Shown here piece by piece: positions 1 through 64,000 of a stretch of DNA of 64,000 nucleotides. Numbering within the stretch: the first letter of the stretch is position 1; each line of letters begins with the position of its first letter. Under the pieces are notes generated by a model. That model did no database searches. It saw only the letters and a list, made by a program, of their open reading frames with translations, and was not told the DNA's origin. The DNA comes from Limnomonas spitsbergensis (lineage: Eukaryota; Chlorophyta; Chlorophyceae; Chlamydomonadales): positions 7,532,501-7,596,500 of the forward strand of contig JAYJMM010000039.1 of NCBI GenBank assembly GCA_037349105.1, in the 5' to 3' direction. The position numbers and the translations under genes are program-made.

Positions 1-335
1 AAGCCCCTGCTCAAGCGCACAGAGACCCCCATCAGAAGCAGACAAACGGGGTACTCACCGGCAAGATCAAGCCCATCCCCCAGGTCCTGTCAGCTATGTC
101 AGCCCCCACCCCCTGCTTCAGCCGCACGACTCCCGACGTGATGAGCCGGTTCTCCTCCCACGCATTCATGTCCTTGTCAAGCTCATTTGCGCGCTTGGTC
201 GCCGCCAGCGACATGACTTTACCGTCCTTGCGCACAGGTCTGCCACGCGCTTGTCAAAGAACTTGGTGTCGCCAACAAACTTCTTATTTGCTTCTCCATC
301 CGGAGGAGCCACGGTGCCAAACTTTGGCATCATAC
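1..335 (-). pseudogene. PRP16: PRP16 copy alpha: N-terminal exon fragment
   Basis: This is the right-hand end of a PRP16 (DHX38-type spliceosomal DEAH helicase) copy that continues off the left edge. The exon runs on the minus strand from about 335 (after an AG acceptor) to a GTGAG donor at 54-58. It encodes the conserved N-terminal linker, seen as MNAWEENRLITSGVVRL. Compared with the delta copy at 54886-55158, about 10 bp is missing just upstream of the RKDGKV segment, so the two halves of the exon are in different frames. The same lesion is in copy gamma (42405-42681), with which this segment is almost identical. Unlike beta and delta, it keeps the GT splice donor. Family assignment is by comparison with the remaining exons in copies beta to epsilon. 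Confidence 0.75.
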
Positions 336-435
336 CTGAAACGGGATAGAAGACACAGGCGTTGTTTAAGGTTTAGGGCTCAGGAATATAACACATCAGT
401 TGAGGCATTGATACACAGGCCAGACCCTAAATCTC

Positions 436-987
436 CCCTTAAGAAGGCTTGGCACCAGCCGGTGTCAACAATTATTTCGGAATCACAGCCCATGGAACGC
501 CCCGGCTTCTTCATCAGCTTGAAGGTTCTATGATTCTAACGACAAAATGCCTGTTGAGCACATGATTTCATGCCCCTTCCAGCACAATGATCGTCCTGGG
601 GAGGCAAATTGGGCTTTCCATCCCCCAGTTTATGGCTGGCCTCCTGTCCCTGCCCCTTACCATGCAAAGTGCCAGATGACCCTGCCAGCAACGCGATGCT
701 CAAGCATGTTGGTCAAGAAGTACCTTCCAGACATTACCACAACCCAAAGAGAGGAAGAAACCCGGTAAAGAAACCGACGCAAAAAAATAGGCTTTGAAGG
801 GAGTACGGCAAGGGTTCCCTACATTCTTCTTTTTTCGGTCCAACTCTCGTCACTGCAAAACTGCGCAACGCACACTGGGGCACTGTGCTCACCAACATAC
901 ATTTAAATTCGGCATTTGAACATGCTCTGTTCGCCTCAGTGACTTATTATATCGTGGATATCATCGTGATATCTGTGAGCAGGGGCT
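436..987. other. flank with no recognisable gene
   Basis: Similarity to the delta copy stops near 435. From here on the flank is shared only with 42782-43333. Short frames occur on both strands, but none has splice signals or protein character that I can support. Confidence 0.5.
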
Positions 988-1257
988 GTGAGATATCCTG
1001 CAAAACAATATACAAGCATAGACTCTGTTATGACATTTCGTTCTAAAGCCGTATGGAAGGGCGAGCCTATCGGGAAGCTACCACTCCTGACTCGGCAAGA
1101 CGCCTATGAGTGCAGCTCGATCTTGGATGCATGCGTGGAAGAGCTCCTCAAGAAAAGCATCTACGATTACGGCTGGCGTGACTACTACAGGATGCTTTGT
1201 TTTGTCCAGGAACAGTGGGACAAGTTCCCACCCCTGCCCCCTGAGCCACCTTCCTTC
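988..1257 (+). CDS. candidate exon of an unidentified gene
   Basis: An open plus-strand segment of about 90 codons ends exactly at a consensus donor (GTGAGTG from 1258). The peptide has ordinary composition, including LLTRQDAYECSSILDACVEE and YDYGWRDYYRMLCFVQEQWD, rather than the low-complexity look of chance frames nearby. I do not recognise a family. The upstream acceptor is not defined, so the ATG at 988 may not be the true exon start, and no partner exon could be placed downstream with confidence. The segment is repeated at 43334-43603. It is either the remnant of a gene whose other exons lie elsewhere or a chance open frame. Confidence 0.3.
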
Positions 1258-2480
1258 TGTGAGTGTGTATTCATTCGCTCTGCGACTTTGTCTTTGCGAG
1301 TCATTCCTGAAGTCCTGATGATGAGCGCCGCGCCTCCCATGCAGTACACTCCTGTTGGCTCGCCATGTTCGGAGCTGCACAGCCCTCAGCATTCCAGCAT
1401 GATCCCTGCCACGGCCTTCCTGCCGAGGAGCAGTTGCGAGTACCTCTCCTGGCATGAGGAAAGACATCAGAAAAAGCTCGGTCGGAATCCCAGCTTCTAT
1501 CGGCACTGCAACCCGGTGACCAGGCCCGGTGACTGCAACCTTCTCATTTCCAGGCTACCACACGAGGCTGCCGTCTTGCTTCCTTTTCCCACTCAGCCCG
1601 CGTGTCGCTCAGGAGCAAGGCCATGCGGTCTCAATAGCTGGCCTAGGCAGCCGTGATGAGATGAACCAAGTACCCCATCTGGAGAGCTTTGAATATTTCA
1701 GGGTTTCCAGTGTAGATTGTGTTTAAATGTGTAAGGCTCTGCAGCTACCAAAAGGATACCCCCCCTCTTTGGCTCCACTCCACTCTCACCCTGTTGGTGC
1801 AGCTGGGTATGGTGCACAATGGCCATGCAGCACGCCAGCCTAAACCGTGTCTGCTGCCTCTTTGGCAGTGTTATGTAAAACAATGATGCGCCATGTCATC
1901 CCTGCATGGCACAAGGGGCGGGCTCATTTGTGGCATGCGGAGCCATGGCCACCATGGGATAGTTATTTTTGTGTTTGTGGAATGTTTGTGGCCCACCGAC
2001 CAACACATGTCTTAGGAGGGCCTTGTCCTAATAATCCCATCTTGGCTGCTTCTATATCAGCATCCGCAGGTTCAGGCTCACAAGCTGTTTTCAGTGTGAC
2101 TCCACTTTTGTTTTCCTGGGTGCCTTTACCTTAGGCATTCAGGTTACCTCAACGTCTTGTTTTCCTCCAATTTCAGAAAATAATAGTGCACTGAACATCT
2201 TTTTCTCCGTTCAATTTCCTGACATGCACAGATATTTAGACGGCTGACTAATCAATCATGTAGATTTTTTGACCGGCAGGGGGTCTCGATTTAATTTTAA
2301 AATGATACCGTCACCTCTAAGTGATGATACTGGCAGACAAATAATTGTGTATCGTTCGTGCAATCCCAGCTTGCTATCATCATACCGGTATTGACCCGGG
2401 GGTAGAGAAGCCCCCAAAACCACGCAGCTGTTGCGCCTTTGATTGTAAGTGATAAGCCAGCAATGAACGACAAGGCATCA
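1258..2480. other. flank with no supported gene
   Basis: Nothing is firmly identified. The frame continuing past 1258 runs into intron-like sequence. The DNA becomes A+T richer towards 2150-2450, up to the retroelement insertion point. It is duplicated at 43604-44827 with only scattered differences, for example one extra T in the T run after 44510. Confidence 0.5.
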
Positions 2481-2484
2481 CCGC
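2481..2484. repeat. target-site duplication, left (CCGC)
   Basis: CCGC directly precedes the TGTCAC end of the element and is repeated at 21911-21914 after its GCGACA end. The uninterrupted locus at 44828-44831 has CCGC once. The terminal A of the element also matches the base before CCGC in the flank, so 5 bp is possible. Confidence 0.88.
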
Positions 2485-2546
2485 TGTCACGGTATAATGC
2501 AGTATACGTGCCAAAACCGTAGGGGCCGCTGACGCGTCCCCGTAGA

Positions 2547-2567
2547 CTCCGCAGCTTCCCTGCGGAG
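2547..2567. promoter_or_regulatory. hairpin in repeat A
   Basis: An 8-bp perfect stem (CTCCGCAG / CTGCGGAG) closes a 5-base loop and is followed by C- and T-runs at about 2568-2577. The same hairpin is in A2 near 21407-21427. Its role is unknown. Hairpin plus T-run could affect transcript ends or strand transfer. Confidence 0.5.
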
Positions 2568-2650
2568 CCCCCTTTTTAGGGTTAGGAGCCCAGCTTCCCA
2601 CTTTCGGGAAGGTCTGAGGCAGGGTTTCCCGTACTCAGTGCATAGGGCTT

Positions 2651-2672
2651 GCCGGGACCTTTGAATCCCGGC
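2651..2672. promoter_or_regulatory. second hairpin in repeat A
   Basis: GCCGGGA and TCCCGGC form a 7-bp stem around an 8-base loop. The sequence is duplicated in A2 near 21511-21532. Function is not known. Confidence 0.45.
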
Positions 2673-2688
2673 TTGCACGCTTGACGTT

Positions 2689-2712
2689 CACTTCGTTCCT
2701 TTTAAGTGGACA
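2689..2712 (+). repeat. 24-bp inverted repeat, arm in A1
   Basis: Perfect reverse complement of 3128-3151 in the leader, with a 415-bp loop. The same 24 bp recurs in A2 at 21549-21572. RNA starting upstream of this point could fold A1 onto the leader. Confidence 0.85.
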
Positions 2713-2810
2713 GGCCTCTATTTGTAACCAGCACCGGCTAGATCTCGGAGACCTACCCAGTGAAGTGCATCAAAGCCAGTACCACTAAGCCAGTCAAGCC
2801 TAGAACAGCG

Positions 2811-3794
2811 ACCCCGCCATCTAGCAAGCACGAGAACACCTAACCCGAAGCCCAGCCCTACCTAGGACCACGTCGTCCGCAGTCTACGGCTACGGCTTCG
2901 CCCGCTACACGCGGTAAGTGACTCATAACGACCTGCAGGGTTCGCGACCCGACAGGCCTTTAGTCGCAGCTCTACAAGCGACCAGATCCACGCCTGTCAT
3001 CTAGAAGTTCCAGCCACAGCTTAACGCGCTGCGCATTCGCGGCCAGCGTGTAGACGCTGAGTCCGCCCGTAGGTGTCCGCCACTCAGTGGGGAAGAAGTC
3101 CACCACGGACCAGAAGCAACCATCGCGTGTCCACTTAAAAGGAACGAAGTGGGTCTAAGCCTGATCAGCTTGATCCAGCGAATCCTGCTAAAGGTGCATG
3201 TGCTGTGAACTTGAATTTCTTTTTGAAGGCAGTGATCTACCTTGGACAGCTCAAAATCACTTAGCAGAGGATTCTCCATAGAACCCAAGTCAATTCCTGC
3301 TTGCGCTGGGCGTGGCAACCCAGAAGCAGACGTAGCTTGAAGATCAGGCTGTGGAGTTATAAACCCAGCTGATATTACCTGTGCACGTGGCCTGCATCCG
3401 TGGTAGAGTGCACAGCCTGCGTGTTGACAGAAGTGAGCAAGGATCTGGGATCCGAGTTTAAAAGCAGGCAACCCAAGACTGTGTGCAGGAATATCCGAAG
3501 CTGCAGATTGCAGCCTGAGCAGGCCCTGCGGAGATCGAGGAGGAAGCTGCGCGACGAATCAGCGGAGGAATAGCGGACGAGACCAGCAAGATAGCGGACG
3601 AGACAGCAGTCCAGAAGGTGAAAATATCCGCCAGAACCAGGTTAAAAAAAATTTACCCGTGCTTGACCTGTCTAGCAACGCCTAACCAGCCTGCAGAAGG
3701 TAGAGGAGAACGGAAGCAGGCTTTGAGCCAGTGACCTGCTGCTGTGAGCCCACACAGCGAGCCGGCACGGCTGCTCAGCACCCAGCAATAGAAA
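2811..3794 (+). other. retroelement 5' leader
   Basis: 984 bp lie between A1 and the ORF. No TGG-type primer-binding site complementary to a tRNA 3' end is apparent right after A1. A strong splice-donor consensus (GGTAAGTG) lies at 2913-2920, so the leader may be spliced before the ORF. Positions 3128-3151 are the perfect reverse complement of 2689-2712 in A1. The minus strand of 3000-3160 has protein-like character in one frame. An in-frame TAG at 3789-3791 closes the reading frame just before the start codon. Confidence 0.6.
3128..3151 (-). repeat. 24-bp inverted repeat, arm in leader
   Basis: Perfect reverse complement of 2689-2712. It is the only internal stretch I found that pairs with the terminal repeat. 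Confidence 0.85.
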
Positions 3795-6700
3795 ATGCAG
3801 GACGCAGTGGTAGATCATGATCGTCACCTGCATCCAGAGGCTGCAAGACGCAGTGCACGAGTGAGAGGAATGGAACCAGGCAATGACCCCATGACACCCA
3901 TCAATGCAGCCGTAGCAGAGGAAGCTAGGCTAATTGCCATTGGGTTGTCAGATGGTGAATATGCAGGCATAATGGAAAACAAGGTCCAAGGGGCCGACAG
4001 CACCCTAGCCTTGGATGAGGATATGGTGCAGGTTCAAGTGACGCGCAGGGGTATCGGACGAGGCGGCATAGCGCGCATACCCCCTGGCCCAAGCCAGGAG
4101 GACGAGCAATGGCCGGTTCCCGACGATGAGTCCCTGGACCCGACCTCAGAGCCACCCACTGTGAGGTCTCAGACCGGTGGTGTAGGAGAGGGTGGCGGGC
4201 CAGCACGACCTCCGGATGACCTGCCTGCGGAGGCAGAAAGGGAAGGAGGCAAGGCTGAGCCCAGACCAGACCAGGAGCCCCAGCTTGAACCCACAGGGGT
4301 CAAGGGGATGGTCCAGTCAACAGTGGTCAGGATGGAGCGGACGAGATCCAGCGAACAGCAGTCCCAAGGGGAGTCAGCGGAAACAACAGGGAGGCCACGG
4401 GAGCTGCAGAAATACAGCGACACACAAGCCACGACAATGCAGGCTACCAGAATATGGCAGCCGCAGGCTGAGCCACACGCCAAGGTAGTGCCGCCAGATC
4501 AGCACGGAAGAATGCAGGCGCCAACGGGAATCCCGCCCAGGCCAGATCCGCACAGGGTGAAACAGGCAAGGCCGCCCCGTATCCCGGCAGAGGAAGCAAC
4601 AGAGGCGTCAACGTACGGCACACCCCAGTCCAGGTTCCCGGCCAGTGCAAATAGGCCAAGCCAGGAGACCGTGGCAGAGGGCACCAGCAGGGAAAAGGAG
4701 GACAGCGGCCAGGCCCATAGCCTTTACGGATATTTCAGCAATCCAGAGTGGACGCCCATCCCAGGAGAACGGCGCCCGGCAGCGGGAGAACGCGCAGGGA
4801 CCATAAGCCAGCCGGGTGCAGCAGAGCCACCAGGACTCCAGCCCATTGGATGGGCAGACATCCTGCAATGGGCAGGGCGGCTATGGCAGCAGGTGTGCTC
4901 CAAGTGTTTCGTCCACCTCAGCGATCAGGCCCGGGCTATCAAGGAGTTCCAAAGCCACCACTTGGCGGAATGGGCAACAAAGGCCCTTATGGGCATCCCG
5001 CACACGGGACAGGACCGAGCAACGCTGCTGGCGGCCCTGCGCAGAGTGTCCAGAGGACCAGCAGGGCCAGAGGCGGCTCTGGCTGTCAAAGCCTTTGCCG
5101 ACAAGTGGTGCAGCGGCACAGCAGGGGATCTGGAGGAGCCCGAATCAGAGCAGGAGGAGCTCGAGGAGTGGGAAGGGTTCGAGGCATCCAGGCTACAGCA
5201 AGATGACCGCAGGGAGGGGCAATGGCAGCAGCAGACGGAAGGGACCGTTCCTGTTGCACGACAGGCCAGATGGGAGAGCCTGGAAGCCAGCAGTGAGCCC
5301 AGCCTCCGAAACCAGCGGCTAGACGTAGAGCGCAGACCCAGACCCAGCAGCCCAGCGGCCAGCGAACAGCCCAGGGCAACCAGCTTCCAGCAGGACCCAG
5401 CGCCAAGGAGGGCCAGCAGGCAAGAATCTCACGACTTGTTGCGCTTCGTAGATCAGCACAGTGGCCAGGAAAGCCAGGTGGATCACATTGCTGAGTTCCT
5501 GCGAGGACAAGCAGCGCAGGCACGAGGCAGGCCGGAGAGGAGCCAAGGCCCCAGCCAAGGAAGGAGGGTCGTTCAGGAAATCAACCCGGCGGGCCCCACG
5601 GGGGGAGACTACCAGCAAAGACAGGAAAGCAGGGACGACTGCCTGTCAGCTTCCGAGGCAAGGGAGTACACAGGTGGAACGCAGCCCAGCAGGCATAGCA
5701 GCTACCAGCCCAGCAGGCAGGCAGAGTCAGAAGGGGGTAGGAGCCAGGACCCGGCAAGGCAGCCTTCGGAGGGCAGTAGGCCATCCGGTAGAAGGCAATC
5801 CCACCTGAGCGCGGACCGCAGAGACCAGCGGGATCGGCGCAGGCAGAGCCCAACCAGGAACGGCGGCGGCGGATCTGGCTCGGACCCCAGCATGTCAAGC
5901 TCGGAGGATACAGAGGGGCGCGGCCCAGGCCCCAGCAGGGAATCTGCAAGGCGCAGAAGGGAAAGGATAGCCCAAGAGCAGGCGGAGACAAACATACGGC
6001 TGCAGCAACAGATGATCCTGCAGTTGGCTGGTGGAACGCGGTTCACCAAGATCCCCAACATTCAGGGCAACGTGCCAGTGCTGGACATGTCCCACCCGGG
6101 GGCAGTCGCAGCCAGGCAATACTGCCAGGCCTGCAGCTCTTGGGGCTCGCACAACCGCCTGGCTTTATCGGACGAGCCGCCAGCCCTGGCTGTGGTGGCT
6201 GGCGAGATTGCAGGATCTTGCCAGTCTCCTTCAGCCATGGCCCTGTTGGTCCGCTCCTTGGTGGATATGTGGACAGCCAAGCCGGCCTGCGTGGGCCCAC
6301 TGGTGGTCGCCATACGATCAGCGCCGCAAGGAGACAAAGCTTCCAGGGAGGTCGAGCGGATCCGGGAAGCATGGAGAGCCCCAGTGGAGGAGCCGACCTG
6401 TGAGGTGTCCTTGCTAACCTTGTGGATCAGGGTGGTCCAAAGGGAGGTGGGCAAGCCGACTTCAGATGAGAGGGCAGCAATCACCGGCCTGAAACTCGGG
6501 GTCAAGACCACCTTGGACCCAGGCGTCAAGCCAGAGGAGACAGTGGAGGCATTCGCCTTCCGAGTCATGTCTACAGCAGAGCTGTTGCAAATCTCCAGAG
6601 ACGCAGTGGACCACTTCGGCAGGAGGCATTCGGTAGCCCACATGTTCTACGAAGGGCTGCCAGGGGCAGTCAGGGTGAAGCTGACAGCGTTCATCATGAC

Positions 6701-9700
6701 CGTGCCAGGATACCTGCACATGACAGACGAGGCCCAGGTAGAGGTTCTGACGCAGCAGGTACTGCTGTGGGAGAGGTTCGCCCTGGAATTGGGGGACCTG
6801 GCTGCCATGGACTCCAGGCAAGGACCAGGAGACCATCAGCAGAGGAGCCAGGGGGAGCAACAGGCGGGGCGCGGCAGGCGGGATCGGCCCAGCCAGTGGG
6901 AAGCCAGGCCCAGAGGGGATGGACCAGGGGTTGCGCCATACCAGAACAGCAGCCAGCCTGCCAGGCAGGAAAGCAGAGCCAAGGGCGTCACGTGGGCCGA
7001 CCAAGCCACAGCCTTGACAACCAGCACCCACAGCGCTGGGAGCGCCCCCAAAGCCTGCTTCCAATGCGGCAGCCTGGACCACCTGGCCAGGGACTGCAGG
7101 ACTCCCAGGGCTCGAGATGAACGCCGCCCTGCCCCCCTGGCCACTGACATCACCACGGGGCAGGCACGGCCGCCTCAACAGCAGTATCCACCGCCTCCAA
7201 GACCACAGGGGCCACCCGTGAACAGGACCTACGACAGGAACCAAGGAGGCAGGCCGGCCCAGAGGCAGCCGCAGGGGCAGGCGGGGCATGGCCAGCAGTC
7301 CGCTCATCTGTCTCACCTTTCTGGCCCCTCCGAGCTCGCTGAGCCGGATGGGTGGCACCAAACGGTGGCCGAAATGCTCAGCGAGTCCGTGGCCCTCCTA
7401 ACGCAGGTTGGGCTGGCACCTAAGCCTGGAGAGTACAAGCAGGCAGCCCACAACGCCAGGCCGCGGTCCTTTAGACCCTCCTCTAGCAGTGAGGAGGAGG
7501 AGGAGCCACTGGCTGTTGAACACCCTTCCAGGAAGGGAGAGAAAAGGCTTGCTCTTAGGCGACTAGCTGACGGCCTGTGCGATGTCCGTGCGCAGGTGGG
7601 CTACATCAACGAACGACTTACAGCGCTGGCGCACACCACCATGCCCATGGGAGTCACGCCGGTCCGTGGTGAGCCGGGCTGGATAGGTCAGGGTCGTAAG
7701 ATCACCATCAGCCCGAGGCTACAATACTTCACAAACGACAGGCGAGATTACAGCCAGTGCGTAGGCCTCATGGTGAAAGGGAAGGTGCTGGTGGCCCAGA
7801 AGGCACTAATGGACACGGCATGTTCATGCCATGTCATCACCGTCAACATAGCAGAACAGCTGGTAGCCATGGGGGCCAAGCTGGTGAGGACGGATGAAAA
7901 GATCAGGACAACCGATAATGCAGGAGCAGACCTGTACGGGATTCTGTTCATCTACGTCGTATACGGGTATGGAAGCCCGAATGCGATCGTGGAGAAGGCA
8001 GCAGTCAGGGTGGTCAAGACGCCTCCTGACGCGTATGAGCACCTGGTAGGGAACCCCGAATTCCTCAAGTATGGGGGAATCCTAGAAGCCGCAGGGCGCC
8101 TCACCCTGTTCCCTCAAGGAGGAGCCGACGAGCTCACCCTGCCGCTAGAACTGATATCACCAGCAGGATCCCACCAGGCGGCCGCGGCAACCTGGGCAGG
8201 CTTGGACGACCCCGCCTGGGTGCCTGAAGAGTGGCCGGCAGATTGGGGCGAGATGAACCCAGACTTAACCCCACAATGTGCCATGGTGACAGGTACAGGC
8301 GGCCCTGCGACGCAAACTACAGTCGCCGCAAACCGTGTCACCCGTTTGCCCGCGGCAGAGGCACCGGCGACAGCACCAGAAGGGGACAGGCCGGCCAAGG
8401 CCAAAGGGGCCCGTGGCGCAGGTACTGAGGCAGCGCGCCAGCACGCAGGGAAAAAGGGAACCAACCCTGCTGCAGCGCCCGAGACAAACCCAGTAACCCT
8501 TACCCAAGCTCGCGCAGCGCCGGCGGACCCGGACGGTACCAGGGGTACCGGGAGCCGGTCCATCAGCGGAGACAAGGTCGGCAAAGCCATGGAGCCCCCC
8601 GTAGCAGCGCGGGACAAGGCAAGGCTAGCCATGGTACAGGAGCACACAGTCCGACAGGAGGTCAGGAGTGCCCTGCGCAACAGGGAAGGCACGTGCGCGT
8701 ACTGCGACATGCGCAGATCGCATTCAGACCAGGAATGCGAGCGGCGGCTAGGGGAGCTCCTGGAGAACGAGCCGGGCCAGGGGGCAGACACGCACAGCAG
8801 AGGCAGCTGCCAGCCAGGCTCCCCGGCTACGCACAATCAGGACACCAGCTCCAGCGATGAGGGAGTTACCGAATCAGAGACTGAGCTGCCGGCGGACAGG
8901 GGTGCGCCCGGGGCAGCCGTCATCAGCTGCCTGGAGGCCCGGGTCGAGGTCCTGAACAGAGCCATCCAGACCGCAGCCAGGCAGAGGATCGCCAGCAGGG
9001 AGGCAGACATTTATTCCTTCAAGACGGAACAGGCCCGGGCAATGGCGGACGGCGCCTCGGACAAGGAGATGGCCCGGTGGAAGGGCGAGTGCGCCAAGTG
9101 GATCATAGAGGTCAATGAGCTCAAAAAGAGGTACAAGGAGGAGTACAAGGGCACAAAAGCAGCCAGTGGGCCGGCCCCCCAGCGCCCCTGTGGAGCCCTG
9201 CGGGAGGCCTGCAGCGGGGCAAGGGAGGCCAGGCAGCAGCAGCCTGAGGCGGACACAACTATCGAGCCCCCACAGCAGGACGCAGCACCAAGCGATGGGG
9301 CCAGGGGAGGAGAGCAGGACGGCAAAGAAGGAACGTCCAGGGGTACGCCCACTGAGGTGCAGGAGGTTCTGAACGAGCTCGACGACCCTGCCCTAAGGGA
9401 GTACCCGGAGGATCTGATTCAGTCTCTAAGGGACAATAGCGCCAAGCCCAAGCAGAGAAATCTCCCCATGGCAAGGGCCAGCCGCACCCCCTCTCCACGG
9501 GCAAGGGAGCCAGGCAGCGGCCCAAGCAGCAACCCCGTCAGCGGCAGGGAGCCTAGGAGCGCCAGCGCCGCAGAGCGTCAGCCAAGGGGAAGGAGCCCAC
9601 GGCGCAGTAGCCACAGCAGGGAGCGGCGGGCTCCAAGCACCGAGCAGCTAAAAGGAATCCAGTGCAAGGACGAGCGCCGGCCGTACAGGCAGCCACCTCC

Positions 9701-12700
9701 ACCCCCGCAGGGAGCCAGCGGTGGCAACCAGCGGCCCAGGGGCAGGGAGGCCCTCAGCCCAGACGGCAGGAGCAGGAACAGAAGAACCCGCAGCCGCAGT
9801 CCCGTTACCCCAGGGAAACCATCCAACCGCGGCAGCAGAGAACACGAGGACGGGAGCGGCAGGCGCTGGGAAGGGGAGACGCCACGCAGCCCCTGCGGCG
9901 AGCGCTGGCCGCAGGGCAGAGCCAGAAGCCCCATTAGGCAACGCCAGCACCACAGCCCCGGTAGGCATGCGACAGCCGAGGAGCCAGGGGAGAACAGAAT
10001 GATCAGGTGGGCACCGCCGGAGGACTCTGCCAGGGGAAGGACCGGCAGAGCACCCCCTACCCAGAAGGAAGCATGCTACAAGTGCGGAGGCAGCGGCCAC
10101 TTCGCCTTCGAGTGCAACCAGAGGCAGGCCCAGCCTTGGAGGCCCAGCGGCGGGGGCGAAGGCCGGGCGCAAGCCCAGGACAACCTGGGGCACGGTAGCC
10201 TCAGGCAGGAGGAACCCCCCAGCGACAACCAGCAGCGCATACACCTTCGCGACCTGTTCGAGGCAGAAAAGAACGAGCCATTCGAGGTATGGGCAGCCAG
10301 GCAGGCAGGCGCCCCGCCCGCCAACTTCCTGCCAGGACCGCCAGAGGGACGCAGGTGGGAAGGCAAAGGGGCTCATGGGTGCTTCGCCACTATCCCCAGG
10401 GGGCACGACCCAGGGATCAACGAACCAGACACCTGGTTTGAGCAGGAATGGGATGACGCATACCTAGAAGGGCAGGAGGAGCAAGCAAGGCAACCATTGG
10501 ACCTCCCTGAAGAACGTGGGCCGGAGCCAGGGTTAGGCCCAGATGGGATACCCGCGGAGGCACAAAATGGCGAAGTGCCCCAGCAGGTCCACCATTGGCG
10601 GGTGGCCGTGGAAGCAATTGCCACCAATGGCCTCCTGACCATGCCAGCAAACGCCCCTAAGAGCACAGCCCATGCCCTAGAACTCCTGGACTACCTGCGA
10701 CGCATGGGAGCACCAGCCCCTCAAGAGGGGTGGCTCGCCTTGCTCGCAAATTTCCTAGTCCCGCTCAGGGCCAGGGAAGACCAGGGCAACAGCGAGTCAG
10801 AGGGCAGCGCCCACAGACAGGACCCTGAGATATCAGGGGAGGCCTCAGGGCAGGAGGGAGAATCAGACGACCTTTCCCAGGACATTTACGACCCCCCCGA
10901 CGTGTTGTGCCCAGGTACCCCGGAGGCAGGGGGCCCCGCCGCAGGCCCAAGGCCGGCAGCTTCCGCGGAAGGAGGTGGTAGCAGCTTCACGCTGCAGGCC
11001 CTTGGGGCCACAGGGGGCGTCACCAGCCGGCCCCCAACCGCAGGCAGCGGGCACCGCAGCTGCAGGACAGAGCACGGACCAACAGAAAGGACATGGGTGC
11101 AGGAGGAGGTACCCAGCGAAAGAGAGCAGAGGTGGGAACCAGAGGAGCCGCAGAACCCAGACCACTGGGGAGACAGCGACCTCAGCGCAGTAGAAGACGC
11201 AGAGGACCTCGACGCACCGGGCCCAGGGCCTGGCGAGCCCTGGCCTAGGCATTGCTTCGTGCAGTGGTACCCGGCAGGAACAGACATGCCAGAGGTAGCC
11301 GCCACAGCGGCCATGGTCACCCTTCCCGGAGCGGGCGCGGACGGCCTGTGCAGGTTGCAAAACCATTGGTGCGTACCGCGGGGGGAAGTCATCTGTGTTG
11401 ACAGACAGGCAGCAATGCAGGCAGTAGCAAGGTTGGTCTTTCCCATGGACGCTGTCACAGCGGGGCTCCTGGCTGCGGCCATTAAAGGTCACATCAGGCC
11501 TAGCACGGCCATGGAAGAGTTCATGAGCTCCACGTGGCCAACTCCTCTCTATGCCAACTGCGTCAGCGAACTCCTGGGCAGCGTCGTCAAGGAGGGGATT
11601 ACCGCAGCAGAGGAGCAGTTCAGGACCAGCCAAGAGATACCAGACGCGGCACGGGCATACGGCATGTGGCAGCACGCCCACGACGGGTTCATGCGGACAC
11701 CATGGGCAGAAACCTGCGTCATGACTCTCGCTTGCCACCCGTGCCTGGCCAACCAGGCCGTCTGCGTACCCACACAAGCGGCAGCCAGGCAGGCGTACGC
11801 CCTGGCGGCACTGCGGGACCACAGCGGGTACGACGGTGCCGGGATCCTCCACCCAGGAACGCCTCGCCAATGCCCAGCGATCGTCGAGAGGGGGCGAGAC
11901 ATCGCCAGAGAGGTCTTGGGCCAGGCGGTCCCCTGGGGGTACGAGCCGGGCGACGCCAGGGCCGCTATCCCGGTTAGGCTGGCGGTGGCATACTACCACG
12001 AGGACTCGGAGAGGCGGTGGGCGCACCCGACACCGCGGGCGTGGATGCACATGCACGCCACGCGCGATGACCAGCCCGTGTGGTTCTTCTTCAAGACAGC
12101 TACCCGGGTGCTGAGTGACCGGTTCCCCTCTGTAGAACAGGCAGAGGAGCACGCGGTGGCTACCTTTCGAGGGGCAGACCCAGCGGTATGGGCCATCATG
12201 ATGATGGCCCTTAACAGGACATTGCTGCCAGGACAGATGTCAGCGGCTGTCAAGAACATCGAGATAGTGGACGAGCTGTGGGCACCCCAGGAGAGGGCCG
12301 ACTGCCCCACGCAAGTGTCAGCGCACGGCACGCCAGAAATGGGCGCAACCGCGTGGCATGGCGAGGAGGCACTTACCCTCTCAGCCTTTGCCCAGGACAG
12401 GCTGCAGAGCTGCCTACAGCAGTGGTTACGGGTGGAGCAGGCAGCCTACTACAACGGCGTCCCAGCCTCCTTGCTGCCCCACTGGTCTGCCCCAGCTGCT
12501 ACCGTCCGCCTGTGGCAGCAATGGCACCCCAGGGGGGCAGTCACGCTCCACCCCCTATTCAGCTGCAGCAATTACGATGAGGCCTTGAGGAATCTGACAA
12601 GCCTGCTGGATAGGGGCATAGCGGACCGTCATGAGACGCCGCGGGGGCGTTGGGGAGCATTCAGGGAGGCGGCCAGCCCAGGCAGCGCTCATAGCCCCGA

Positions 12701-15700
12701 CGACACCACCCTCCACTTGCAGCCAGACAGCAGGGAGCAATCTTTCTTCACTTCCCTGAGGGGGGGCAACTACGAGGTGGACTGGCCTGAGTCAGACGAG
12801 GAGAACAGCCTGACAGGACTACCGCAGCTACTGCCAGACTCAGACTCTGAGGGGGAGCCGGCAGACACAGCGAGGCACACCGAGCCATCAGAGGGAGGAG
12901 CGGCAGTGCCCAGCGAGCATACTGCACCTTCAGCAGGTCATACGCAGGGATCCAGCCAGCAGAGCCGAGCCCCGGCAGAGCAGCCAGGGCCGGTAGCACC
13001 CCTGAGAATCCAGGCAGATGCCCCACCCAACTGGAGCAGAGGGCTCAGCGACACCGGCAGCGAGGCCAGCAATCCAGATCCTGAGGACCCTGGCTCGCCA
13101 CACCTGGCAGCCGAGGGGGAGCCCGATAGAGGAACAGATCTCAGCAAGGAGCAGTGGGATGACGAGTTACGACAATTTGTGGCACAGCGGGACAGGCAAC
13201 GGCTCGAGGACAGGGTGCCATGGCCGGTCCCCCAGGGAGGCACCGAGCTCAGGGGCAGCCGCATCGAGGCCAGCCTGCGTTACAGGCTGAGCATGGTCCC
13301 AGACCCCAGCCCCGACCCCAGGCTGCAGGGGCGCAACCAGGCGGCGGAGGAGCTGAAGCAGGCGTTCCGCGGCCGATTAAGGGCCCTCAGCGAGGCACCG
13401 CCACCAGAGCTGGCAAGGGGCCCAGGTACAGGCGGCGCCGTGTCCCCAGGCCGCTCCTATGGCTCAGACCCAGTGCACACGGAGCCGTGCGCAGGATGCG
13501 ACCAGACCCGCGCAGGCGAGCGCTTGATTTGGTGCAGCGCATGCGGAACAGCATGGCATGACCTGTGCATGAGAACACCACGGACAGGGACCGCCAGGAT
13601 GTGTCAGTTCTGCATGACCCCCGAGGTCAGGCTGCCTAGCTGCTTGGGATGCGGGGAGCGCATCGGTCCAACAGATCAGCCCGGCCGGCGGTGCTGTCGC
13701 TGCCACGCCACAGCCTGCAGCGCCTGCATGAACAAGCCGGGCGTAGGAGGCACCCGGCGGGGGGCGTGGGCCTGCTGCGGCTGCAGCGATGCAGTCCCCC
13801 CGGCGTGGGGCCACCACTCAGTCCACAACGAGCCGTGTGAGCGCTGTGGAAAAAAGGGGCACGACTACCACGCATGCCCCGCACCACGCCTGCGAGAGGG
13901 CAGGTGCACCATCTGCTTCCACCAGGGGCACTTAGCCATTGCATGCCCCGAAAGGAACCAGTCGCTGGGGTTCATCAGGCAAAGGCAGATGGAGGAGGAC
14001 TCCAGGCTCGGGGTGCGCTGGTGGTGCAGCGAGCAGGAAGCCTTGCCTGGCGAACGGGAGGTGGTGTTCAAAGCGACGCACAGCAGGGCCACCGTCTCTG
14101 ACGTGAGGCAGGCCATCGAGGAACGAAGGCAGGACGAAGCCGACCAGGCTAGAAGGAGGGAGCAGCGCCCGGTGCCATTCAGGGAATGGTACAAGGAAAC
14201 AGCAGACCAGCCCCTACAGCCGTCCATGCACGCAGTCCAGTACGCCCAGATCCTGACCATTGGGGCAGAACTCATCAAGGCCCATGACGAGGGGCGGTGG
14301 CCAGAGGCAGGCGAGCCATTGGACAACTGGCCGGTGGAATGGGGGGTTCCGGAGAGAACCAGCCTATGGAACTACCAGGCCATCCAGCGAACAATGCTCC
14401 AGCCCCACCAGCTGGACCGACAGCCGCGCAGCGCAGCCAGGAGCAGCGACAACGCCAGAACCCAGACTGTCAGCCCGGAACGCGCTTACAGACCCGATAC
14501 AGGCTGCGCAGGTCCAACAACGGCAGAGAGACATCAGACCCCCTCCAGCAAGGGCGACACCAGACCAGCGGACCCCTCCAAGGTCAGAGCAGCAGCAGCG
14601 CGAAGGGCAAGGAACGCCAGGACCCGCGCGCGCCAACGACGCAGGAAAGCAGTGGCAAGAGACGCCAGTAATAGCACAGGGTGCCCATCGCCGCCCGCCA
14701 GGATCAGTCAGGTGGAGCTGGAAATCTCCTGGCAGGAGGGACCAGGGGACCGGGGCCCGCCAGCCGTGCCATCGCCGCCAGCGCCTGCAGGTCCACAGCC
14801 CTGCCCCAGGCAGCACCCGGGCTGCAGGGGTCTCCTCCCCTGCACGGCATTCAGGGGCCTTCTGGCTTGCCTATGCCATCTGGCATTGGTGTGGCTCCTG
14901 CTCTCCTGCCTCCCCGGGGCACAGGCCAGCGGAAGGGGCGTGCGAGGAGGGGGATTCACTGCCGGACAAGGAGCATTCGTCAGCAGCAGGGAGGCAGCCG
15001 CCAAGCTGGAGCCTGGTTGGCTGCGACCCCCAGTGGATATGCCCGCCCCTCGGCCCCCCCGTCCGCAACGCACCTGGGATCAGGGCACGTCCAGCGCAGG
15101 GTCACAGGCAGGGACAGGGGAACCGCTGGCGGGAGGAGTCATAGACATGTTCCAGCCCGGAGGAGTGGTGCATGCACCCTCAGAGTACGTCAAAACTGCA
15201 GAGGGGTGGCTGCTCGGGAAGCACCCCGACTTCTCTGGGGAGCAGCAGGAGCAGCTGGAGCAGAGCCTGCGGGACCGCCAAGGGGCGTTCGCCTACTCCA
15301 TGCTGGAACTGCCAGGCTACTGCGGTGCGCAGGGTGAGTTTACGCTGGCCCTAGAGGACGAGCACAGCTCGTGCTTTCAGAAAGCAAGGGACATGCCACC
15401 CCCTAAAGCAGCCATTTTCAAAGAGAAGAGCCAGCCCATGATAGAGGCAGGCATTATTGTCAGGGTCCCCCAGGGAGGGCCCATCAAGTTTGCGGCCAAC
15501 TCAGTCGTAGCGGCCAAGAAGTGTGCCGAGACTGGCGAGTGGTCAGATCACCGCATTGCGCACGACATGAGGAGAATGAACCTCCGCACAGCCAAGCAGG
15601 AGTTTGCCATCCCCAGGATGGAAACTATCTTTCAGAACCTGGGCACAGCTAAAGTATTTAGCAAGGTGGATCTGAGGTCAGGGTTCATGCAGATCCCGAT

Positions 15701-18700
15701 CAAGGCCGAGGACCAGCCCAAGACGGCTTTCTGGATGGGCCCAGAACTCTGGATGTACACTAAGTTGAACTTTGGGCTGCGCAACGGGCCTCCCTTCTTC
15801 CAGCGTATGATGGAGGAAGAGATCGCCAGGGCAGGCCTGAGCTCCTTCTGTGTGGCATTCATTGACGACCTGCTGGTGTATAGTGACAAGCCTGCAGATC
15901 ACATCAGGCATGTAGAGCTCATGCTAGACATGCTCCACGCAGTAGGACTACGCGCGCATCCTGACAAGTCCCTGTTTGGGTGTGACACGGTAGAGTACCT
16001 CGGCCACAACGTCTCGGCCCAAGGCCTCACACCGCACGCAGCCAAAATAGCGGCCGTCATGGCTCTGCCCGAACCCGCATCGGTCAAGAACATTCAGGAG
16101 GTCATGGGATTCCTGAATTTCTACCGGTGCTACATCCCGGATTTCTCTCGAAAGGCCGCATGCATCAACGCACTGCTGGTCAAGGGGGTCCCGTTTGTGT
16201 GGGGGCCCGAACAGGCCCAGGCGTTTCAGCTGATCAAAACTGAGATGTGCGAGGGAGGCAGGGTGCTGCGCAGACCTGACTACAGCGGAACGGGTCCAGA
16301 CGGCAAGGGGCCACCACGGCCATTCCTGTTGTACACCGACTTCTCTAAGCAGGGTATAGGGGCGGTGCTAGGGCAGTGTGACGACAGCGGCAGGGAGTAC
16401 ATGGTCGCCTGCACTTCCCGTTCCCTGAACAAAAGCGAAAAGAACTACTCGTCGTTTCAGGGGGAAATGCTCGCGGCTGTGTACGCTGCCCGGACGTACC
16501 GCCATATGCTCTTTGGGTGCAAGGTGCATTTGGTCACGGACCACGAACCCCTCACCTATCTCATGGATAACCAGGCCTTAGTGGGGCAGCACGCACGCTG
16601 GGCACTCATGCTGCAGGAGCTTGACATTACCATTGTCCACCGGTCAGGGGCCTGCCACCAGAACGCAGATATCCCGTCCAGGTCCCCCCTCCCATCATCC
16701 AATGACCGCACAGGGGCACGGCTAGACGATGTCACCCCTGAGCCGCACACCCCTAGTGAGACCACCTGCGGACCACAGGTCGCTATGCTCACAGGCCTAG
16801 GCAGGGTAAACCAGTGGCACGCAGATCAGGTGGTTCGCCTAGCACAGGAGGGCAGGCGAAGCGTGCGCCGCCTGCGGGCTGCCGAGACGGCGTGTACAGT
16901 GGCCCCGTGCGGCCAGGCTATCTCCAGCGCAAAGGATGAGGACGATGAGCAGGCACAGCCTGCCAGCGCTGCAGAAAGAGTTTTCAATAGCAGGGCCAGG
17001 GCCAGGAACCTGATCAGCAATGTGCTGACCGACCTGCCCCGCTCGACCCCGGCCCACCTCCATGCAGGGGTGGATACGGCATGCCTACCGACAGAGGCGG
17101 TGTACGCCCTGGAACGAGAGGGAGTGGTCCTGTTCGAGCCCTTCGGAGGTATGTGCTCTGGGCTTGAGATGGTGCTTAGGGCAGGCATCCCGGTCACGCA
17201 GTATCTGTACGCCGATACCAGTGCCTCCATGCGGGAGATCGCGGGGGGAAGACTGGTGCAGCTGCACAAGCAATACCCGCTATTGCTCCCAGCGCCAGCC
17301 GTCGAGGGGGCGTTCAGGGCATTGCCCCAGGACGTGTACTCCATTACTGCCCAGCACTTCATAGAGGCTGGGGCACAGCAGGGCCGCCAGTGGTTTCTGG
17401 TAGCAGGATGGGAGTGTCACGACTTGTCGGCTGCAGGCAAGGGCAAGGGGCTCGAGGGGGACAGGAGCAAGTCTTTCTTCCCGCTTATCAGGCTGCTAGG
17501 CTCCTTGCAGGTCCTGCAAAGGGCCAGGCCGCCAGCATACTTGATCGAAAATGTCGCTATGCAGCTAAACCAGCGTAGCGAGAAGGCTAGCGTAGAGGCT
17601 TTCGGCGAAGTGTGCCGGTTGCTGGGTAGGCCTTCCCTGTTTGATGCAGCGCAGGTGGGATCCTATGCCCACCGCACGCGCAACTACTGGGGCAACCTAG
17701 CACCAGCCGCAGACATTGAGTTTGTTATCCAGGCATCGCATAGGCCGCACGACGGTATTGTGGATGACATTCTGGACGAGGGCAGTAGGGCGCAGGTCGT
17801 GGCCTGCCCCGATAACGGCGGGTACCGTATCAATGTATCTGGGCAACCTAGGAGGGCGCTGCCCTGCCTCATGGCCACCCCCGCATCCTACGCTTTCCGG
17901 AACGGGCAGATCGGCATGGTGTTCAGGCCCATGGGGGGCCTGCAGGAACCCAATGCCAACGAAAGGGAGAGGGCCATGGGGTACGCAGTGGGGTCCACTT
18001 TGCCCCGCCACGACTTTCCTGAGGGCGATAGGAGGGCCGCCTTGGGCAGGTGCATGGATGCTTGGGCTCTCGAGGCTTGGTTCACCATAGCCCTCGAGGC
18101 GGCCAAGATCATCCCTAGGGAGCTGGCCCGCAGGGCTGGGTTACCAGGCCCGGACAGCGACCTGGCTATCGGCATGACCCTGACGTCCACACATTGCGCC
18201 CTAGCCAGTGCAGGCACTGCATGCTCCGGCGAGGGCGAGGCAGCGGCAACGTATCGGCAGTGCTTGGGGGAGTCAGCGGCAGCAGACTGGGCGGATGCCG
18301 CCCAGGAACCAGGTGGGCTGCCTGACCCGGAACCAGAGCCTGTCCAGGGTGCAGACGACGGGGCAGGGGCGGTCGTAGACCCTCCAGGGTGCGCTGCAGG
18401 ACCTGCCGCAGGGGTGGACGTATGGACAGACGTGCCAGTCCTGCGCTACCTGCAATCAAAAAGGCACCCCGCAGGGGCAGAGGCAGGGGAACAGGCCAGG
18501 GTGCAACGTAGAGCCGCACCTTTCCAGTGGGAACCAGAGAGAGGGGGCGTGCTGATAAGAGTGATGCCAGACGGGCGGCGGTGTGTAGTTCCCAGGCCCG
18601 AGGACAGACAGGCAGTCATCAGGGAAGCTCACGCTAACACCGGTCACTTCGGCAGCCACCGCACGGCCTTCATGATCATGCAGCAGCACTGGTGGAGAGG

Positions 18701-20240
18701 GCTTAGGGCAGCCGTCAGGAAGGCTGTCCAGGAGTGCGGGGTGTGCGACAGGGCAAGGGCGTCCACGTTCAATCACACGCAGCCAGACCTGCACCCACTC
18801 CCTATTGAGGGTTTATTTTTCCGCTGGGGTGTGGACCTGTGCGGGCCGTTCACTACCACGCCTAGGGGCAACCGGTACGTCATGGTGTGTGTTGAACACT
18901 ACTCCAAGTGGGTGGAGCTTATCCCCATCCCCAGCAAGGCGTCTGACGTGACGGCCTTGGCATTCTTCCAAAACGTGGTCGCACGGTTTGGGGGATGCGC
19001 AGAGGTGGTCACCGATCAGGGGACAGAGTTCCAGGGAGAGTTCCAAGACATGTTACTAGACTGCTTCATTGACCATCGCACCACCTCTGCCAACCATCCC
19101 CAGGCGGATGGGCTATCCGAACGGGCGGTCCAGACACTCAAGGCGGGCCTGCGCAAGTGCTGCGGGGATGGGAGCAGCGACGACTCGTGGGACAGGATGG
19201 TCCCATGGGTAGCGCTGGGGTTCCGATGCTCGCCTCAGCAGGCTACACGCATGGCCCCCTACGAGGTCCTGTACGGTCAGAAGCCAGTGTTCCCCTCCAA
19301 GGTCGGGGCAGACCTGTGGAGCACAGCGCGAGTGGCTACAGCGGAGGAAGCCGCAGACCTGCTCCTCGCCAGGGTAGCCAGGATCAAGGAGGCCCTCCCG
19401 GTCGCGGGGGAGCACCTCAAGATCGCACAGCACCGGGACAAGTTGCGCTACGCCAGGATCCGCGGAGGAGGATATGTGCCCCAGGTCAGGCGATTCGCCG
19501 TTGGGGACTACGTGTACGTCCGGTACGCTTCAGAGCGACGCAGCCTCGACCCCAAGGCCAGGCCAGAAATCCTGCGGGTGCAGAGGCTGGGGGAGACGGG
19601 GGCGTTGGTGCTGGAGGGAGCCGATGGCCTGACCGTAACAGAGAACGCAGTCAACTGCTCCCCATGCCACCTCCCCAACCTGAAAGGCAGGGTGGATTTC
19701 GGCTCCACCAGGCCCAACATCAGCTTGTCCTGCGAAGTCTGCCGCCTACCCGACCGGGGGGAAGTCATGCTCCTGTGTGACGCATGCAATACCGGCTGGC
19801 ACATGGACTGCCTCACGCCGGCGCTACACGCCATCCCCGAGGGCGATTGGATGTGCCCCAGGTGCAAGCCAGCAGCAAGGACAAGCGAAGAGCCGGGCCC
19901 GGCCGCAGCTGCGGGACCCTGCACCCCAGCCCACCTCGAGGGGGCAGCGCCACGGGCAGCCAGGGCAGCCGCCAGAGCAGCCCAGGAGACAGGAGCCATG
20001 GACAAGCCTGAGGTGGAGGTCATGGCCACCAACCCGGCCACCAAACAAATGGAGCGGGGCATCGCCAGGCCCATGCCGAACGGGTTGTATGACATTTCAT
20101 ATACAACAGGCAGGGGAGAAGCCAACGTCACACCCAGGGCAGTCCTACGCAGGGCCAAAGCGGCCGCCGACGCAGCACGTACAGAGGAGGAGACAGCTGC
20201 CAAGGGACAGACAGCCAGGGGGGACGGCCAGGAGGGATAA
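3795..20240 (+). CDS. gag-pol polyprotein with DNMT3-like methyltransferase and PHD fingers (5481 aa)
   Basis: One uninterrupted frame encodes the whole element. ATG at 3795 is chosen because TAG lies two codons upstream in frame; TAA is at 20238-20240. Approximate order in residues: Q/S/R-rich gag N-terminus (1-728); capsid-like helical region (729-999); CCHC knuckle (1088-1101); aspartic protease with DTA at 1340-1342; variant CCHC (1634-1648); coiled coil (1708-1791); RS-rich (1916-2072); CCHC (2094-2107); unrecognised globular region (~2480-2943); two PHD-like modules (3232-3330); two CCHC knuckles (3348-3384); hydrophobic helix (3688-3706); RT with FIDD at 4022-4025; RNase H (D4182, E4224, D4249); DNMT3-like domain (~4443-4770); integrase (HHCC 4946-4984, D5014, D5074, E5109); PHD (5313-5357). 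Typical gypsy gag-pols are under about 2000 residues. Protease is nearly 2700 residues from RT, which is odd. All catalytic residues checked in RT, RNase H and integrase are present. Confidence 0.95.
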   Translation: MQDAVVDHDRHLHPEAARRSARVRGMEPGNDPMTPINAAVAEEARLIAIGLSDGEYAGIMENKVQGADSTLALDEDMVQVQVTRRGIGRGGIARIPPGPSQEDEQWPVPDDESLDPTSEPPTVRSQTGGVGEGGGPARPPDDLPAEAEREGGKAEPRPDQEPQLEPTGVKGMVQSTVVRMERTRSSEQQSQGESAETTGRPRELQKYSDTQATTMQATRIWQPQAEPHAKVVPPDQHGRMQAPTGIPPRPDPHRVKQARPPRIPAEEATEASTYGTPQSRFPASANRPSQETVAEGTSREKEDSGQAHSLYGYFSNPEWTPIPGERRPAAGERAGTISQPGAAEPPGLQPIGWADILQWAGRLWQQVCSKCFVHLSDQARAIKEFQSHHLAEWATKALMGIPHTGQDRATLLAALRRVSRGPAGPEAALAVKAFADKWCSGTAGDLEEPESEQEELEEWEGFEASRLQQDDRREGQWQQQTEGTVPVARQARWESLEASSEPSLRNQRLDVERRPRPSSPAASEQPRATSFQQDPAPRRASRQESHDLLRFVDQHSGQESQVDHIAEFLRGQAAQARGRPERSQGPSQGRRVVQEINPAGPTGGDYQQRQESRDDCLSASEAREYTGGTQPSRHSSYQPSRQAESEGGRSQDPARQPSEGSRPSGRRQSHLSADRRDQRDRRRQSPTRNGGGGSGSDPSMSSSEDTEGRGPGPSRESARRRRERIAQEQAETNIRLQQQMILQLAGGTRFTKIPNIQGNVPVLDMSHPGAVAARQYCQACSSWGSHNRLALSDEPPALAVVAGEIAGSCQSPSAMALLVRSLVDMWTAKPACVGPLVVAIRSAPQGDKASREVERIREAWRAPVEEPTCEVSLLTLWIRVVQREVGKPTSDERAAITGLKLGVKTTLDPGVKPEETVEAFAFRVMSTAELLQISRDAVDHFGRRHSVAHMFYEGLPGAVRVKLTAFIMTVPGYLHMTDEAQVEVLTQQVLLWERFALELGDLAAMDSRQGPGDHQQRSQGEQQAGRGRRDRPSQWEARPRGDGPGVAPYQNSSQPARQESRAKGVTWADQATALTTSTHSAGSAPKACFQCGSLDHLARDCRTPRARDERRPAPLATDITTGQARPPQQQYPPPPRPQGPPVNRTYDRNQGGRPAQRQPQGQAGHGQQSAHLSHLSGPSELAEPDGWHQTVAEMLSESVALLTQVGLAPKPGEYKQAAHNARPRSFRPSSSSEEEEEPLAVEHPSRKGEKRLALRRLADGLCDVRAQVGYINERLTALAHTTMPMGVTPVRGEPGWIGQGRKITISPRLQYFTNDRRDYSQCVGLMVKGKVLVAQKALMDTACSCHVITVNIAEQLVAMGAKLVRTDEKIRTTDNAGADLYGILFIYVVYGYGSPNAIVEKAAVRVVKTPPDAYEHLVGNPEFLKYGGILEAAGRLTLFPQGGADELTLPLELISPAGSHQAAAATWAGLDDPAWVPEEWPADWGEMNPDLTPQCAMVTGTGGPATQTTVAANRVTRLPAAEAPATAPEGDRPAKAKGARGAGTEAARQHAGKKGTNPAAAPETNPVTLTQARAAPADPDGTRGTGSRSISGDKVGKAMEPPVAARDKARLAMVQEHTVRQEVRSALRNREGTCAYCDMRRSHSDQECERRLGELLENEPGQGADTHSRGSCQPGSPATHNQDTSSSDEGVTESETELPADRGAPGAAVISCLEARVEVLNRAIQTAARQRIASREADIYSFKTEQARAMADGASDKEMARWKGECAKWIIEVNELKKRYKEEYKGTKAASGPAPQRPCGALREACSGAREARQQQPEADTTIEPPQQDAAPSDGARGGEQDGKEGTSRGTPTEVQEVLNELDDPALREYPEDLIQSLRDNSAKPKQRNLPMARASRTPSPRAREPGSGPSSNPVSGREPRSASAAERQPRGRSPRRSSHSRERRAPSTEQLKGIQCKDERRPYRQPPPPPQGASGGNQRPRGREALSPDGRSRNRRTRSRSPVTPGKPSNRGSREHEDGSGRRWEGETPRSPCGERWPQGRARSPIRQRQHHSPGRHATAEEPGENRMIRWAPPEDSARGRTGRAPPTQKEACYKCGGSGHFAFECNQRQAQPWRPSGGGEGRAQAQDNLGHGSLRQEEPPSDNQQRIHLRDLFEAEKNEPFEVWAARQAGAPPANFLPGPPEGRRWEGKGAHGCFATIPRGHDPGINEPDTWFEQEWDDAYLEGQEEQARQPLDLPEERGPEPGLGPDGIPAEAQNGEVPQQVHHWRVAVEAIATNGLLTMPANAPKSTAHALELLDYLRRMGAPAPQEGWLALLANFLVPLRAREDQGNSESEGSAHRQDPEISGEASGQEGESDDLSQDIYDPPDVLCPGTPEAGGPAAGPRPAASAEGGGSSFTLQALGATGGVTSRPPTAGSGHRSCRTEHGPTERTWVQEEVPSEREQRWEPEEPQNPDHWGDSDLSAVEDAEDLDAPGPGPGEPWPRHCFVQWYPAGTDMPEVAATAAMVTLPGAGADGLCRLQNHWCVPRGEVICVDRQAAMQAVARLVFPMDAVTAGLLAAAIKGHIRPSTAMEEFMSSTWPTPLYANCVSELLGSVVKEGITAAEEQFRTSQEIPDAARAYGMWQHAHDGFMRTPWAETCVMTLACHPCLANQAVCVPTQAAARQAYALAALRDHSGYDGAGILHPGTPRQCPAIVERGRDIAREVLGQAVPWGYEPGDARAAIPVRLAVAYYHEDSERRWAHPTPRAWMHMHATRDDQPVWFFFKTATRVLSDRFPSVEQAEEHAVATFRGADPAVWAIMMMALNRTLLPGQMSAAVKNIEIVDELWAPQERADCPTQVSAHGTPEMGATAWHGEEALTLSAFAQDRLQSCLQQWLRVEQAAYYNGVPASLLPHWSAPAATVRLWQQWHPRGAVTLHPLFSCSNYDEALRNLTSLLDRGIADRHETPRGRWGAFREAASPGSAHSPDDTTLHLQPDSREQSFFTSLRGGNYEVDWPESDEENSLTGLPQLLPDSDSEGEPADTARHTEPSEGGAAVPSEHTAPSAGHTQGSSQQSRAPAEQPGPVAPLRIQADAPPNWSRGLSDTGSEASNPDPEDPGSPHLAAEGEPDRGTDLSKEQWDDELRQFVAQRDRQRLEDRVPWPVPQGGTELRGSRIEASLRYRLSMVPDPSPDPRLQGRNQAAEELKQAFRGRLRALSEAPPPELARGPGTGGAVSPGRSYGSDPVHTEPCAGCDQTRAGERLIWCSACGTAWHDLCMRTPRTGTARMCQFCMTPEVRLPSCLGCGERIGPTDQPGRRCCRCHATACSACMNKPGVGGTRRGAWACCGCSDAVPPAWGHHSVHNEPCERCGKKGHDYHACPAPRLREGRCTICFHQGHLAIACPERNQSLGFIRQRQMEEDSRLGVRWWCSEQEALPGEREVVFKATHSRATVSDVRQAIEERRQDEADQARRREQRPVPFREWYKETADQPLQPSMHAVQYAQILTIGAELIKAHDEGRWPEAGEPLDNWPVEWGVPERTSLWNYQAIQRTMLQPHQLDRQPRSAARSSDNARTQTVSPERAYRPDTGCAGPTTAERHQTPSSKGDTRPADPSKVRAAAARRARNARTRARQRRRKAVARDASNSTGCPSPPARISQVELEISWQEGPGDRGPPAVPSPPAPAGPQPCPRQHPGCRGLLPCTAFRGLLACLCHLALVWLLLSCLPGAQASGRGVRGGGFTAGQGAFVSSREAAAKLEPGWLRPPVDMPAPRPPRPQRTWDQGTSSAGSQAGTGEPLAGGVIDMFQPGGVVHAPSEYVKTAEGWLLGKHPDFSGEQQEQLEQSLRDRQGAFAYSMLELPGYCGAQGEFTLALEDEHSSCFQKARDMPPPKAAIFKEKSQPMIEAGIIVRVPQGGPIKFAANSVVAAKKCAETGEWSDHRIAHDMRRMNLRTAKQEFAIPRMETIFQNLGTAKVFSKVDLRSGFMQIPIKAEDQPKTAFWMGPELWMYTKLNFGLRNGPPFFQRMMEEEIARAGLSSFCVAFIDDLLVYSDKPADHIRHVELMLDMLHAVGLRAHPDKSLFGCDTVEYLGHNVSAQGLTPHAAKIAAVMALPEPASVKNIQEVMGFLNFYRCYIPDFSRKAACINALLVKGVPFVWGPEQAQAFQLIKTEMCEGGRVLRRPDYSGTGPDGKGPPRPFLLYTDFSKQGIGAVLGQCDDSGREYMVACTSRSLNKSEKNYSSFQGEMLAAVYAARTYRHMLFGCKVHLVTDHEPLTYLMDNQALVGQHARWALMLQELDITIVHRSGACHQNADIPSRSPLPSSNDRTGARLDDVTPEPHTPSETTCGPQVAMLTGLGRVNQWHADQVVRLAQEGRRSVRRLRAAETACTVAPCGQAISSAKDEDDEQAQPASAAERVFNSRARARNLISNVLTDLPRSTPAHLHAGVDTACLPTEAVYALEREGVVLFEPFGGMCSGLEMVLRAGIPVTQYLYADTSASMREIAGGRLVQLHKQYPLLLPAPAVEGAFRALPQDVYSITAQHFIEAGAQQGRQWFLVAGWECHDLSAAGKGKGLEGDRSKSFFPLIRLLGSLQVLQRARPPAYLIENVAMQLNQRSEKASVEAFGEVCRLLGRPSLFDAAQVGSYAHRTRNYWGNLAPAADIEFVIQASHRPHDGIVDDILDEGSRAQVVACPDNGGYRINVSGQPRRALPCLMATPASYAFRNGQIGMVFRPMGGLQEPNANERERAMGYAVGSTLPRHDFPEGDRRAALGRCMDAWALEAWFTIALEAAKIIPRELARRAGLPGPDSDLAIGMTLTSTHCALASAGTACSGEGEAAATYRQCLGESAAADWADAAQEPGGLPDPEPEPVQGADDGAGAVVDPPGCAAGPAAGVDVWTDVPVLRYLQSKRHPAGAEAGEQARVQRRAAPFQWEPERGGVLIRVMPDGRRCVVPRPEDRQAVIREAHANTGHFGSHRTAFMIMQQHWWRGLRAAVRKAVQECGVCDRARASTFNHTQPDLHPLPIEGLFFRWGVDLCGPFTTTPRGNRYVMVCVEHYSKWVELIPIPSKASDVTALAFFQNVVARFGGCAEVVTDQGTEFQGEFQDMLLDCFIDHRTTSANHPQADGLSERAVQTLKAGLRKCCGDGSSDDSWDRMVPWVALGFRCSPQQATRMAPYEVLYGQKPVFPSKVGADLWSTARVATAEEAADLLLARVARIKEALPVAGEHLKIAQHRDKLRYARIRGGGYVPQVRRFAVGDYVYVRYASERRSLDPKARPEILRVQRLGETGALVLEGADGLTVTENAVNCSPCHLPNLKGRVDFGSTRPNISLSCEVCRLPDRGEVMLLCDACNTGWHMDCLTPALHAIPEGDWMCPRCKPAARTSEEPGPAAAAGPCTPAHLEGAAPRAARAAARAAQETGAMDKPEVEVMATNPATKQMERGIARPMPNGLYDISYTTGRGEANVTPRAVLRRAKAAADAARTEEETAAKGQTARGDGQEG
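5979..7097 (+). other. gag capsid-like region and first CCHC knuckle
   Basis: Residues 729-999 are helical and low in repeats, unlike the Q/S/R-rich stretch before them. They end in a segment resembling the gag domain of gypsy elements (FYEGLPGAVRVKLTAF and surroundings). Next comes C1088-F-Q-C-X4-H-X4-C1101, a standard retroviral CX2CX4HX4C knuckle for RNA binding. This part should form particles and package the transcript. The capsid match is by character and position, not by a search. Confidence 0.7.
7746..8130 (+). other. retropepsin-like aspartic protease region
   Basis: ALMDTACSCHVITVNIAEQL has the hydrophobic-hydrophobic-D-T-(A/G/S) active-site loop of clan AA proteases, with D1340. 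Alanine replaces the commoner glycine or serine after DT. The later ILEAAGRLTLFPQG segment is where the second hydrophobic flap-to-core motif would fall. It should cut the polyprotein. It sits between gag and a long accessory block instead of next to RT. Confidence 0.65.
8694..10115 (+). other. accessory block: CCHC variant, coiled coil, RS-rich stretch, CCHC knuckle
   Basis: C1634-A-Y-C-X5-H-X4-C1648 is a knuckle with one extra residue. Residues 1708-1791 form a charged amphipathic helix (WIIEVNELKKRYKEEYKGTK). Residues 1916-2072 are rich in Arg-Ser and Pro (RSPRRSSHSRERRAPS; RNRRTRSRSP), like SR-protein tails. C2094-YKC-X4-H-X4-C2107 is a standard knuckle. This reads like a second gag-type nucleic-acid-binding module inside the same polyprotein. 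Interaction with host RNA-processing factors is only a guess. Confidence 0.6.
11235..12623 (+). other. unrecognised globular region, ~460 aa
   Basis: Residues about 2480-2943 have balanced composition with regular Trp, Tyr and hydrophobic positions (for example RHCFVQWYPAGTDMPEVAAT and AWMHMHATRDDQPVWFFFKT), between low-complexity acidic/Pro/Ser stretches on both sides. I recognise no family. It could be a captured host domain or an element-specific gag/assembly domain. A structure-based search is the obvious test. Confidence 0.5.
13488..13946 (+). other. two PHD-like zinc modules and two CCHC knuckles
   Basis: Residues 3232-3273 show CX2C, CX2C, HX2C, CX2C spacing of a PHD finger, including LIWCSACGTAWHDLC. 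Residues 3283-3330 carry a second set (CLGC ... CCRC ... CSAC ... CCGC), possibly PHD- or RING-like. Then C3348-ERC-X4-H-X4-C3361 and C3371-TIC-X4-H-X4-C3384 are two retroviral knuckles. PHD fingers usually read histone H3 tails, so chromatin and RNA binding appear together just before RT. Confidence 0.7.
14856..14912 (+). other. hydrophobic helix before RT
   Basis: Residues 3688-3706 (GLLACLCHLALVWLLLSCL) form a 19-residue uncharged stretch followed by PGAQASG, which resembles a signal-peptidase or protease site. It could be a membrane anchor, or the core of a cleavage product's N-terminus. Internal transmembrane segments are unusual in gypsy pol. Confidence 0.5.
15180..16690 (+). other. Ty3/gypsy reverse transcriptase and RNase H
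   Basis: The RT shows FSKVDLRSGFMQIPI, LNFGLRNGPPFFQRMM and FIDDLLVYS (catalytic D4024, D4025), and the thumb VEYLGHNVSAQGL, in the gypsy order. RNase H follows with YTDFS (D4182), GEMLA (E4224), TDHEPLTYL (D4249) and NADIPSR (D4292). No frameshift or stop interrupts it. These make the minus-strand cDNA and degrade the RNA template. Confidence 0.95.
17121..18115 (+). other. DNMT3-like cytosine-5 DNA methyltransferase domain
   Basis: Between RNase H and integrase, residues about 4443-4770 carry the C5-methyltransferase motifs in order: SAM-binding FEPFGGMCSG (4447 on); the catalytic loop GWECHDLS with C4541; IENVAM (motif VI, E4585); QVGSYAHRTRNYWGNL (motif VIII, 4620 on); ERERAMGY (4723 on). 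The HRTRNYWGNL and DLS segments look most like the DNMT3 group. Motif IV has Glu where Pro-Cys is usual. By analogy with reported retrotransposon methyltransferases it could methylate CG sites of element or host DNA. Activity is not shown by sequence. Confidence 0.85.
18630..19680 (+). other. DDE integrase with HHCC zinc domain and C-terminal SH3-like domain
   Basis: H4946-X4-H4951-X29-C4981-X2-C4984 is the integrase zinc domain. The core has D5014 (GVDLCGPF), D5074 (VVTDQGTEF) and E5109 (DGLSERAVQTLK); the last two are 35 apart, one less than usual. VGDYVYVRYASERRS and the following residues fit the C-terminal DNA-binding domain. The 4-bp target duplication at the ends fits a DDE integrase. 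Confidence 0.92.
19731..19865 (+). other. C-terminal PHD finger of the integrase
   Basis: C5313-EVC, LLCDAC, GWHMDC and GDWMCPRC form a textbook C4HC3 PHD finger (5313-5357), in the place where many gypsy elements carry a chromodomain. It probably directs integration by reading histone tails. A basic/Ala-rich tail of about 120 residues follows, including GLYDISYTTGRGEANVTPRA. Confidence 0.9.
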
Positions 20241-20439
20241 GAGCACACCAGCATTGCCACGGAGCCAGCTACCTAGGGGCAGGTTCGAGTTAGCACCGCT
20301 GCTACTGCAAGCGTCTCCTGAGGCTTAGGGCCGAGTGTCAACGGTGCAGTGGGGCGAGAGCAGCGGCTATTTGGGTGGAGGTTGATTAACAGAAGGATTC
20401 TGTAGGTCAGGTTCAGTCTCGTGCAACCAGCTGTAGGCT

Positions 20440-20885
20440 TCCAATTCCAGTCTCAGATGGGTTCTGAGGATTTCCGCTTCTGATGATTTCTGACAGGTTT
20501 CTTTTCTGTTGCTGAGGAGTACTGCCTCCTGATGACGTCTGATGGGTTCTGACGAGTTCTGTTTCTGGTCCTGAGGAGTGTTGACTCCTATGGGTTCCGA
20601 TGTTTCTGATGGTTCTGAGGAATATGCTTCTGACCAGTTCTGTTTCTGTCTCTGAGGAGTACTGACTCCCGTAACGCCTGATGGGTTCTGACGAGTTCTG
20701 TTTCTGGTTTTGAGGAGTGCTGACTCCTGATGGGTTCCGATGTTTCTGATGGTTCTGAGGAATTGTACCTCTGACGAGTTCTGTTTCTGTTTCTGTGGAG
20801 TGCTGCCTCCTTATGAGTTCCGACGTTTCTGATGGTTCTGAGGAATTATGATTCTGACGAGTTCTGTCGTCTGACGGTTCTTGAT
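20440..20885 (+). repeat. imperfect tandem repeats downstream of the ORF
   Basis: A T/G-rich unit of roughly 82-83 bp recurs irregularly: GACGAGTTCT lies at 20551, 20690, 20773 and 20856, with the variant TGACCAGTTC at 20631. Between occurrences the sequence repeats GGTTCTGAGGAAT and GAGGAGTGCTGACTCC. It lies between the stop codon and B1, so it is transcribed 3' sequence. No coding potential was seen. Confidence 0.75.
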
Positions 20886-21085
20886 TTCAAACACGCATGA
20901 CAATTGTGATGGTACCAGATTCTGTTTGCCCTGATCAGGCCAGAGAGTAGCCAATCAGGTCTGCAGGTGTTTAAGAGGGTTCCGTGTTAGGGAACTGACC
21001 AGGCCTGAGTGTACATATTTTTCCGATCTCAGTTTCAGTACCACCCCTAGTCCGGCTCCCCACGCACGCCCGGTGTGCGTTTCGT
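20886..21085 (+). other. unique 3' internal segment of the element
   Basis: Non-coding sequence between the tandem repeats and the purine tract. It includes a short hairpin (CGCAC/GTGCG) at about 21064-21080. No gene is seen. Confidence 0.5.
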
Positions 21086-21102
21086 GAGGAGCGGGGGGCG
21101 AG
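21086..21102 (+). promoter_or_regulatory. candidate polypurine tract
   Basis: GAGGAGCGGGGGGCGAG abuts the first base of B1. In LTR elements the purine tract that primes plus-strand DNA lies just upstream of the 3' LTR, so by this mark the 3' repeat would begin at B1, not at A2. No comparable tract precedes A2. Confidence 0.6.
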
Positions 21103-21342
21103 TAAAGTAGGGGCGGTACCCACAGCTAGGGGCGCCCGGGCAGGCCAGCCTTACACCAGCCTTAGCTCTTATGCGGTACGCTGTACCAAGTTACCCCTTT
21201 ACAGCCCTTGTACCTCAGCAGTGTAGTACAAGAGGCACGTATGTACGGGTGTTGAACCTTAGTTGTGAGTAGTTTGAGCCTCTCTAAGGCAGTAAGGACA
21301 GCTTACACCATTTTGGCACGGTTACTGCTTTATGGTGCGACA
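21103..21342 (+). repeat. split direct repeat B1
   Basis: 240 bp, identical by eye to B2 (21671-21910). It starts TAAAGTAGGGGCGG and ends GGTGCGACA, and is separated from A2 by only GC (21343-21344). It contains TA/CG-rich short palindromes such as GGTACGCTGTACC. Confidence 0.93.
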
Positions 21343-21344
21343 GC

Positions 21345-21670
21345 TGTCACGGTATAATGCAGTATACGTGCCAAAACCGTAGGGGCCGCTGACGCGTCCC
21401 CGTAGACTCCGCAGCTTCCCTGCGGAGCCCCCTTTTTAGGGTTAGGAGCCCAGCTTCCCACTTTCGGGAAGGTCTGAGGCAGGGTTTCCCGTACTCAGTG
21501 CATAGGGCTTGCCGGGACCTTTGAATCCCGGCTTGCACGCTTGACGTTCACTTCGTTCCTTTTAAGTGGACAGGCCTCTATTTGTAACCAGCACCGGCTA
21601 GATCTCGGAGACCTACCCAGTGAAGTGCATCAAAGCCAGTACCACTAAGCCAGTCAAGCCTAGAACAGCG
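21345..21670 (+). repeat. split direct repeat A2
   Basis: 326 bp, identical by eye to A1. It is followed without spacer by B2. The A2+B2 unit (566 bp) would look like a TG...CA long terminal repeat on its own. Confidence 0.93.
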
Positions 21671-21910
21671 TAAAGTAGGGGCGGTACCCACAGCTAGGGG
21701 CGCCCGGGCAGGCCAGCCTTACACCAGCCTTAGCTCTTATGCGGTACGCTGTACCAAGTTACCCCTTTACAGCCCTTGTACCTCAGCAGTGTAGTACAAG
21801 AGGCACGTATGTACGGGTGTTGAACCTTAGTTGTGAGTAGTTTGAGCCTCTCTAAGGCAGTAAGGACAGCTTACACCATTTTGGCACGGTTACTGCTTTA
21901 TGGTGCGACA
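21671..21910 (+). repeat. split direct repeat B2 (right end)
   Basis: 240 bp, identical by eye to B1, ending GCGACA against the CCGC target duplication. Confidence 0.93.
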
Positions 21911-21914
21911 CCGC
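21911..21914. repeat. target-site duplication, right (CCGC)
   Basis: Second copy of the 4-bp host sequence. It continues into TGAACATGATACT, exactly as in the empty locus at 44832 onward. Confidence 0.88.
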
Positions 21915-22780
21915 TGAACATGATACTATTGACACCCCCCGCAGTTCACAGGAGCTATTTAAAATTGGACGGCTTACTTCTCCCAGGGATAGAATGGGAC
22001 AGCCGGATGCCTTTGTTAATGAAGTGATGCCATTGGGCGGGTGGCCACTGGGCCCTACTGGAACAAAGTAAGGCCGTGGTGGCGCCCAATAGTGAAGTTG
22101 TGGGAGGTCAAGCCTGATGGATCAGGGTTCAGAGGTGTGAAGTCATGGAACTACAGGCTATGCAGCACCTCCGACCACCACCCAATCCGCATATTTGCGT
22201 TAGCGATTGTGGGTACAATTCCCGTTAAGGCCTAATCAACTGTCTTTGACAAGAAATTAGGCACAGCCGCTGTCATATCAGCATCCTAGTTTCTGCCCAA
22301 TCCTGTTCTTCATCGCGAGGCTCCTCCCCAGCTACAGCCCAATCATCTTCCTTTTGCTGGCCATGGAGGGCGTGGTGCTGCGTCTCCCTGTCCCTGGCGC
22401 GGCAATGGTCTCTAGGGCCAGGCCTCTCGCACTATCCTGCCTGGCCCTTACTGCAGCCTGTGAGGGGAGAGGAGAAGGGTAGGCGGTGCAGTCAAGCATC
22501 AATGGATTTCAGAGGACAGGTGACAATATTCCATATAAGGGCTGTTAACGGAGGGCAGGCTAAGGCTTCCCAAGTCCAGTCTGAGCCCAGCACCCCACGG
22601 TTCAGGGTAAAGTCACACGTGACACTCCTGGGCCCGGCTAAATTGACCTTGGCCGCATCAGCATCCATATGTCACCCCCGAGTCCATGACTTCATCTCCA
22701 CCTGTTATTCTCGCTTGCACAACCAAGCCAGTACCGGAAAATACTTCTGAGTGGATGCACTGACGTGGCAGCTACAACAA
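21915..22780. other. 3' flank of PRP16 copy beta, no supported gene
   Basis: Sequence downstream of the last recognisable PRP16 exon. The part from about 22330 is also present at 37390 onward, and all of it at 44832-45700. No exon or RNA gene could be supported. Confidence 0.5.
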
Positions 22781-22977
22781 AAGCTATATGCTAATCCAGG
22801 GCACCTGCTGATCAGTCACCAAATGCTGTCCCACCTCATCAGCACGCTTGGCCGCCAGGGCTGCCTCCATCACCACGCTCATCTTCTCTTTATCCGCCTT
22901 TTCCTTTTTCCGCTGCTCCTGCCGCGTCTGATGTCCCTCCTGTACAATACAGAACGACTCTCCTTTTGTCATGACCC

Positions 22978-23290
22978 TATATTCATTACTCATTACTCAC
23001 AGCCCTGGATTCATTACTCATTACTCACAGCCCTGGATTCATTACTTATTACTCACAGCCCTGGATTCGTTACTCATTACTCACTGCCCTGGATTCGCTA
23101 CTCAATACTCACAGCCCTGGATTCATTACTTATTACTCACAGCCCTGGATTCATTACAGATTACGCACAGCCCTGAAGTCATGATTCATTACTCACAGAC
23201 CTGGATACATGATTCATTACTCACAGCCCTGGATTCCTGATTCATTACTCACAGAGTCACAGCCCTGGATCCATGATTCATTGTTGTTCT
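22978..23290. repeat. minisatellite, 28-29-bp unit
   Basis: Tandem copies of TCACAGCCCTGGATTCATTA with CTCATTAC variants, between the last two PRP16 exons of copy beta. Related arrays are at 38087-38505 (longer) and 45895-46207. Confidence 0.85.
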
Positions 23291-23837
23291 GAGGCCTCAA
23301 GATGGTGAGCGGTTAGGTCGTTTGAATTTTATCTCACAAGGCACTGCAGAAGCATTGCCCACATAATCATAATGGTTGTTTCATGTATTTTAAGAGCGTG
23401 CGTAAGCATGATCACAGATGAGCGCATGTTTGTATCAACTGGTTGTTGCGCCACTATGCTCTGCGGTGCTTATTGCCAGGTGGGACAGATCTCCATTGCC
23501 AGCAGGTGCCTGGTGGGCCCAGGTGACAGTCATCACCTGATCACCCTTCAATTATATTGTGGGTCATTTCAACTTGAGATAAACCTGGAGACACTTGTCC
23601 CCCCACATTGCTTCATCCCTACCCTCTCTCCCCCCCCCCCCTAGTACCTTGATGCTGAAGAACATGGGCCCCAGCTCAGCTAGCCACTCCGGCTCCACTG
23701 CCGTCACGCACTGCATGTACTCCTTGGAAGTCATGACCAACTCGTGGTACACGATATAGTCCGGGGTGTAGCCCAGGCCGTACAGGGCACTGCTAGGGTG
23801 CAGGTGACAGCGCATGCCCGTCCTGCAGGACAGAGGG

Positions 23838-24045
23838 TGAGATGAGGTGTGAGATGATGTGTGAGATGAGGTGTGGGATGAGGTGTGAGATGAGGTGTGA
23901 GATGAGGTGTGAGATGAGGCGTGAGATGAGGTGTGAGATGAGGTGTGAGATGAGGCGTGAGATGAGGTGTGAGATGAGGTGTGAGATGAGGTGTGAGATG
24001 AGGTGTGGGATGAGGTGTGAGATGAGGTGTGAGATGAGGTGTGAG
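23838..24045. repeat. minisatellite, 10-12-bp unit GTGAGATGAG
   Basis: About 20 imperfect copies of GTGAGATGAGGT directly inside the intron next to the [12 protein letters not shown] exon. The array is also at 39055-39238 (shorter) and 46755-46962. Confidence 0.9.
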
Positions 24046-24589
24046 GGAGCAGCTCAGAGGTAGCACCCCCACGCTATCCTGAGCCCTATCAAGCAGGCAG
24101 GACAATGAAGATATGGTAGGTATCCGCACAGCCTGCTTACCCCCCGTCCACCCGGGTAATCTTACTGAGCACTGCTTGCCCCTCCTAGAAGATCAACGCA
24201 GACAATCCACACTGATCTCCAAAGCCCTTATTCCACACACCCCAGTCCACACCTGCAGTTGACATACTCCCCCACGCTCTTGAACTTTGCCGCATTCTGG
24301 AAATATGCCGAGCAAATGGCTTTTCGAATGATGTCCCAGTCGTGCCCGCAGCTGGCGATGGTGAGCTTGTGCTGGGTCATGATATCCAGCAGCTGCTGCC
24401 GGAACTGAGGGGAAAGGAGAGAAGTGAGGAAACAGGGTCAGGGATCGGGTCTTAGGGTCCATCCATGAGGTTGTGAACGTGAACTAAGATGAAAGACATA
24501 TCTTTTGACACCAAAAATCACCGGTTTAAGATTTCTGGCAATATAGCTTATCAGATATAAGAGGGACATCATGATGCATCATGGGTCTG

Positions 24590-24665
24590 CGCTGAAGGGT
24601 TGCGATTGCAACCCTGAGCTTCAAACCCTAACCTCTTAACCTCGACACCAAGAGCTATACGTCTA
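24590..24665 (-). other. tRNA-like intronic segment
   Basis: On the minus strand, GGTTAAGAGGTTAGGGTTTG is followed by AGGGTTGCAATCGCAACCCT, an 8-bp stem with a 4-base loop resembling a tRNA T-arm/B-box (GGTTCGAATCC-like). It lacks a clear acceptor stem. It may be a tRNA-derived SINE remnant. It is conserved at the same intron position near 39785-39860 and 47507-47582. Confidence 0.3.
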
Positions 24666-24879
24666 AAACAGGAAGTTGCCTCCTCACCTCCTTTGCTTTA
24701 CGAAGCCCCTTGCCATGTAGGAAGTGTCGATCACACCAGTCCGACCTGGGGCATGAGGGAACAACAGAGTCAGCAAAGGGCCAGCAAGGGGGCAGCAGAC
24801 GGTCACATGCCCCCTTACTTGGGGGCAAAGGGGAGCAGGAGAACCAGGTCCCATCCCTGCCCTGTATCCACTACCAACT

Positions 24880-25140
24880 TCTCCCCCCTCTTCTCCCCCC
24901 TCCCCTCTCCTTCCCCCCTGTCCCTCCTCCTGCCCTGTATGCAAGTGATCCCTCCCCTCTTCCTGTCATCTATGTCTGTTGTTCCCCTCATCCCCTCCTC
25001 CCCTGTCCGCTGTTCCCCACCCCTTACACCTGCATCAGTTGTTTTCCCTCCTCCCCTCCTCCCCTTTCCACTGCTCCCCCCTCACCTTCCCCTCTTCTCC
25101 TGCCCCCTTCCCTCCCCTGTACCCCTCCTTTCACCTGTAT
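24880..25140. other. polypyrimidine-rich intron tract
   Basis: Long C/T runs (CTTCTCCCCCCTCTTCTCCC and repeats of CCCCTCCTCCCCT) within a PRP16 intron. Similar tracts lie at 40074-40265 and 47797-48057. Such strands can form triplex structures. It has no coding value. Confidence 0.7.
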
Positions 25141-26199
25141 CCGTTGTTTTTCCATTGCTGGTACACATGCAGCAATGTGAGGTGATCACTCTCGGGTATG
25201 AAGAACTTGTCACGCGCTGCATCACTCTCCTCAGCACGGTCATTGGGCCTGGGAGGTGGAAAGAGAAGGGGCAGAGAATGAGACACAACAGCAGCAATGC
25301 CCAGGGATCATGCTTGTACAGTGGGGCAATCACGACCCACATTGAGTAGAGACCGGGGAGGCAATGGGGAGGCATACCTATACTCAAAAGGTTCCATGGT
25401 TCATAGGAGCACTTTGGTATAAACTGAATGCATTTGCATCTCTGTCCCCGCTCTCACCCTCTACTCCCTCCATCCCTTCCCAATCCCCGTTCCATGCTTG
25501 CCCATCCCTCTCTGCTCCACTCTCCACACACGCCCCCTCACTCCCTCTGCTGCTCCCCACCCCTGAGCCCCCACCCTCTGACCTGAAAAAGACTGAAGGT
25601 ACGGACAACATGGACACAATGATGAGCAGCTCATTGAAGTAGCCCAGCTCCGCTCCGGTCAGCAACATCTTGGCCAGGGCAGGGTCCAGAGGGAACTCGA
25701 CCATACTGGATATGAGGGGATGACAAAAGGCAACATGAGTCAACTGAATTCAGGGGAAGAGGGAACTCGACCATGCTGGATATGAGGTGGTGGTGGCAAT
25801 GGGTATGGTTTCAGAGCAGGATCCTAGGAGGTAATTGGCCAGACATGCACAATTGAGTAATTGCTGAGCGTCTGCTTGCGACCAGTGGATGTGAGACCCC
25901 CCCCTTCCATTTTCTCCGCCCTACTCACATGCGGCCGGTGGACGTCAGTCCTCCTGTGTTGTCCAAGGCGCCCAGCCACCACAGCTGGAAAATTGAGTTG
26001 AGGATGTTGTCCTTGGGGGCCGATCCATGAAGCCAAACTCCAGGATGTTGTCCACCTGAGTGCATTAGGAGCAACAGGGCTGATGCGTGAGAGGTTCCCT
26101 GCAGCCAAACTCCAGAATGTTGTCCACCGGTGCGTAACAGGGGTGAGGAGAGTGAGAGGGTCTATGAAGCCACACTCCAGGATGTTGTCCACCTGTGCG

Positions 26200-26510
26200 C
26201 AACAGGGGTGAACGGGCGAGCAACAGAGGCAACAGGGGTGAACGGGCGAGCAACAGGAGCAACAGAGGTGAACGGGTGAGCAATAGGAGCAACAGGAGCA
26301 ACAGGGGTGAACTGGCGAGCAACAGGAGCAACAGAGGTGAACGGGTGAGCAACAGGAGCAACAGGGTGAACAGGCGAGCAACAGGAGCAACAGGGTGAAC
26401 AGGCGAGCAACAGGAGCAACAGGAGCAACAGGGGTGAACTGGCGAGCAACAGGAGCAACAAGGGTGAACGGGCGAGGAACAGAGGCAACAGGGGTGACAA
26501 CCATACCACA
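26200..26510. repeat. minisatellite built from GAGCAACAG / GGGGTGAACGGGC
   Basis: Higher-order array of AGCAACAGGAGCAACAGGGG-type units. It starts right beside three partial copies of the exon start GTGGACAACATCCTGGAGTT (minus strand, 26045-26195), so it seems to have grown from the exon edge. The delta copy has the array at 49117-49427, and gamma keeps only its start at 40490-40527. Confidence 0.85.
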
Positions 26511-27452
26511 CAAATCCTTGTCCCAGCATCAAGGCGCCCACCCACCAGTCTAGATCCCGACGCCCATGCCGGTGTGACCTTGCCCATGCTCCAGCATTGC
26601 AGACTGAAAAGTTGTTCAGTATTTTCTCCCGTCCCTTTAGCCCCAGTTCCCCACCCTGTATCCCCGGGTTCAGGTCCATGGACACATCTCGCACTTTGAG
26701 GCTCTTCAGCAGCAGCACCGTGTTGGCCAGGTTGGTCCGCTGGATCTCCGGCACCGTCATGCTAAGCATCTCCTGGCAGTACGCGCTCTCGGTGTAAAGG
26801 CGGTACGCGGTTCCGGGGCGGGTGCGTCCAGCGTGGCAGGTCCTCTGGTTTGCACCCGCCTGGCTCGCTGGGAACACCTGTAATAACGAGTTTGGGGGGG
26901 AGGCACGACAATTGGCGGTTTGGATTTGAATTCAAATAGCTGGACTCAGCATTGTATTTTGAATTCAAAATGCTGTTCCATTCGAATCTGAGCATGCAGG
27001 CGTGCGTGTCAGCCATCAGGTTCAGGACCACACGGGTCAGCTTCTCAGCAGCTTCACCTGTTTTGGGTGTAGGACGGGATGGGATAGGAAATATAGAATT
27101 CCAGTGTGCCGGTGCTGGTACCTTGCCTGTGACAGGGATAGGGTTTGATCCACACCAAGAGTGCGCTTGAAAGCAATCGTGGATTTAAACAGACAACTAG
27201 CAAATGGACACTGACTGGTCACCCCCTCCCTTCCAAACAGCAACCAGCCGCACTCTCAGCTGGCCATCTTTGGGCATGTGTTCCATGGTTTATGACTTGT
27301 TGAGGGGAGTGCTGACTCAGCACCCTCAACTATCCATCAAGGGGAACTTGTTTCAGAGCAGCCTGTCCCCTCACGACCACCTACGTGTCCTGGCACACCA
27401 GCCAGTCACCCATTGCTCTTATTTTTCGAGACAGGGGTGGAGATCATGATCA

Positions 27453-27710
<258 letters not shown>

Positions 27711-30559
27711 CTACGCCGGAGAGGAGAGAGGGGGGAGGTCAAGGGGAGTACGGTGACATATCCTAGCCTGATGGGGAGGAGCGGCATGAGGTGGGCAACA
27801 AAGTAATATTATTTGAGTCTATGTCAGCTGCCTTTCAGCTACATACCATCCTCCAGCCAGGGGGATTAGGTGCAGCATGCTCTGTTGCTTTGCTCATCAC
27901 CCTTCGGCTGCTCATGATTTGATTGCACTAGGACCAGAGGTGGCCATACAGTAGCCCCCTCAAGTTGGGTGGGGTGCGTGTTCAGAATAAAAACAGTTAC
28001 AAAGCCGGCTGTCAATGGATGATGTGCACAGGAACATTGTGGACTTGAGGGCTCCGATCCAAACCCTGAACCTCTATGGACACTGCTGGTACCCGCACCT
28101 GGAGGTCCGAGGGCAGCGTACGTAGACCGGCAGCGACCGCCGCTGCTCGCCGATGGTTTTGTTGCGGCTGAAGTCAGAGGCGGACTCTTTCTTCTTCATG
28201 TGGGTCTTGAATTGGGACTTGCCTGGGGGGCAGATCAGGGATACGTGGATGATTAGGAGATTCAACATGGGAGGGTATGCAATTATGCATGCAGGTCTGG
28301 AAGTGGTATTTGCCTGAGGGTGGGAAATAAGGGTGGGGAGGGAAGGTGTGGTGATAAAGGGGTTGCTCGTCAAACAATGCAAGGGGAGGAAGCATTATTT
28401 CTGCTTTATGAGGGTCCTGAACTAGAAGGTGTCCGGAGGAGAACAGGATGGGCGCATAAGGAGCATGCAACAGATCCGCCCATTGGCCCTCCTGCCATGG
28501 ACAGACCGGGACTCATGCTTCATTGAACAGGATTCTTAAAATCAAGGTATGTCGCCTCCTTCTCAATGCGCATCTTGTACTGGGGATTGCCTTGCCGGGA
28601 TCCCATAACGCTGCCAATATTTCATATGGATACATGATGGAATCAAATAAAGGCTCGGCACATCCCCCACTGCCTACACTGACCTAAATGCCCTGCAGCA
28701 CCCTGGGGAACGAGCATCTGGCTGTGAGGGCAGGGAGCAGTAGCAGGGGCGGGAACAGCCTCCCACTCGTGCCCAACCGAAATGGTCATCACCCGGCATC
28801 ATATGCAAACTAGACAGACAACAGCCATCAGCAGATCCCAGTATACACAGATCGCTGCTCGGAGCAAGCACACCTCATGGTATTTGGGGTTCAGGGGAAG
28901 CGTAGAGCCATGAGCTCACCTGTGCCCTTCTCCCCGTCTCCATCGCTGCCATTGCCGCCATCGTTCTCTTTATCATCGGCCTTGGCTGCCTCCTCTGCCA
29001 ATTTTGCCGCCCCCTGCTCCTCAGTAGTCAACTTGAACCCGGTGATGTTGGCAATCTTGGAGCCTGGGGGACGGCGAGAGGGATACGATTGTGGAGAAGG
29101 GTTCCGGTTCAGGGTTTCAGCGTGAAAATTGCCAAAGCAACAGAGGTTATTCCATGAGAGGGACAGGGCATATATTTGTTGTTTCTACTTGAGGTTGACG
29201 GCCTGGGGGTCAGGACTTCCGCAAAATAAAATATGCCAAATCAACAAGCAGGTTATTGCAGTAAATAGTGTTTGTCAGTTCTTGCTTCCTTTGGTAGTTG
29301 ATGGCTGGCTGTTGCCAGGTCCCCTCCCCCCCCCTCACCTGCCAGCTCCCAGAATCGCTGCCGGCTCTTGCTGGCATCCTTCTTCTCACGGACCTGCTTC
29401 ACGAGGTCGCTCCCCTTCCTGGAGATGACGGCCATATCACTTGTGGGGTTCTGGGAGGGGGGAACAGGGAAGGGGGTGAGGGTGGGGGGATTGAGGGTGG
29501 AGGTTTTTAATCAGTGCAAAGTATTGACAGGGCTGGAAGATAATTGGAGGGGGGGCAGGCAGGGGGGAGAGGGTGGAGGGGAGGGTTTGAATCAGTGCAC
29601 AGGGTGGATGGGTCCGAGGTGATTGGGTAATACCATGGCTCTACAACACGTGCAGGTGTGTCTTTCCTTTTTGTTTGTTAGCGAGGGCTGGCTACGGCCG
29701 TCATCTTTGCACTGCGATTGTCTGTGCCCTCTTTGTGTCCTCAGACATATACCTGAGGGGGTATGACTTAAGAAAGCCTTTATTTCAATCCATCTGCTAA
29801 AACACTGAATCTAACATTATTGCTGCCAAGGGAACGCTGCATGAGGCATGGTTATGGAGTTGCAGGCATAAATTGGAGGATGGAGCGGTCGTGTATAGGA
29901 ATCGGATGCAAGGCATGCAAAGGTTTATCAGGCCCGTCAGCTAGCCCCCCTGCTCATTCCATGCCACACCTTGTGCGGCTGCACCACATCTCCCCCCCGC
30001 CCCGTCAGGGCCTTGCCCAACAGGAACGGCGGCTTGGTATCATGGACCAGCAGCAACACACGCCGGTCCGCCTCCTCATCAAACTCCAGGCTGATCTGCA
30101 CAGCATGCAGATTCAAATTCAAGGACTGGCAGCTGGGTACTGTCAAACAACAGCAGGACACGCCGGTGCACACACACCCACACCAGTCAAATTTGTATAC
30201 CATCAAGGGAGCAGAGGACCACTCCCCTTTTCAACAGCCATTCCTCTTCCATTTCAAAAGCTTTTGGGGCGACACAAGCCCCTGCTCAAGCGCACAGAGA
30301 CACTCCTTAGGAACAAACAAACGGGGTACTCTCCGGCAAGATCAAGCCCATCCCCCAGGTCCTGTCAGCCCCCACCTCCTGCTTCAGCCGCACGACTCCC
30401 GACGTGATGAGCCGGTTCTCCTCCCACGCGTTCATATCCTTGTCAAGCTCATTTGCGCGCTTGGTCGCCGCCAGCGACATGACTTTACCGTCCTTGCGCA
30501 CACGGCGCTCCAGGTCAGCCACGCGCTTGTCAAAGAACTCCATTCCCTTGGGCACAGGA

Positions 30560-31470
30560 TTTAACTCTCCACCCTATCTCCCCTCCTATCAGAAGCAGAG
30601 CCCCTAGATCCCATTTGCACATGTTTTAGGGCTGACCCCAACACCAGCCCTCCCTACACTCCCTACTGTTTCTCGGCGGAAATGAGACCCCAATGGGCAC
30701 CCAACTATCCGGTTGGGGAATTGGAATGTGGAATATCAAAATCACAGTCATGTAGCCTTGGATGGAATAAAATTCAAGGACTGAAAGCTCTATGAATCTC
30801 TGTGTTTTCAAAGCACTCACCATCATAAGTCTTTGGCCTGGGTCTTGTTGATCTGCCGTCTTACACTTGATCGATGGCAGCAAGGGTACAGAAAAATACG
30901 TCTTGTGTGAAGGCTAAATAGGGCCGGAAGCCGAGCCCGGTTAGTTTGAATAGTATCACGTGGGCAAAGTAGGTTAGACGCCTATCAAGTCACCATGACT
31001 GATAGCTCCACGTCACCGAGATATCATGTGATAGGAATGCTCCACGGTGAGAAACTGCGTCCTTGCTTGAACCCCTGAAGGACCGGCTGAGGCTTGATTA
31101 TTGATAAATGTATGCCCACTTGCCCAGGCTCCTCTGCATCATTGGAAAGCAATGCTTGGCTATGCATGGCTGCGAGCCAGAGAATTAAGCTGCCTCAGGG
31201 CCTCGCGTTGGCTGCCATCCTGATCAAAATACACAACGTTCATTTGAGGCGGAATGTGTGGTCAAAAGCTTCCCATGGCGTGGGCGAGGCTGGAATGATC
31301 CATGTAATGGATAGCATGGCCATTAGTATACTGCATGGAGTGCCAACACAGCTTAAGTGTGAGGGACTGTGGGGCTGCCAAACATGGGTCCATTGGGAGC
31401 CGCGACTGAACCTTGGCTTGACTGGGGTACGGCCAGGGGCCTGAGAAGCATTGCTTGCTGAACTGGCAGC
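30560..31470. other. interval between PRP16 copy beta and the membrane-protein exons
   Basis: Repeated at 55985-56930. A minus-strand segment at about 30883-30826 (KCKTADQQDPGQRL) ends at a GTGAGTG donor and could be an exon, but I cannot place it in a gene. The rest shows nothing recognisable. Confidence 0.4.
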
Positions 31471-31475
31471 CGGGC

Positions 31476-34400
31476 CCCTCCCCGTAGCCCAAGATGTACC
31501 TGAACAGCTGAGGGACGCTAAGATAAACAGGGACAACCATCATCCGTTATGGGTCACTTCAATATCGATTCAGGCTGTGGATGACAATCGGTGTCAGAGG
31601 GGCATTCATCCTCTCTATCTCGCTTAAACATTGTGAAGTGTAAGGCTGGTTGCCCAGCCCCGAAACCCGTGCCGTGACGCAAACACAGCAAATACAGCCC
31701 GGGTGCCCTTGTGGTCCTCAGGGATCTGCTCTGAAGAGGAGAGCATGATCAGGGAGGCACCAGAAAATCAGCAACGCATGATGACAAAAACTCGTGCGTG
31801 CATTATTCCGTGCAAAGCTAGATCTACGACCCCAGATGCTACCCTGCCTCGGTGCTCCTCTTGCCAGCGAAAGCAGCCTTTAACATTAAAAGCTATCAAG
31901 ATGAACAGCTGCCAATACCTCATGCGACCAACCTCACAAGTGGCTCACACAAGAACACACCAGGATGAGTCCATCAGATCGAAAGCAAGGCTGCGCTCGA
32001 TACCTCCGCAGGGCCAGTCGCATTAATCCCAGCAGACTCAGGCCCAAGCTCCAGCTCCGTCCTTGGCTCCCGCCCAGGCTCAGGCTCCTGCCCATGCTCA
32101 GGCTCAAGCTCATGCCTATGCTCAGGCCCAAGCTCAGGCCCAGGCTCAGGCCCAGCTGGCTCAGGGTCAGCATGCCTAAGCTGAAGTGCCTCCTGCTCAA
32201 TCTCGAGCGCCCTGCATTTCTTGTAAGCCTTCTTTCGAAACTCACGGGTTGGCCGGTACAAGACCTGCATGGCCCATACTCGTGCCATGAGGACCCTGTA
32301 GCATAGGCAGTGCAAGCCTTTGAGAATGCAGCATCTTCCCACAATTCAATTGATAACAATACGGCAGCCCTTGTCCTTCACACTAGAATGTGCCCGCTGC
32401 GGCACACTGAAAAATGGCATAGGTTTGTGGAGCATGGAACCGGGCCACCTCGACCCGACTGCCCCCTGTGGTCATCAAAACAGCGTCCCAGCCTCCACTT
32501 CTCTTCCAGGGTGTCAACACAGCTTGTGAACTTGTGCCAGCCTCCAACTTGGGGTGCCTAGATTGATTGTAGCCTAGCCTTACAAGAAGATGAGCAGTTT
32601 CTTGGGATATATGAATTTTGAAGTCCATACCCCGACCGGTTGAAAGACAAAGAGCACCTCGCTGCATGATCTCATATTCTGATCTGATCCCTAAACATAA
32701 CGGTCCCTATTGACTAGACGATCGTCATCGCACAGATAAAGCGTACGGACGCCCCGCACCGCATGCATGATATGCCCCAAACTCAAACCCTGACCACCAG
32801 CAATGCATCCAAAGATGTGACCTCCCATAGGAAGAACTGCATACCTTGCAACAATCTCAAACGCGCGGCCCACATCCGCATTTGCGTAGTACGCTCCAAG
32901 CGACACGAGCTGCACATTCAAATGTAAGAAGGGATAACGATTTGTGAGCTATCCATACGAAACTGACAAGGGGCATCACTGCATCAGGTGGCTGTATAAT
33001 TTTGGCCGGCCAAGTCAAGCTAGCTAGGGGCCTAAATCTGGCCAAGAAGCAAAGTTATTTTGTTGAAGGTGATGACATTCTACTTCTTACAGATCGACAA
33101 ACATCGTCATTCCACATGCATATTTGTTTACACTACATGTCCTTGCTTTGATGCTTCATAAACTCTTGATTCAAGTCCAACTGCATGGGACTTTGCAGCA
33201 GCTGTGGAGGCACCTTCAAATCAGAAAGGACTAGGAAGGGCACAGCGGCCTTGTTTAATGCATATTGTCATGGGGCCAAATCTATGCGAAGCTGAGAAAC
33301 ATGCAGCCCTTCTGTTTTGAGATGCTTGGGCAAAGTGTGCATAGGGGATATTATTGCCCACTCCATGCATCCGTAGAGGGGGCTTGGGCAAGTAAGATGC
33401 ATCCTCTCAGATGGCAGGCATGGACACACGGGACGGGTGAAGGTAATACGTTACGATACATTACGTTACGATACAGGCCTCCAGCTTGATACGGGATGCA
33501 ATACGCACCCCCCCCCTACATACAAATCTCACATTTGACGGGGGGGTCGTGGCCGATACTGGCATGCATGGCTGCATGCCAGGATTGCCAGCCCCCATGC
33601 AATCTTGCATGGCCCCCAAGTAACCCCTAAGGGTCACCATGTATGCAGGCAGAATTACCATACGGAATGCTAGTTCAAGCAGGCAATCATTGATACAGTA
33701 AATGACTCCTACTTTCAGCCCGTCCGTATAAACACCGGCACATACGGTACCCTCCTAGTAGTTCCTCTTACCTCCCACACTCCCACTGGGTATGGTGCAT
33801 CTGGCTAGCTGAGCAGCTGAGCTGAAGGCTTCACTAGTCCCCGAGCGTAAAAAAGTATATTATCCATAAACGGGCAGTCCGAACCACTCAGGGGTCCGAA
33901 CCTGACTTTCGTCTTTGCCCTGGCCTGAAAAGCAAGCTGAACTATGCAGATCTAAAAACTGGTCAAGAAGCATAATTGTTGCGCGATGTATCCCTGCAAA
34001 TCTGCCGTGTACCGGTTGATGGGCTTATTACTAGCGATGGCTGTGTCGCTGTGTGGAATCTCAGCGCGGCCATTATTCCACGCAAACCCTGAATTGTGGA
34101 CCGTAGTGGCCCGTATCAATACGGTACGTAATCCTAATTAAATACGTTACGGGATTTTTAGTCCTAACGGGCCGAATCCTGTGTCCTGATGGCAGGCTCT
34201 GAGGAGATATTTATAAGATCTTGTACAAGAACTTCCATAAGATATTTCATGCCATCTGCGAATCCGTGTTTGTATGTGGGGGGGTCATTCCAGAAGCTCA
34301 AGAATTTTTGCCCTAAAATGAGGCTAGCACTCTAGCAGTCCAACATGCATGTACTTGGTATGACACCATGAGAGCTAGCCCTATGTCTTACCGTGAGCAC

Positions 34401-36127
34401 AAATGCGTATACAATGTGTCCGCTGATCTCTACTGCCAGCGGATGGATGTCATATGATGTTCGGTGTCCGCCAAAACTAAATGTGGGCTGGAAAAATGTT
34501 GATCCACCGTGACACCTTCTGCCACCAGTTCCTGCCAGCCGCTACGTGTGCAGCCGAGGGCACATCACCGACATCCTGGTCGTGTTCTGTGCGAGGCGCA
34601 GGGGAGCACAACAAACATTGTAATTGCATACTCGGTACATGCTGTAGCTTACTTAAGTGCCAAAGCGGTATGTATGGGTTTGTGGCAACTAACACATCAG
34701 CTGGTTCAACCCAATACAGCCATTACACACGTTATGAAGCCAAATGTTAACTAAATCCCATCCCAGCAGTTAAATCAGTACAAATCGGCAATATTTCATA
34801 TCTTCACGGCAATGATGGCTTCACAATACCATGGCCAAACTATCCCCAAGCCATCCGGTCTCTTCTCTTGTTGTCTAAGTCCAAAGTCTCATCCACCATA
34901 TTCGATAGGAGGACTAGAGTGAAACAAGAGTAGGTACAGAATATTATTTCTTGTATGGTGTTTTCTTCAGTAAAAATTCAGGCTCATCAAGGCGTACTGC
35001 CTTGGGGGCCTGGTGCAGCATGCCCAGTGTAGTTGCCAAATCCCAATCCAGGTCGGTTCCCAGCGCTAGCCATCCAATACATCTAATACGTCCAACAGTC
35101 CAACTAGCAGCCTACTACCAAAGGTTCCTGGTTTGCGTACCATGAAATAATACGTACGAAATAAACACGGATGAGCAACAGCTGCCATGAGCTATTAGCA
35201 GCCTGGGTTGACTAGGGGTATCACGGTATAATAGGTATAACAGAGTAACAAATTATTCGATGCCTTGACCAAAGGAAATGCAGATATCACACAGTTTGGC
35301 CTGCCCACAAAGCTAGTCCCCAAGCACACTGTATGATGTCTTTCACATACCTTGAAGCCGCTGGTAGTTCAGGCCCATTGCAATCACGAGGGCGGCTATC
35401 ATGAGAAAAAGCCGCCCAAGGTGGGTTTCTTCCGCCTGTGGGAATCTCATGTCCAAAGCCGCGCAGAAGAAGCCGAAGCCACTTCCTAGCAGCACAAGCG
35501 AGATTTGTAGGGTGGGGTCTACCCCGTGCACCCTTGCCCAATGTAGCTCGAAGGCGCTGCTCTCCACAATGCCTGCCGCCAGCAGCAGCAGCATGATCAC
35601 GGTGGCCCAAAGGCGCACGACCCACATAAAGAAGGTGTTTGTGATGCCAAAGCTACCTAATAAGGCCGGGAGATTGCAAAGTGAGGGCTGGAAATGGTTA
35701 GCCTAGGGAATCAGATTAATGTGGGAAGGGGACTAATGTGGTGATCATGTTGGAAGATGAGTGTATTGACACAAATGGTATTTGCAATGCAAAATATTGT
35801 ACCGTATGTGGGTGCAGTGAGGGTTATGTTAGAGCACATGATGATTCTGGACAGCTGACCTTTCTTTCCCGTGGCCTTTGTTGTCTCTCTGTTGGCCGCT
35901 TGCACGAGCCTAACCTTGATGATCTCAACGGTTGTCATGTCCGCTGTGGCCAGCTGTTCAGCAGCCATTGCATGTTGTTTGAAATAAGTATACAAATCCC
36001 AAGCCACCAGCTTGGCCATGATCACCATGATCCAAGCGCAGCAGGCCATAATGATGGATATATGTCCGAAAAGGAAAGAGGAAAGTTGATAAGAAGGAAT
36101 CGTGAGCTTACGAGGCGTGAAACGTCG
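31476..36127 (-). CDS. unidentified multi-exon membrane protein (copy 1)
   Basis: Minus-strand exon candidates bounded by AG/GT, from 5' to 3': 36127-35871 (RRFTPRKL then the hydrophobic ACCAWIMVIMAKLVAWDL); 35656-35349 (MWVVRLWATVIMLLLLAAG, then SLVLLGSGFGFFCAALDM and GRLFLMIAALVIAMGL, three likely membrane helices); 34483-34392 (SFGGHRTSYDIHPLAVEISG); about 34070-33965 (NKPINRYTADLQGYIAQQL); about 33928-33865 (KTKVRFGPLSGSDCPF); 32911-32845 (LVSLGAYYANADVGRAFEIV); about 32290-31974 (VLYRPTREFRKKAYKKCRAL then a PEPGPE repeat); 31543-31476 (VYLSVPQLFRYILGYG). I do not recognise the family. Exon joins between 34900 and 35300, and the gene's ends, are not resolved. The same exons recur downstream in rearranged form, so this may be the more intact copy. 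Confidence 0.55.
32040..32165 (-). repeat. in-frame 12-18-bp coding repeat (Pro-Glu-Pro-Gly type)
   Basis: GCTCAGGCCCA-type units read on the minus strand as PEPGPELGPEH. They keep the frame of the membrane-protein exon. The second copy at 57498-57625 has different units (GPGLGPEHGPELEPE). Confidence 0.7.
33430..33680. other. palindrome-rich intergenic segment
   Basis: Contains ACGTTACGATACATTACG repeats, runs of C and G around TTTGACG, and GGCATGCATGGCTGCATGCC. It is repeated at 58900-59130. It could be a degenerate non-autonomous element, but ends and target duplications were not found. Confidence 0.35.
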
Positions 36128-36169
36128 CTGGTAGAGGGTTATGGGTTCGTAATTTAAAACCAAGATCTA

Positions 36170-37385
36170 AAAGGTCCAAGGTAGCTACAATGTAGCTACC
36201 GGTGTCGGCTGCGGTATCGGTAAGAAGAATACCTTGGTTGGTGAATTCAAATATGATCCCAGATATCGCTGCTCGCTGTTTTCAACGAAAAACAAGCTGC
36301 AGTTTGTCCTCCTTTAAAGCTCGTCTTCCTCACGAGGTCAAATTGACGGCTTCTACCGACGGGTAAGCAACCAGCGCCTCAGATTTATGGCTCAGACAGA
36401 TCGGCTGTATGTCGTCAGTCAATGCGAGATTTCATAAGTCTGTGGGTGGGCCGATTTTAAAGCGCTGTGGGCCACCGGTTGCGGGCTACACAATTCCTAG
36501 ACTTCAAGTGGTGCACACACCCTGCTGGTGCACAGTACTGTACAACTTACTTTTGCAATGCATCTGTTGGCTCTAGCATGGCAGAATGAACCTTCAGTCA
36601 GTCCACACGACTGGGCCTCACCACTCAGCCGGCCTGGGCGCGCAGAGCGCGAGTGCATGTAATCCACCTGTGTGTATCATGCCAGTCAAGTTGAAAATTG
36701 AAATGTTGAATCACCGGTTGAACACAGCTCTGCAGTCTGCCCCACAAAGTTAGTTGCCATGCAGCCGGCCCCGAAGCAACCTGGCTCTCGAGTCTACCGA
36801 GGAATAAAATGGCAGGTACTAAGGCTTAGTGATCATCAGCTACACTACCTGGCTGCTACCCTGCTGAAGAGATTGTTTCCATGGATTAACTTGAGGATCG
36901 TTTTCACCCACCTCGATTTTCTTGGATAACATGATTAGATCTTTAAGGAGCCGTTCTCTCTTGGCAAATAGGCATCCCTATCTATCTTGCCGGATGATCG
37001 ACTTCTCTGTGGCCCGGAGTTTTTCGTGAGGACCCAGTGTTCAAGCCTGACGACTGAGACCGTCCAAAGCTGACTGCCTTGACTCAGCAGTAGGAGGACA
37101 GAGGCGACTCGTCAGGCAAGAACTAAAAGGACACGGCAATCAGGTACCCACGTTGCCTTTTCTGATTGTCTTCTTTCCTGCCTCCCTCTTTACTTTAACT
37201 TCCTTTCATTGTCCCCAATGGAGAGTTGTGTCCCCAACTCCCCAAGGATAAGCATTGTGAATAGTGCCCCTAGCTACCTAAACCGTAGGTCAAACGTCAC
37301 TAGTAAGTAATCTTTTTTTGTGTCAGCCACACCGCTGCCCTGGTTCACCACAAATCCATTATAGTCGTGCACTCATACTGGTACT
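36170..37385. other. spacer without supported gene
   Basis: Positions 36170-36420 reappear inverted at 62780-63050. The remainder to 37385 is single copy in the window. No splice-bounded exon, RNA gene or repeat could be supported. Confidence 0.5.
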
Positions 37386-38086
37386 AATCTGCCAGCTAAA
37401 GCCCAATCATCTTCCTTTTGCTGGCCATGGAGGGCGTGGTGCTGCGTCTCCCTGTCCCTGGCGCAGCAATGGTCTCTAGGACCAGGCCTCTCGCAATATC
37501 CTGCCTGGCCCTTACTGCAGCCTGTGAGGGGAGAGGAGAGGAGGGTAGGCGGTGCAGTCAAGCATCAATGGATTTCAGAGGACAGGTGACAATATTCCAT
37601 ATAAGGGCTGTTAACCGAGGGCAGGCTAAGGCTTCCCAAGTCCAGTCTGAGCCCAGCACCCCAGGGTTCAGGGTGAAGTCACACTTTACACCCTGGGCCC
37701 GGCTAAATTGACCTTGGCCGCATCAGCATCCATATGTCACCCCCGAGTCCATGACTTCATCTCCACCTGTTATTCTCGCTTGCACAACCAAGCCAGTACC
37801 GGAAAATACTTCTGAGTGGATGCACTGACGTGGCAGCTACAACAAAAGCTATATGCTGATCCAGGGCACCCGCTGATCAGACATCCCCCGTCAGCTAATT
37901 CAGAGCCACAACTCAAGATGAACCCCTCAGTCACCAAATGCTGTCCCACCTCGTCAGCACGCTTAGCCGCCAGGGCTGCCTCCATCTCCACGCTCATCTT
38001 CTCCTAATCCGCCTTTTCCTTTTTCCGCTGCTCCTGCCGCGTCTGATGTCCCTCCTGTAAAATACAGAACGCACTCCCCTATAGTC

Positions 38087-38505
38087 ACGACCCTAGATTC
38101 ATTACTCATTACTCACAACCCTGGATTCATTACTCATTACTCACAGCCCTGATTCGTCACTCATTACTCACAGCCCTGGGTTCATTACTTATTACTCACA
38201 GCCCTGGATTCATTACTCATTACTCACAGCCCTGGATTTATTACTCATTACGCACAGCCCTGAAGTCATGATTCATTACTCACAGACCTGGATCCATGAT
38301 TCATTACTCACAGACCTGGATTCATTACTCATTACTCACAGCCCTGGATACATTACTCATTACTCACAGCCTTGGATACAATACTCATTACTCATAGCAC
38401 TGATTTCGTAACTCATAACTCACAGCCCTGGATTCCTGATTCATTACTCACAGCCCTGGATACATAACTCATTACTCACAGCCCTGGATTTATGATTCAT
38501 TGTTT
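38087..38505. repeat. minisatellite, 28-29-bp unit (gamma)
   Basis: Longer version of the array at 22978-23290, with units such as TACTCACAGCCCTGGATTCA. Confidence 0.85.
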
Positions 38506-39054
38506 TTAGGGCCTCAGGATGGTGAGCAGGTAGGTCGTTTGAATTTTATCTCACAAGGCACTGCAGAAGCATTGCCCACATAATCATAATGATTGTTTCA
38601 TGCATTTTAAGAGCGTGCGTAAGCATGATCACAGGTGAGCGCATGTTTTGTATTTACTGATTGTTGCGCCACCATGCTCTGCGGTGCTTATTGCCAGGTT
38701 GGACAGATCTCCATTGCCAGCAGGTGCCTGGTGGGCCCAGGTGACAATTATCACCTGATAACCCTTAAATTATATTGTGGTCATTTCAGCCTGAGATCAC
38801 CCTGGAGACACTTGTCCCCCCGCATTGCTTCCTCCCTACCCTCTCTCCACCCCCCCCTAGTACCTTGATGCTGAAGAACATGGGTCCCAGCTCAGCTAGC
38901 CACTCCGGCTCCACTGCCGTCACGCACTGCATGTACTCCTTGGAAGTCATGACCAACTCGTGGTACACGATTTAGTCCGGGGTGTAGCCCAGGCCGTACA
39001 GGGCACTGCTAGGGTGCAGGTGACAGCGCATGCCCGTCCTGCAGGACAGAGGGT

Positions 39055-39238
39055 GAGATGAGGTGTGGGATGATGTGTGAGATGAGGTGTGGGATGAGGT
39101 GTAAGATGAGGTGTGAGATGAGGCGTGAGATGAGGTGTGAGATGAGGCGTGAGATGAGGCGTGAGATGAGGTGTGAGATGAGGTGTGAGATGAGGTGTGG
39201 GATGAGGTGTGAGATGAGGTGTGAGATGAGGTGTGAGG
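39055..39238. repeat. minisatellite GTGAGATGAG (gamma)
   Basis: Shorter than the beta and delta arrays, in the same intron position. Shows copy-number change since duplication. Confidence 0.88.
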
Positions 39239-42200
39239 GAGCGGCTCAGAGGTAGCACCCCCACGCTATCCTGAGCCCTATCAAGCAGGCAGGACAATGA
39301 AGATATGGTAGGTATCCGCACAGCAGCCTGCTTACCCCCCGTCCACCCGGGTAATCTTACTGAGCACTGCTTGCCCCTCCCAGAAGATCAACGCAGACAA
39401 TCCACACTGATCTCCAAAGCCCTTATTCCACACACCCCAGTCCACACCTGCAGTTGACATACTCCCCCACGCTCTTGAACTTTGCCGCATTCTGGAAATA
39501 TGCCGAGCAAATGGCTTTTCGAATGATGTCCCAGTCGTGACCGCAGCTGGCGATGGTGAGCTTGTGCTGGGTCATGATATCCAGCAGCTGCTGCCGGACC
39601 TGAGGGGAAAGGAGAGAAGTGAGGAAACAGGGTCAGGGATCAGGTCTTAGGGTCCATCCATGAGGTTGTGAACGTGCACTAAGCTGATAGACATATCTTT
39701 CGACACAAAAATATCACCGGTTTAAGATTTCTGGCAATATAGCCTATCAGATATAAGAGGGACATCATGATGCATCATGGGTCTGCGCTGAAGGGTTGCG
39801 ATTGCAACCCTGAGCTTCAAACCCTAACCTCTTAACCTCGACACCAAGAGCTATACGTCTAAAACAGGAAGTTGCCTCCTCACCTCCTTTGCTTTACGAA
39901 GCCCCTTGCCATGTAGGAAGTGTCGATCACACCAGTCCGACCTGGGGCATGAGGGAACAACAGAGTCAGCAAAGGGCCAGCAAGGGGGCAGCAGACGGTC
40001 ACATGCCCCCTTACTTGGGGGCAAAGGGGAGCAGGAGGACCAGGTCCCATCCCAGCCCTGTATCCACTACCAACTTCTCCCCCCTCTTCTCCCCCCTCCC
40101 CTCTCCTTCCCCCCTGTCCCTCCTCCTGCCCTGTATGCAAGTGATCCCTCCCCTCTTCCTGTCATCTATGTCTGTTGTTCCCCTCCCCCCCTCCTCCCCT
40201 GTCCGCTGTTCCCCCCGCACCTTCCCCTCTTCTCCTGCCTCCTTTCCTCCCCTGTACCCCTCCTTTCACCTGTATCCGTTGTTTTTTCATTGCTGGTACA
40301 CATGCAGCTATGTGAGGTGATCACTCTCGGGTATGAAGAACTTCTCACGCGCTGCATCACTAGGAGCAACAGGGCTGATGCGTGAGAGGTTCCCTGCAGC
40401 CAAACTCCAGAATGTTGTCCACCGGTGCGTAACAGGGGTGAGGAGAGTGAGAGGGTCTATGAAGCCACACTCCAGGATGTTGTCCACCTGTGCGCAACAG
40501 GGGTGAACGGGCGAGCAACAAAGGCATTGGGAGCATGCAACAGATCCGCCCATTGGCCTTCCTGCCATGGGCAGACTGGGACTCATGCTTCATTGAACAG
40601 GATTCTTAAAATCAAGGTATGTCGCCTCCCTCTCAATGCGCATCTTGTACTGGGGATTTGCCTTGCCGGGATCCCATAACGCTGCCAATATTTCATATGA
40701 ATACATGATGGAATCAAATAAAGGCTCGGCACATCCTCCACTGCCTACACTGACCCAAATGCCCTGCAGCACCCTGGCGAACGAGCATCTGGCTGTGAGG
40801 GCAGGGAGCAGTAGCAGGGGCAAGAAGCAGCCTCCCACTCGTGCCCAACCGAAATGGTCATCACCCAGCATCATATGCAAAGAAGACAGACAACAGCCAT
40901 CAGTAGATCCCAGTTTGCACAGATCGCAGCTCGGAGCAAGCACACCTCATGTTATTTGGGGTTCAGGGGAAGCGTAGAGCCATGAGCTCACCTGCGCCCT
41001 TCTCCCCGTCTCCATCGCTGCCATTGCCGCCATCGTTCACGTTATCATCGGCCTTGGCTGCCTCCTTTGCCAATTTTGCCGCCTCCTGCTCCTCAGCAGT
41101 CAACTTGAACCCGGTGATGTTGGCAATCTTGGAGCCTGGGGGACGGCGAGAGGGATACGATTGTGGAGAAGGGTTCCGGTTCAGGGTTTCAGCGTGAAAA
41201 TTGCCAAAGCAACAGAGGTTATTCCATGAGAGGGAAAGGGCATATATTTGTTATTTCTACTTGAGGTTGACGGCCTGGGGGTCAGGACTTCCGCAAAATA
41301 AAATATGCCAAATCAACAAGCAGGTTATTGCAGTAAATAGTGTTTGTCAGTTCTTGCTTCCTTTGGTAGTTGATGGCTGGCTGTTGCCAGGTCCCCTCCC
41401 CCCCCCTCACCTGCCAGCTCCCAGAATCGCTGCCGGCTCTTGCTGGCATCCTTCTTCTCACGGACCTGCTTCACGAGGTCGCTCCCCTTCCTGGAGATGA
41501 CGGCCATATCATTTGTGGGGTCCTGGGAGGGGGGAACAGGGAAGGGGGTGAGGGTGGGGGGATTGAGGGTGGAGGTTTTGAATCAGTGCAAAGTATGGAC
41601 AGGGCTGGAAGATAATTGGAGGGGGGGCAGGCAGGGGGGAGAGGGTGGAGGGGAGGGTTTGAATCAGTGCACAGGGTGGATGGGTCCGAGGTGATTGGGT
41701 AATACCATGGCTCTACAACACGTGCAGGTGTGTCTTTCCTTTTTGTTTGTTAGTGAGGGCTGGCTACGGCCGTCATCTTTGCACTGCGGTTGTCTGTGCC
41801 CTCTTTGTGTCCTCAGACATATACCTGAGGGGGTATGACTTAAGAAAGCCTTTATTTCAATCCATCAGCTAAAACACTGAATCTAACATTATTGCTGCCA
41901 AGGGAACCCTGCATGAGGCATGGTTATGGAGTTGCAGGCATAAATTGGAGGATGTAGCGGGTGTGTACAGGAATAGTATGCAAGGCATGCAAAGGTTTAT
42001 CAGGCCCGTCAGCTAGCCCCCCTGCCCATTCCATGCCACACCCTGAGCGGCTGCACCACATCTCCCCCCCGCCCCGTCAGGGCCTTGCCCAACAGGAACG
42101 GCGGCTTGGTATCATGGACCAGGAGCAACACACGCCGGTCCGCCTCCTCATCAAACTCCAGGCTGATCTGCACAGCATGCAGATTTAAATTCAAGGACTG

Positions 42201-42781
42201 GCAGATAGGTACTGTCAAAAACAGCAGGACACGCCGGTGCACACACACCCACACGATTCAAATTTGAGTACCATCAAGGGAGCAGAGGACCACTCCCCTT
42301 TTCAACAGCCATGCCTCTCCCATTTCAAAAGCTTTTGGGGCGACACAAGCCCCTGCTCAAGCGCACAGAGACCCCCATCAGAAGCAGACAAACGGGGTAC
42401 TCACCGGCAAGATCAAGCCCATCCCCCAGGTCCTGTCAGCTATGTCAGCCCCCACCCCCTGCTTCAGCCGCACGACTCCCGACGTGATGAGCCGGTTCTC
42501 CTCCCACGCATTCATGTCCTTGTCAAGCTCATTTGCGCGCTTGGTCGCCGCCAGCGACATGACTTTACCGTCCTTGCGCACAGGTCTGCCACGCGCTTGT
42601 CAAAGAACTTGGTGTCGCCAACAAACTTCTTATTTGCTTCTCCATCCGGAGGAGCCACGGTGCCAAACTTTGGCATCATACCTGAAACGGGATAGAAGAC
42701 ACAGGCGTTGTTTAAGGTTTAGGGCTCAGGAATATAACACATCAGTTGAGGCATTGATACACAGGCCAGACCCTAAATCTC

Positions 42782-44827
42782 CCCTTAAGAAGGCTTGGCA
42801 CCAGCCGGTGTCAACAATTATTTCGGAATCACAGCCCATGGAACGCCCCGGCTTCTTCATCAGCTTGAAGGTTCTATGATTCTAACGACAAAATGCCTGT
42901 TGAGCACATGATTTCATGCCCCTTCCAGCACAATGATCGTCCTGGGGAGGCAAATTGGGCTTTCCATCCCCCAGTTTATGGCTGGCCTCCTGTCCCTGCC
43001 CCTTACCATGCAAAGTGCCAGATGACCCTGCCAGCAACGCGATGCTCAAGCATGTTGGTCAAGAAGTACCTTCCAGACATTACCACAACCCAAAGAGAGG
43101 AAGAAACCCGGTAAAGAAACCGACGCAAAAAAATAGGCTTTGAAGGGAGTACGGCAAGGGTTCCCTACATTCTTCTTTTTTCGGTCCAACTCTCGTCACT
43201 GCAAAACTGCGCAACGCACACTGGGGCACTGTGCTCACCAACATACATTTAAATTCGGCATTTGAACATGCTCTGTTCGCCTCAGTGACTTATTATATCG
43301 TGGATATCATCGTGATATCTGTGAGCAGGGGCTGTGAGATATCCTGCAAAACAATATACAAGCATAGACTCTGTTATGACATTTCGTTCTAAAGCCGTAT
43401 GGAAGGGCGAGCCTATCGGGAAGCTACCACTCCTGACTCGGCAAGACGCCTATGAGTGCAGCTCGATCTTGGATGCATGCGTGGAAGAGCTCCTCAAGAA
43501 AAGCATCTACGATTACGGCTGGCGTGACTACTACAGGATGCTTTGTTTTGTCCAGGAACAGTGGGACAAGTTCCCACCCCTGCCCCCTGAGCCACCTTCC
43601 TTCTGTGAGTGTGTATTCATTCGCTCTGCGACTTTGTCTTTGCGATTCATTCCTGAAGTCCTGATGATGAGCGCCGCGCCTCCCATGCAGTACACTCCTG
43701 TTGGCTCGCCATGTTCGGAGCTGCACAGCCCTCAGCATTCCAGCATGATCCCTGCCACGGCCTTCCTGCCGAGGAGCAGTTGCGAGTACCTCTCCTGGCA
43801 TGAGGAAAGACATCAGAAAAAGCTCGGTCGGAATCCCAGCTTCTATCGGCACTGCAACCCGGTGACCAGGCCCGGTGACTGCAACCTTCTCATTTCCAGG
43901 CTACCACACGAGGCTGCCGTCTTGCTTCCTTTTCCCACTCAGCCCGCGTGTCGCTCAGGAGCAAAGCCATGCGGTCTCAATAGCTGGCCTAGGCAGCCGT
44001 GATGAGATGAACCAAGTACCCCATCTGGAGAGCTTTGAATATTTCAGGGTTTCCAGTGTAGATTGTGTTTAAATGTGTAAGGCTCTGCAGCTACCAAAAG
44101 GATACCCCCCCTCTTTGGCTCCACTCCACTCTCACCCTGTTGGTGCAGCTGGGTATGGTGCACAATGGCCATGCAGCACGCCAGCCTAAACCGTGTCTGC
44201 TGCCTCTTTGGCAGTGTTATGTAAAACAATGATGCGCCATGTCATCCCTGCATGGCACAAGGGGCGGGCTCATTTGTGGCATGCGGAGCCATGGCCACCA
44301 TGGGATAGTTATTTTTGTGTTTGTGGAATGTTTGTGGCCCACCGACCAACACATGTCTTAGGAGGGCCTTGTCCTAATAATCCCATCTTGGCTGCTTCTA
44401 TATCAGCATCCGCAGGTTCAGGCTCACAAGCTGTTTTCAGTGTGACTCCACTTTTGTTTTCCTGGGTGCCTTTACCTTAGGCATTCAGGTTACCTCAACG
44501 TCTTGTTTTCCTCCAATTTTCAGAAAATAATAGTGCACTGAACATCTTTTTCTCCGTTCAATTTCCTGACATGCACAGATATTTAGACGGCTGACTAATC
44601 AATCATGTAGATTTTTTGACCGGCAGGGGGTCTCGATTTAATTTTAAAATGATACCGTCACCTCTAAGTGATGATACTGGCAGACAAATAATTGTGTATC
44701 GTTCGTGCAATCCCAGCTTGCTATCATCATACCGGTATTGACCCGGGGGTAGAGAAGCCCCCAAAACCACGCAGCTGTTGCGCCTTTGATTGTAAGTGAT
44801 AAGCCAGCAATGAACGACAAGGCATCA
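42782..44827. other. upstream flank of copy gamma, duplicate of 436-2480
   Basis: Nearly identical to the alpha flank. It includes the candidate exon at 43334-43603, with the same donor GTGAGTG at 43604. Beyond that nothing is supported. Confidence 0.6.
43334..43603 (+). CDS. candidate exon of an unidentified gene (second copy)
   Basis: Same peptide as at 988-1257, intact through the donor at 43604. Because the copies are almost identical, conservation here says little about selection. Family not recognised. Confidence 0.3.
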
Positions 44828-44831
44828 CCGC
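44828..44831. other. empty (pre-insertion) target site
   Basis: Here the left flank (GGCATCA) runs through one CCGC into the right flank (TGAACATG) without the 19.4-kb element. This defines both element ends and the target duplication to the base. Confidence 0.9.
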
Positions 44832-45894
44832 TGAACATGATACTATTGACACCCCCCGCAGTTCACAGGAGCTATTTAAAATTGGACGGCTTACTTCTCC
44901 CAGGGATAGAATGGGACAGCCGGATGCCTTTGTTAATGAAGTGATGCCATTGGGCGGGTGGCCACTGGGCCCTACTGGAACAAAGTAAGGCCGTGGTGGC
45001 GCCCAATAGTGAAGTTGTGGGAGGTCAAGCCTGATGGATCAGGGTTCAGAGGTGTGAAGTCATGGAACTACAGGCTATGCAGCACCTCCGACCACCACCC
45101 AATCCGCATATTTGCGTTAGCGATTGTGGGTACAATTCCCGTTAAGGCCTAATCAACTGTCTTTGACAAGAAAATAGGCACAGCCGCTGTCATATCAGCA
45201 TCCTAGTTTCTGCCCAATCCTGTTCTTCATCGCGAGGCTCCTCCCCAGCTACAGCCCAATCATCTTCCTTTTGCTGGCCATGGAGGGCGTGGTGCTGCGT
45301 CTCCCTGTCCCTGGCGCGGCAATGGTCTCTAGGGCCAGGCCTCTCGCACTATCCTGCCTGGCCCTTACTGCAGCCTGTGAGGGGAGAGGAGAAGGGTAGG
45401 CGGTGCAGTCAAGCATCAATGGATTTCAGAGGACAGGTGACAATATTCCATATAAGGGCTGTTAACGGAGGGCAGGCTAAGGCTTCCCAAGTCCAGTCTG
45501 AGCCCAGCACCCCACGGTTCAGGGTAAAGTCACACGTGACACTCCTGGGCCCGGCTAAATTGACCTTGGCCGCATCAGCATCCATATGTCACCCCCGAGT
45601 CCATGACTTCATCTCCACCTGTTATTCTCGCTTGCACAACCAAGCCAGTACCGGAAAATACTTCTGAGTGGATGCACTGACGTGGCAGCTACAACAAAAG
45701 CTATATGCTAATCCAGGGCACCTGCTGATCAGTCACCAAATGCTGTCCCACCTCATCAGCACGCTTGGCCGCCAGGGCTGCCTCCATCACCACGCTCATC
45801 TTCTCTTTATCCGCCTTTTCCTTTTTCCGCTGCTCCTGCCGCGTCTGATGTCCCTCCTGTACAATACAGAACGACTCTCCTTTTGTCATGACCC

Positions 45895-46207
45895 TATATT
45901 CATTACTCATTACTCACAGCCCTGGATTCATTACTCATTGCTCACAGCCCTGGATTCATTACTTATTACTCACAGCCCTGGATTCGTTACTCATTACTCA
46001 CTGCCCTGGATTCGCTACTCAATACTCACAGCCCTGGATTCATTACTTATTACTCACAGCCCTGGATTCATTACAGATTACGCACAGCCCTGAAGTCATG
46101 ATTCATTACTCACAGACCTGGATACATGATTCATTACTCACAGCCCTGGATTCCTGATTCATTACTCACAGAGTCACAGCCCTGGATCCATGATTCATTG
46201 TTGTTCT
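45895..46207. repeat. minisatellite, 28-29-bp unit (delta)
   Basis: Partner of the 22978-23290 array, with a single-base change in one unit (CATTGCTCAC). Confidence 0.85.
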
Positions 46208-46754
46208 GAGGCCTCAAGATGGTGAGCGGTCAGGTCGTTTGAATTTTATCTCACAAGGCACTGCAGAAGCATTGCCCACATAATCATAATGGTTGTTTCA
46301 TGTATTTTAAGAGCGTGCGTAAGCATGATCACAGATGAGCGCATGTTTGTATCAACTGGTTGTTGCGCCACTATGCTCTGCGGTGCTTATTGCCAGGTGG
46401 GACAGATCTCCATTGCCAGCAGGTGCCTGGTGGGCCCAGGTGACAGTCATCACCTGATCACCCTTCAATTATATTGTGGGTCATTTCAACTTGAGATAAA
46501 CCTGGAGACACTTGTCCCCCCACATTGCTTCATCCCTACCCTCTCTCCCCCCCCCCCCTAGTACCTTGATGCTGAAGAACATGGGCCCCAGCTCAGCTAG
46601 CCACTCCGGCTCCACTGCCGTCACGCACTGCATGTACTCCTTGGAAGTCATGACCAACTCGTGGTACACGATATAGTCCGGGGTGTAGCCCAGGCCGTAC
46701 AGGGCACTGCTAGGGTGCAGGTGACAGCGCATGCCCGTCCTGCAGGACAGAGGG

Positions 46755-46962
46755 TGAGATGAGGTGTGAGATGATGTGTGAGATGAGGTGTGGGATGAGG
46801 TGTGAGATGAGGTGTGAGATGAGGTGTGAGATGAGGCGTGAGATGAGGTGTGAGATGAGGTGTGAGATGAGGCGTGAGATGAGGTGTGAGATGAGGTGTG
46901 AGATGAGGTGTGAGATGAGGTGTGGGATGAGGTGTGAGATGAGGTGTGAGATGAGGTGTGAG
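46755..46962. repeat. minisatellite GTGAGATGAG (delta)
   Basis: Same length as the beta array, as expected from the recent duplication. Confidence 0.88.
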
Positions 46963-49116
46963 GGAGTAGCTCAGAGGTAGCACCCCCACGCTATCCTGAG
47001 CCCTATCAAGCAGGCAGGACAATGAAGATATGGTAGGTATCCGCACAGCCTGCTTACCCCCCGTCCACCCGGGTAATCTTACTGAGCACTGCTTGCCCCT
47101 CCTAGAAGATCAACGCAGACAATCCACACTGATCTCCAAAGCCCTTATTCCACACACCCCAGTCCACACCTGCAGTTGACATACTCCCCCACGCTCTTGA
47201 ACTTTGCCGCATTCTGGAAATATGCCGAGCAAATGGCTTTTCGAATGATGTCCCAGTCGTGCCCGCAGCTGGCGATGGTGAGCTTGTGCTGGGTCATGAT
47301 ATCCAGCAGCTGCTGCCGGAACTGAGGGGAAAGGAGAGAAGTGAGGAAACAGGGTCAGGGATCGGGTCTTAGGGTCCATCCATGAGGTTGTGAACGTGAA
47401 CTAAGATGAAAGACATATCTTTTGACACCAAAAATCACCGGTTTAAGATTTCTGGCAATATAGCTTATCAGATATAAGAGGGACATCATGATGCATCATG
47501 GGTCTGCGCTGAAGGGTTGCGATTGCAACCCTGAGCTTCAAACCCTAACCTCTTAACCTCGACACCAAGAGCTATACGTCTAAAACAGGAAGTTGCCTCC
47601 TCACCTCCTTTGCTTTACGAAGCCCCTTGCCATGTAGGAAGTGTCGATCACACCAGTCCGACCTGGGGCATGAGGGAACAACAGAGTCAGCAAAGGGCCA
47701 GCAAGGGGGCAGCAGACGGTCACATGCCCCCTTACTTGGGGGCAAAGGGGAGCAGGAGAACCAGGTCCCATCCCTGCCCTGTATCCACTACCAACTTCTC
47801 CCCCCTCTTCTACCCCCTCCCCTCTCCTTCCCCCCTGTCCCTCCTCCTGCCCTGTATGCAAGTGATCCCTCCCCTCTTCCTGTCATCTATGTCTGTTGTT
47901 CCCCTCATCCCCTCCTCCCCTGTCCGCTGTTCCCCACCCCTTACACCTGCATCAGTTGTTTTCCCTCCTCCCCTCCTCCCCTTTCCACTGCTCCCCCCTC
48001 ACCTTCCCCTCTTCTCCTGCCCCCTTCCCTCCCCTGTACCCCTCCTTTCACCTGTATCCGTTGTTTTTCCATTGCTGGTACACATGCAGCAATGTGAGGT
48101 GATCACTCTCGGGTATGAAGAACTTGTCACGCGCTGCATCACTCTCCTCAGCACGGTCATTGGGCCTGGGAGGTGGAAAGAGAAGGGGCAGAGAATGAGA
48201 CACAACAGCAGCAATGCCCAGGGATCATGCTTGTACAGTGGGGCAATCACGACCCACATTGAGTAGAGACCGGGGAGGCAATGGGGAGGCATACCTATAC
48301 TCAAAAGGTTCCATGGTTCATAGGAGCACTTTGGTATAAACTGAATGCATTTGCATCTCTGTCCCCGCTCTCACCCTCTACTCCCTCCATCCCTTCCCAA
48401 TCCCCGTTCCATGCTTGCCCATCCCTCTCTGCTCCACTCTCCACACACGTCCCCTCACTCCCTCTGCTGCTCCCCACCCCTGAGCCCCCACCCTCTGACC
48501 TGAAAAAGACTGAAGGTACGGACAACATGGACACAATGATGAGCAGCTCATTGAAGTAGCCCAGCTCCGCTCCGGTCAGCAACATCTTGGCCAGGGCAGG
48601 GTCCAGAGGGAACTCGACCATACTGGATATGAGGGGATGACAAAAGGCAACACGAGTCAACTGAATTCAGGGGAAGAGGGAACTCGACCATGCTGGATAT
48701 GAGGTGGTGGTGGCAATGGGTATGGTTTCAGAGCAGGATCCTAGGAGGTAATTGGCCAGACATGCACAATTGAGTAATTGCTGAGCGTCTGCTTGCGACC
48801 AGTGGATGTGAGACCCCCCCCTTCCATTTTCTCCGCCCTACTCACTTGCGGCCGGTGGACGTCAGTCCTCCTGTGTTGTCCAAGGCGCCCAGCCACCACA
48901 GCTGGAAAATTGAGTTGAGGATGTTGTCCTTGGGGGCCGATCCATGAAGCCAAACTCCAGGATGTTGTCCACCTGAGTGCATTAGGAGCAACAGGGCTGA
49001 TGCGTGAGAGGTTCCCTGCAGGCAAACTCCAGAATGTTGTCCACCGGTGCGTAACAGGGGTGAGGAGAGTGAGAGGGTCTATGAAGCCACACTCCAGGAT
49101 GTTGTCCACCTGTGCG

Positions 49117-49427
49117 CAACAGGGGTGAACGGGCGAGCAACAGAGGCAACAGGGGTGAACGGGCGAGCAACAGGAGCAACAGAGGTGAACGGGTGAGCAA
49201 TAGGAGCAACAGGAGCAACAGGGGTGAACTGGCGAGCAACAGGAGCAACAGAGGTGAACGGGTGAGCAACAGGAGCAACAGGGTGAACAGGCGAGCAACA
49301 GGAGCAACAGGGTGAACAGGCGAGCAACAGGAGCAACAGGAGCAACAGGGGTGAACTGGCGAGCAACAGGAGCAACAAGGGTGAACGGGCGAGGAAGAGA
49401 GGCAACAGGGGTGACAACCATACCACA
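49117..49427. repeat. minisatellite GAGCAACAG / GGGGTGAACGGGC (delta)
   Basis: Partner of 26200-26510, flanked by the same three exon-start copies (49112-48962). Confidence 0.85.
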
Positions 49428-50338
49428 CAAATCCTTGTCCCAGCATCAAGGCGCCCACCCACCAGTCTAGATCCCGACGCCCATGCCGGTGTGACCTTGC
49501 CCATGCTCCAGCATTGCAGACTGAAAAGTTGTTCAGTATTTTCTCCCGTCCCTTTAGCCCCAGTTCCCCACCCTGTATCCCCGGGTTCAGGTCCATGGAC
49601 ACATCTCGCACTTTGAGGCTCTTCAGCAGCAGCACCGTGTTGGCCAGGTTGGTCCGCTGGATCTCCGGCACCGTCATGCTAAGCATCTCCTGGCAGTACG
49701 CGCTCTCGGTGTAAAGGCGGTACGCGGTTCCGGGGCCGGTGCGTCCAGCGTGGCAGGTCCTCTGGTTTGCACCCGCCTGGCTCGCTGGGAACACCTGTAA
49801 TAACGAGTTTGGGGGGGAGGCACGACAATTGGCGGTTTGGATTTGAATTCAAATAGCTGGACTCAGCATTGTATTTTGAATTCAAAATGCTGTTCCATTC
49901 GAATCTGAGCATGCAGGCGTGCGTGTCAGCCATCAGGTTCAGGACCACACGGGTCAGCTTCTCAGCAGCTTCACCTGTTTTGGGTGTAGGACGGGATGGG
50001 ATAGGAAATATAGAATTCCAGTGTGCCGGTGCTGGTACCTTGCCTGTGACAGGGATAGGGTTTGATCCACACCAAGAGTGCGCTTGAAAGCAATCGTGGA
50101 TTTAAACAGACAACTAGCAAATGGACACTGACTGGTCACCCCCTCCCTTCCAAACAGCAACCAGCCGCACTCTCAGCTGGCCATCTTTGGGCATGTGTTC
50201 CATGGTTTATGACTTGTTGAGGGGAGTGCTGACTCAGCACCCTCAACTATCCATCAAGGGGAACTTGTTTCAGAGCAGCCTGTCCCCTCACGACCACCTA
50301 CGTGTCCTGGCACACCAGCCAGTCACCCATTGCTCTTA

Positions 50339-50623
<285 letters not shown>

Positions 50624-52263
50624 CTAAGCCGGAGAGGAGAGAGGGGGAAGGTCAGGGGGAGGACTGTGACATATCCTAGCCTGAGGGGGAGGAGCGGCAT
50701 GAGGTGGGCAACAAAGTAATATTATTTGAGTCTATGTCAGCTGCCTTTCAGCTACATACCATCCTCCAGCCAGGGGGATTAGGTGCAGCATGCTCTGTTG
50801 CTCTGCTCATCACCCTTCGGCTGCTCATGATTTGATTGCACTAGGACCAGTGGTGGCCATACAGTAGCCCCCTCAAGTTGGGTGGGGTGCGTGTTCAGAA
50901 TAACAACAGTAACAAAGCCGGCTGTCAATGGATGATGTGCACAGGAACAGTGTGGACTTGAGGGCTCCGATCCAAACCCTGAACCTCTATGGACACTGCT
51001 GGTACCCGCACCTGGAGGTCCGAGGGCAGCGTACTGTAGATGGGTAGAATGAGCATCTCTGGGATGGTCTGACCGCCGGTGCGCATCCGCTCAAAACGCT
51101 CAGCTAAGGAAAAACACGACGCTTCAATCTCCTCCTGGCCTGGTATAGAAGGAGCAGCGGGTAGAGAGGAGTGAGGTGTGAAAGATTGAAGCACGGTCTC
51201 CTCCGCATCCAGGTGGCAAAGCATGCCATATCCATAGAGTCCTGTCAACAATATGAGGCTCAATGTTTATCATGGTGCATGCCAGACGACCTTTAGGAGG
51301 CCGCCGGGCGGCACCCCCTGGGCCAATCAGGGCCCAGCCTTGATAGGATAACAGCCGGTGGCCCAAGCAGCTGGGCCTGTGCCACCAAGCCCTGCCGTAT
51401 GCCGGCTGTGATGTAGCTTACGGGTAGCTACAACCCTAATAAAAAGGCCTGAAGAGGATGTCCCTACTTGGGTGTGGAATAGTGGTTTGTGAGGAGTGAG
51501 GTGTATTGTACACATTAGCTTCAGCTCACCCGTCATGAATATGAGGATGTCCCCCGGTGGGTCTCTCAAGTGGATGGTGACCGCCTGCTTGACGACCGCC
51601 TCCACGTAGTCCTCCTGCACCGTCCGGCTCCAGAGCACATCGACGGGGAAGGTCCTACAAGGAGGCGGGGGTTGGGGGGGCCTCAAACAGCCAGGAGCAC
51701 AGACAAAAACTCTGGGGAACAGGATGCTGAGGCTCGTCCATTGGCTTCCCTTGGAACATGACAGAATCCAGTGAACGCCCAATCTGTCCCCCCTGCCTTG
51801 TCTCCTTTCTCCTCCTTGGATTTCCCCCCATTCCGCCCTAGCTCATGTTCAGGCCCCCATCCCTCAGCTGGCCACACCTGCCGGGGATGACAAACACGGG
51901 TGCGCTGCCAAAAAACTCTGAGAACTTGTTTGAGTCCAGCGTCGCACTGGTCACAATCAGGCGGAAGTCGGTGCGCTTACGCACTACCTACAATCAAGGG
52001 CCAGGGTGGATGGGCCAGCGTGCTTTGTGCGGGGTGAGGGGGGTCAAGGTCCAAAGCTCAAGGTGACAGGGGTTCACAGGTCCAAGGGGGTCAAAGGAAC
52101 ATGGGGGTTCAGGTGGATAGGGATTCAGGAATGAAAATAGTTTGTCGGGGTTCAGGGCATCAGGGTTTATGTGACAGGTTATTAGGCCAAGGTGTGCACA
52201 CACACCGATTTGAGGATTCCAAACAGCACGTCCGTGTTGAGGGATCTCTCGTGTGCCTCGTCC

Positions 52264-52738
52264 ATCACCACCACGCTGTACGTGTCCAGGTCGCCGCTGG
52301 TGAGCGTCTCACGCAGCAGCACACCATCCGTCATGTACTTGATGACCTGCATGGGGGTCAATTGAAACCGCAGGTTAGTACCTCATGCAGGAGTATGCCA
52401 CCTGTCATGTACTTGATCACCTGCAGGAGGAGGTGTGGGGTTCTGTTCAAATGACTGGCAGCACGATGAACATTGGCCCAGGAGCTGCTGGACGCATGCT
52501 TGATCGCCTGCTTGTGCCAGGGACATGCAGCAGCATGCAAGCAACTCCAAACAGCTCACACATGCCACATCATGCACATCCTTCCTACGCCATGCAACGT
52601 CATGCACACCCTCTTCCCCCATGCAACATGACATATCTCACCGTGTGTTCTGAGGTGCAGTCCTCAAACCGGATGGCATAACCCACATCCTGACCCAGCT
52701 CCACGCCCATCTCTTAGCTCACACGCTTGGCAACGCTC
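52264..52738. repeat. 531-bp tandem duplication in copy delta, unit 1
   Basis: 475 bp matching 52795-53269 at an offset of 531 bp, spanning the DEAH exon start, an intron and the KRVSEEMG exon. In this unit the minus-strand exon has TAA (from CTTAGCT) in place of GAA. Confidence 0.9.
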
Positions 52739-52794
52739 ATCGCGGCTACGCGGCGCGGCTGCATGCAAAGGACACCCAAAGGTGGGAAGTATGA

Positions 52795-53269
52795 ATCACC
52801 ACCACGCTGTACGTGTCCAGGTCGCCGCTGGTGAGCGTCTCACGCAGCAGCACACCATCCGTCATGTACTTGATGACCTGCATGGGGGTCAATTGAAACC
52901 GCAGGTTAGTACCTCATGCAGGAGTATGCCACCTGTCATGTACTTGATCACCTGCAGGAGGAGGTGTGGGGTTCTGTTCAAATGACTGGCAACACAATGA
53001 ACATTGGCCCAGGAGCTGCTGGACGCGTGCTTGATCGCCTGCTTGTGCCAGGGACATGCAGCAGCATACAAGCAACTCCAAACAGCTCACACATGCCACA
53101 TCATGCACATCCTTCCTACGCCATGCAACGTCATGCACACCCTCTTCCCCCATGCAACATAGCATATCTCACCGTGTGTTCTGAGGTGCAGTCTTCAAAC
53201 CGGATGGCATAACCCACATCCTGACCCAGCTCCACGCCCATCTCTTCGCTCACACGCTTGGCAATTTCT
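52795..53269. repeat. 531-bp tandem duplication in copy delta, unit 2
   Basis: Second unit, with an intact KRVSEEMG exon. Its right edge coincides with the deletion junction to intron sequence (TTTCTGCTTTATGAGG). Confidence 0.9.
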
Positions 53270-54076
53270 GCTTTATGAGGGTCCTGAACTAGAAGGTGTC
53301 TGGAGGAGAACAGGATGAGCGCATAAGGAGCATGCACCAGATCCGCCCATTGGCCCTCCTGCCATGGGCAGACCAAGACTCATGCTTCATTGAACAGGAT
53401 TCTTAAAATCAAGGTATGCCGCCTCCTTCTCAATGCATATCTTGTACTGGGGATTGCCTTGCCGGGATCCGATAACGCTGCCAATATTTCATATGAAAAC
53501 ATAATGGAATCAAATAAAGGCTCGGCACATCCCCCACTGCCCACACTCACCCAAATGCCTTGCAGCACCCTGGGGAACGAGCATCTGGCTGTGGGGGCAG
53601 GGAGCAGTAGCAGGGGCGGGAAGCAGCCTCCCACTCGTGCCCAACCGAAATGGTCATCACCCGGCATCATATGCAAACTAGACAGACAACAGCCATCAGC
53701 AGATCCCAGTATACACAGATCGCAGTTCGGAGCAAGCACACCTCATGGTATTTGGGGTTCAGGGGAAGCGAAGAGCCATGAGCTCACCTGCGCCCTTCTC
53801 CCCGTCTCCATCGCTGCCATTGCCGCCATCGTTCACGTTATCATCGGCCTTGGCTGTCTTCTCTGCCAATTTTGCCGCCTCCTGCTCCTCAGCAGTCAAC
53901 TTGAACCCGGTGATGTTGGCAATCTTGGAGCCTGGGGGACGGCGAGAGGGATACGATTGTGGAGAAGGGTTCCGGTTCAGGGTTTTAGCGTGAAAATTGC
54001 CAAAGCAACAGAGGTTATTCCATGAGAGGGACAGGGCATATAATTGTTATTTCTACTTGAGGTTGACGGCCTGGGG

Positions 54077-54140
54077 GTCAGGACTTCCGCAAAATCTTTT
54101 GGATTTTGCGGAAGTCCTGACCCGCATCTTTTAAAGATGC
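54077..54140. other. snap-back hairpin insertion in copy delta
   Basis: TCAGGACTTCCGCAAAATC is followed after TTTTG by its exact reverse complement, then by GCATCTTTTAAAGATGC, a second near-palindrome. Copies beta, gamma and epsilon have only the first arm followed by AAAATATGCC, so about 40 bp was added here, apparently copied from the adjacent strand. Confidence 0.85.
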
Positions 54141-55984
54141 CAAATCAACAAGCAGGTTATTGCAGTTAATGGTGTTTGTCAGTTCTTGCTTCCTTTGGTA
54201 GTTGATGGCTGTCTGTTGCCTGGTCCCCTCCCCCCCCCTCACCTGCCAGCTCCCAGAATCGCTGCCGGCTCTTGCTGGCATCCTTCTTCTCACGGACCTG
54301 CTTCACGAGGTCGCTCCCCTTCCTGGAGATGACGGCCATATCACTTGTGGGGTTCTGGGAGGGGGGAACAGGGAAGGGGGTGAGGGTGGGGGGATTGAGG
54401 GTGGAGGTTTTGAATCAGTGCAAAATATGGACAGGGCTGGAAGATAATTGGAGGGGGGGCAGGCAGGGGGGGTGAGGGTGGAGGGGAGGGTTTGAATCAG
54501 TGCACAGGGTGGATGGGTCTGAGGTGATTGGGTAATACCATGGCTCTAGAACACGTGCAGGCGTGTCTTTCCTTTTTGTTTGTTAGCGAGGGCTGGCTAC
54601 GGCCGTCATCTTTGCACTGCGATTGTCTTTGCCCTCTTTGTGTCCTAAGACATAAACCTGAGGGGGTATGATTTAAGAGAGCCTCTATTTCAATCCATCT
54701 GCTAAAACACTGAACCTAACATTGCTGCCAAGGGAACGCTGCATGAGGCATGGTTATGGAGTTGCAGGCATAAATTGGAGGATGTAGCGGGTGTGTACAG
54801 GAATAGGATGCAAGGCATGCAAAGGTTTATCAGCTAGCCCCCCTGCCCATTCCATGCCACACCTTGACACGTACTCTCCGGCAAGATCAAGCCCATCCCC
54901 CAGGTCCTGTCAGCCCCCACCTCCTGCTTCAGCCGCACGACTCCCGACGTGATGAGCCGGTTCTCCTCCCACGCGTTCATGTCCTTGTCAAGCTCATTTG
55001 CGCGCTTGGTCGCCGCCAGCGACATGACTTTACCGTCCTTGCGCACACGGCGCTCCAGGTCAGCCACGCGCTTGTCAAAGAACTTGGTGTCGCCAACAAA
55101 CTTATTATTTGCTTTGCCATCCGGAGGAGCCACGGTGCCAAACTTTGGCATCATACCTGAAAAGGGATAGAAGACATAGGCGTTGTCTAATGTTCAAAGC
55201 TCAGGAATATAACACATCAGTTGAGGCATTGATACACAGGCCAGACCCTAAATCCTACAACCATGATACAGCGCACAGGACTGGAGATTCACAAACAGGC
55301 CACTAGGCCAGGGAATTGACACACGCAGGGCTGGGGGAAACAAAATTCACACCTACCCGCCTGTCGGGCCCAGGCGTGAGGGACTGCGTACGAATCTCCT
55401 GACCCAGGGCAGCCCCACACATGAGGTCATGTCGTGCGCGCAAGCAGAGCCTCTGCCACTTGGTATTTGGACTGCCATAAACCCCCAAAGACACAGGGCT
55501 ACGTGGATTAATAGATGGGGCAGAGGTCTCTGGGGTCAAAAGATCTGGTGGGATACAGAAAACACATTACTATGGATTATGCCTACTCTCCTTTATCTTG
55601 TGTCCCGCCTTTACCGGTACTTCCCCTTGTGTGCTAATCTTGCCCCCCACCTTGTCCATTCATACCTGTTTTTTCACCCGCCTTTGCTCCGGATGCGCTT
55701 CTGTTCCAGCTCGTGCTCTTCCATGTAGGCGTCAGCACAGGGCTGGGCGCCATGTCAAACTGAACACAACCCGGCCTGGCTCCTAGGGGGGGACAAGCAG
55801 GAGCAGAACATAGAATCCAGGGCATTCAAAAGCAAGCCACGACTTAGGCAAAGCGATTAGGGCTCAAAAGGCGCATCTGGGAGGATGCAGCAACGCGGCG
55901 CTTATTTTGGCTAAATTAGGACCACCCTTTAGAGAGGTCCAGAGGGGCCTTCTCCAACTCCCCCAGGCCCCGCAACTGGCAGCA

Positions 55985-56930
55985 GAACCCGGAAGTCCAT
56001 TCCCTTGGGCACAGGATTTAACTCTTCACCCTAACCTCCCCTCCTATCAGAAGCAGAGCCCCTAGATCCCTTTTGCACATGTTTTAGGGCTGACCCCAAC
56101 ACCAGCCCTTCCTACACTCCCTACTCTTTCTCGGCGGAAGTGAGACCCAAATGGGCACCCAACTATCCGGTTGGGGAATTGGAATGTGGAATATCAAAAT
56201 CACAGTCATGTAGCCTTGGATGGAATAAAATTCAAGGACTGAAAGCTCTATGAATCTCTGTGTTTTCAAAGCACTCACCATCAGAAGTCGTTGGCCTGGG
56301 TCTTGTTGATCTGCCGTCTTACACTTGATCGATGGCAGCAAGGGTATAGAAAAATACGTCTTGTGTGAAGGCTAAATAGGGCCGGAAGCCGAGCCCGGTA
56401 AGTTTGAAAAGTATCACGTAGGCAAAGTAGGTTAGACGCCTATCAAGTCACCATGACTGATAGCTCCACGTCACCGAGAGATCATGTGATAGGAATGCTC
56501 CACGGTGAGAAACTGCGTCCTTGCTTGAACCCCTGAAGGACCGGCTGAGGCTTGATTATTGATACAAGTATGCCCACTTGCCCAGGCTCCTCTGCATCAT
56601 TGGAAAGCAATGCTTGGCTATGCATGGCTGCGAGCCAGAGAATTAAGCTGCCTCAGGGCCTCGCGTTTGCTGCCATTCTGATCAAAATACACAACGTTCA
56701 TTTGAGGCGGAATGTGTGGTCAAAAGCTTCCCATGGCGTGGGCGAGGCTGGAATGATCCATGTAATAGATAGCATGGCCATTAGTATACTGCATGGAGTG
56801 CCAACACAGCTTAAGTGTGAGGGACTGTGGGGCTGCCAAACATGGGTCCATTGGGAGCCGCGACTGGACCTTGGCTTGACTGGGGTACGGCCAGGGTCCT
56901 GAGCAGCATGGCTTGCTGAACTGGCAGCCG
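55985..56930. other. interval upstream of PRP16 copy delta
   Basis: Duplicate of about 30550-31470. It has the same exon-like KCKTADQQDPGQRL segment on the minus strand (56341-56284). No gene is established. Confidence 0.4.
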
Positions 56931-56934
56931 GGCC

Positions 56935-59515
56935 CCTCCCCCGTAGCCCAAGATGTACCTGAACAGCTGAGGGACGCTAAGATAAACAGGGACAACCATC
57001 ATCCGTTATGGGTCACTTCAATATCGATTCAGGCTGTGGATGACAATCGGTGCCAGAGGGGCAATCATCCTCTCTATCTCGCTTAAACATTGTGAAGTGT
57101 AAGGCTGGTTGCCCAGCCCCGAAACCCGTGCCGTGACGCAAACACAGCAAATACAGCCCGGGTGCCCTTGTGGTCCTCATGGATCTGCTCTGAAGAGGAG
57201 AGCATGATCAGGGAGGCACCGGAAAATCAGCAACGCATGATGACAAAAACTCGTGCGTGCATTATTCCGTGCAAAGCTAGATTTACGACCCCAGATGCTA
57301 CCCTGCCTCGGTGCTCCTCTTGCCAGCGAAAGCAGCCTTTAACACTAAAAGCTATCAAGATGAACAGCTGCCAATACCTCATGCGACCAACCTCACAAGT
57401 GGCTCACACAAGAACACACCAGGATGAGTCCATCAGATCGAAAGCAAGGCTGCGCTCGATACCTCCGCAGGGCCAGTCGCGTTAATCCCAGCAGACTCAG
57501 GCCCAAGCTCCAGCTCCGTCCTTGGCTCCCGCCCAGGCTCAGGCTCCTGCCCATGCTCAGGCTCAAGCTCAGGCCCATGCTCAGGCCCAAGCCCAGGCCC
57601 AGGCTCAGGCCCAGCTGGCTCAGGGTCAGCATGCCTAAGCTGAAGTGCCTCCTGCTCAATCTCGAGCGCCCTGCATTCCTTGTAAGCCTTCTTTCGGAAC
57701 TCACGGGTTGGCCGGTACAAGACCTGCATGGCCCATACTCGTGCCAGGAGGACCCTGTAGGCAGTGCAAGCCTTTGAGAGTGCAGCATCTTCCCACAATT
57801 CAATTGATAACAATACGACAGCTTGTCCTTCACACTAGAATGTGCCCGCTGCGGCACACTGAAAAATGGCATGGGTTTGTGGAGCATGGAACCGGGCCAC
57901 CTAGACCCGACTGCCCCCTGTGGTCATCAAAACAGCGTCCCAGCCTCCACTTCTCTTCCAGGGTGCCAACACAGCTTGTGAACTTGTGCCAGCCTCCAAC
58001 TTGGGGTGCCTAGAATGATTGTAGCCTAGCCTTACAAGAAGATGAGCAGTTTCTTGGGATATATGAATTGTGAAGTCCATACCCCCGACCGGTTGAAAGA
58101 CAAGCACCTCGCTGCATGATCTCATATTCTGATCTGATCCCTAAATATAACGGTCCCTATCGACAACGACGTTCGTCATCGCACAGATAAAGCGTACGGA
58201 CGCCCTGCACCGCATGCATGATATGCCCCAAACTCAAACCCTGACCACCAGCAATGCATCCAAAGATGTGACCTCCCATAGGAAGAACTGCATACCTTGC
58301 AACAATCTCAAACGCGCGGCCCACATCCGCATTTGCGTAGTACGCTCCAAGCGACACGAGCTGCACATTCAAATGTAAGAGGGGATAACGATTTGTGAGC
58401 TATCCATACGAAACTGACAAGGGGCATCACTGCATCAGGCGGCTGTATAATTTTGGCCGGCCAAGTCAAGCTAGCTTGGGGCCTAAATCTGGCCAAGAAG
58501 CAAAGTTATATTGTTGAAGGTGATGACATTCTATTTCTTACAGATCGACAAACATCGTCATTCCACATGCATATTTGTTTACACTACATGTCCTTGCTTT
58601 GCTGCTTCATAAACTCTTGATTCAAGTCCAACTGCATGGGGCTTTGCAGCAGCTGTGGAGGCACCTTCAAATCAGAAAGGACTAGGAAGGGCACAGCGGC
58701 CTTGTTTAATGCATACCGTATTGTCATGGGGCCTGATGCACCATACCCATGCGAAGCTGAGAAACATGCAGCCCTTCTGTTTTGAGATGCTTGGGCAAAG
58801 TATGCGTAGGGGATATTATTGCCCACTCCATGCATCCGCAGAGGGGGCTTGGGCAAGTAAGATGCACCCTCTCAGATGGCAGGCATGGACACACGGGACG
58901 GGTGAAGGTAATACGTTACGATACATTACGTTACGATACAGGCCTCCGGCTTGATACGGGATGCAATACGCCCCCCCCCCCTACAAATCTCACATTTGAG
59001 GGGGGGGTCGTGGCCCATACTGGCATGCATGGCTGCATGCCAGGATTGCCAGCCCCCATGCAGTCTTGCATGGCCCCCAAGTAACCCCTAAGGGTCACCA
59101 TGTATGCAGGCAGATTTACCATACGGAATGCTAGTTCAAGCAGGCAATCATTGATACAGTAAATGACTCCTACTTTCAGCCCGTCCGTATAAACACCGGC
59201 ACATACGGTACCCTCCTAGTTCCTCTTACCTCCCACGCTCCCACTGGGTATGGTGCATCTGGCTAGCTGAGCAGCTGAGCTGAAGGCTTGACTAGTCCCC
59301 GAGCGTATAAAAATTGTATTATCCATGAACGGGCAGTCCGAACCACTCAGGGGTCCGAACCTGACTTTCGTCTTTGCCCTGGCCTGAAAAGCTGAACTAT
59401 GCAGATCTAAAACCTGGTCAAGAAGCATAATTGTTGCGCGATGTATCCCTGCAAATCTGCCATGTAACGGTTGATGGGCATATTACTAGCGATGGCTATG
59501 TCGCTGTGTGGAATC
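56935..59515 (-). pseudogene. membrane-protein locus, copy 2 (3' exons)
   Basis: Same minus-strand exons as 31476-34070: VYLSVPQLFRYILGYG (57002-56935); VLYRPTREFRKKAYKECRAL plus PEPGPE repeat (about 57740-57433); LVSLGAYYANADVGRAFEIV (58362-58300); KTKVRFGPLSGSDCPF (59382-59330); NMPINRYMADLQGYIAQQL (59515-59412). The remaining exons are cut off by the inverted PRP16 insert at 59561 and continue from 61833. The exons themselves look open, but the locus is split and its 5' part inverted, so it is probably non-functional. Confidence 0.5.
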
Positions 59516-59520
59516 TCAGC

Positions 59521-59560
59521 GCGGCCATTCCACGCATACCCTGATTTGTGGACCGTAGTG
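59521..59560. repeat. 40-bp direct repeat left of insert epsilon
   Basis: GCGGCCATTCCACGCATACC and following bases recur at 61833-61872 with one mismatch (TTT against ATT region). They bracket the inverted PRP16 segment like a long target duplication. Confidence 0.85.
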
Positions 59561-61832
59561 CGGAGCGACCTCGTGAAGCAGGTCCGTGAGAAGAAGGATG
59601 CCAGCAAGAGCCGGCAGCGATTCTGGGAGCTGGTAGGTGAGGGGGGGGAGGGGACCTGGCAACAGCCAGCCATCAACTACCAAAGGAAGCAAGAACTGAC
59701 AAACACCATTTACTGCAATAACCTGCTTGTTGATTTGGCATATTTTATTTTGCGGAAGTCCTCACCCCCAGGCCGTCAACCTCAAGTAATAACAATTATA
59801 TGCCCTGTCCCTCTCATGGAACAACCTCTGTTGCTTTGGCAATTTTCACGCTGAAACCCTGAACCGGAACCCTTCTCCACAATCGTATCCCTCTCGCCGT
59901 CCCCCAGGCTCCAAGATTGCCAACATCACCGGGTTCAAGTTGACTGCTGAGGAGCAGGAGGCGGCAAAATTGGCAGAGAAGACAGCCAAGGCCGATGATA
60001 ACGTGAACGATGGCGGCAATGGCAGCGATGGAGACGGGGAGAAGGGCGCAGGTGAGCTCATGGCTCTTCGCTTCCCCTGAACCCCAAATACCATGAGGTG
60101 TGCTTGCTCCGAACTGCGATCTGTGTATACTGGGATCTGCTGATGGCTGTTGTCTGTCTAGTTTGCATATGATGCCGGGTGATGACCATTTCGGTTGGGC
60201 ACGAGTGGGAGGCTGCTTCCCGCCCCTGCTACTGCTCCCTGCCCCCACAGCCAGATGCTCGTTCCCCAGGGTGCTGCAAGGCATTTGGGTCAGTGTAGGC
60301 AGTGGGGGATGTGCCGAGCCTTTATTTGATTCCATTATGTTTTCATATGAAATATTGGCAGCGTTATCGGATCCCGGCAAGGCAATCCCCAGTACAAGAT
60401 GCGCATTGAGAAGGAGGCGACATACCTTGATTTTAAGAATCCTGTTCAATGAAGCATGAGTCCCGGTCTGCCCATGGCAGGAGGGCCAATGGGCGGATCT
60501 GTTGCATGCTCCTTATGCGCTCATCCTGTTCTCCGCCAGACACCTTCTAGTTCAGGACCCTCATAAAGCAGAAATAATGCTCCCTCCCCTTGCATTGTTT
60601 GACGAGCAACCCCTTTATCACCACACCTTCCCCCCCCACCCTAATTTCCCACCCTCGGGCAAATACCACTTCCAGACCCGCATGCATACCCTCCCATGTT
60701 GAATCTCCTAATCATCCTCGTATCCCTGATCTGCCCCCCAGGCAAGTCCCAATTCAAGACCCACATGAAGAAGAACGAGGCCGCCTCTGACTTAAGCCGC
60801 AATAAAACCATCGGCGAGCAGCGGCGGTCGCTGCCGGTCTACACTGTGCGCGAGGATCTCATGCAGGTTAGCAGACAACCTGAAACCTGAAACATCACAC
60901 GAGCAGGTTGATAGTTTAACCCATGGCTTTCCTATCTTGCCTCAGCTTGCTCTTCATCGCCCTTTTGAGCACCCTTGCATGGGAGGACATGCTTATTGCG
61001 TACAAGCAGCAGGAACCGGTACCGATAACCGAACAAACTGTTACATTATAGGTGTACGCTTTCCATGTGCTTCATGGAGGAATAAAGGGGGCAGGGGGGC
61101 TAGCAAATAGTTTAGCAAGGGGGCTCTGACCGTCCCCTTGGTGTGTCAAGTCAAGCACTCATAGTGGCATACACCATTTGAGGTCGGGTATGAACTCGAA
61201 CTTGAATCTCCCCACCCAGGGGATCTTAGAGCAACAGGTAGTGATGGTAGTTGGTTAGACTGGCATTGGTTTCAAAACTCTTATCTTTTGAATTCGAATT
61301 TACCCCCCCCTCCCCCCTCGGATTCAGGTGATCTGAGAAAACCAGGTGGTGGTGGTGGTTGGAGAGACCGGCAGCGGCAAGACCACCCAGATGACTCAGT
61401 ATCTGAAAGAGGACGGATACGCGCGACATGGGATCATTGGGTGCACACAGGTGAGAAGGAGGGTGTAGGAGGGGGTGTAGGGATGAATGGGCTCAAAAGT
61501 GTGGGGGGTATTCACACCTTGGGATCATGGGCTGCAAATAGGTGGAGGGAGAGGTTGGGGTCAGACAGACAAGGAGAAGGGTGGATATGTGGCACATGGG
61601 ATCATGGGCTGCAAATAGGTGGAGGGAGAGGTTGGGGTCAGACAGACAAGGAGAAGGGTGGATATGTGGCATGTGGGATCATGGGCTGCAAATAGGTGGA
61701 GAGAGAGGATGGGGTCAGACAGACAAGGAGATGGGTGGATATGTGGCACATGGGATCATGGGCTGCAAATAGGTGGAGAGAGAGGAAGGGGGGAGGGCAA
61801 AGAGGTTAGGCTTGTGAGGGGTCAAGAGAGGG
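59561..61832 (+). pseudogene. PRP16: PRP16 copy epsilon: inverted N-terminal segment with the only Walker A exon
   Basis: Plus-strand exons: GSDLVKQVREKKDASKSRQ (59561-59634, cut at the 5' edge); IANITGFKLTAEEQEAAK to DGEKGAG (59908-60049, donor GTGAGC); SQFKTHMKKNEAASDL to TVREDLMQ (60741-60866); then [20 protein letters not shown] to GIIGCTQ (61328-61450, donor GTGAGA). The last exon contains the Walker A motif GETGSGKT absent from all other copies in the window, but its third codon is TGA (61334-61336) where Arg is expected before ENQ. The segment ends in an intron full of 77-bp repeats. Orientation is opposite to copies alpha to delta. Confidence 0.85.
61521..61785. repeat. 77-bp tandem repeat, about 3.4 units
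   Basis: GGGATCATGGGCTGCAAATA begins at 61521, 61598, 61675 and 61752, an exact 77-bp period with few substitutions. It lies in the intron after the Walker A exon. Confidence 0.93.
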
Positions 61833-61872
61833 GCGGCCATTCCACGCATACCCTGAATTGTGGACCGTAGTG
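61833..61872. repeat. 40-bp direct repeat right of insert epsilon
   Basis: Second copy of 59521-59560. From here the sequence resumes the membrane-protein locus order (compare 34070 onward). Confidence 0.85.
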
Positions 61873-62775
61873 GCCCGTGTCGATACGGTACGTTACGTTA
61901 CGGGATTTTTTTTTCCAAACTGCCGTATCCTGTGTCCTGATGGCAGGCTCTGAGGAGATATTTATAAGATCTTGTACAAGAACTTCCATAAGATATTTTA
62001 TGCCATCTGCGAATCCGTGTCTGTGGGGGGGTCATTCTAGAAGCTCAAGAATTATTGCCCTAAAATGAGGCTAGCACTCTAGCAGTCCAACATGTACTTG
62101 GTATGCCACCTTGAGAGCCCTATGTCTTACCGTGAGCACAAATGCGTATGCAATGTGTCCGCTGATCTCTACTGCCAGCGGATGGATGTCATATGATGTT
62201 CGGTGTCCGCCAAAAGTGGGCGGGAAAAATGTTGATCCCCCGTGACACCTTCAGCCACCAGTTCCTGCCCGCTACGTGTGCAGCCGAGGGCACATCACCG
62301 ACATCCTGGTCGTGTTATGTGCTATCTGCGCGAGGCGCAGGGGAGCACACCAAACGTCGTGGTTGCGTACTCGGTACCTGTTGTAGCTTACTTAAGTGCC
62401 AAAGCGGTATGTATGGGTTTGTGGCAACACATAATATTATTTCTTGTAGGGTGTTTTCTTCAGTTAAAATTCAGGCTCATCAAGGCGTACTGCCTTGGGG
62501 GCCTGGTGCAGCATGCCCAGTGTGGTAAGTGTAGTTGCCAAATCCCAATCCAGGTTGGTTCCCAACGCTGGCCATCCAACAGTCCAACTAACGGCCTCCT
62601 ACCATACCAAAGGTTCCTGGTTTGCGAACCCTGAAATAAACATGGATGAGCAACAGCTGCCATGAGCGCAGAGATCACACAGTTTGGCATGCCCACAAAG
62701 CTAGTCCCCAAGCTCACTGTATGATGTCTTTCACCTACCTTGAAGCCGCTAGTAGTTCAGGCCGATTGCAATCTC
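61873..62775 (-). pseudogene. membrane-protein locus, copy 2 (middle part)
   Basis: Corresponds to about 34100-35385 with deletions. The exon SFGGHRTSYDIHPLAVEISG is present at about 62210-62118 on the minus strand, and the end of the three-helix exon at about 62760-62740. At about 62775 the sequence switches to inverted orientation. Confidence 0.5.
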
Positions 62776-62779
62776 GCTC

Positions 62780-63737
62780 CGATCTGTTTGAGCCATACAT
62801 CTGAAGCGCTGGTTGGTTACCCGTCGGTAGAAGCCGTCAATCTGACCTCGTGAGGAAGACGAGCTTTAAAGGAGGACAAACTGCTGCTTGTTTTTCGTTG
62901 AACACAGCGAGCAACGGCGATATCTGGGATTATATTTGAATTCCCCAACCAAGGTATTCTTCTTACCGATACTGCAGCCGATACCGGTAGCTTCATTGTA
63001 GCTACCTTGGAACTTTTAGATCTTGATTTTTAATAACCAACCCATAACCCTCTACCAGCGACGTTTCACGCCTTGTAAGCTCACGATTTCTTCTTATCAG
63101 CTTTCCTCTTCCCTTTTCGGAGATATAGCCATCATTATGGCATGCTGCGCTTGGATCATGGTAATCATGGCCAAGCTAGTGGCTTGGGATTTGTCTATTT
63201 ATTTCAAAAAACATGCAATGGCTGCTGAACAGCTGGCCACAGCGGGCATGACAACAGTTGAGATCATTAAGGTTAGGCTCGTGCACTCGGCCAACGAAAG
63301 GACAGCAGAGGCCACGGAAAAGAAAGGTCAGATGTCAAGAATCATCATCTGCTCCAACATAACCCTCAATGCACCCACATACATTATTTTGCAACGCAAA
63401 TACCATTCATGTCAATACACTCATCTTCCAACAGGATCACCACAGTAGTCCCCTTCCCACATTCATCTGATTCCCTAGGCTAACCATTTCCATCCCTCAT
63501 TTTGCAATCTCCCGGCGTTAGGTAGCTTTGGCATCATAAGCGCCTTCTTCATGTGGGTCGTGCGCCTTTGGGCCACCATGATGATGCCGCTGCTGCTGGC
63601 GGCAGACTTGGTGGAGAGCAGCGCTTTCGAGCTACACTAGGCAAGGGTGCACGGGGTAGACCCCACCCTGCAAGTCTCGCTTGTGCTGCTAGGAAGTGGC
63701 TTTGGCTTCTTCTGCGCGGCTTCGGACATGAACTTCG
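62780..63737 (+). pseudogene. membrane-protein locus, copy 2 (inverted 5' exons)
   Basis: Reverse complement of about 35450-36420. Exon ACCAWIMVIMAKLVAWDLSI lies on the plus strand at 63060-63330. The three-helix exon starts near 63521 but carries TAG at 63638-63640 (SSAFELH-stop-ARVHG), where copy 1 has Trp. The inversion and the stop make it non-functional. Confidence 0.7.
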
Positions 63738-64000
63738 GTCATAAAAGCCGCCCAAGGTGGGTTTTTTCCGCCTGTGGGAAGTTCATGTCCGAAGCCGCGC
63801 AGAAGAAGCCAAAGCCACTTCCTAGCAGCACAAGCGAGACTTGCAGGGTGGGGTCTACCCCGTGCACCCTTGCCCAGTGTAGCTCGAAGGCGCTACTCTC
63901 CACCAAGCCTGCCGCCAGCAGCAGCGGCATCATTATGACCGCCCATAGGCGCACGAGCCACATGAAGAAGGCGCTTATGATGCCAAAGCTACTTAAGGCC
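63525..64000. repeat. large inverted repeat (palindrome)
   Basis: The left arm ending near 63737 (CGGACATGAACTTC) is repeated in reverse complement from 63778 (GAAGTTCATGTCCG) to the window edge, around a 40-bp spacer. Arms exceed 200 bp with few mismatches. Both arms are the three-helix exon of the membrane protein. The right arm has Trp (TGG) where the left has TAG. Confidence 0.9.
63778..64000 (-). pseudogene. membrane-protein three-helix exon, direct copy at window edge
   Basis: Minus strand, reading MWLVRLWAVIMMPLLLAAG then SLVLLGSGFGFFCAASDM, open throughout, matching 35656-35430. Its upstream exons would lie beyond the window. Confidence 0.6.

Follow-up and report, generated by a model that had tools for sequence, protein, structure and literature searches.

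For retroviruses and LTR retrotransposons, the usual assumption is that integrase acts on the ends of linear cDNA, and it has long been argued whether the palindromes at circle junctions are real integrase substrates in the cell. Among self-primed elements, Tf1 has ordinary LTRs, the edges of which are its integration ends. Both Tf1 and Tj1 of fission yeasts are self-primed LTR retrotransposons, whose primer site is complementary to a stretch of their own RNA close to its expected 5' end (PMC4600332). PFV integrase is described as cleaving an LTR-LTR palindrome and leaving a 2-nt 5' overhang (PMC1180852); similarly, HIV-1 integrase is described as cleaving the palindrome of its own 2-LTR junction (PMC1905944).

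Split direct repeats in the order A1-internal-B1-A2-B2 are reported for Ngaro, PAT and VIPER elements (PMC4157794, PMC6681497). In Klebsormidium nitens, a figure legend gives the element KnitGypsy-Dnmt3 a DIRS repeat structure together with a Gypsy domain composition (de Mendoza et al. 2018, PMC5890265). The present family resembles it in having DIRS-type repeats and Gypsy domains, a comparison made by description only. In the open-licence PMC text, which set the scope of the literature considered, the description of KnitGypsy-Dnmt3 (PMC5890265) is silent on target duplications, on self-priming, on any internal palindrome for the integrase and on the mechanism. It is a precedent for the repeat pattern and not for the mechanism. 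A preliminary description of the locus reported here knew of no described family with its combination of features; in view of KnitGypsy-Dnmt3, that statement has to be softened.

The element lies in a 64,000-nt stretch of Limnomonas spitsbergensis DNA (GCA_037349105.1, JAYJMM010000039.1, 7,532,501-7,596,500, forward strand), here called the window, whose numbering is used throughout; its features are on the plus strand, except the target duplications and the palindrome, which are given no strand. Its left end, A1 (2485-2810), starts with the integrase end TGTC and matches A2 (21345-21670) at 100% over 326 bp. B1 (21103-21342), the last bases of which are the integrase end GACA, likewise matches B2 (21671-21910) at 100% over 240 bp, and both matches are far longer than expected by chance. 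The spacer between B1 and A2 is GC (21343-21344), A2 directly abuts B2, and CCGC is present on both flanks (2481-2484 and 21911-21914) as a 4-bp target duplication. These observations, and the TGTC and GACA ends, which recur in other inserted copies, agree with the preliminary description. However, its repeat A was too short. The family repeat is A plus C, which measures 641-643 bp among the compared copies; C1 (2811-3127), its second part, is duplicated in most other copies and missing from the window A2. It is because the window A2 lacks these last 317 bp that A2 and B2 abut as 326- and 240-bp repeats. One copy, in the last row of a copy listing, is without C.

A single open reading frame (3795-20240) encodes a polyprotein of 5481 aa. 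It contains a Gag CCHC zinc knuckle (7053-7100, Pfam PF00098), reverse transcriptase (15561-16013, PF00078), RNase H (16314-16619, PF17917), a weak partial match to a C5-cytosine methylase-like domain (17394-17588, PF00145, E 3.8e-05), an integrase with an H2C2 zinc finger and rve core (18597-19124) and, C-terminal to the integrase, a PHD finger (19731-19865, PF00628). The integrase was recognised from Pfam, from invariant alignment columns, in which the catalytic codons D 18834, D 19014 and E 19122 fall, and from its solved relatives in the PDB, Ty3 and PFV. With the H2C2 and rve matches and a D-D-35-E spacing within one open frame, the DDE integrase claimed earlier is genuine. No tyrosine recombinase domain was matched at E values up to 1. 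While KnitGypsy-Dnmt3 is described with a cytosine methylase domain in Pol, the methylase match of the window element is weak. The element shares with Ty3/Gypsy the reverse transcriptase-RNase H-integrase order with H2C2 and DDE, as well as a short, fixed 4-bp duplication, but its two ends do not carry complete, identical LTRs whose TG...CA edges adjoin the primer site and polypurine tract.

A search of the genome, which the preliminary description had proposed, found the order A-internal-B-GC-A-B with independent 4-bp duplications in dozens of copies on many contigs. The full plan in other copies is A-C-primer site-internal-polypurine tract-AG-B-GC-A-C-AG-B. Matching 4-bp duplications and the same repeat order were found in 33 of 35 assessable copies of the window's family, family 1 (29 of 34 by script, C28b by eye and three further copies); C36 and C9 had no matching duplication. 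In a second, diverged subfamily, family 2, 10 of 10 copies had this order and matching duplications of 4 bp. The count was made without C116b and C27b, where nested insertions hide the right end, and it includes a C119 copy with left and right ends about 42 kb apart that were paired by position and a common CCTC. The right ends of C70, C104b, C102 and C123b were used for joints and not for duplications. All copies come from a single genome, in a sample biased toward the best-scoring, youngest ones.

The split-repeat order is therefore the normal structure of the family and not an accident. A misassembly or a lone aberrant insertion, which the unusual A2|B2 joint of the window copy might suggest, is refuted for the architecture by the dozens of copies with matching duplications on many contigs and in two subfamilies, and the chance that it explains the locus is negligible. 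Of the two readings offered in the preliminary description, an undescribed gypsy replication mode yielding permuted ends gains from this recurrence, and a one-off product fails for the architecture, holding in part only for the truncated A2|B2 joint of the window. No 5' end was located for two loci, L106 and L111; a flank search for the partner of L106 matched only its own locus, and another search also found none. An integrase piece from C. reinhardtii gave 116 matches in the genome at about 50-53% identity, many at places found earlier, and no clearly different clade. A pattern search for relatives among viral contigs gave 28 stretches, none of which was confirmed.

The putative primer-binding site (3128-3151) is complementary to A1, and its upstream edge is exactly where the repeat A-C stops. 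Its exact reverse complement, the candidate self-primer arm CACTTCGTTCCTTTTAAGTGGACA within A1 (2689-2712), is paired in the predicted fold of this region (z-score -4.66). The complementarity is exact over 24 nt in the window, as compared to about 11 nt in Tf1, and spans 23-27 nt in nine family-2 copies. The family-1 arm differs from the 24-nt family-2 arm at six positions, and all six changes are compensated. From this 24-nt complementarity and the compensated changes, it appears that reverse transcription is probably self-primed, the primer site being complementary, as in Tf1 and Tj1, to the RNA's own 5' region, where the self-primer segment of the algal family would lie. At the other end, plus-strand DNA would start at the AG directly after the polypurine-rich tract GGAGCGGGGGGCG (21088-21100), an AG that most A2|B2 joints retain. 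Since A-C ends at the primer site and AG-B starts at the polypurine tract, the cDNA repeat would be AG-B-GC-A-C, and the linear cDNA expected from ordinary reverse transcription has repeats of this kind, 887 bp long.

The integration ends lie elsewhere, at a distance of 643 bp from the primer site on one side and of 242 bp from the polypurine tract on the other. Inserted copies start with TGTC and end with GACA, the two halves of a palindrome, GACA-GC-TGTC, located inside the cDNA repeat; in the window it spans the B1/A2 boundary (21339-21348), a candidate cutting site for the integrase. Its GC is flanked by inverted repeats that match imperfectly, at 27 of 36 positions. We consider it likely (a probability of roughly 0.7) that the element is a Ty3/Gypsy retrotransposon that primes itself and has its integration ends at other places than the ends of its cDNA.

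The joints between A2 and B2 were compared in 34 family-1 copies (33 recounted and the window). The joint was exactly C-end|AG-B in 26; in 5 of 34, T, TG or TGT, the next primer-site bases, was inserted; one carried 23 primer-site bases; and 2 of 34, the window and C75, were truncated. These primer remnants of 1-3 nt and copies of 22-23 nt would fit release of the self-primer by RNase H. A truncated cDNA had been captured at the joint in two copies (C103 and C119). Four copies (C124a, C39b, C105 and C119a) show no difference over A-C plus B, yet have three joint types, and so the joint is not inherited. This comparison of identical copies covered 25 of a set of 34 copies, leaving out C20, C71 and C103 with extra units, C82, C19 and C112b without A2, the nested C116b and C27b, and C104. 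The data strongly support the view that the A2|B2 boundary is a fresh fusion of two cDNA ends, made anew each time.

These joints also bear on copying in the manner of DIRS or Ngaro elements, in which an RNA carrying A1-internal-B1-A2-B2 would pass on the split repeats through the template and circular DNA would form by repeat bridging. The repeat order is indeed that of Ngaro, PAT and VIPER elements. However, those elements have a tyrosine recombinase and make no target duplication, whereas this family has a DDE integrase and 4-bp duplications, and of the features of the DIRS, Ngaro and PAT groups it shows the split direct repeats, but no tyrosine recombinase at E values up to 1 and no lack of target duplications. 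The joints, moreover, stop at primer nucleotides, and they differ even where copies are identical over A-C plus B. Such copying is therefore very improbable.

In the favored reading, with integration ends displaced from cDNA ends, the DDE integrase would bind and open the internal palindrome, and GC would be removed. With less certainty, the palindrome opened may be the one in the 5' repeat, probably since this repeat is the first to become double-stranded. The two cut ends would insert into the target. End-joining would attach the free end of the 3' repeat to the leftover B, at times with loss, filler or capture of cDNA; B2 would thus be the reattached B piece from the 5' repeat of the cDNA. 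For primer use, the start of transcription, the forms of cDNA and the cutting by integrase, this reading draws on genomic copies throughout. The putative opening of an internal palindrome recalls PFV, with its 2-nt overhang, and HIV-1. In contrast to the described PFV and HIV-1 palindromes, which arise by joining of LTR ends, the algal one is contained within one repeat, and its two halves form the ends of inserted copies.

Joining might instead precede cutting, with the linear cDNA ligated to a 2-LTR circle that integrase linearises at an internal palindrome; such a route has been proposed for the circles of foamy virus and HIV. The A2|B2 joint, with its small gains and losses, resembles a 2-LTR circle junction, and integrase cleavage of circle palindromes has described precedents (PMC1180852, PMC1905944, PMC4372172). 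The second A and B are absent at 7 of 40 polypurine-B ends, five of them with matching duplications. A one-repeat circle would give this A-internal-B form directly; otherwise, these five copies need another route, such as cutting of both palindromes, B-B annealing or later recombination. However, a circle has two equal palindromes, and a mirror form, A-C-B-GC-A-C-internal-B, would be expected about half the time. We read 82 five-prime sites (40 of the 41 remaining primer sites were fetched, and one on C124 was left out), and flanking DNA directly preceded A in 79. Of the other three, one had no A start and two (C21 and C123) had B-GC before A. The C21 site lies where A2 would usually be, 18.9 kb downstream of another 5' end; that on C123, downstream of another copy, runs into internal sequence and fits a tandem or a mirror form. 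Among the 82 sites, no mirror form was proven, C123 being the only candidate, and no copy with ordinary LTRs, which would have spoken against the preliminary description, was found. We regard the circle route as possible but rather unlikely. It is solely the scarcity of mirror forms that argues for cutting before joining, and another source of asymmetry is possible.

On balance, we lean slightly toward a mode shared by a whole lineage of Gypsy elements, in which a DDE integrase of retroviral type would open an internal palindrome of the cDNA repeat, the 5' repeat would be cut in an ordered way, and the far end would be rebuilt by end-joining after integration. If so, cDNA ends are decoupled from integration ends, and no tyrosine recombinase is needed for split direct repeats to arise and persist. 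As judged from the genomic copies, the integration ends of this high-copy family regularly fall at an internal palindrome, and each copy records its own cDNA-end processing and joining. Split direct repeats are here separated from tyrosine recombinases, although the two features are often treated as jointly diagnostic; an automatic assignment of such elements to DIRS, or to broken LTR elements, would therefore be mistaken. REM1 of C. reinhardtii is presumably of a related kind. Protein relatives of the element include Gypsy polyproteins of chlorophytes (Chlamydomonas, Haematococcus, Pleodorina and others) with an integrase and a PHD finger, in the order reverse transcriptase-RNase H-integrase-PHD and in some cases with a C5 methylase match, a likeness at the protein level.

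The preliminary description of the element at 2485-21910 had claimed split direct repeats joined through a GC spacer, a 4-bp target duplication and a DDE integrase, and all of these were borne out. A1 (2485-2810) and A2 (21345-21670) were identical over 326 bp, and B1 (21103-21342) and B2 (21671-21910) over 240 bp; GC separated B1 from A2, A2 adjoined B2 directly, and CCGC was present at both flanks. A single frame (3795-20240) encodes 5481 amino acids with zinc knuckle, reverse transcriptase, RNase H, H2C2-rve integrase and PHD finger domains, as well as a weak C5-methylase match. The integrase has a D-D-35-E triad, and among its relatives of known structure are Ty3 (E = 7.9e-16) and foamy virus PFV (E = 1.3e-15). 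Matches with E values up to 1 revealed no tyrosine recombinase domain. In the C-terminal part of a protein relative (P0008), a DPFAGSG...SSPPFD pattern resembled an N6-adenine methylase by eye, in line with REM1.

Elements with a tyrosine recombinase are known to carry split direct repeats (PMC4157794, PMC6681497). A figure legend sentence attributes the repeat structure of DIRS elements together with Gypsy domains to elements of Klebsormidium (PMC5890265). For the suggestion that no described family has this combination, that sentence was the one precedent found. In the available text of that paper and in open-licence PMC text, we found nothing on a mechanism for the Klebsormidium elements, nor on their target duplications, on self-priming or on an internal integrase site. 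Our claim of novelty is limited to open-licence text.

The split repeats had been thought to reflect either an undescribed replication mode or a one-off product. A search of the genome (260 Mb, 124 contigs) showed that the order recurs, with mostly different target tetranucleotides, and thus defines a family. It gave at least 82 matches to A2-B2 (40 of 1677 first-look candidates were scored), 150 integrase matches with identity down to 92%, and 64 occurrences of a primer-site 26-mer. The first 24 bases of A occurred 562 times (reversed control, 0), a number that does not count insertions because many occurrences sit in tandem arrays, at least 44 of them on contig C15. When both ends of 33 further copies were compared with the window copy, the family plan was A-C-[primer site]-internal-[polypurine tract]-AG-B-GC-A-C-AG-B, where C is the 317 bp directly after A1 (2811-3127); the window copy departs from this plan in having no C in its A2. 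Across the copies examined, the split-repeat architecture is genuine and holds generally. Identical 4-bp flanks were detected by script in 29 of 34 copies of this subfamily (family 1), and C28b matched once one substitution at its B2 end was allowed. C36 and C9 had no 4-bp match, and C116b and C27b, whose ends are hidden by nested insertions, were left out of the count. With three further matching copies (C119, CCTC, its ends ~42 kb apart and paired by position and flank; C124, TGAA; C123, TACA), duplications were found in 33 of 35 assessable copies. In a second subfamily (family 2), 70% identical to family 1 in A-C and 65.5% in B by one pairwise comparison, all 10 duplications matched (8 by script, TCTA by eye, and ATAG). 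LTR units of ~885 bp are repeated in tandem over long stretches, C15:1174800-1215581 and at least C18:97517-127709, and form an LTR-derived satellite; the C15 array has at least 44 A starts and extends to near the contig end, and the three unit joints read in it were all C-end|AG-B.

Window positions 3128-3151 are the exact reverse complement of positions 205-228 of A, and the fold of this primer region had a z-score of -4.66, with none of 100 shuffles as good. In family 2, the nine copies for which it was computed retained 23-27 nt of complementarity, and the six positions at which the 24-nt family-2 arm differs from that of family 1 are all compensated. Tf1, Tj1 and other self-primed elements share this arrangement (PMC4600332). 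Self-priming is thus strongly supported at the sequence level. Minus-strand DNA would begin at the primer site and plus-strand DNA at AG-B. Since the A-C repeat ends exactly at the upstream edge of the primer site and AG-B begins directly after the polypurine tract, standard reverse transcription should give cDNA with 887-bp repeats, AG-B-GC-A-C; extra units in C20 and C71 have the same 887-bp spacing.

Inserted copies begin with TGTC and finish with GACA, as first described. These are the halves of a palindrome, GACA-GC-TGTC, which lies 242 bp into the cDNA repeat, where B, GC and A meet, and whose GC centre is kept in both subfamilies. Imperfect inverted repeats surround it, with 27 of 36 positions matching in family 1 and 23 of 36 in family 2; a bulk count of offset pairs in the family-1 repeat gave 20 of 720,801 that reach 27. 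It is natural to infer that integrase acts at this internal palindrome. PFV integrase is reported to cleave its LTR-LTR palindrome, leaving a 2-nt 5' overhang (PMC1180852), HIV-1 integrase to cleave its 2-LTR junction (PMC1905944), and HIV to draw on 2-LTR circles as a reserve for integration (PMC4372172).

Of the A2|B2 joint, where the second A-C meets the terminal B, 34 terminal examples were seen in family 1, that of the window copy included. Among them, 26 were exact C-end|AG-B joints, others carried an added T (C111b, C71), TG (C124a, C102) or TGT (C39b), and that of C103 included 23 primer-site bases; at the joints of C75 and the window copy, most or all of C was missing. Another joint of the C103 type lies on C83 (position only). 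In T, TG and TGT the extra bases are those that come next in the primer site, as though nucleotides of the primer had been copied. Copies C124a, C39b, C105 and C119a had no differences over A-C plus B, yet showed three joint types. In a comparison of 25 copies, differences within a copy numbered 0-3 bases for B1 versus B2 and 0-4 for A-C versus A2, against means of 4.9 (B) and 10.9 (A-C) between copies; in 32 of 300 pairs, one copy's B1 equalled the other's B2. Family-2 joints had an extra A in two copies and reiterated filler in one, and truncated cDNA was captured at the joint in C103 and, with filler, in one C119 copy. The joint variants, fillers and captured cDNA strongly support, from sequence comparison, that the A2|B2 joint is made de novo by end-joining. 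Several other copies retain open frames of more than 5000 amino acids (longest, 5514); together with the four copies identical over A-C plus B, these suggest recent activity.

Joined cDNA would hold two palindromes. Opening that of the 5' repeat would yield the observed order, and opening the other would yield a mirror form, A-C-B-GC-A-C-internal-B. At 79 of 82 five-prime sites read (40 C-containing ends, two more, and 40 of 41 remaining primer sites), flanking DNA directly preceded A, which makes equal use of both palindromes unlikely; ~76 of the flanks were independent. Identical upstream flanks occurred at C27 positions 1660004 and 1680032, ~20 kb apart, and at three places on C97 (L139-L141), suggesting segmental duplications. 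One of the 82 sites lacked an A start, and two had B-GC before A. The first of these, on C21, follows another 5' end by 18.9 kb, the position expected for A2; directly after its B-GC-A, no AG-B joint and none of the usual internal sequence was found. The second (C123:3582419-3583213) lies downstream of another copy and has the order B-GC-A-C-primer site-internal; it may be a tandem dimer or a mirror form. We favour a step in which the 5' repeat would be cut before end joining, because this repeat can become double-stranded first.

Among 40 polypurine-B ends, 33 run on into GC-A and 7 reach flanking DNA. For five of these short-form ends (C82, C19, C112b, C124 and C123) the 5' end was seen and the duplication matched; no 5' end was located for the other two (L106 and L111). 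The short form could arise from cutting of both palindromes, from B-B annealing or from later recombination. A ~3.1-kb derivative with TACA flanks (C123:4959802-4962924), carrying A-C, primer site, polypurine tract and B, is possibly non-autonomous or internally deleted. Downstream of the window copy (22919-64000), blocks containing tandem arrays (28-bp, 12-bp and 65-bp) are found again every ~8-15 kb (e.g. at 22981, 38091 and 45898), which suggests duplicated segments.
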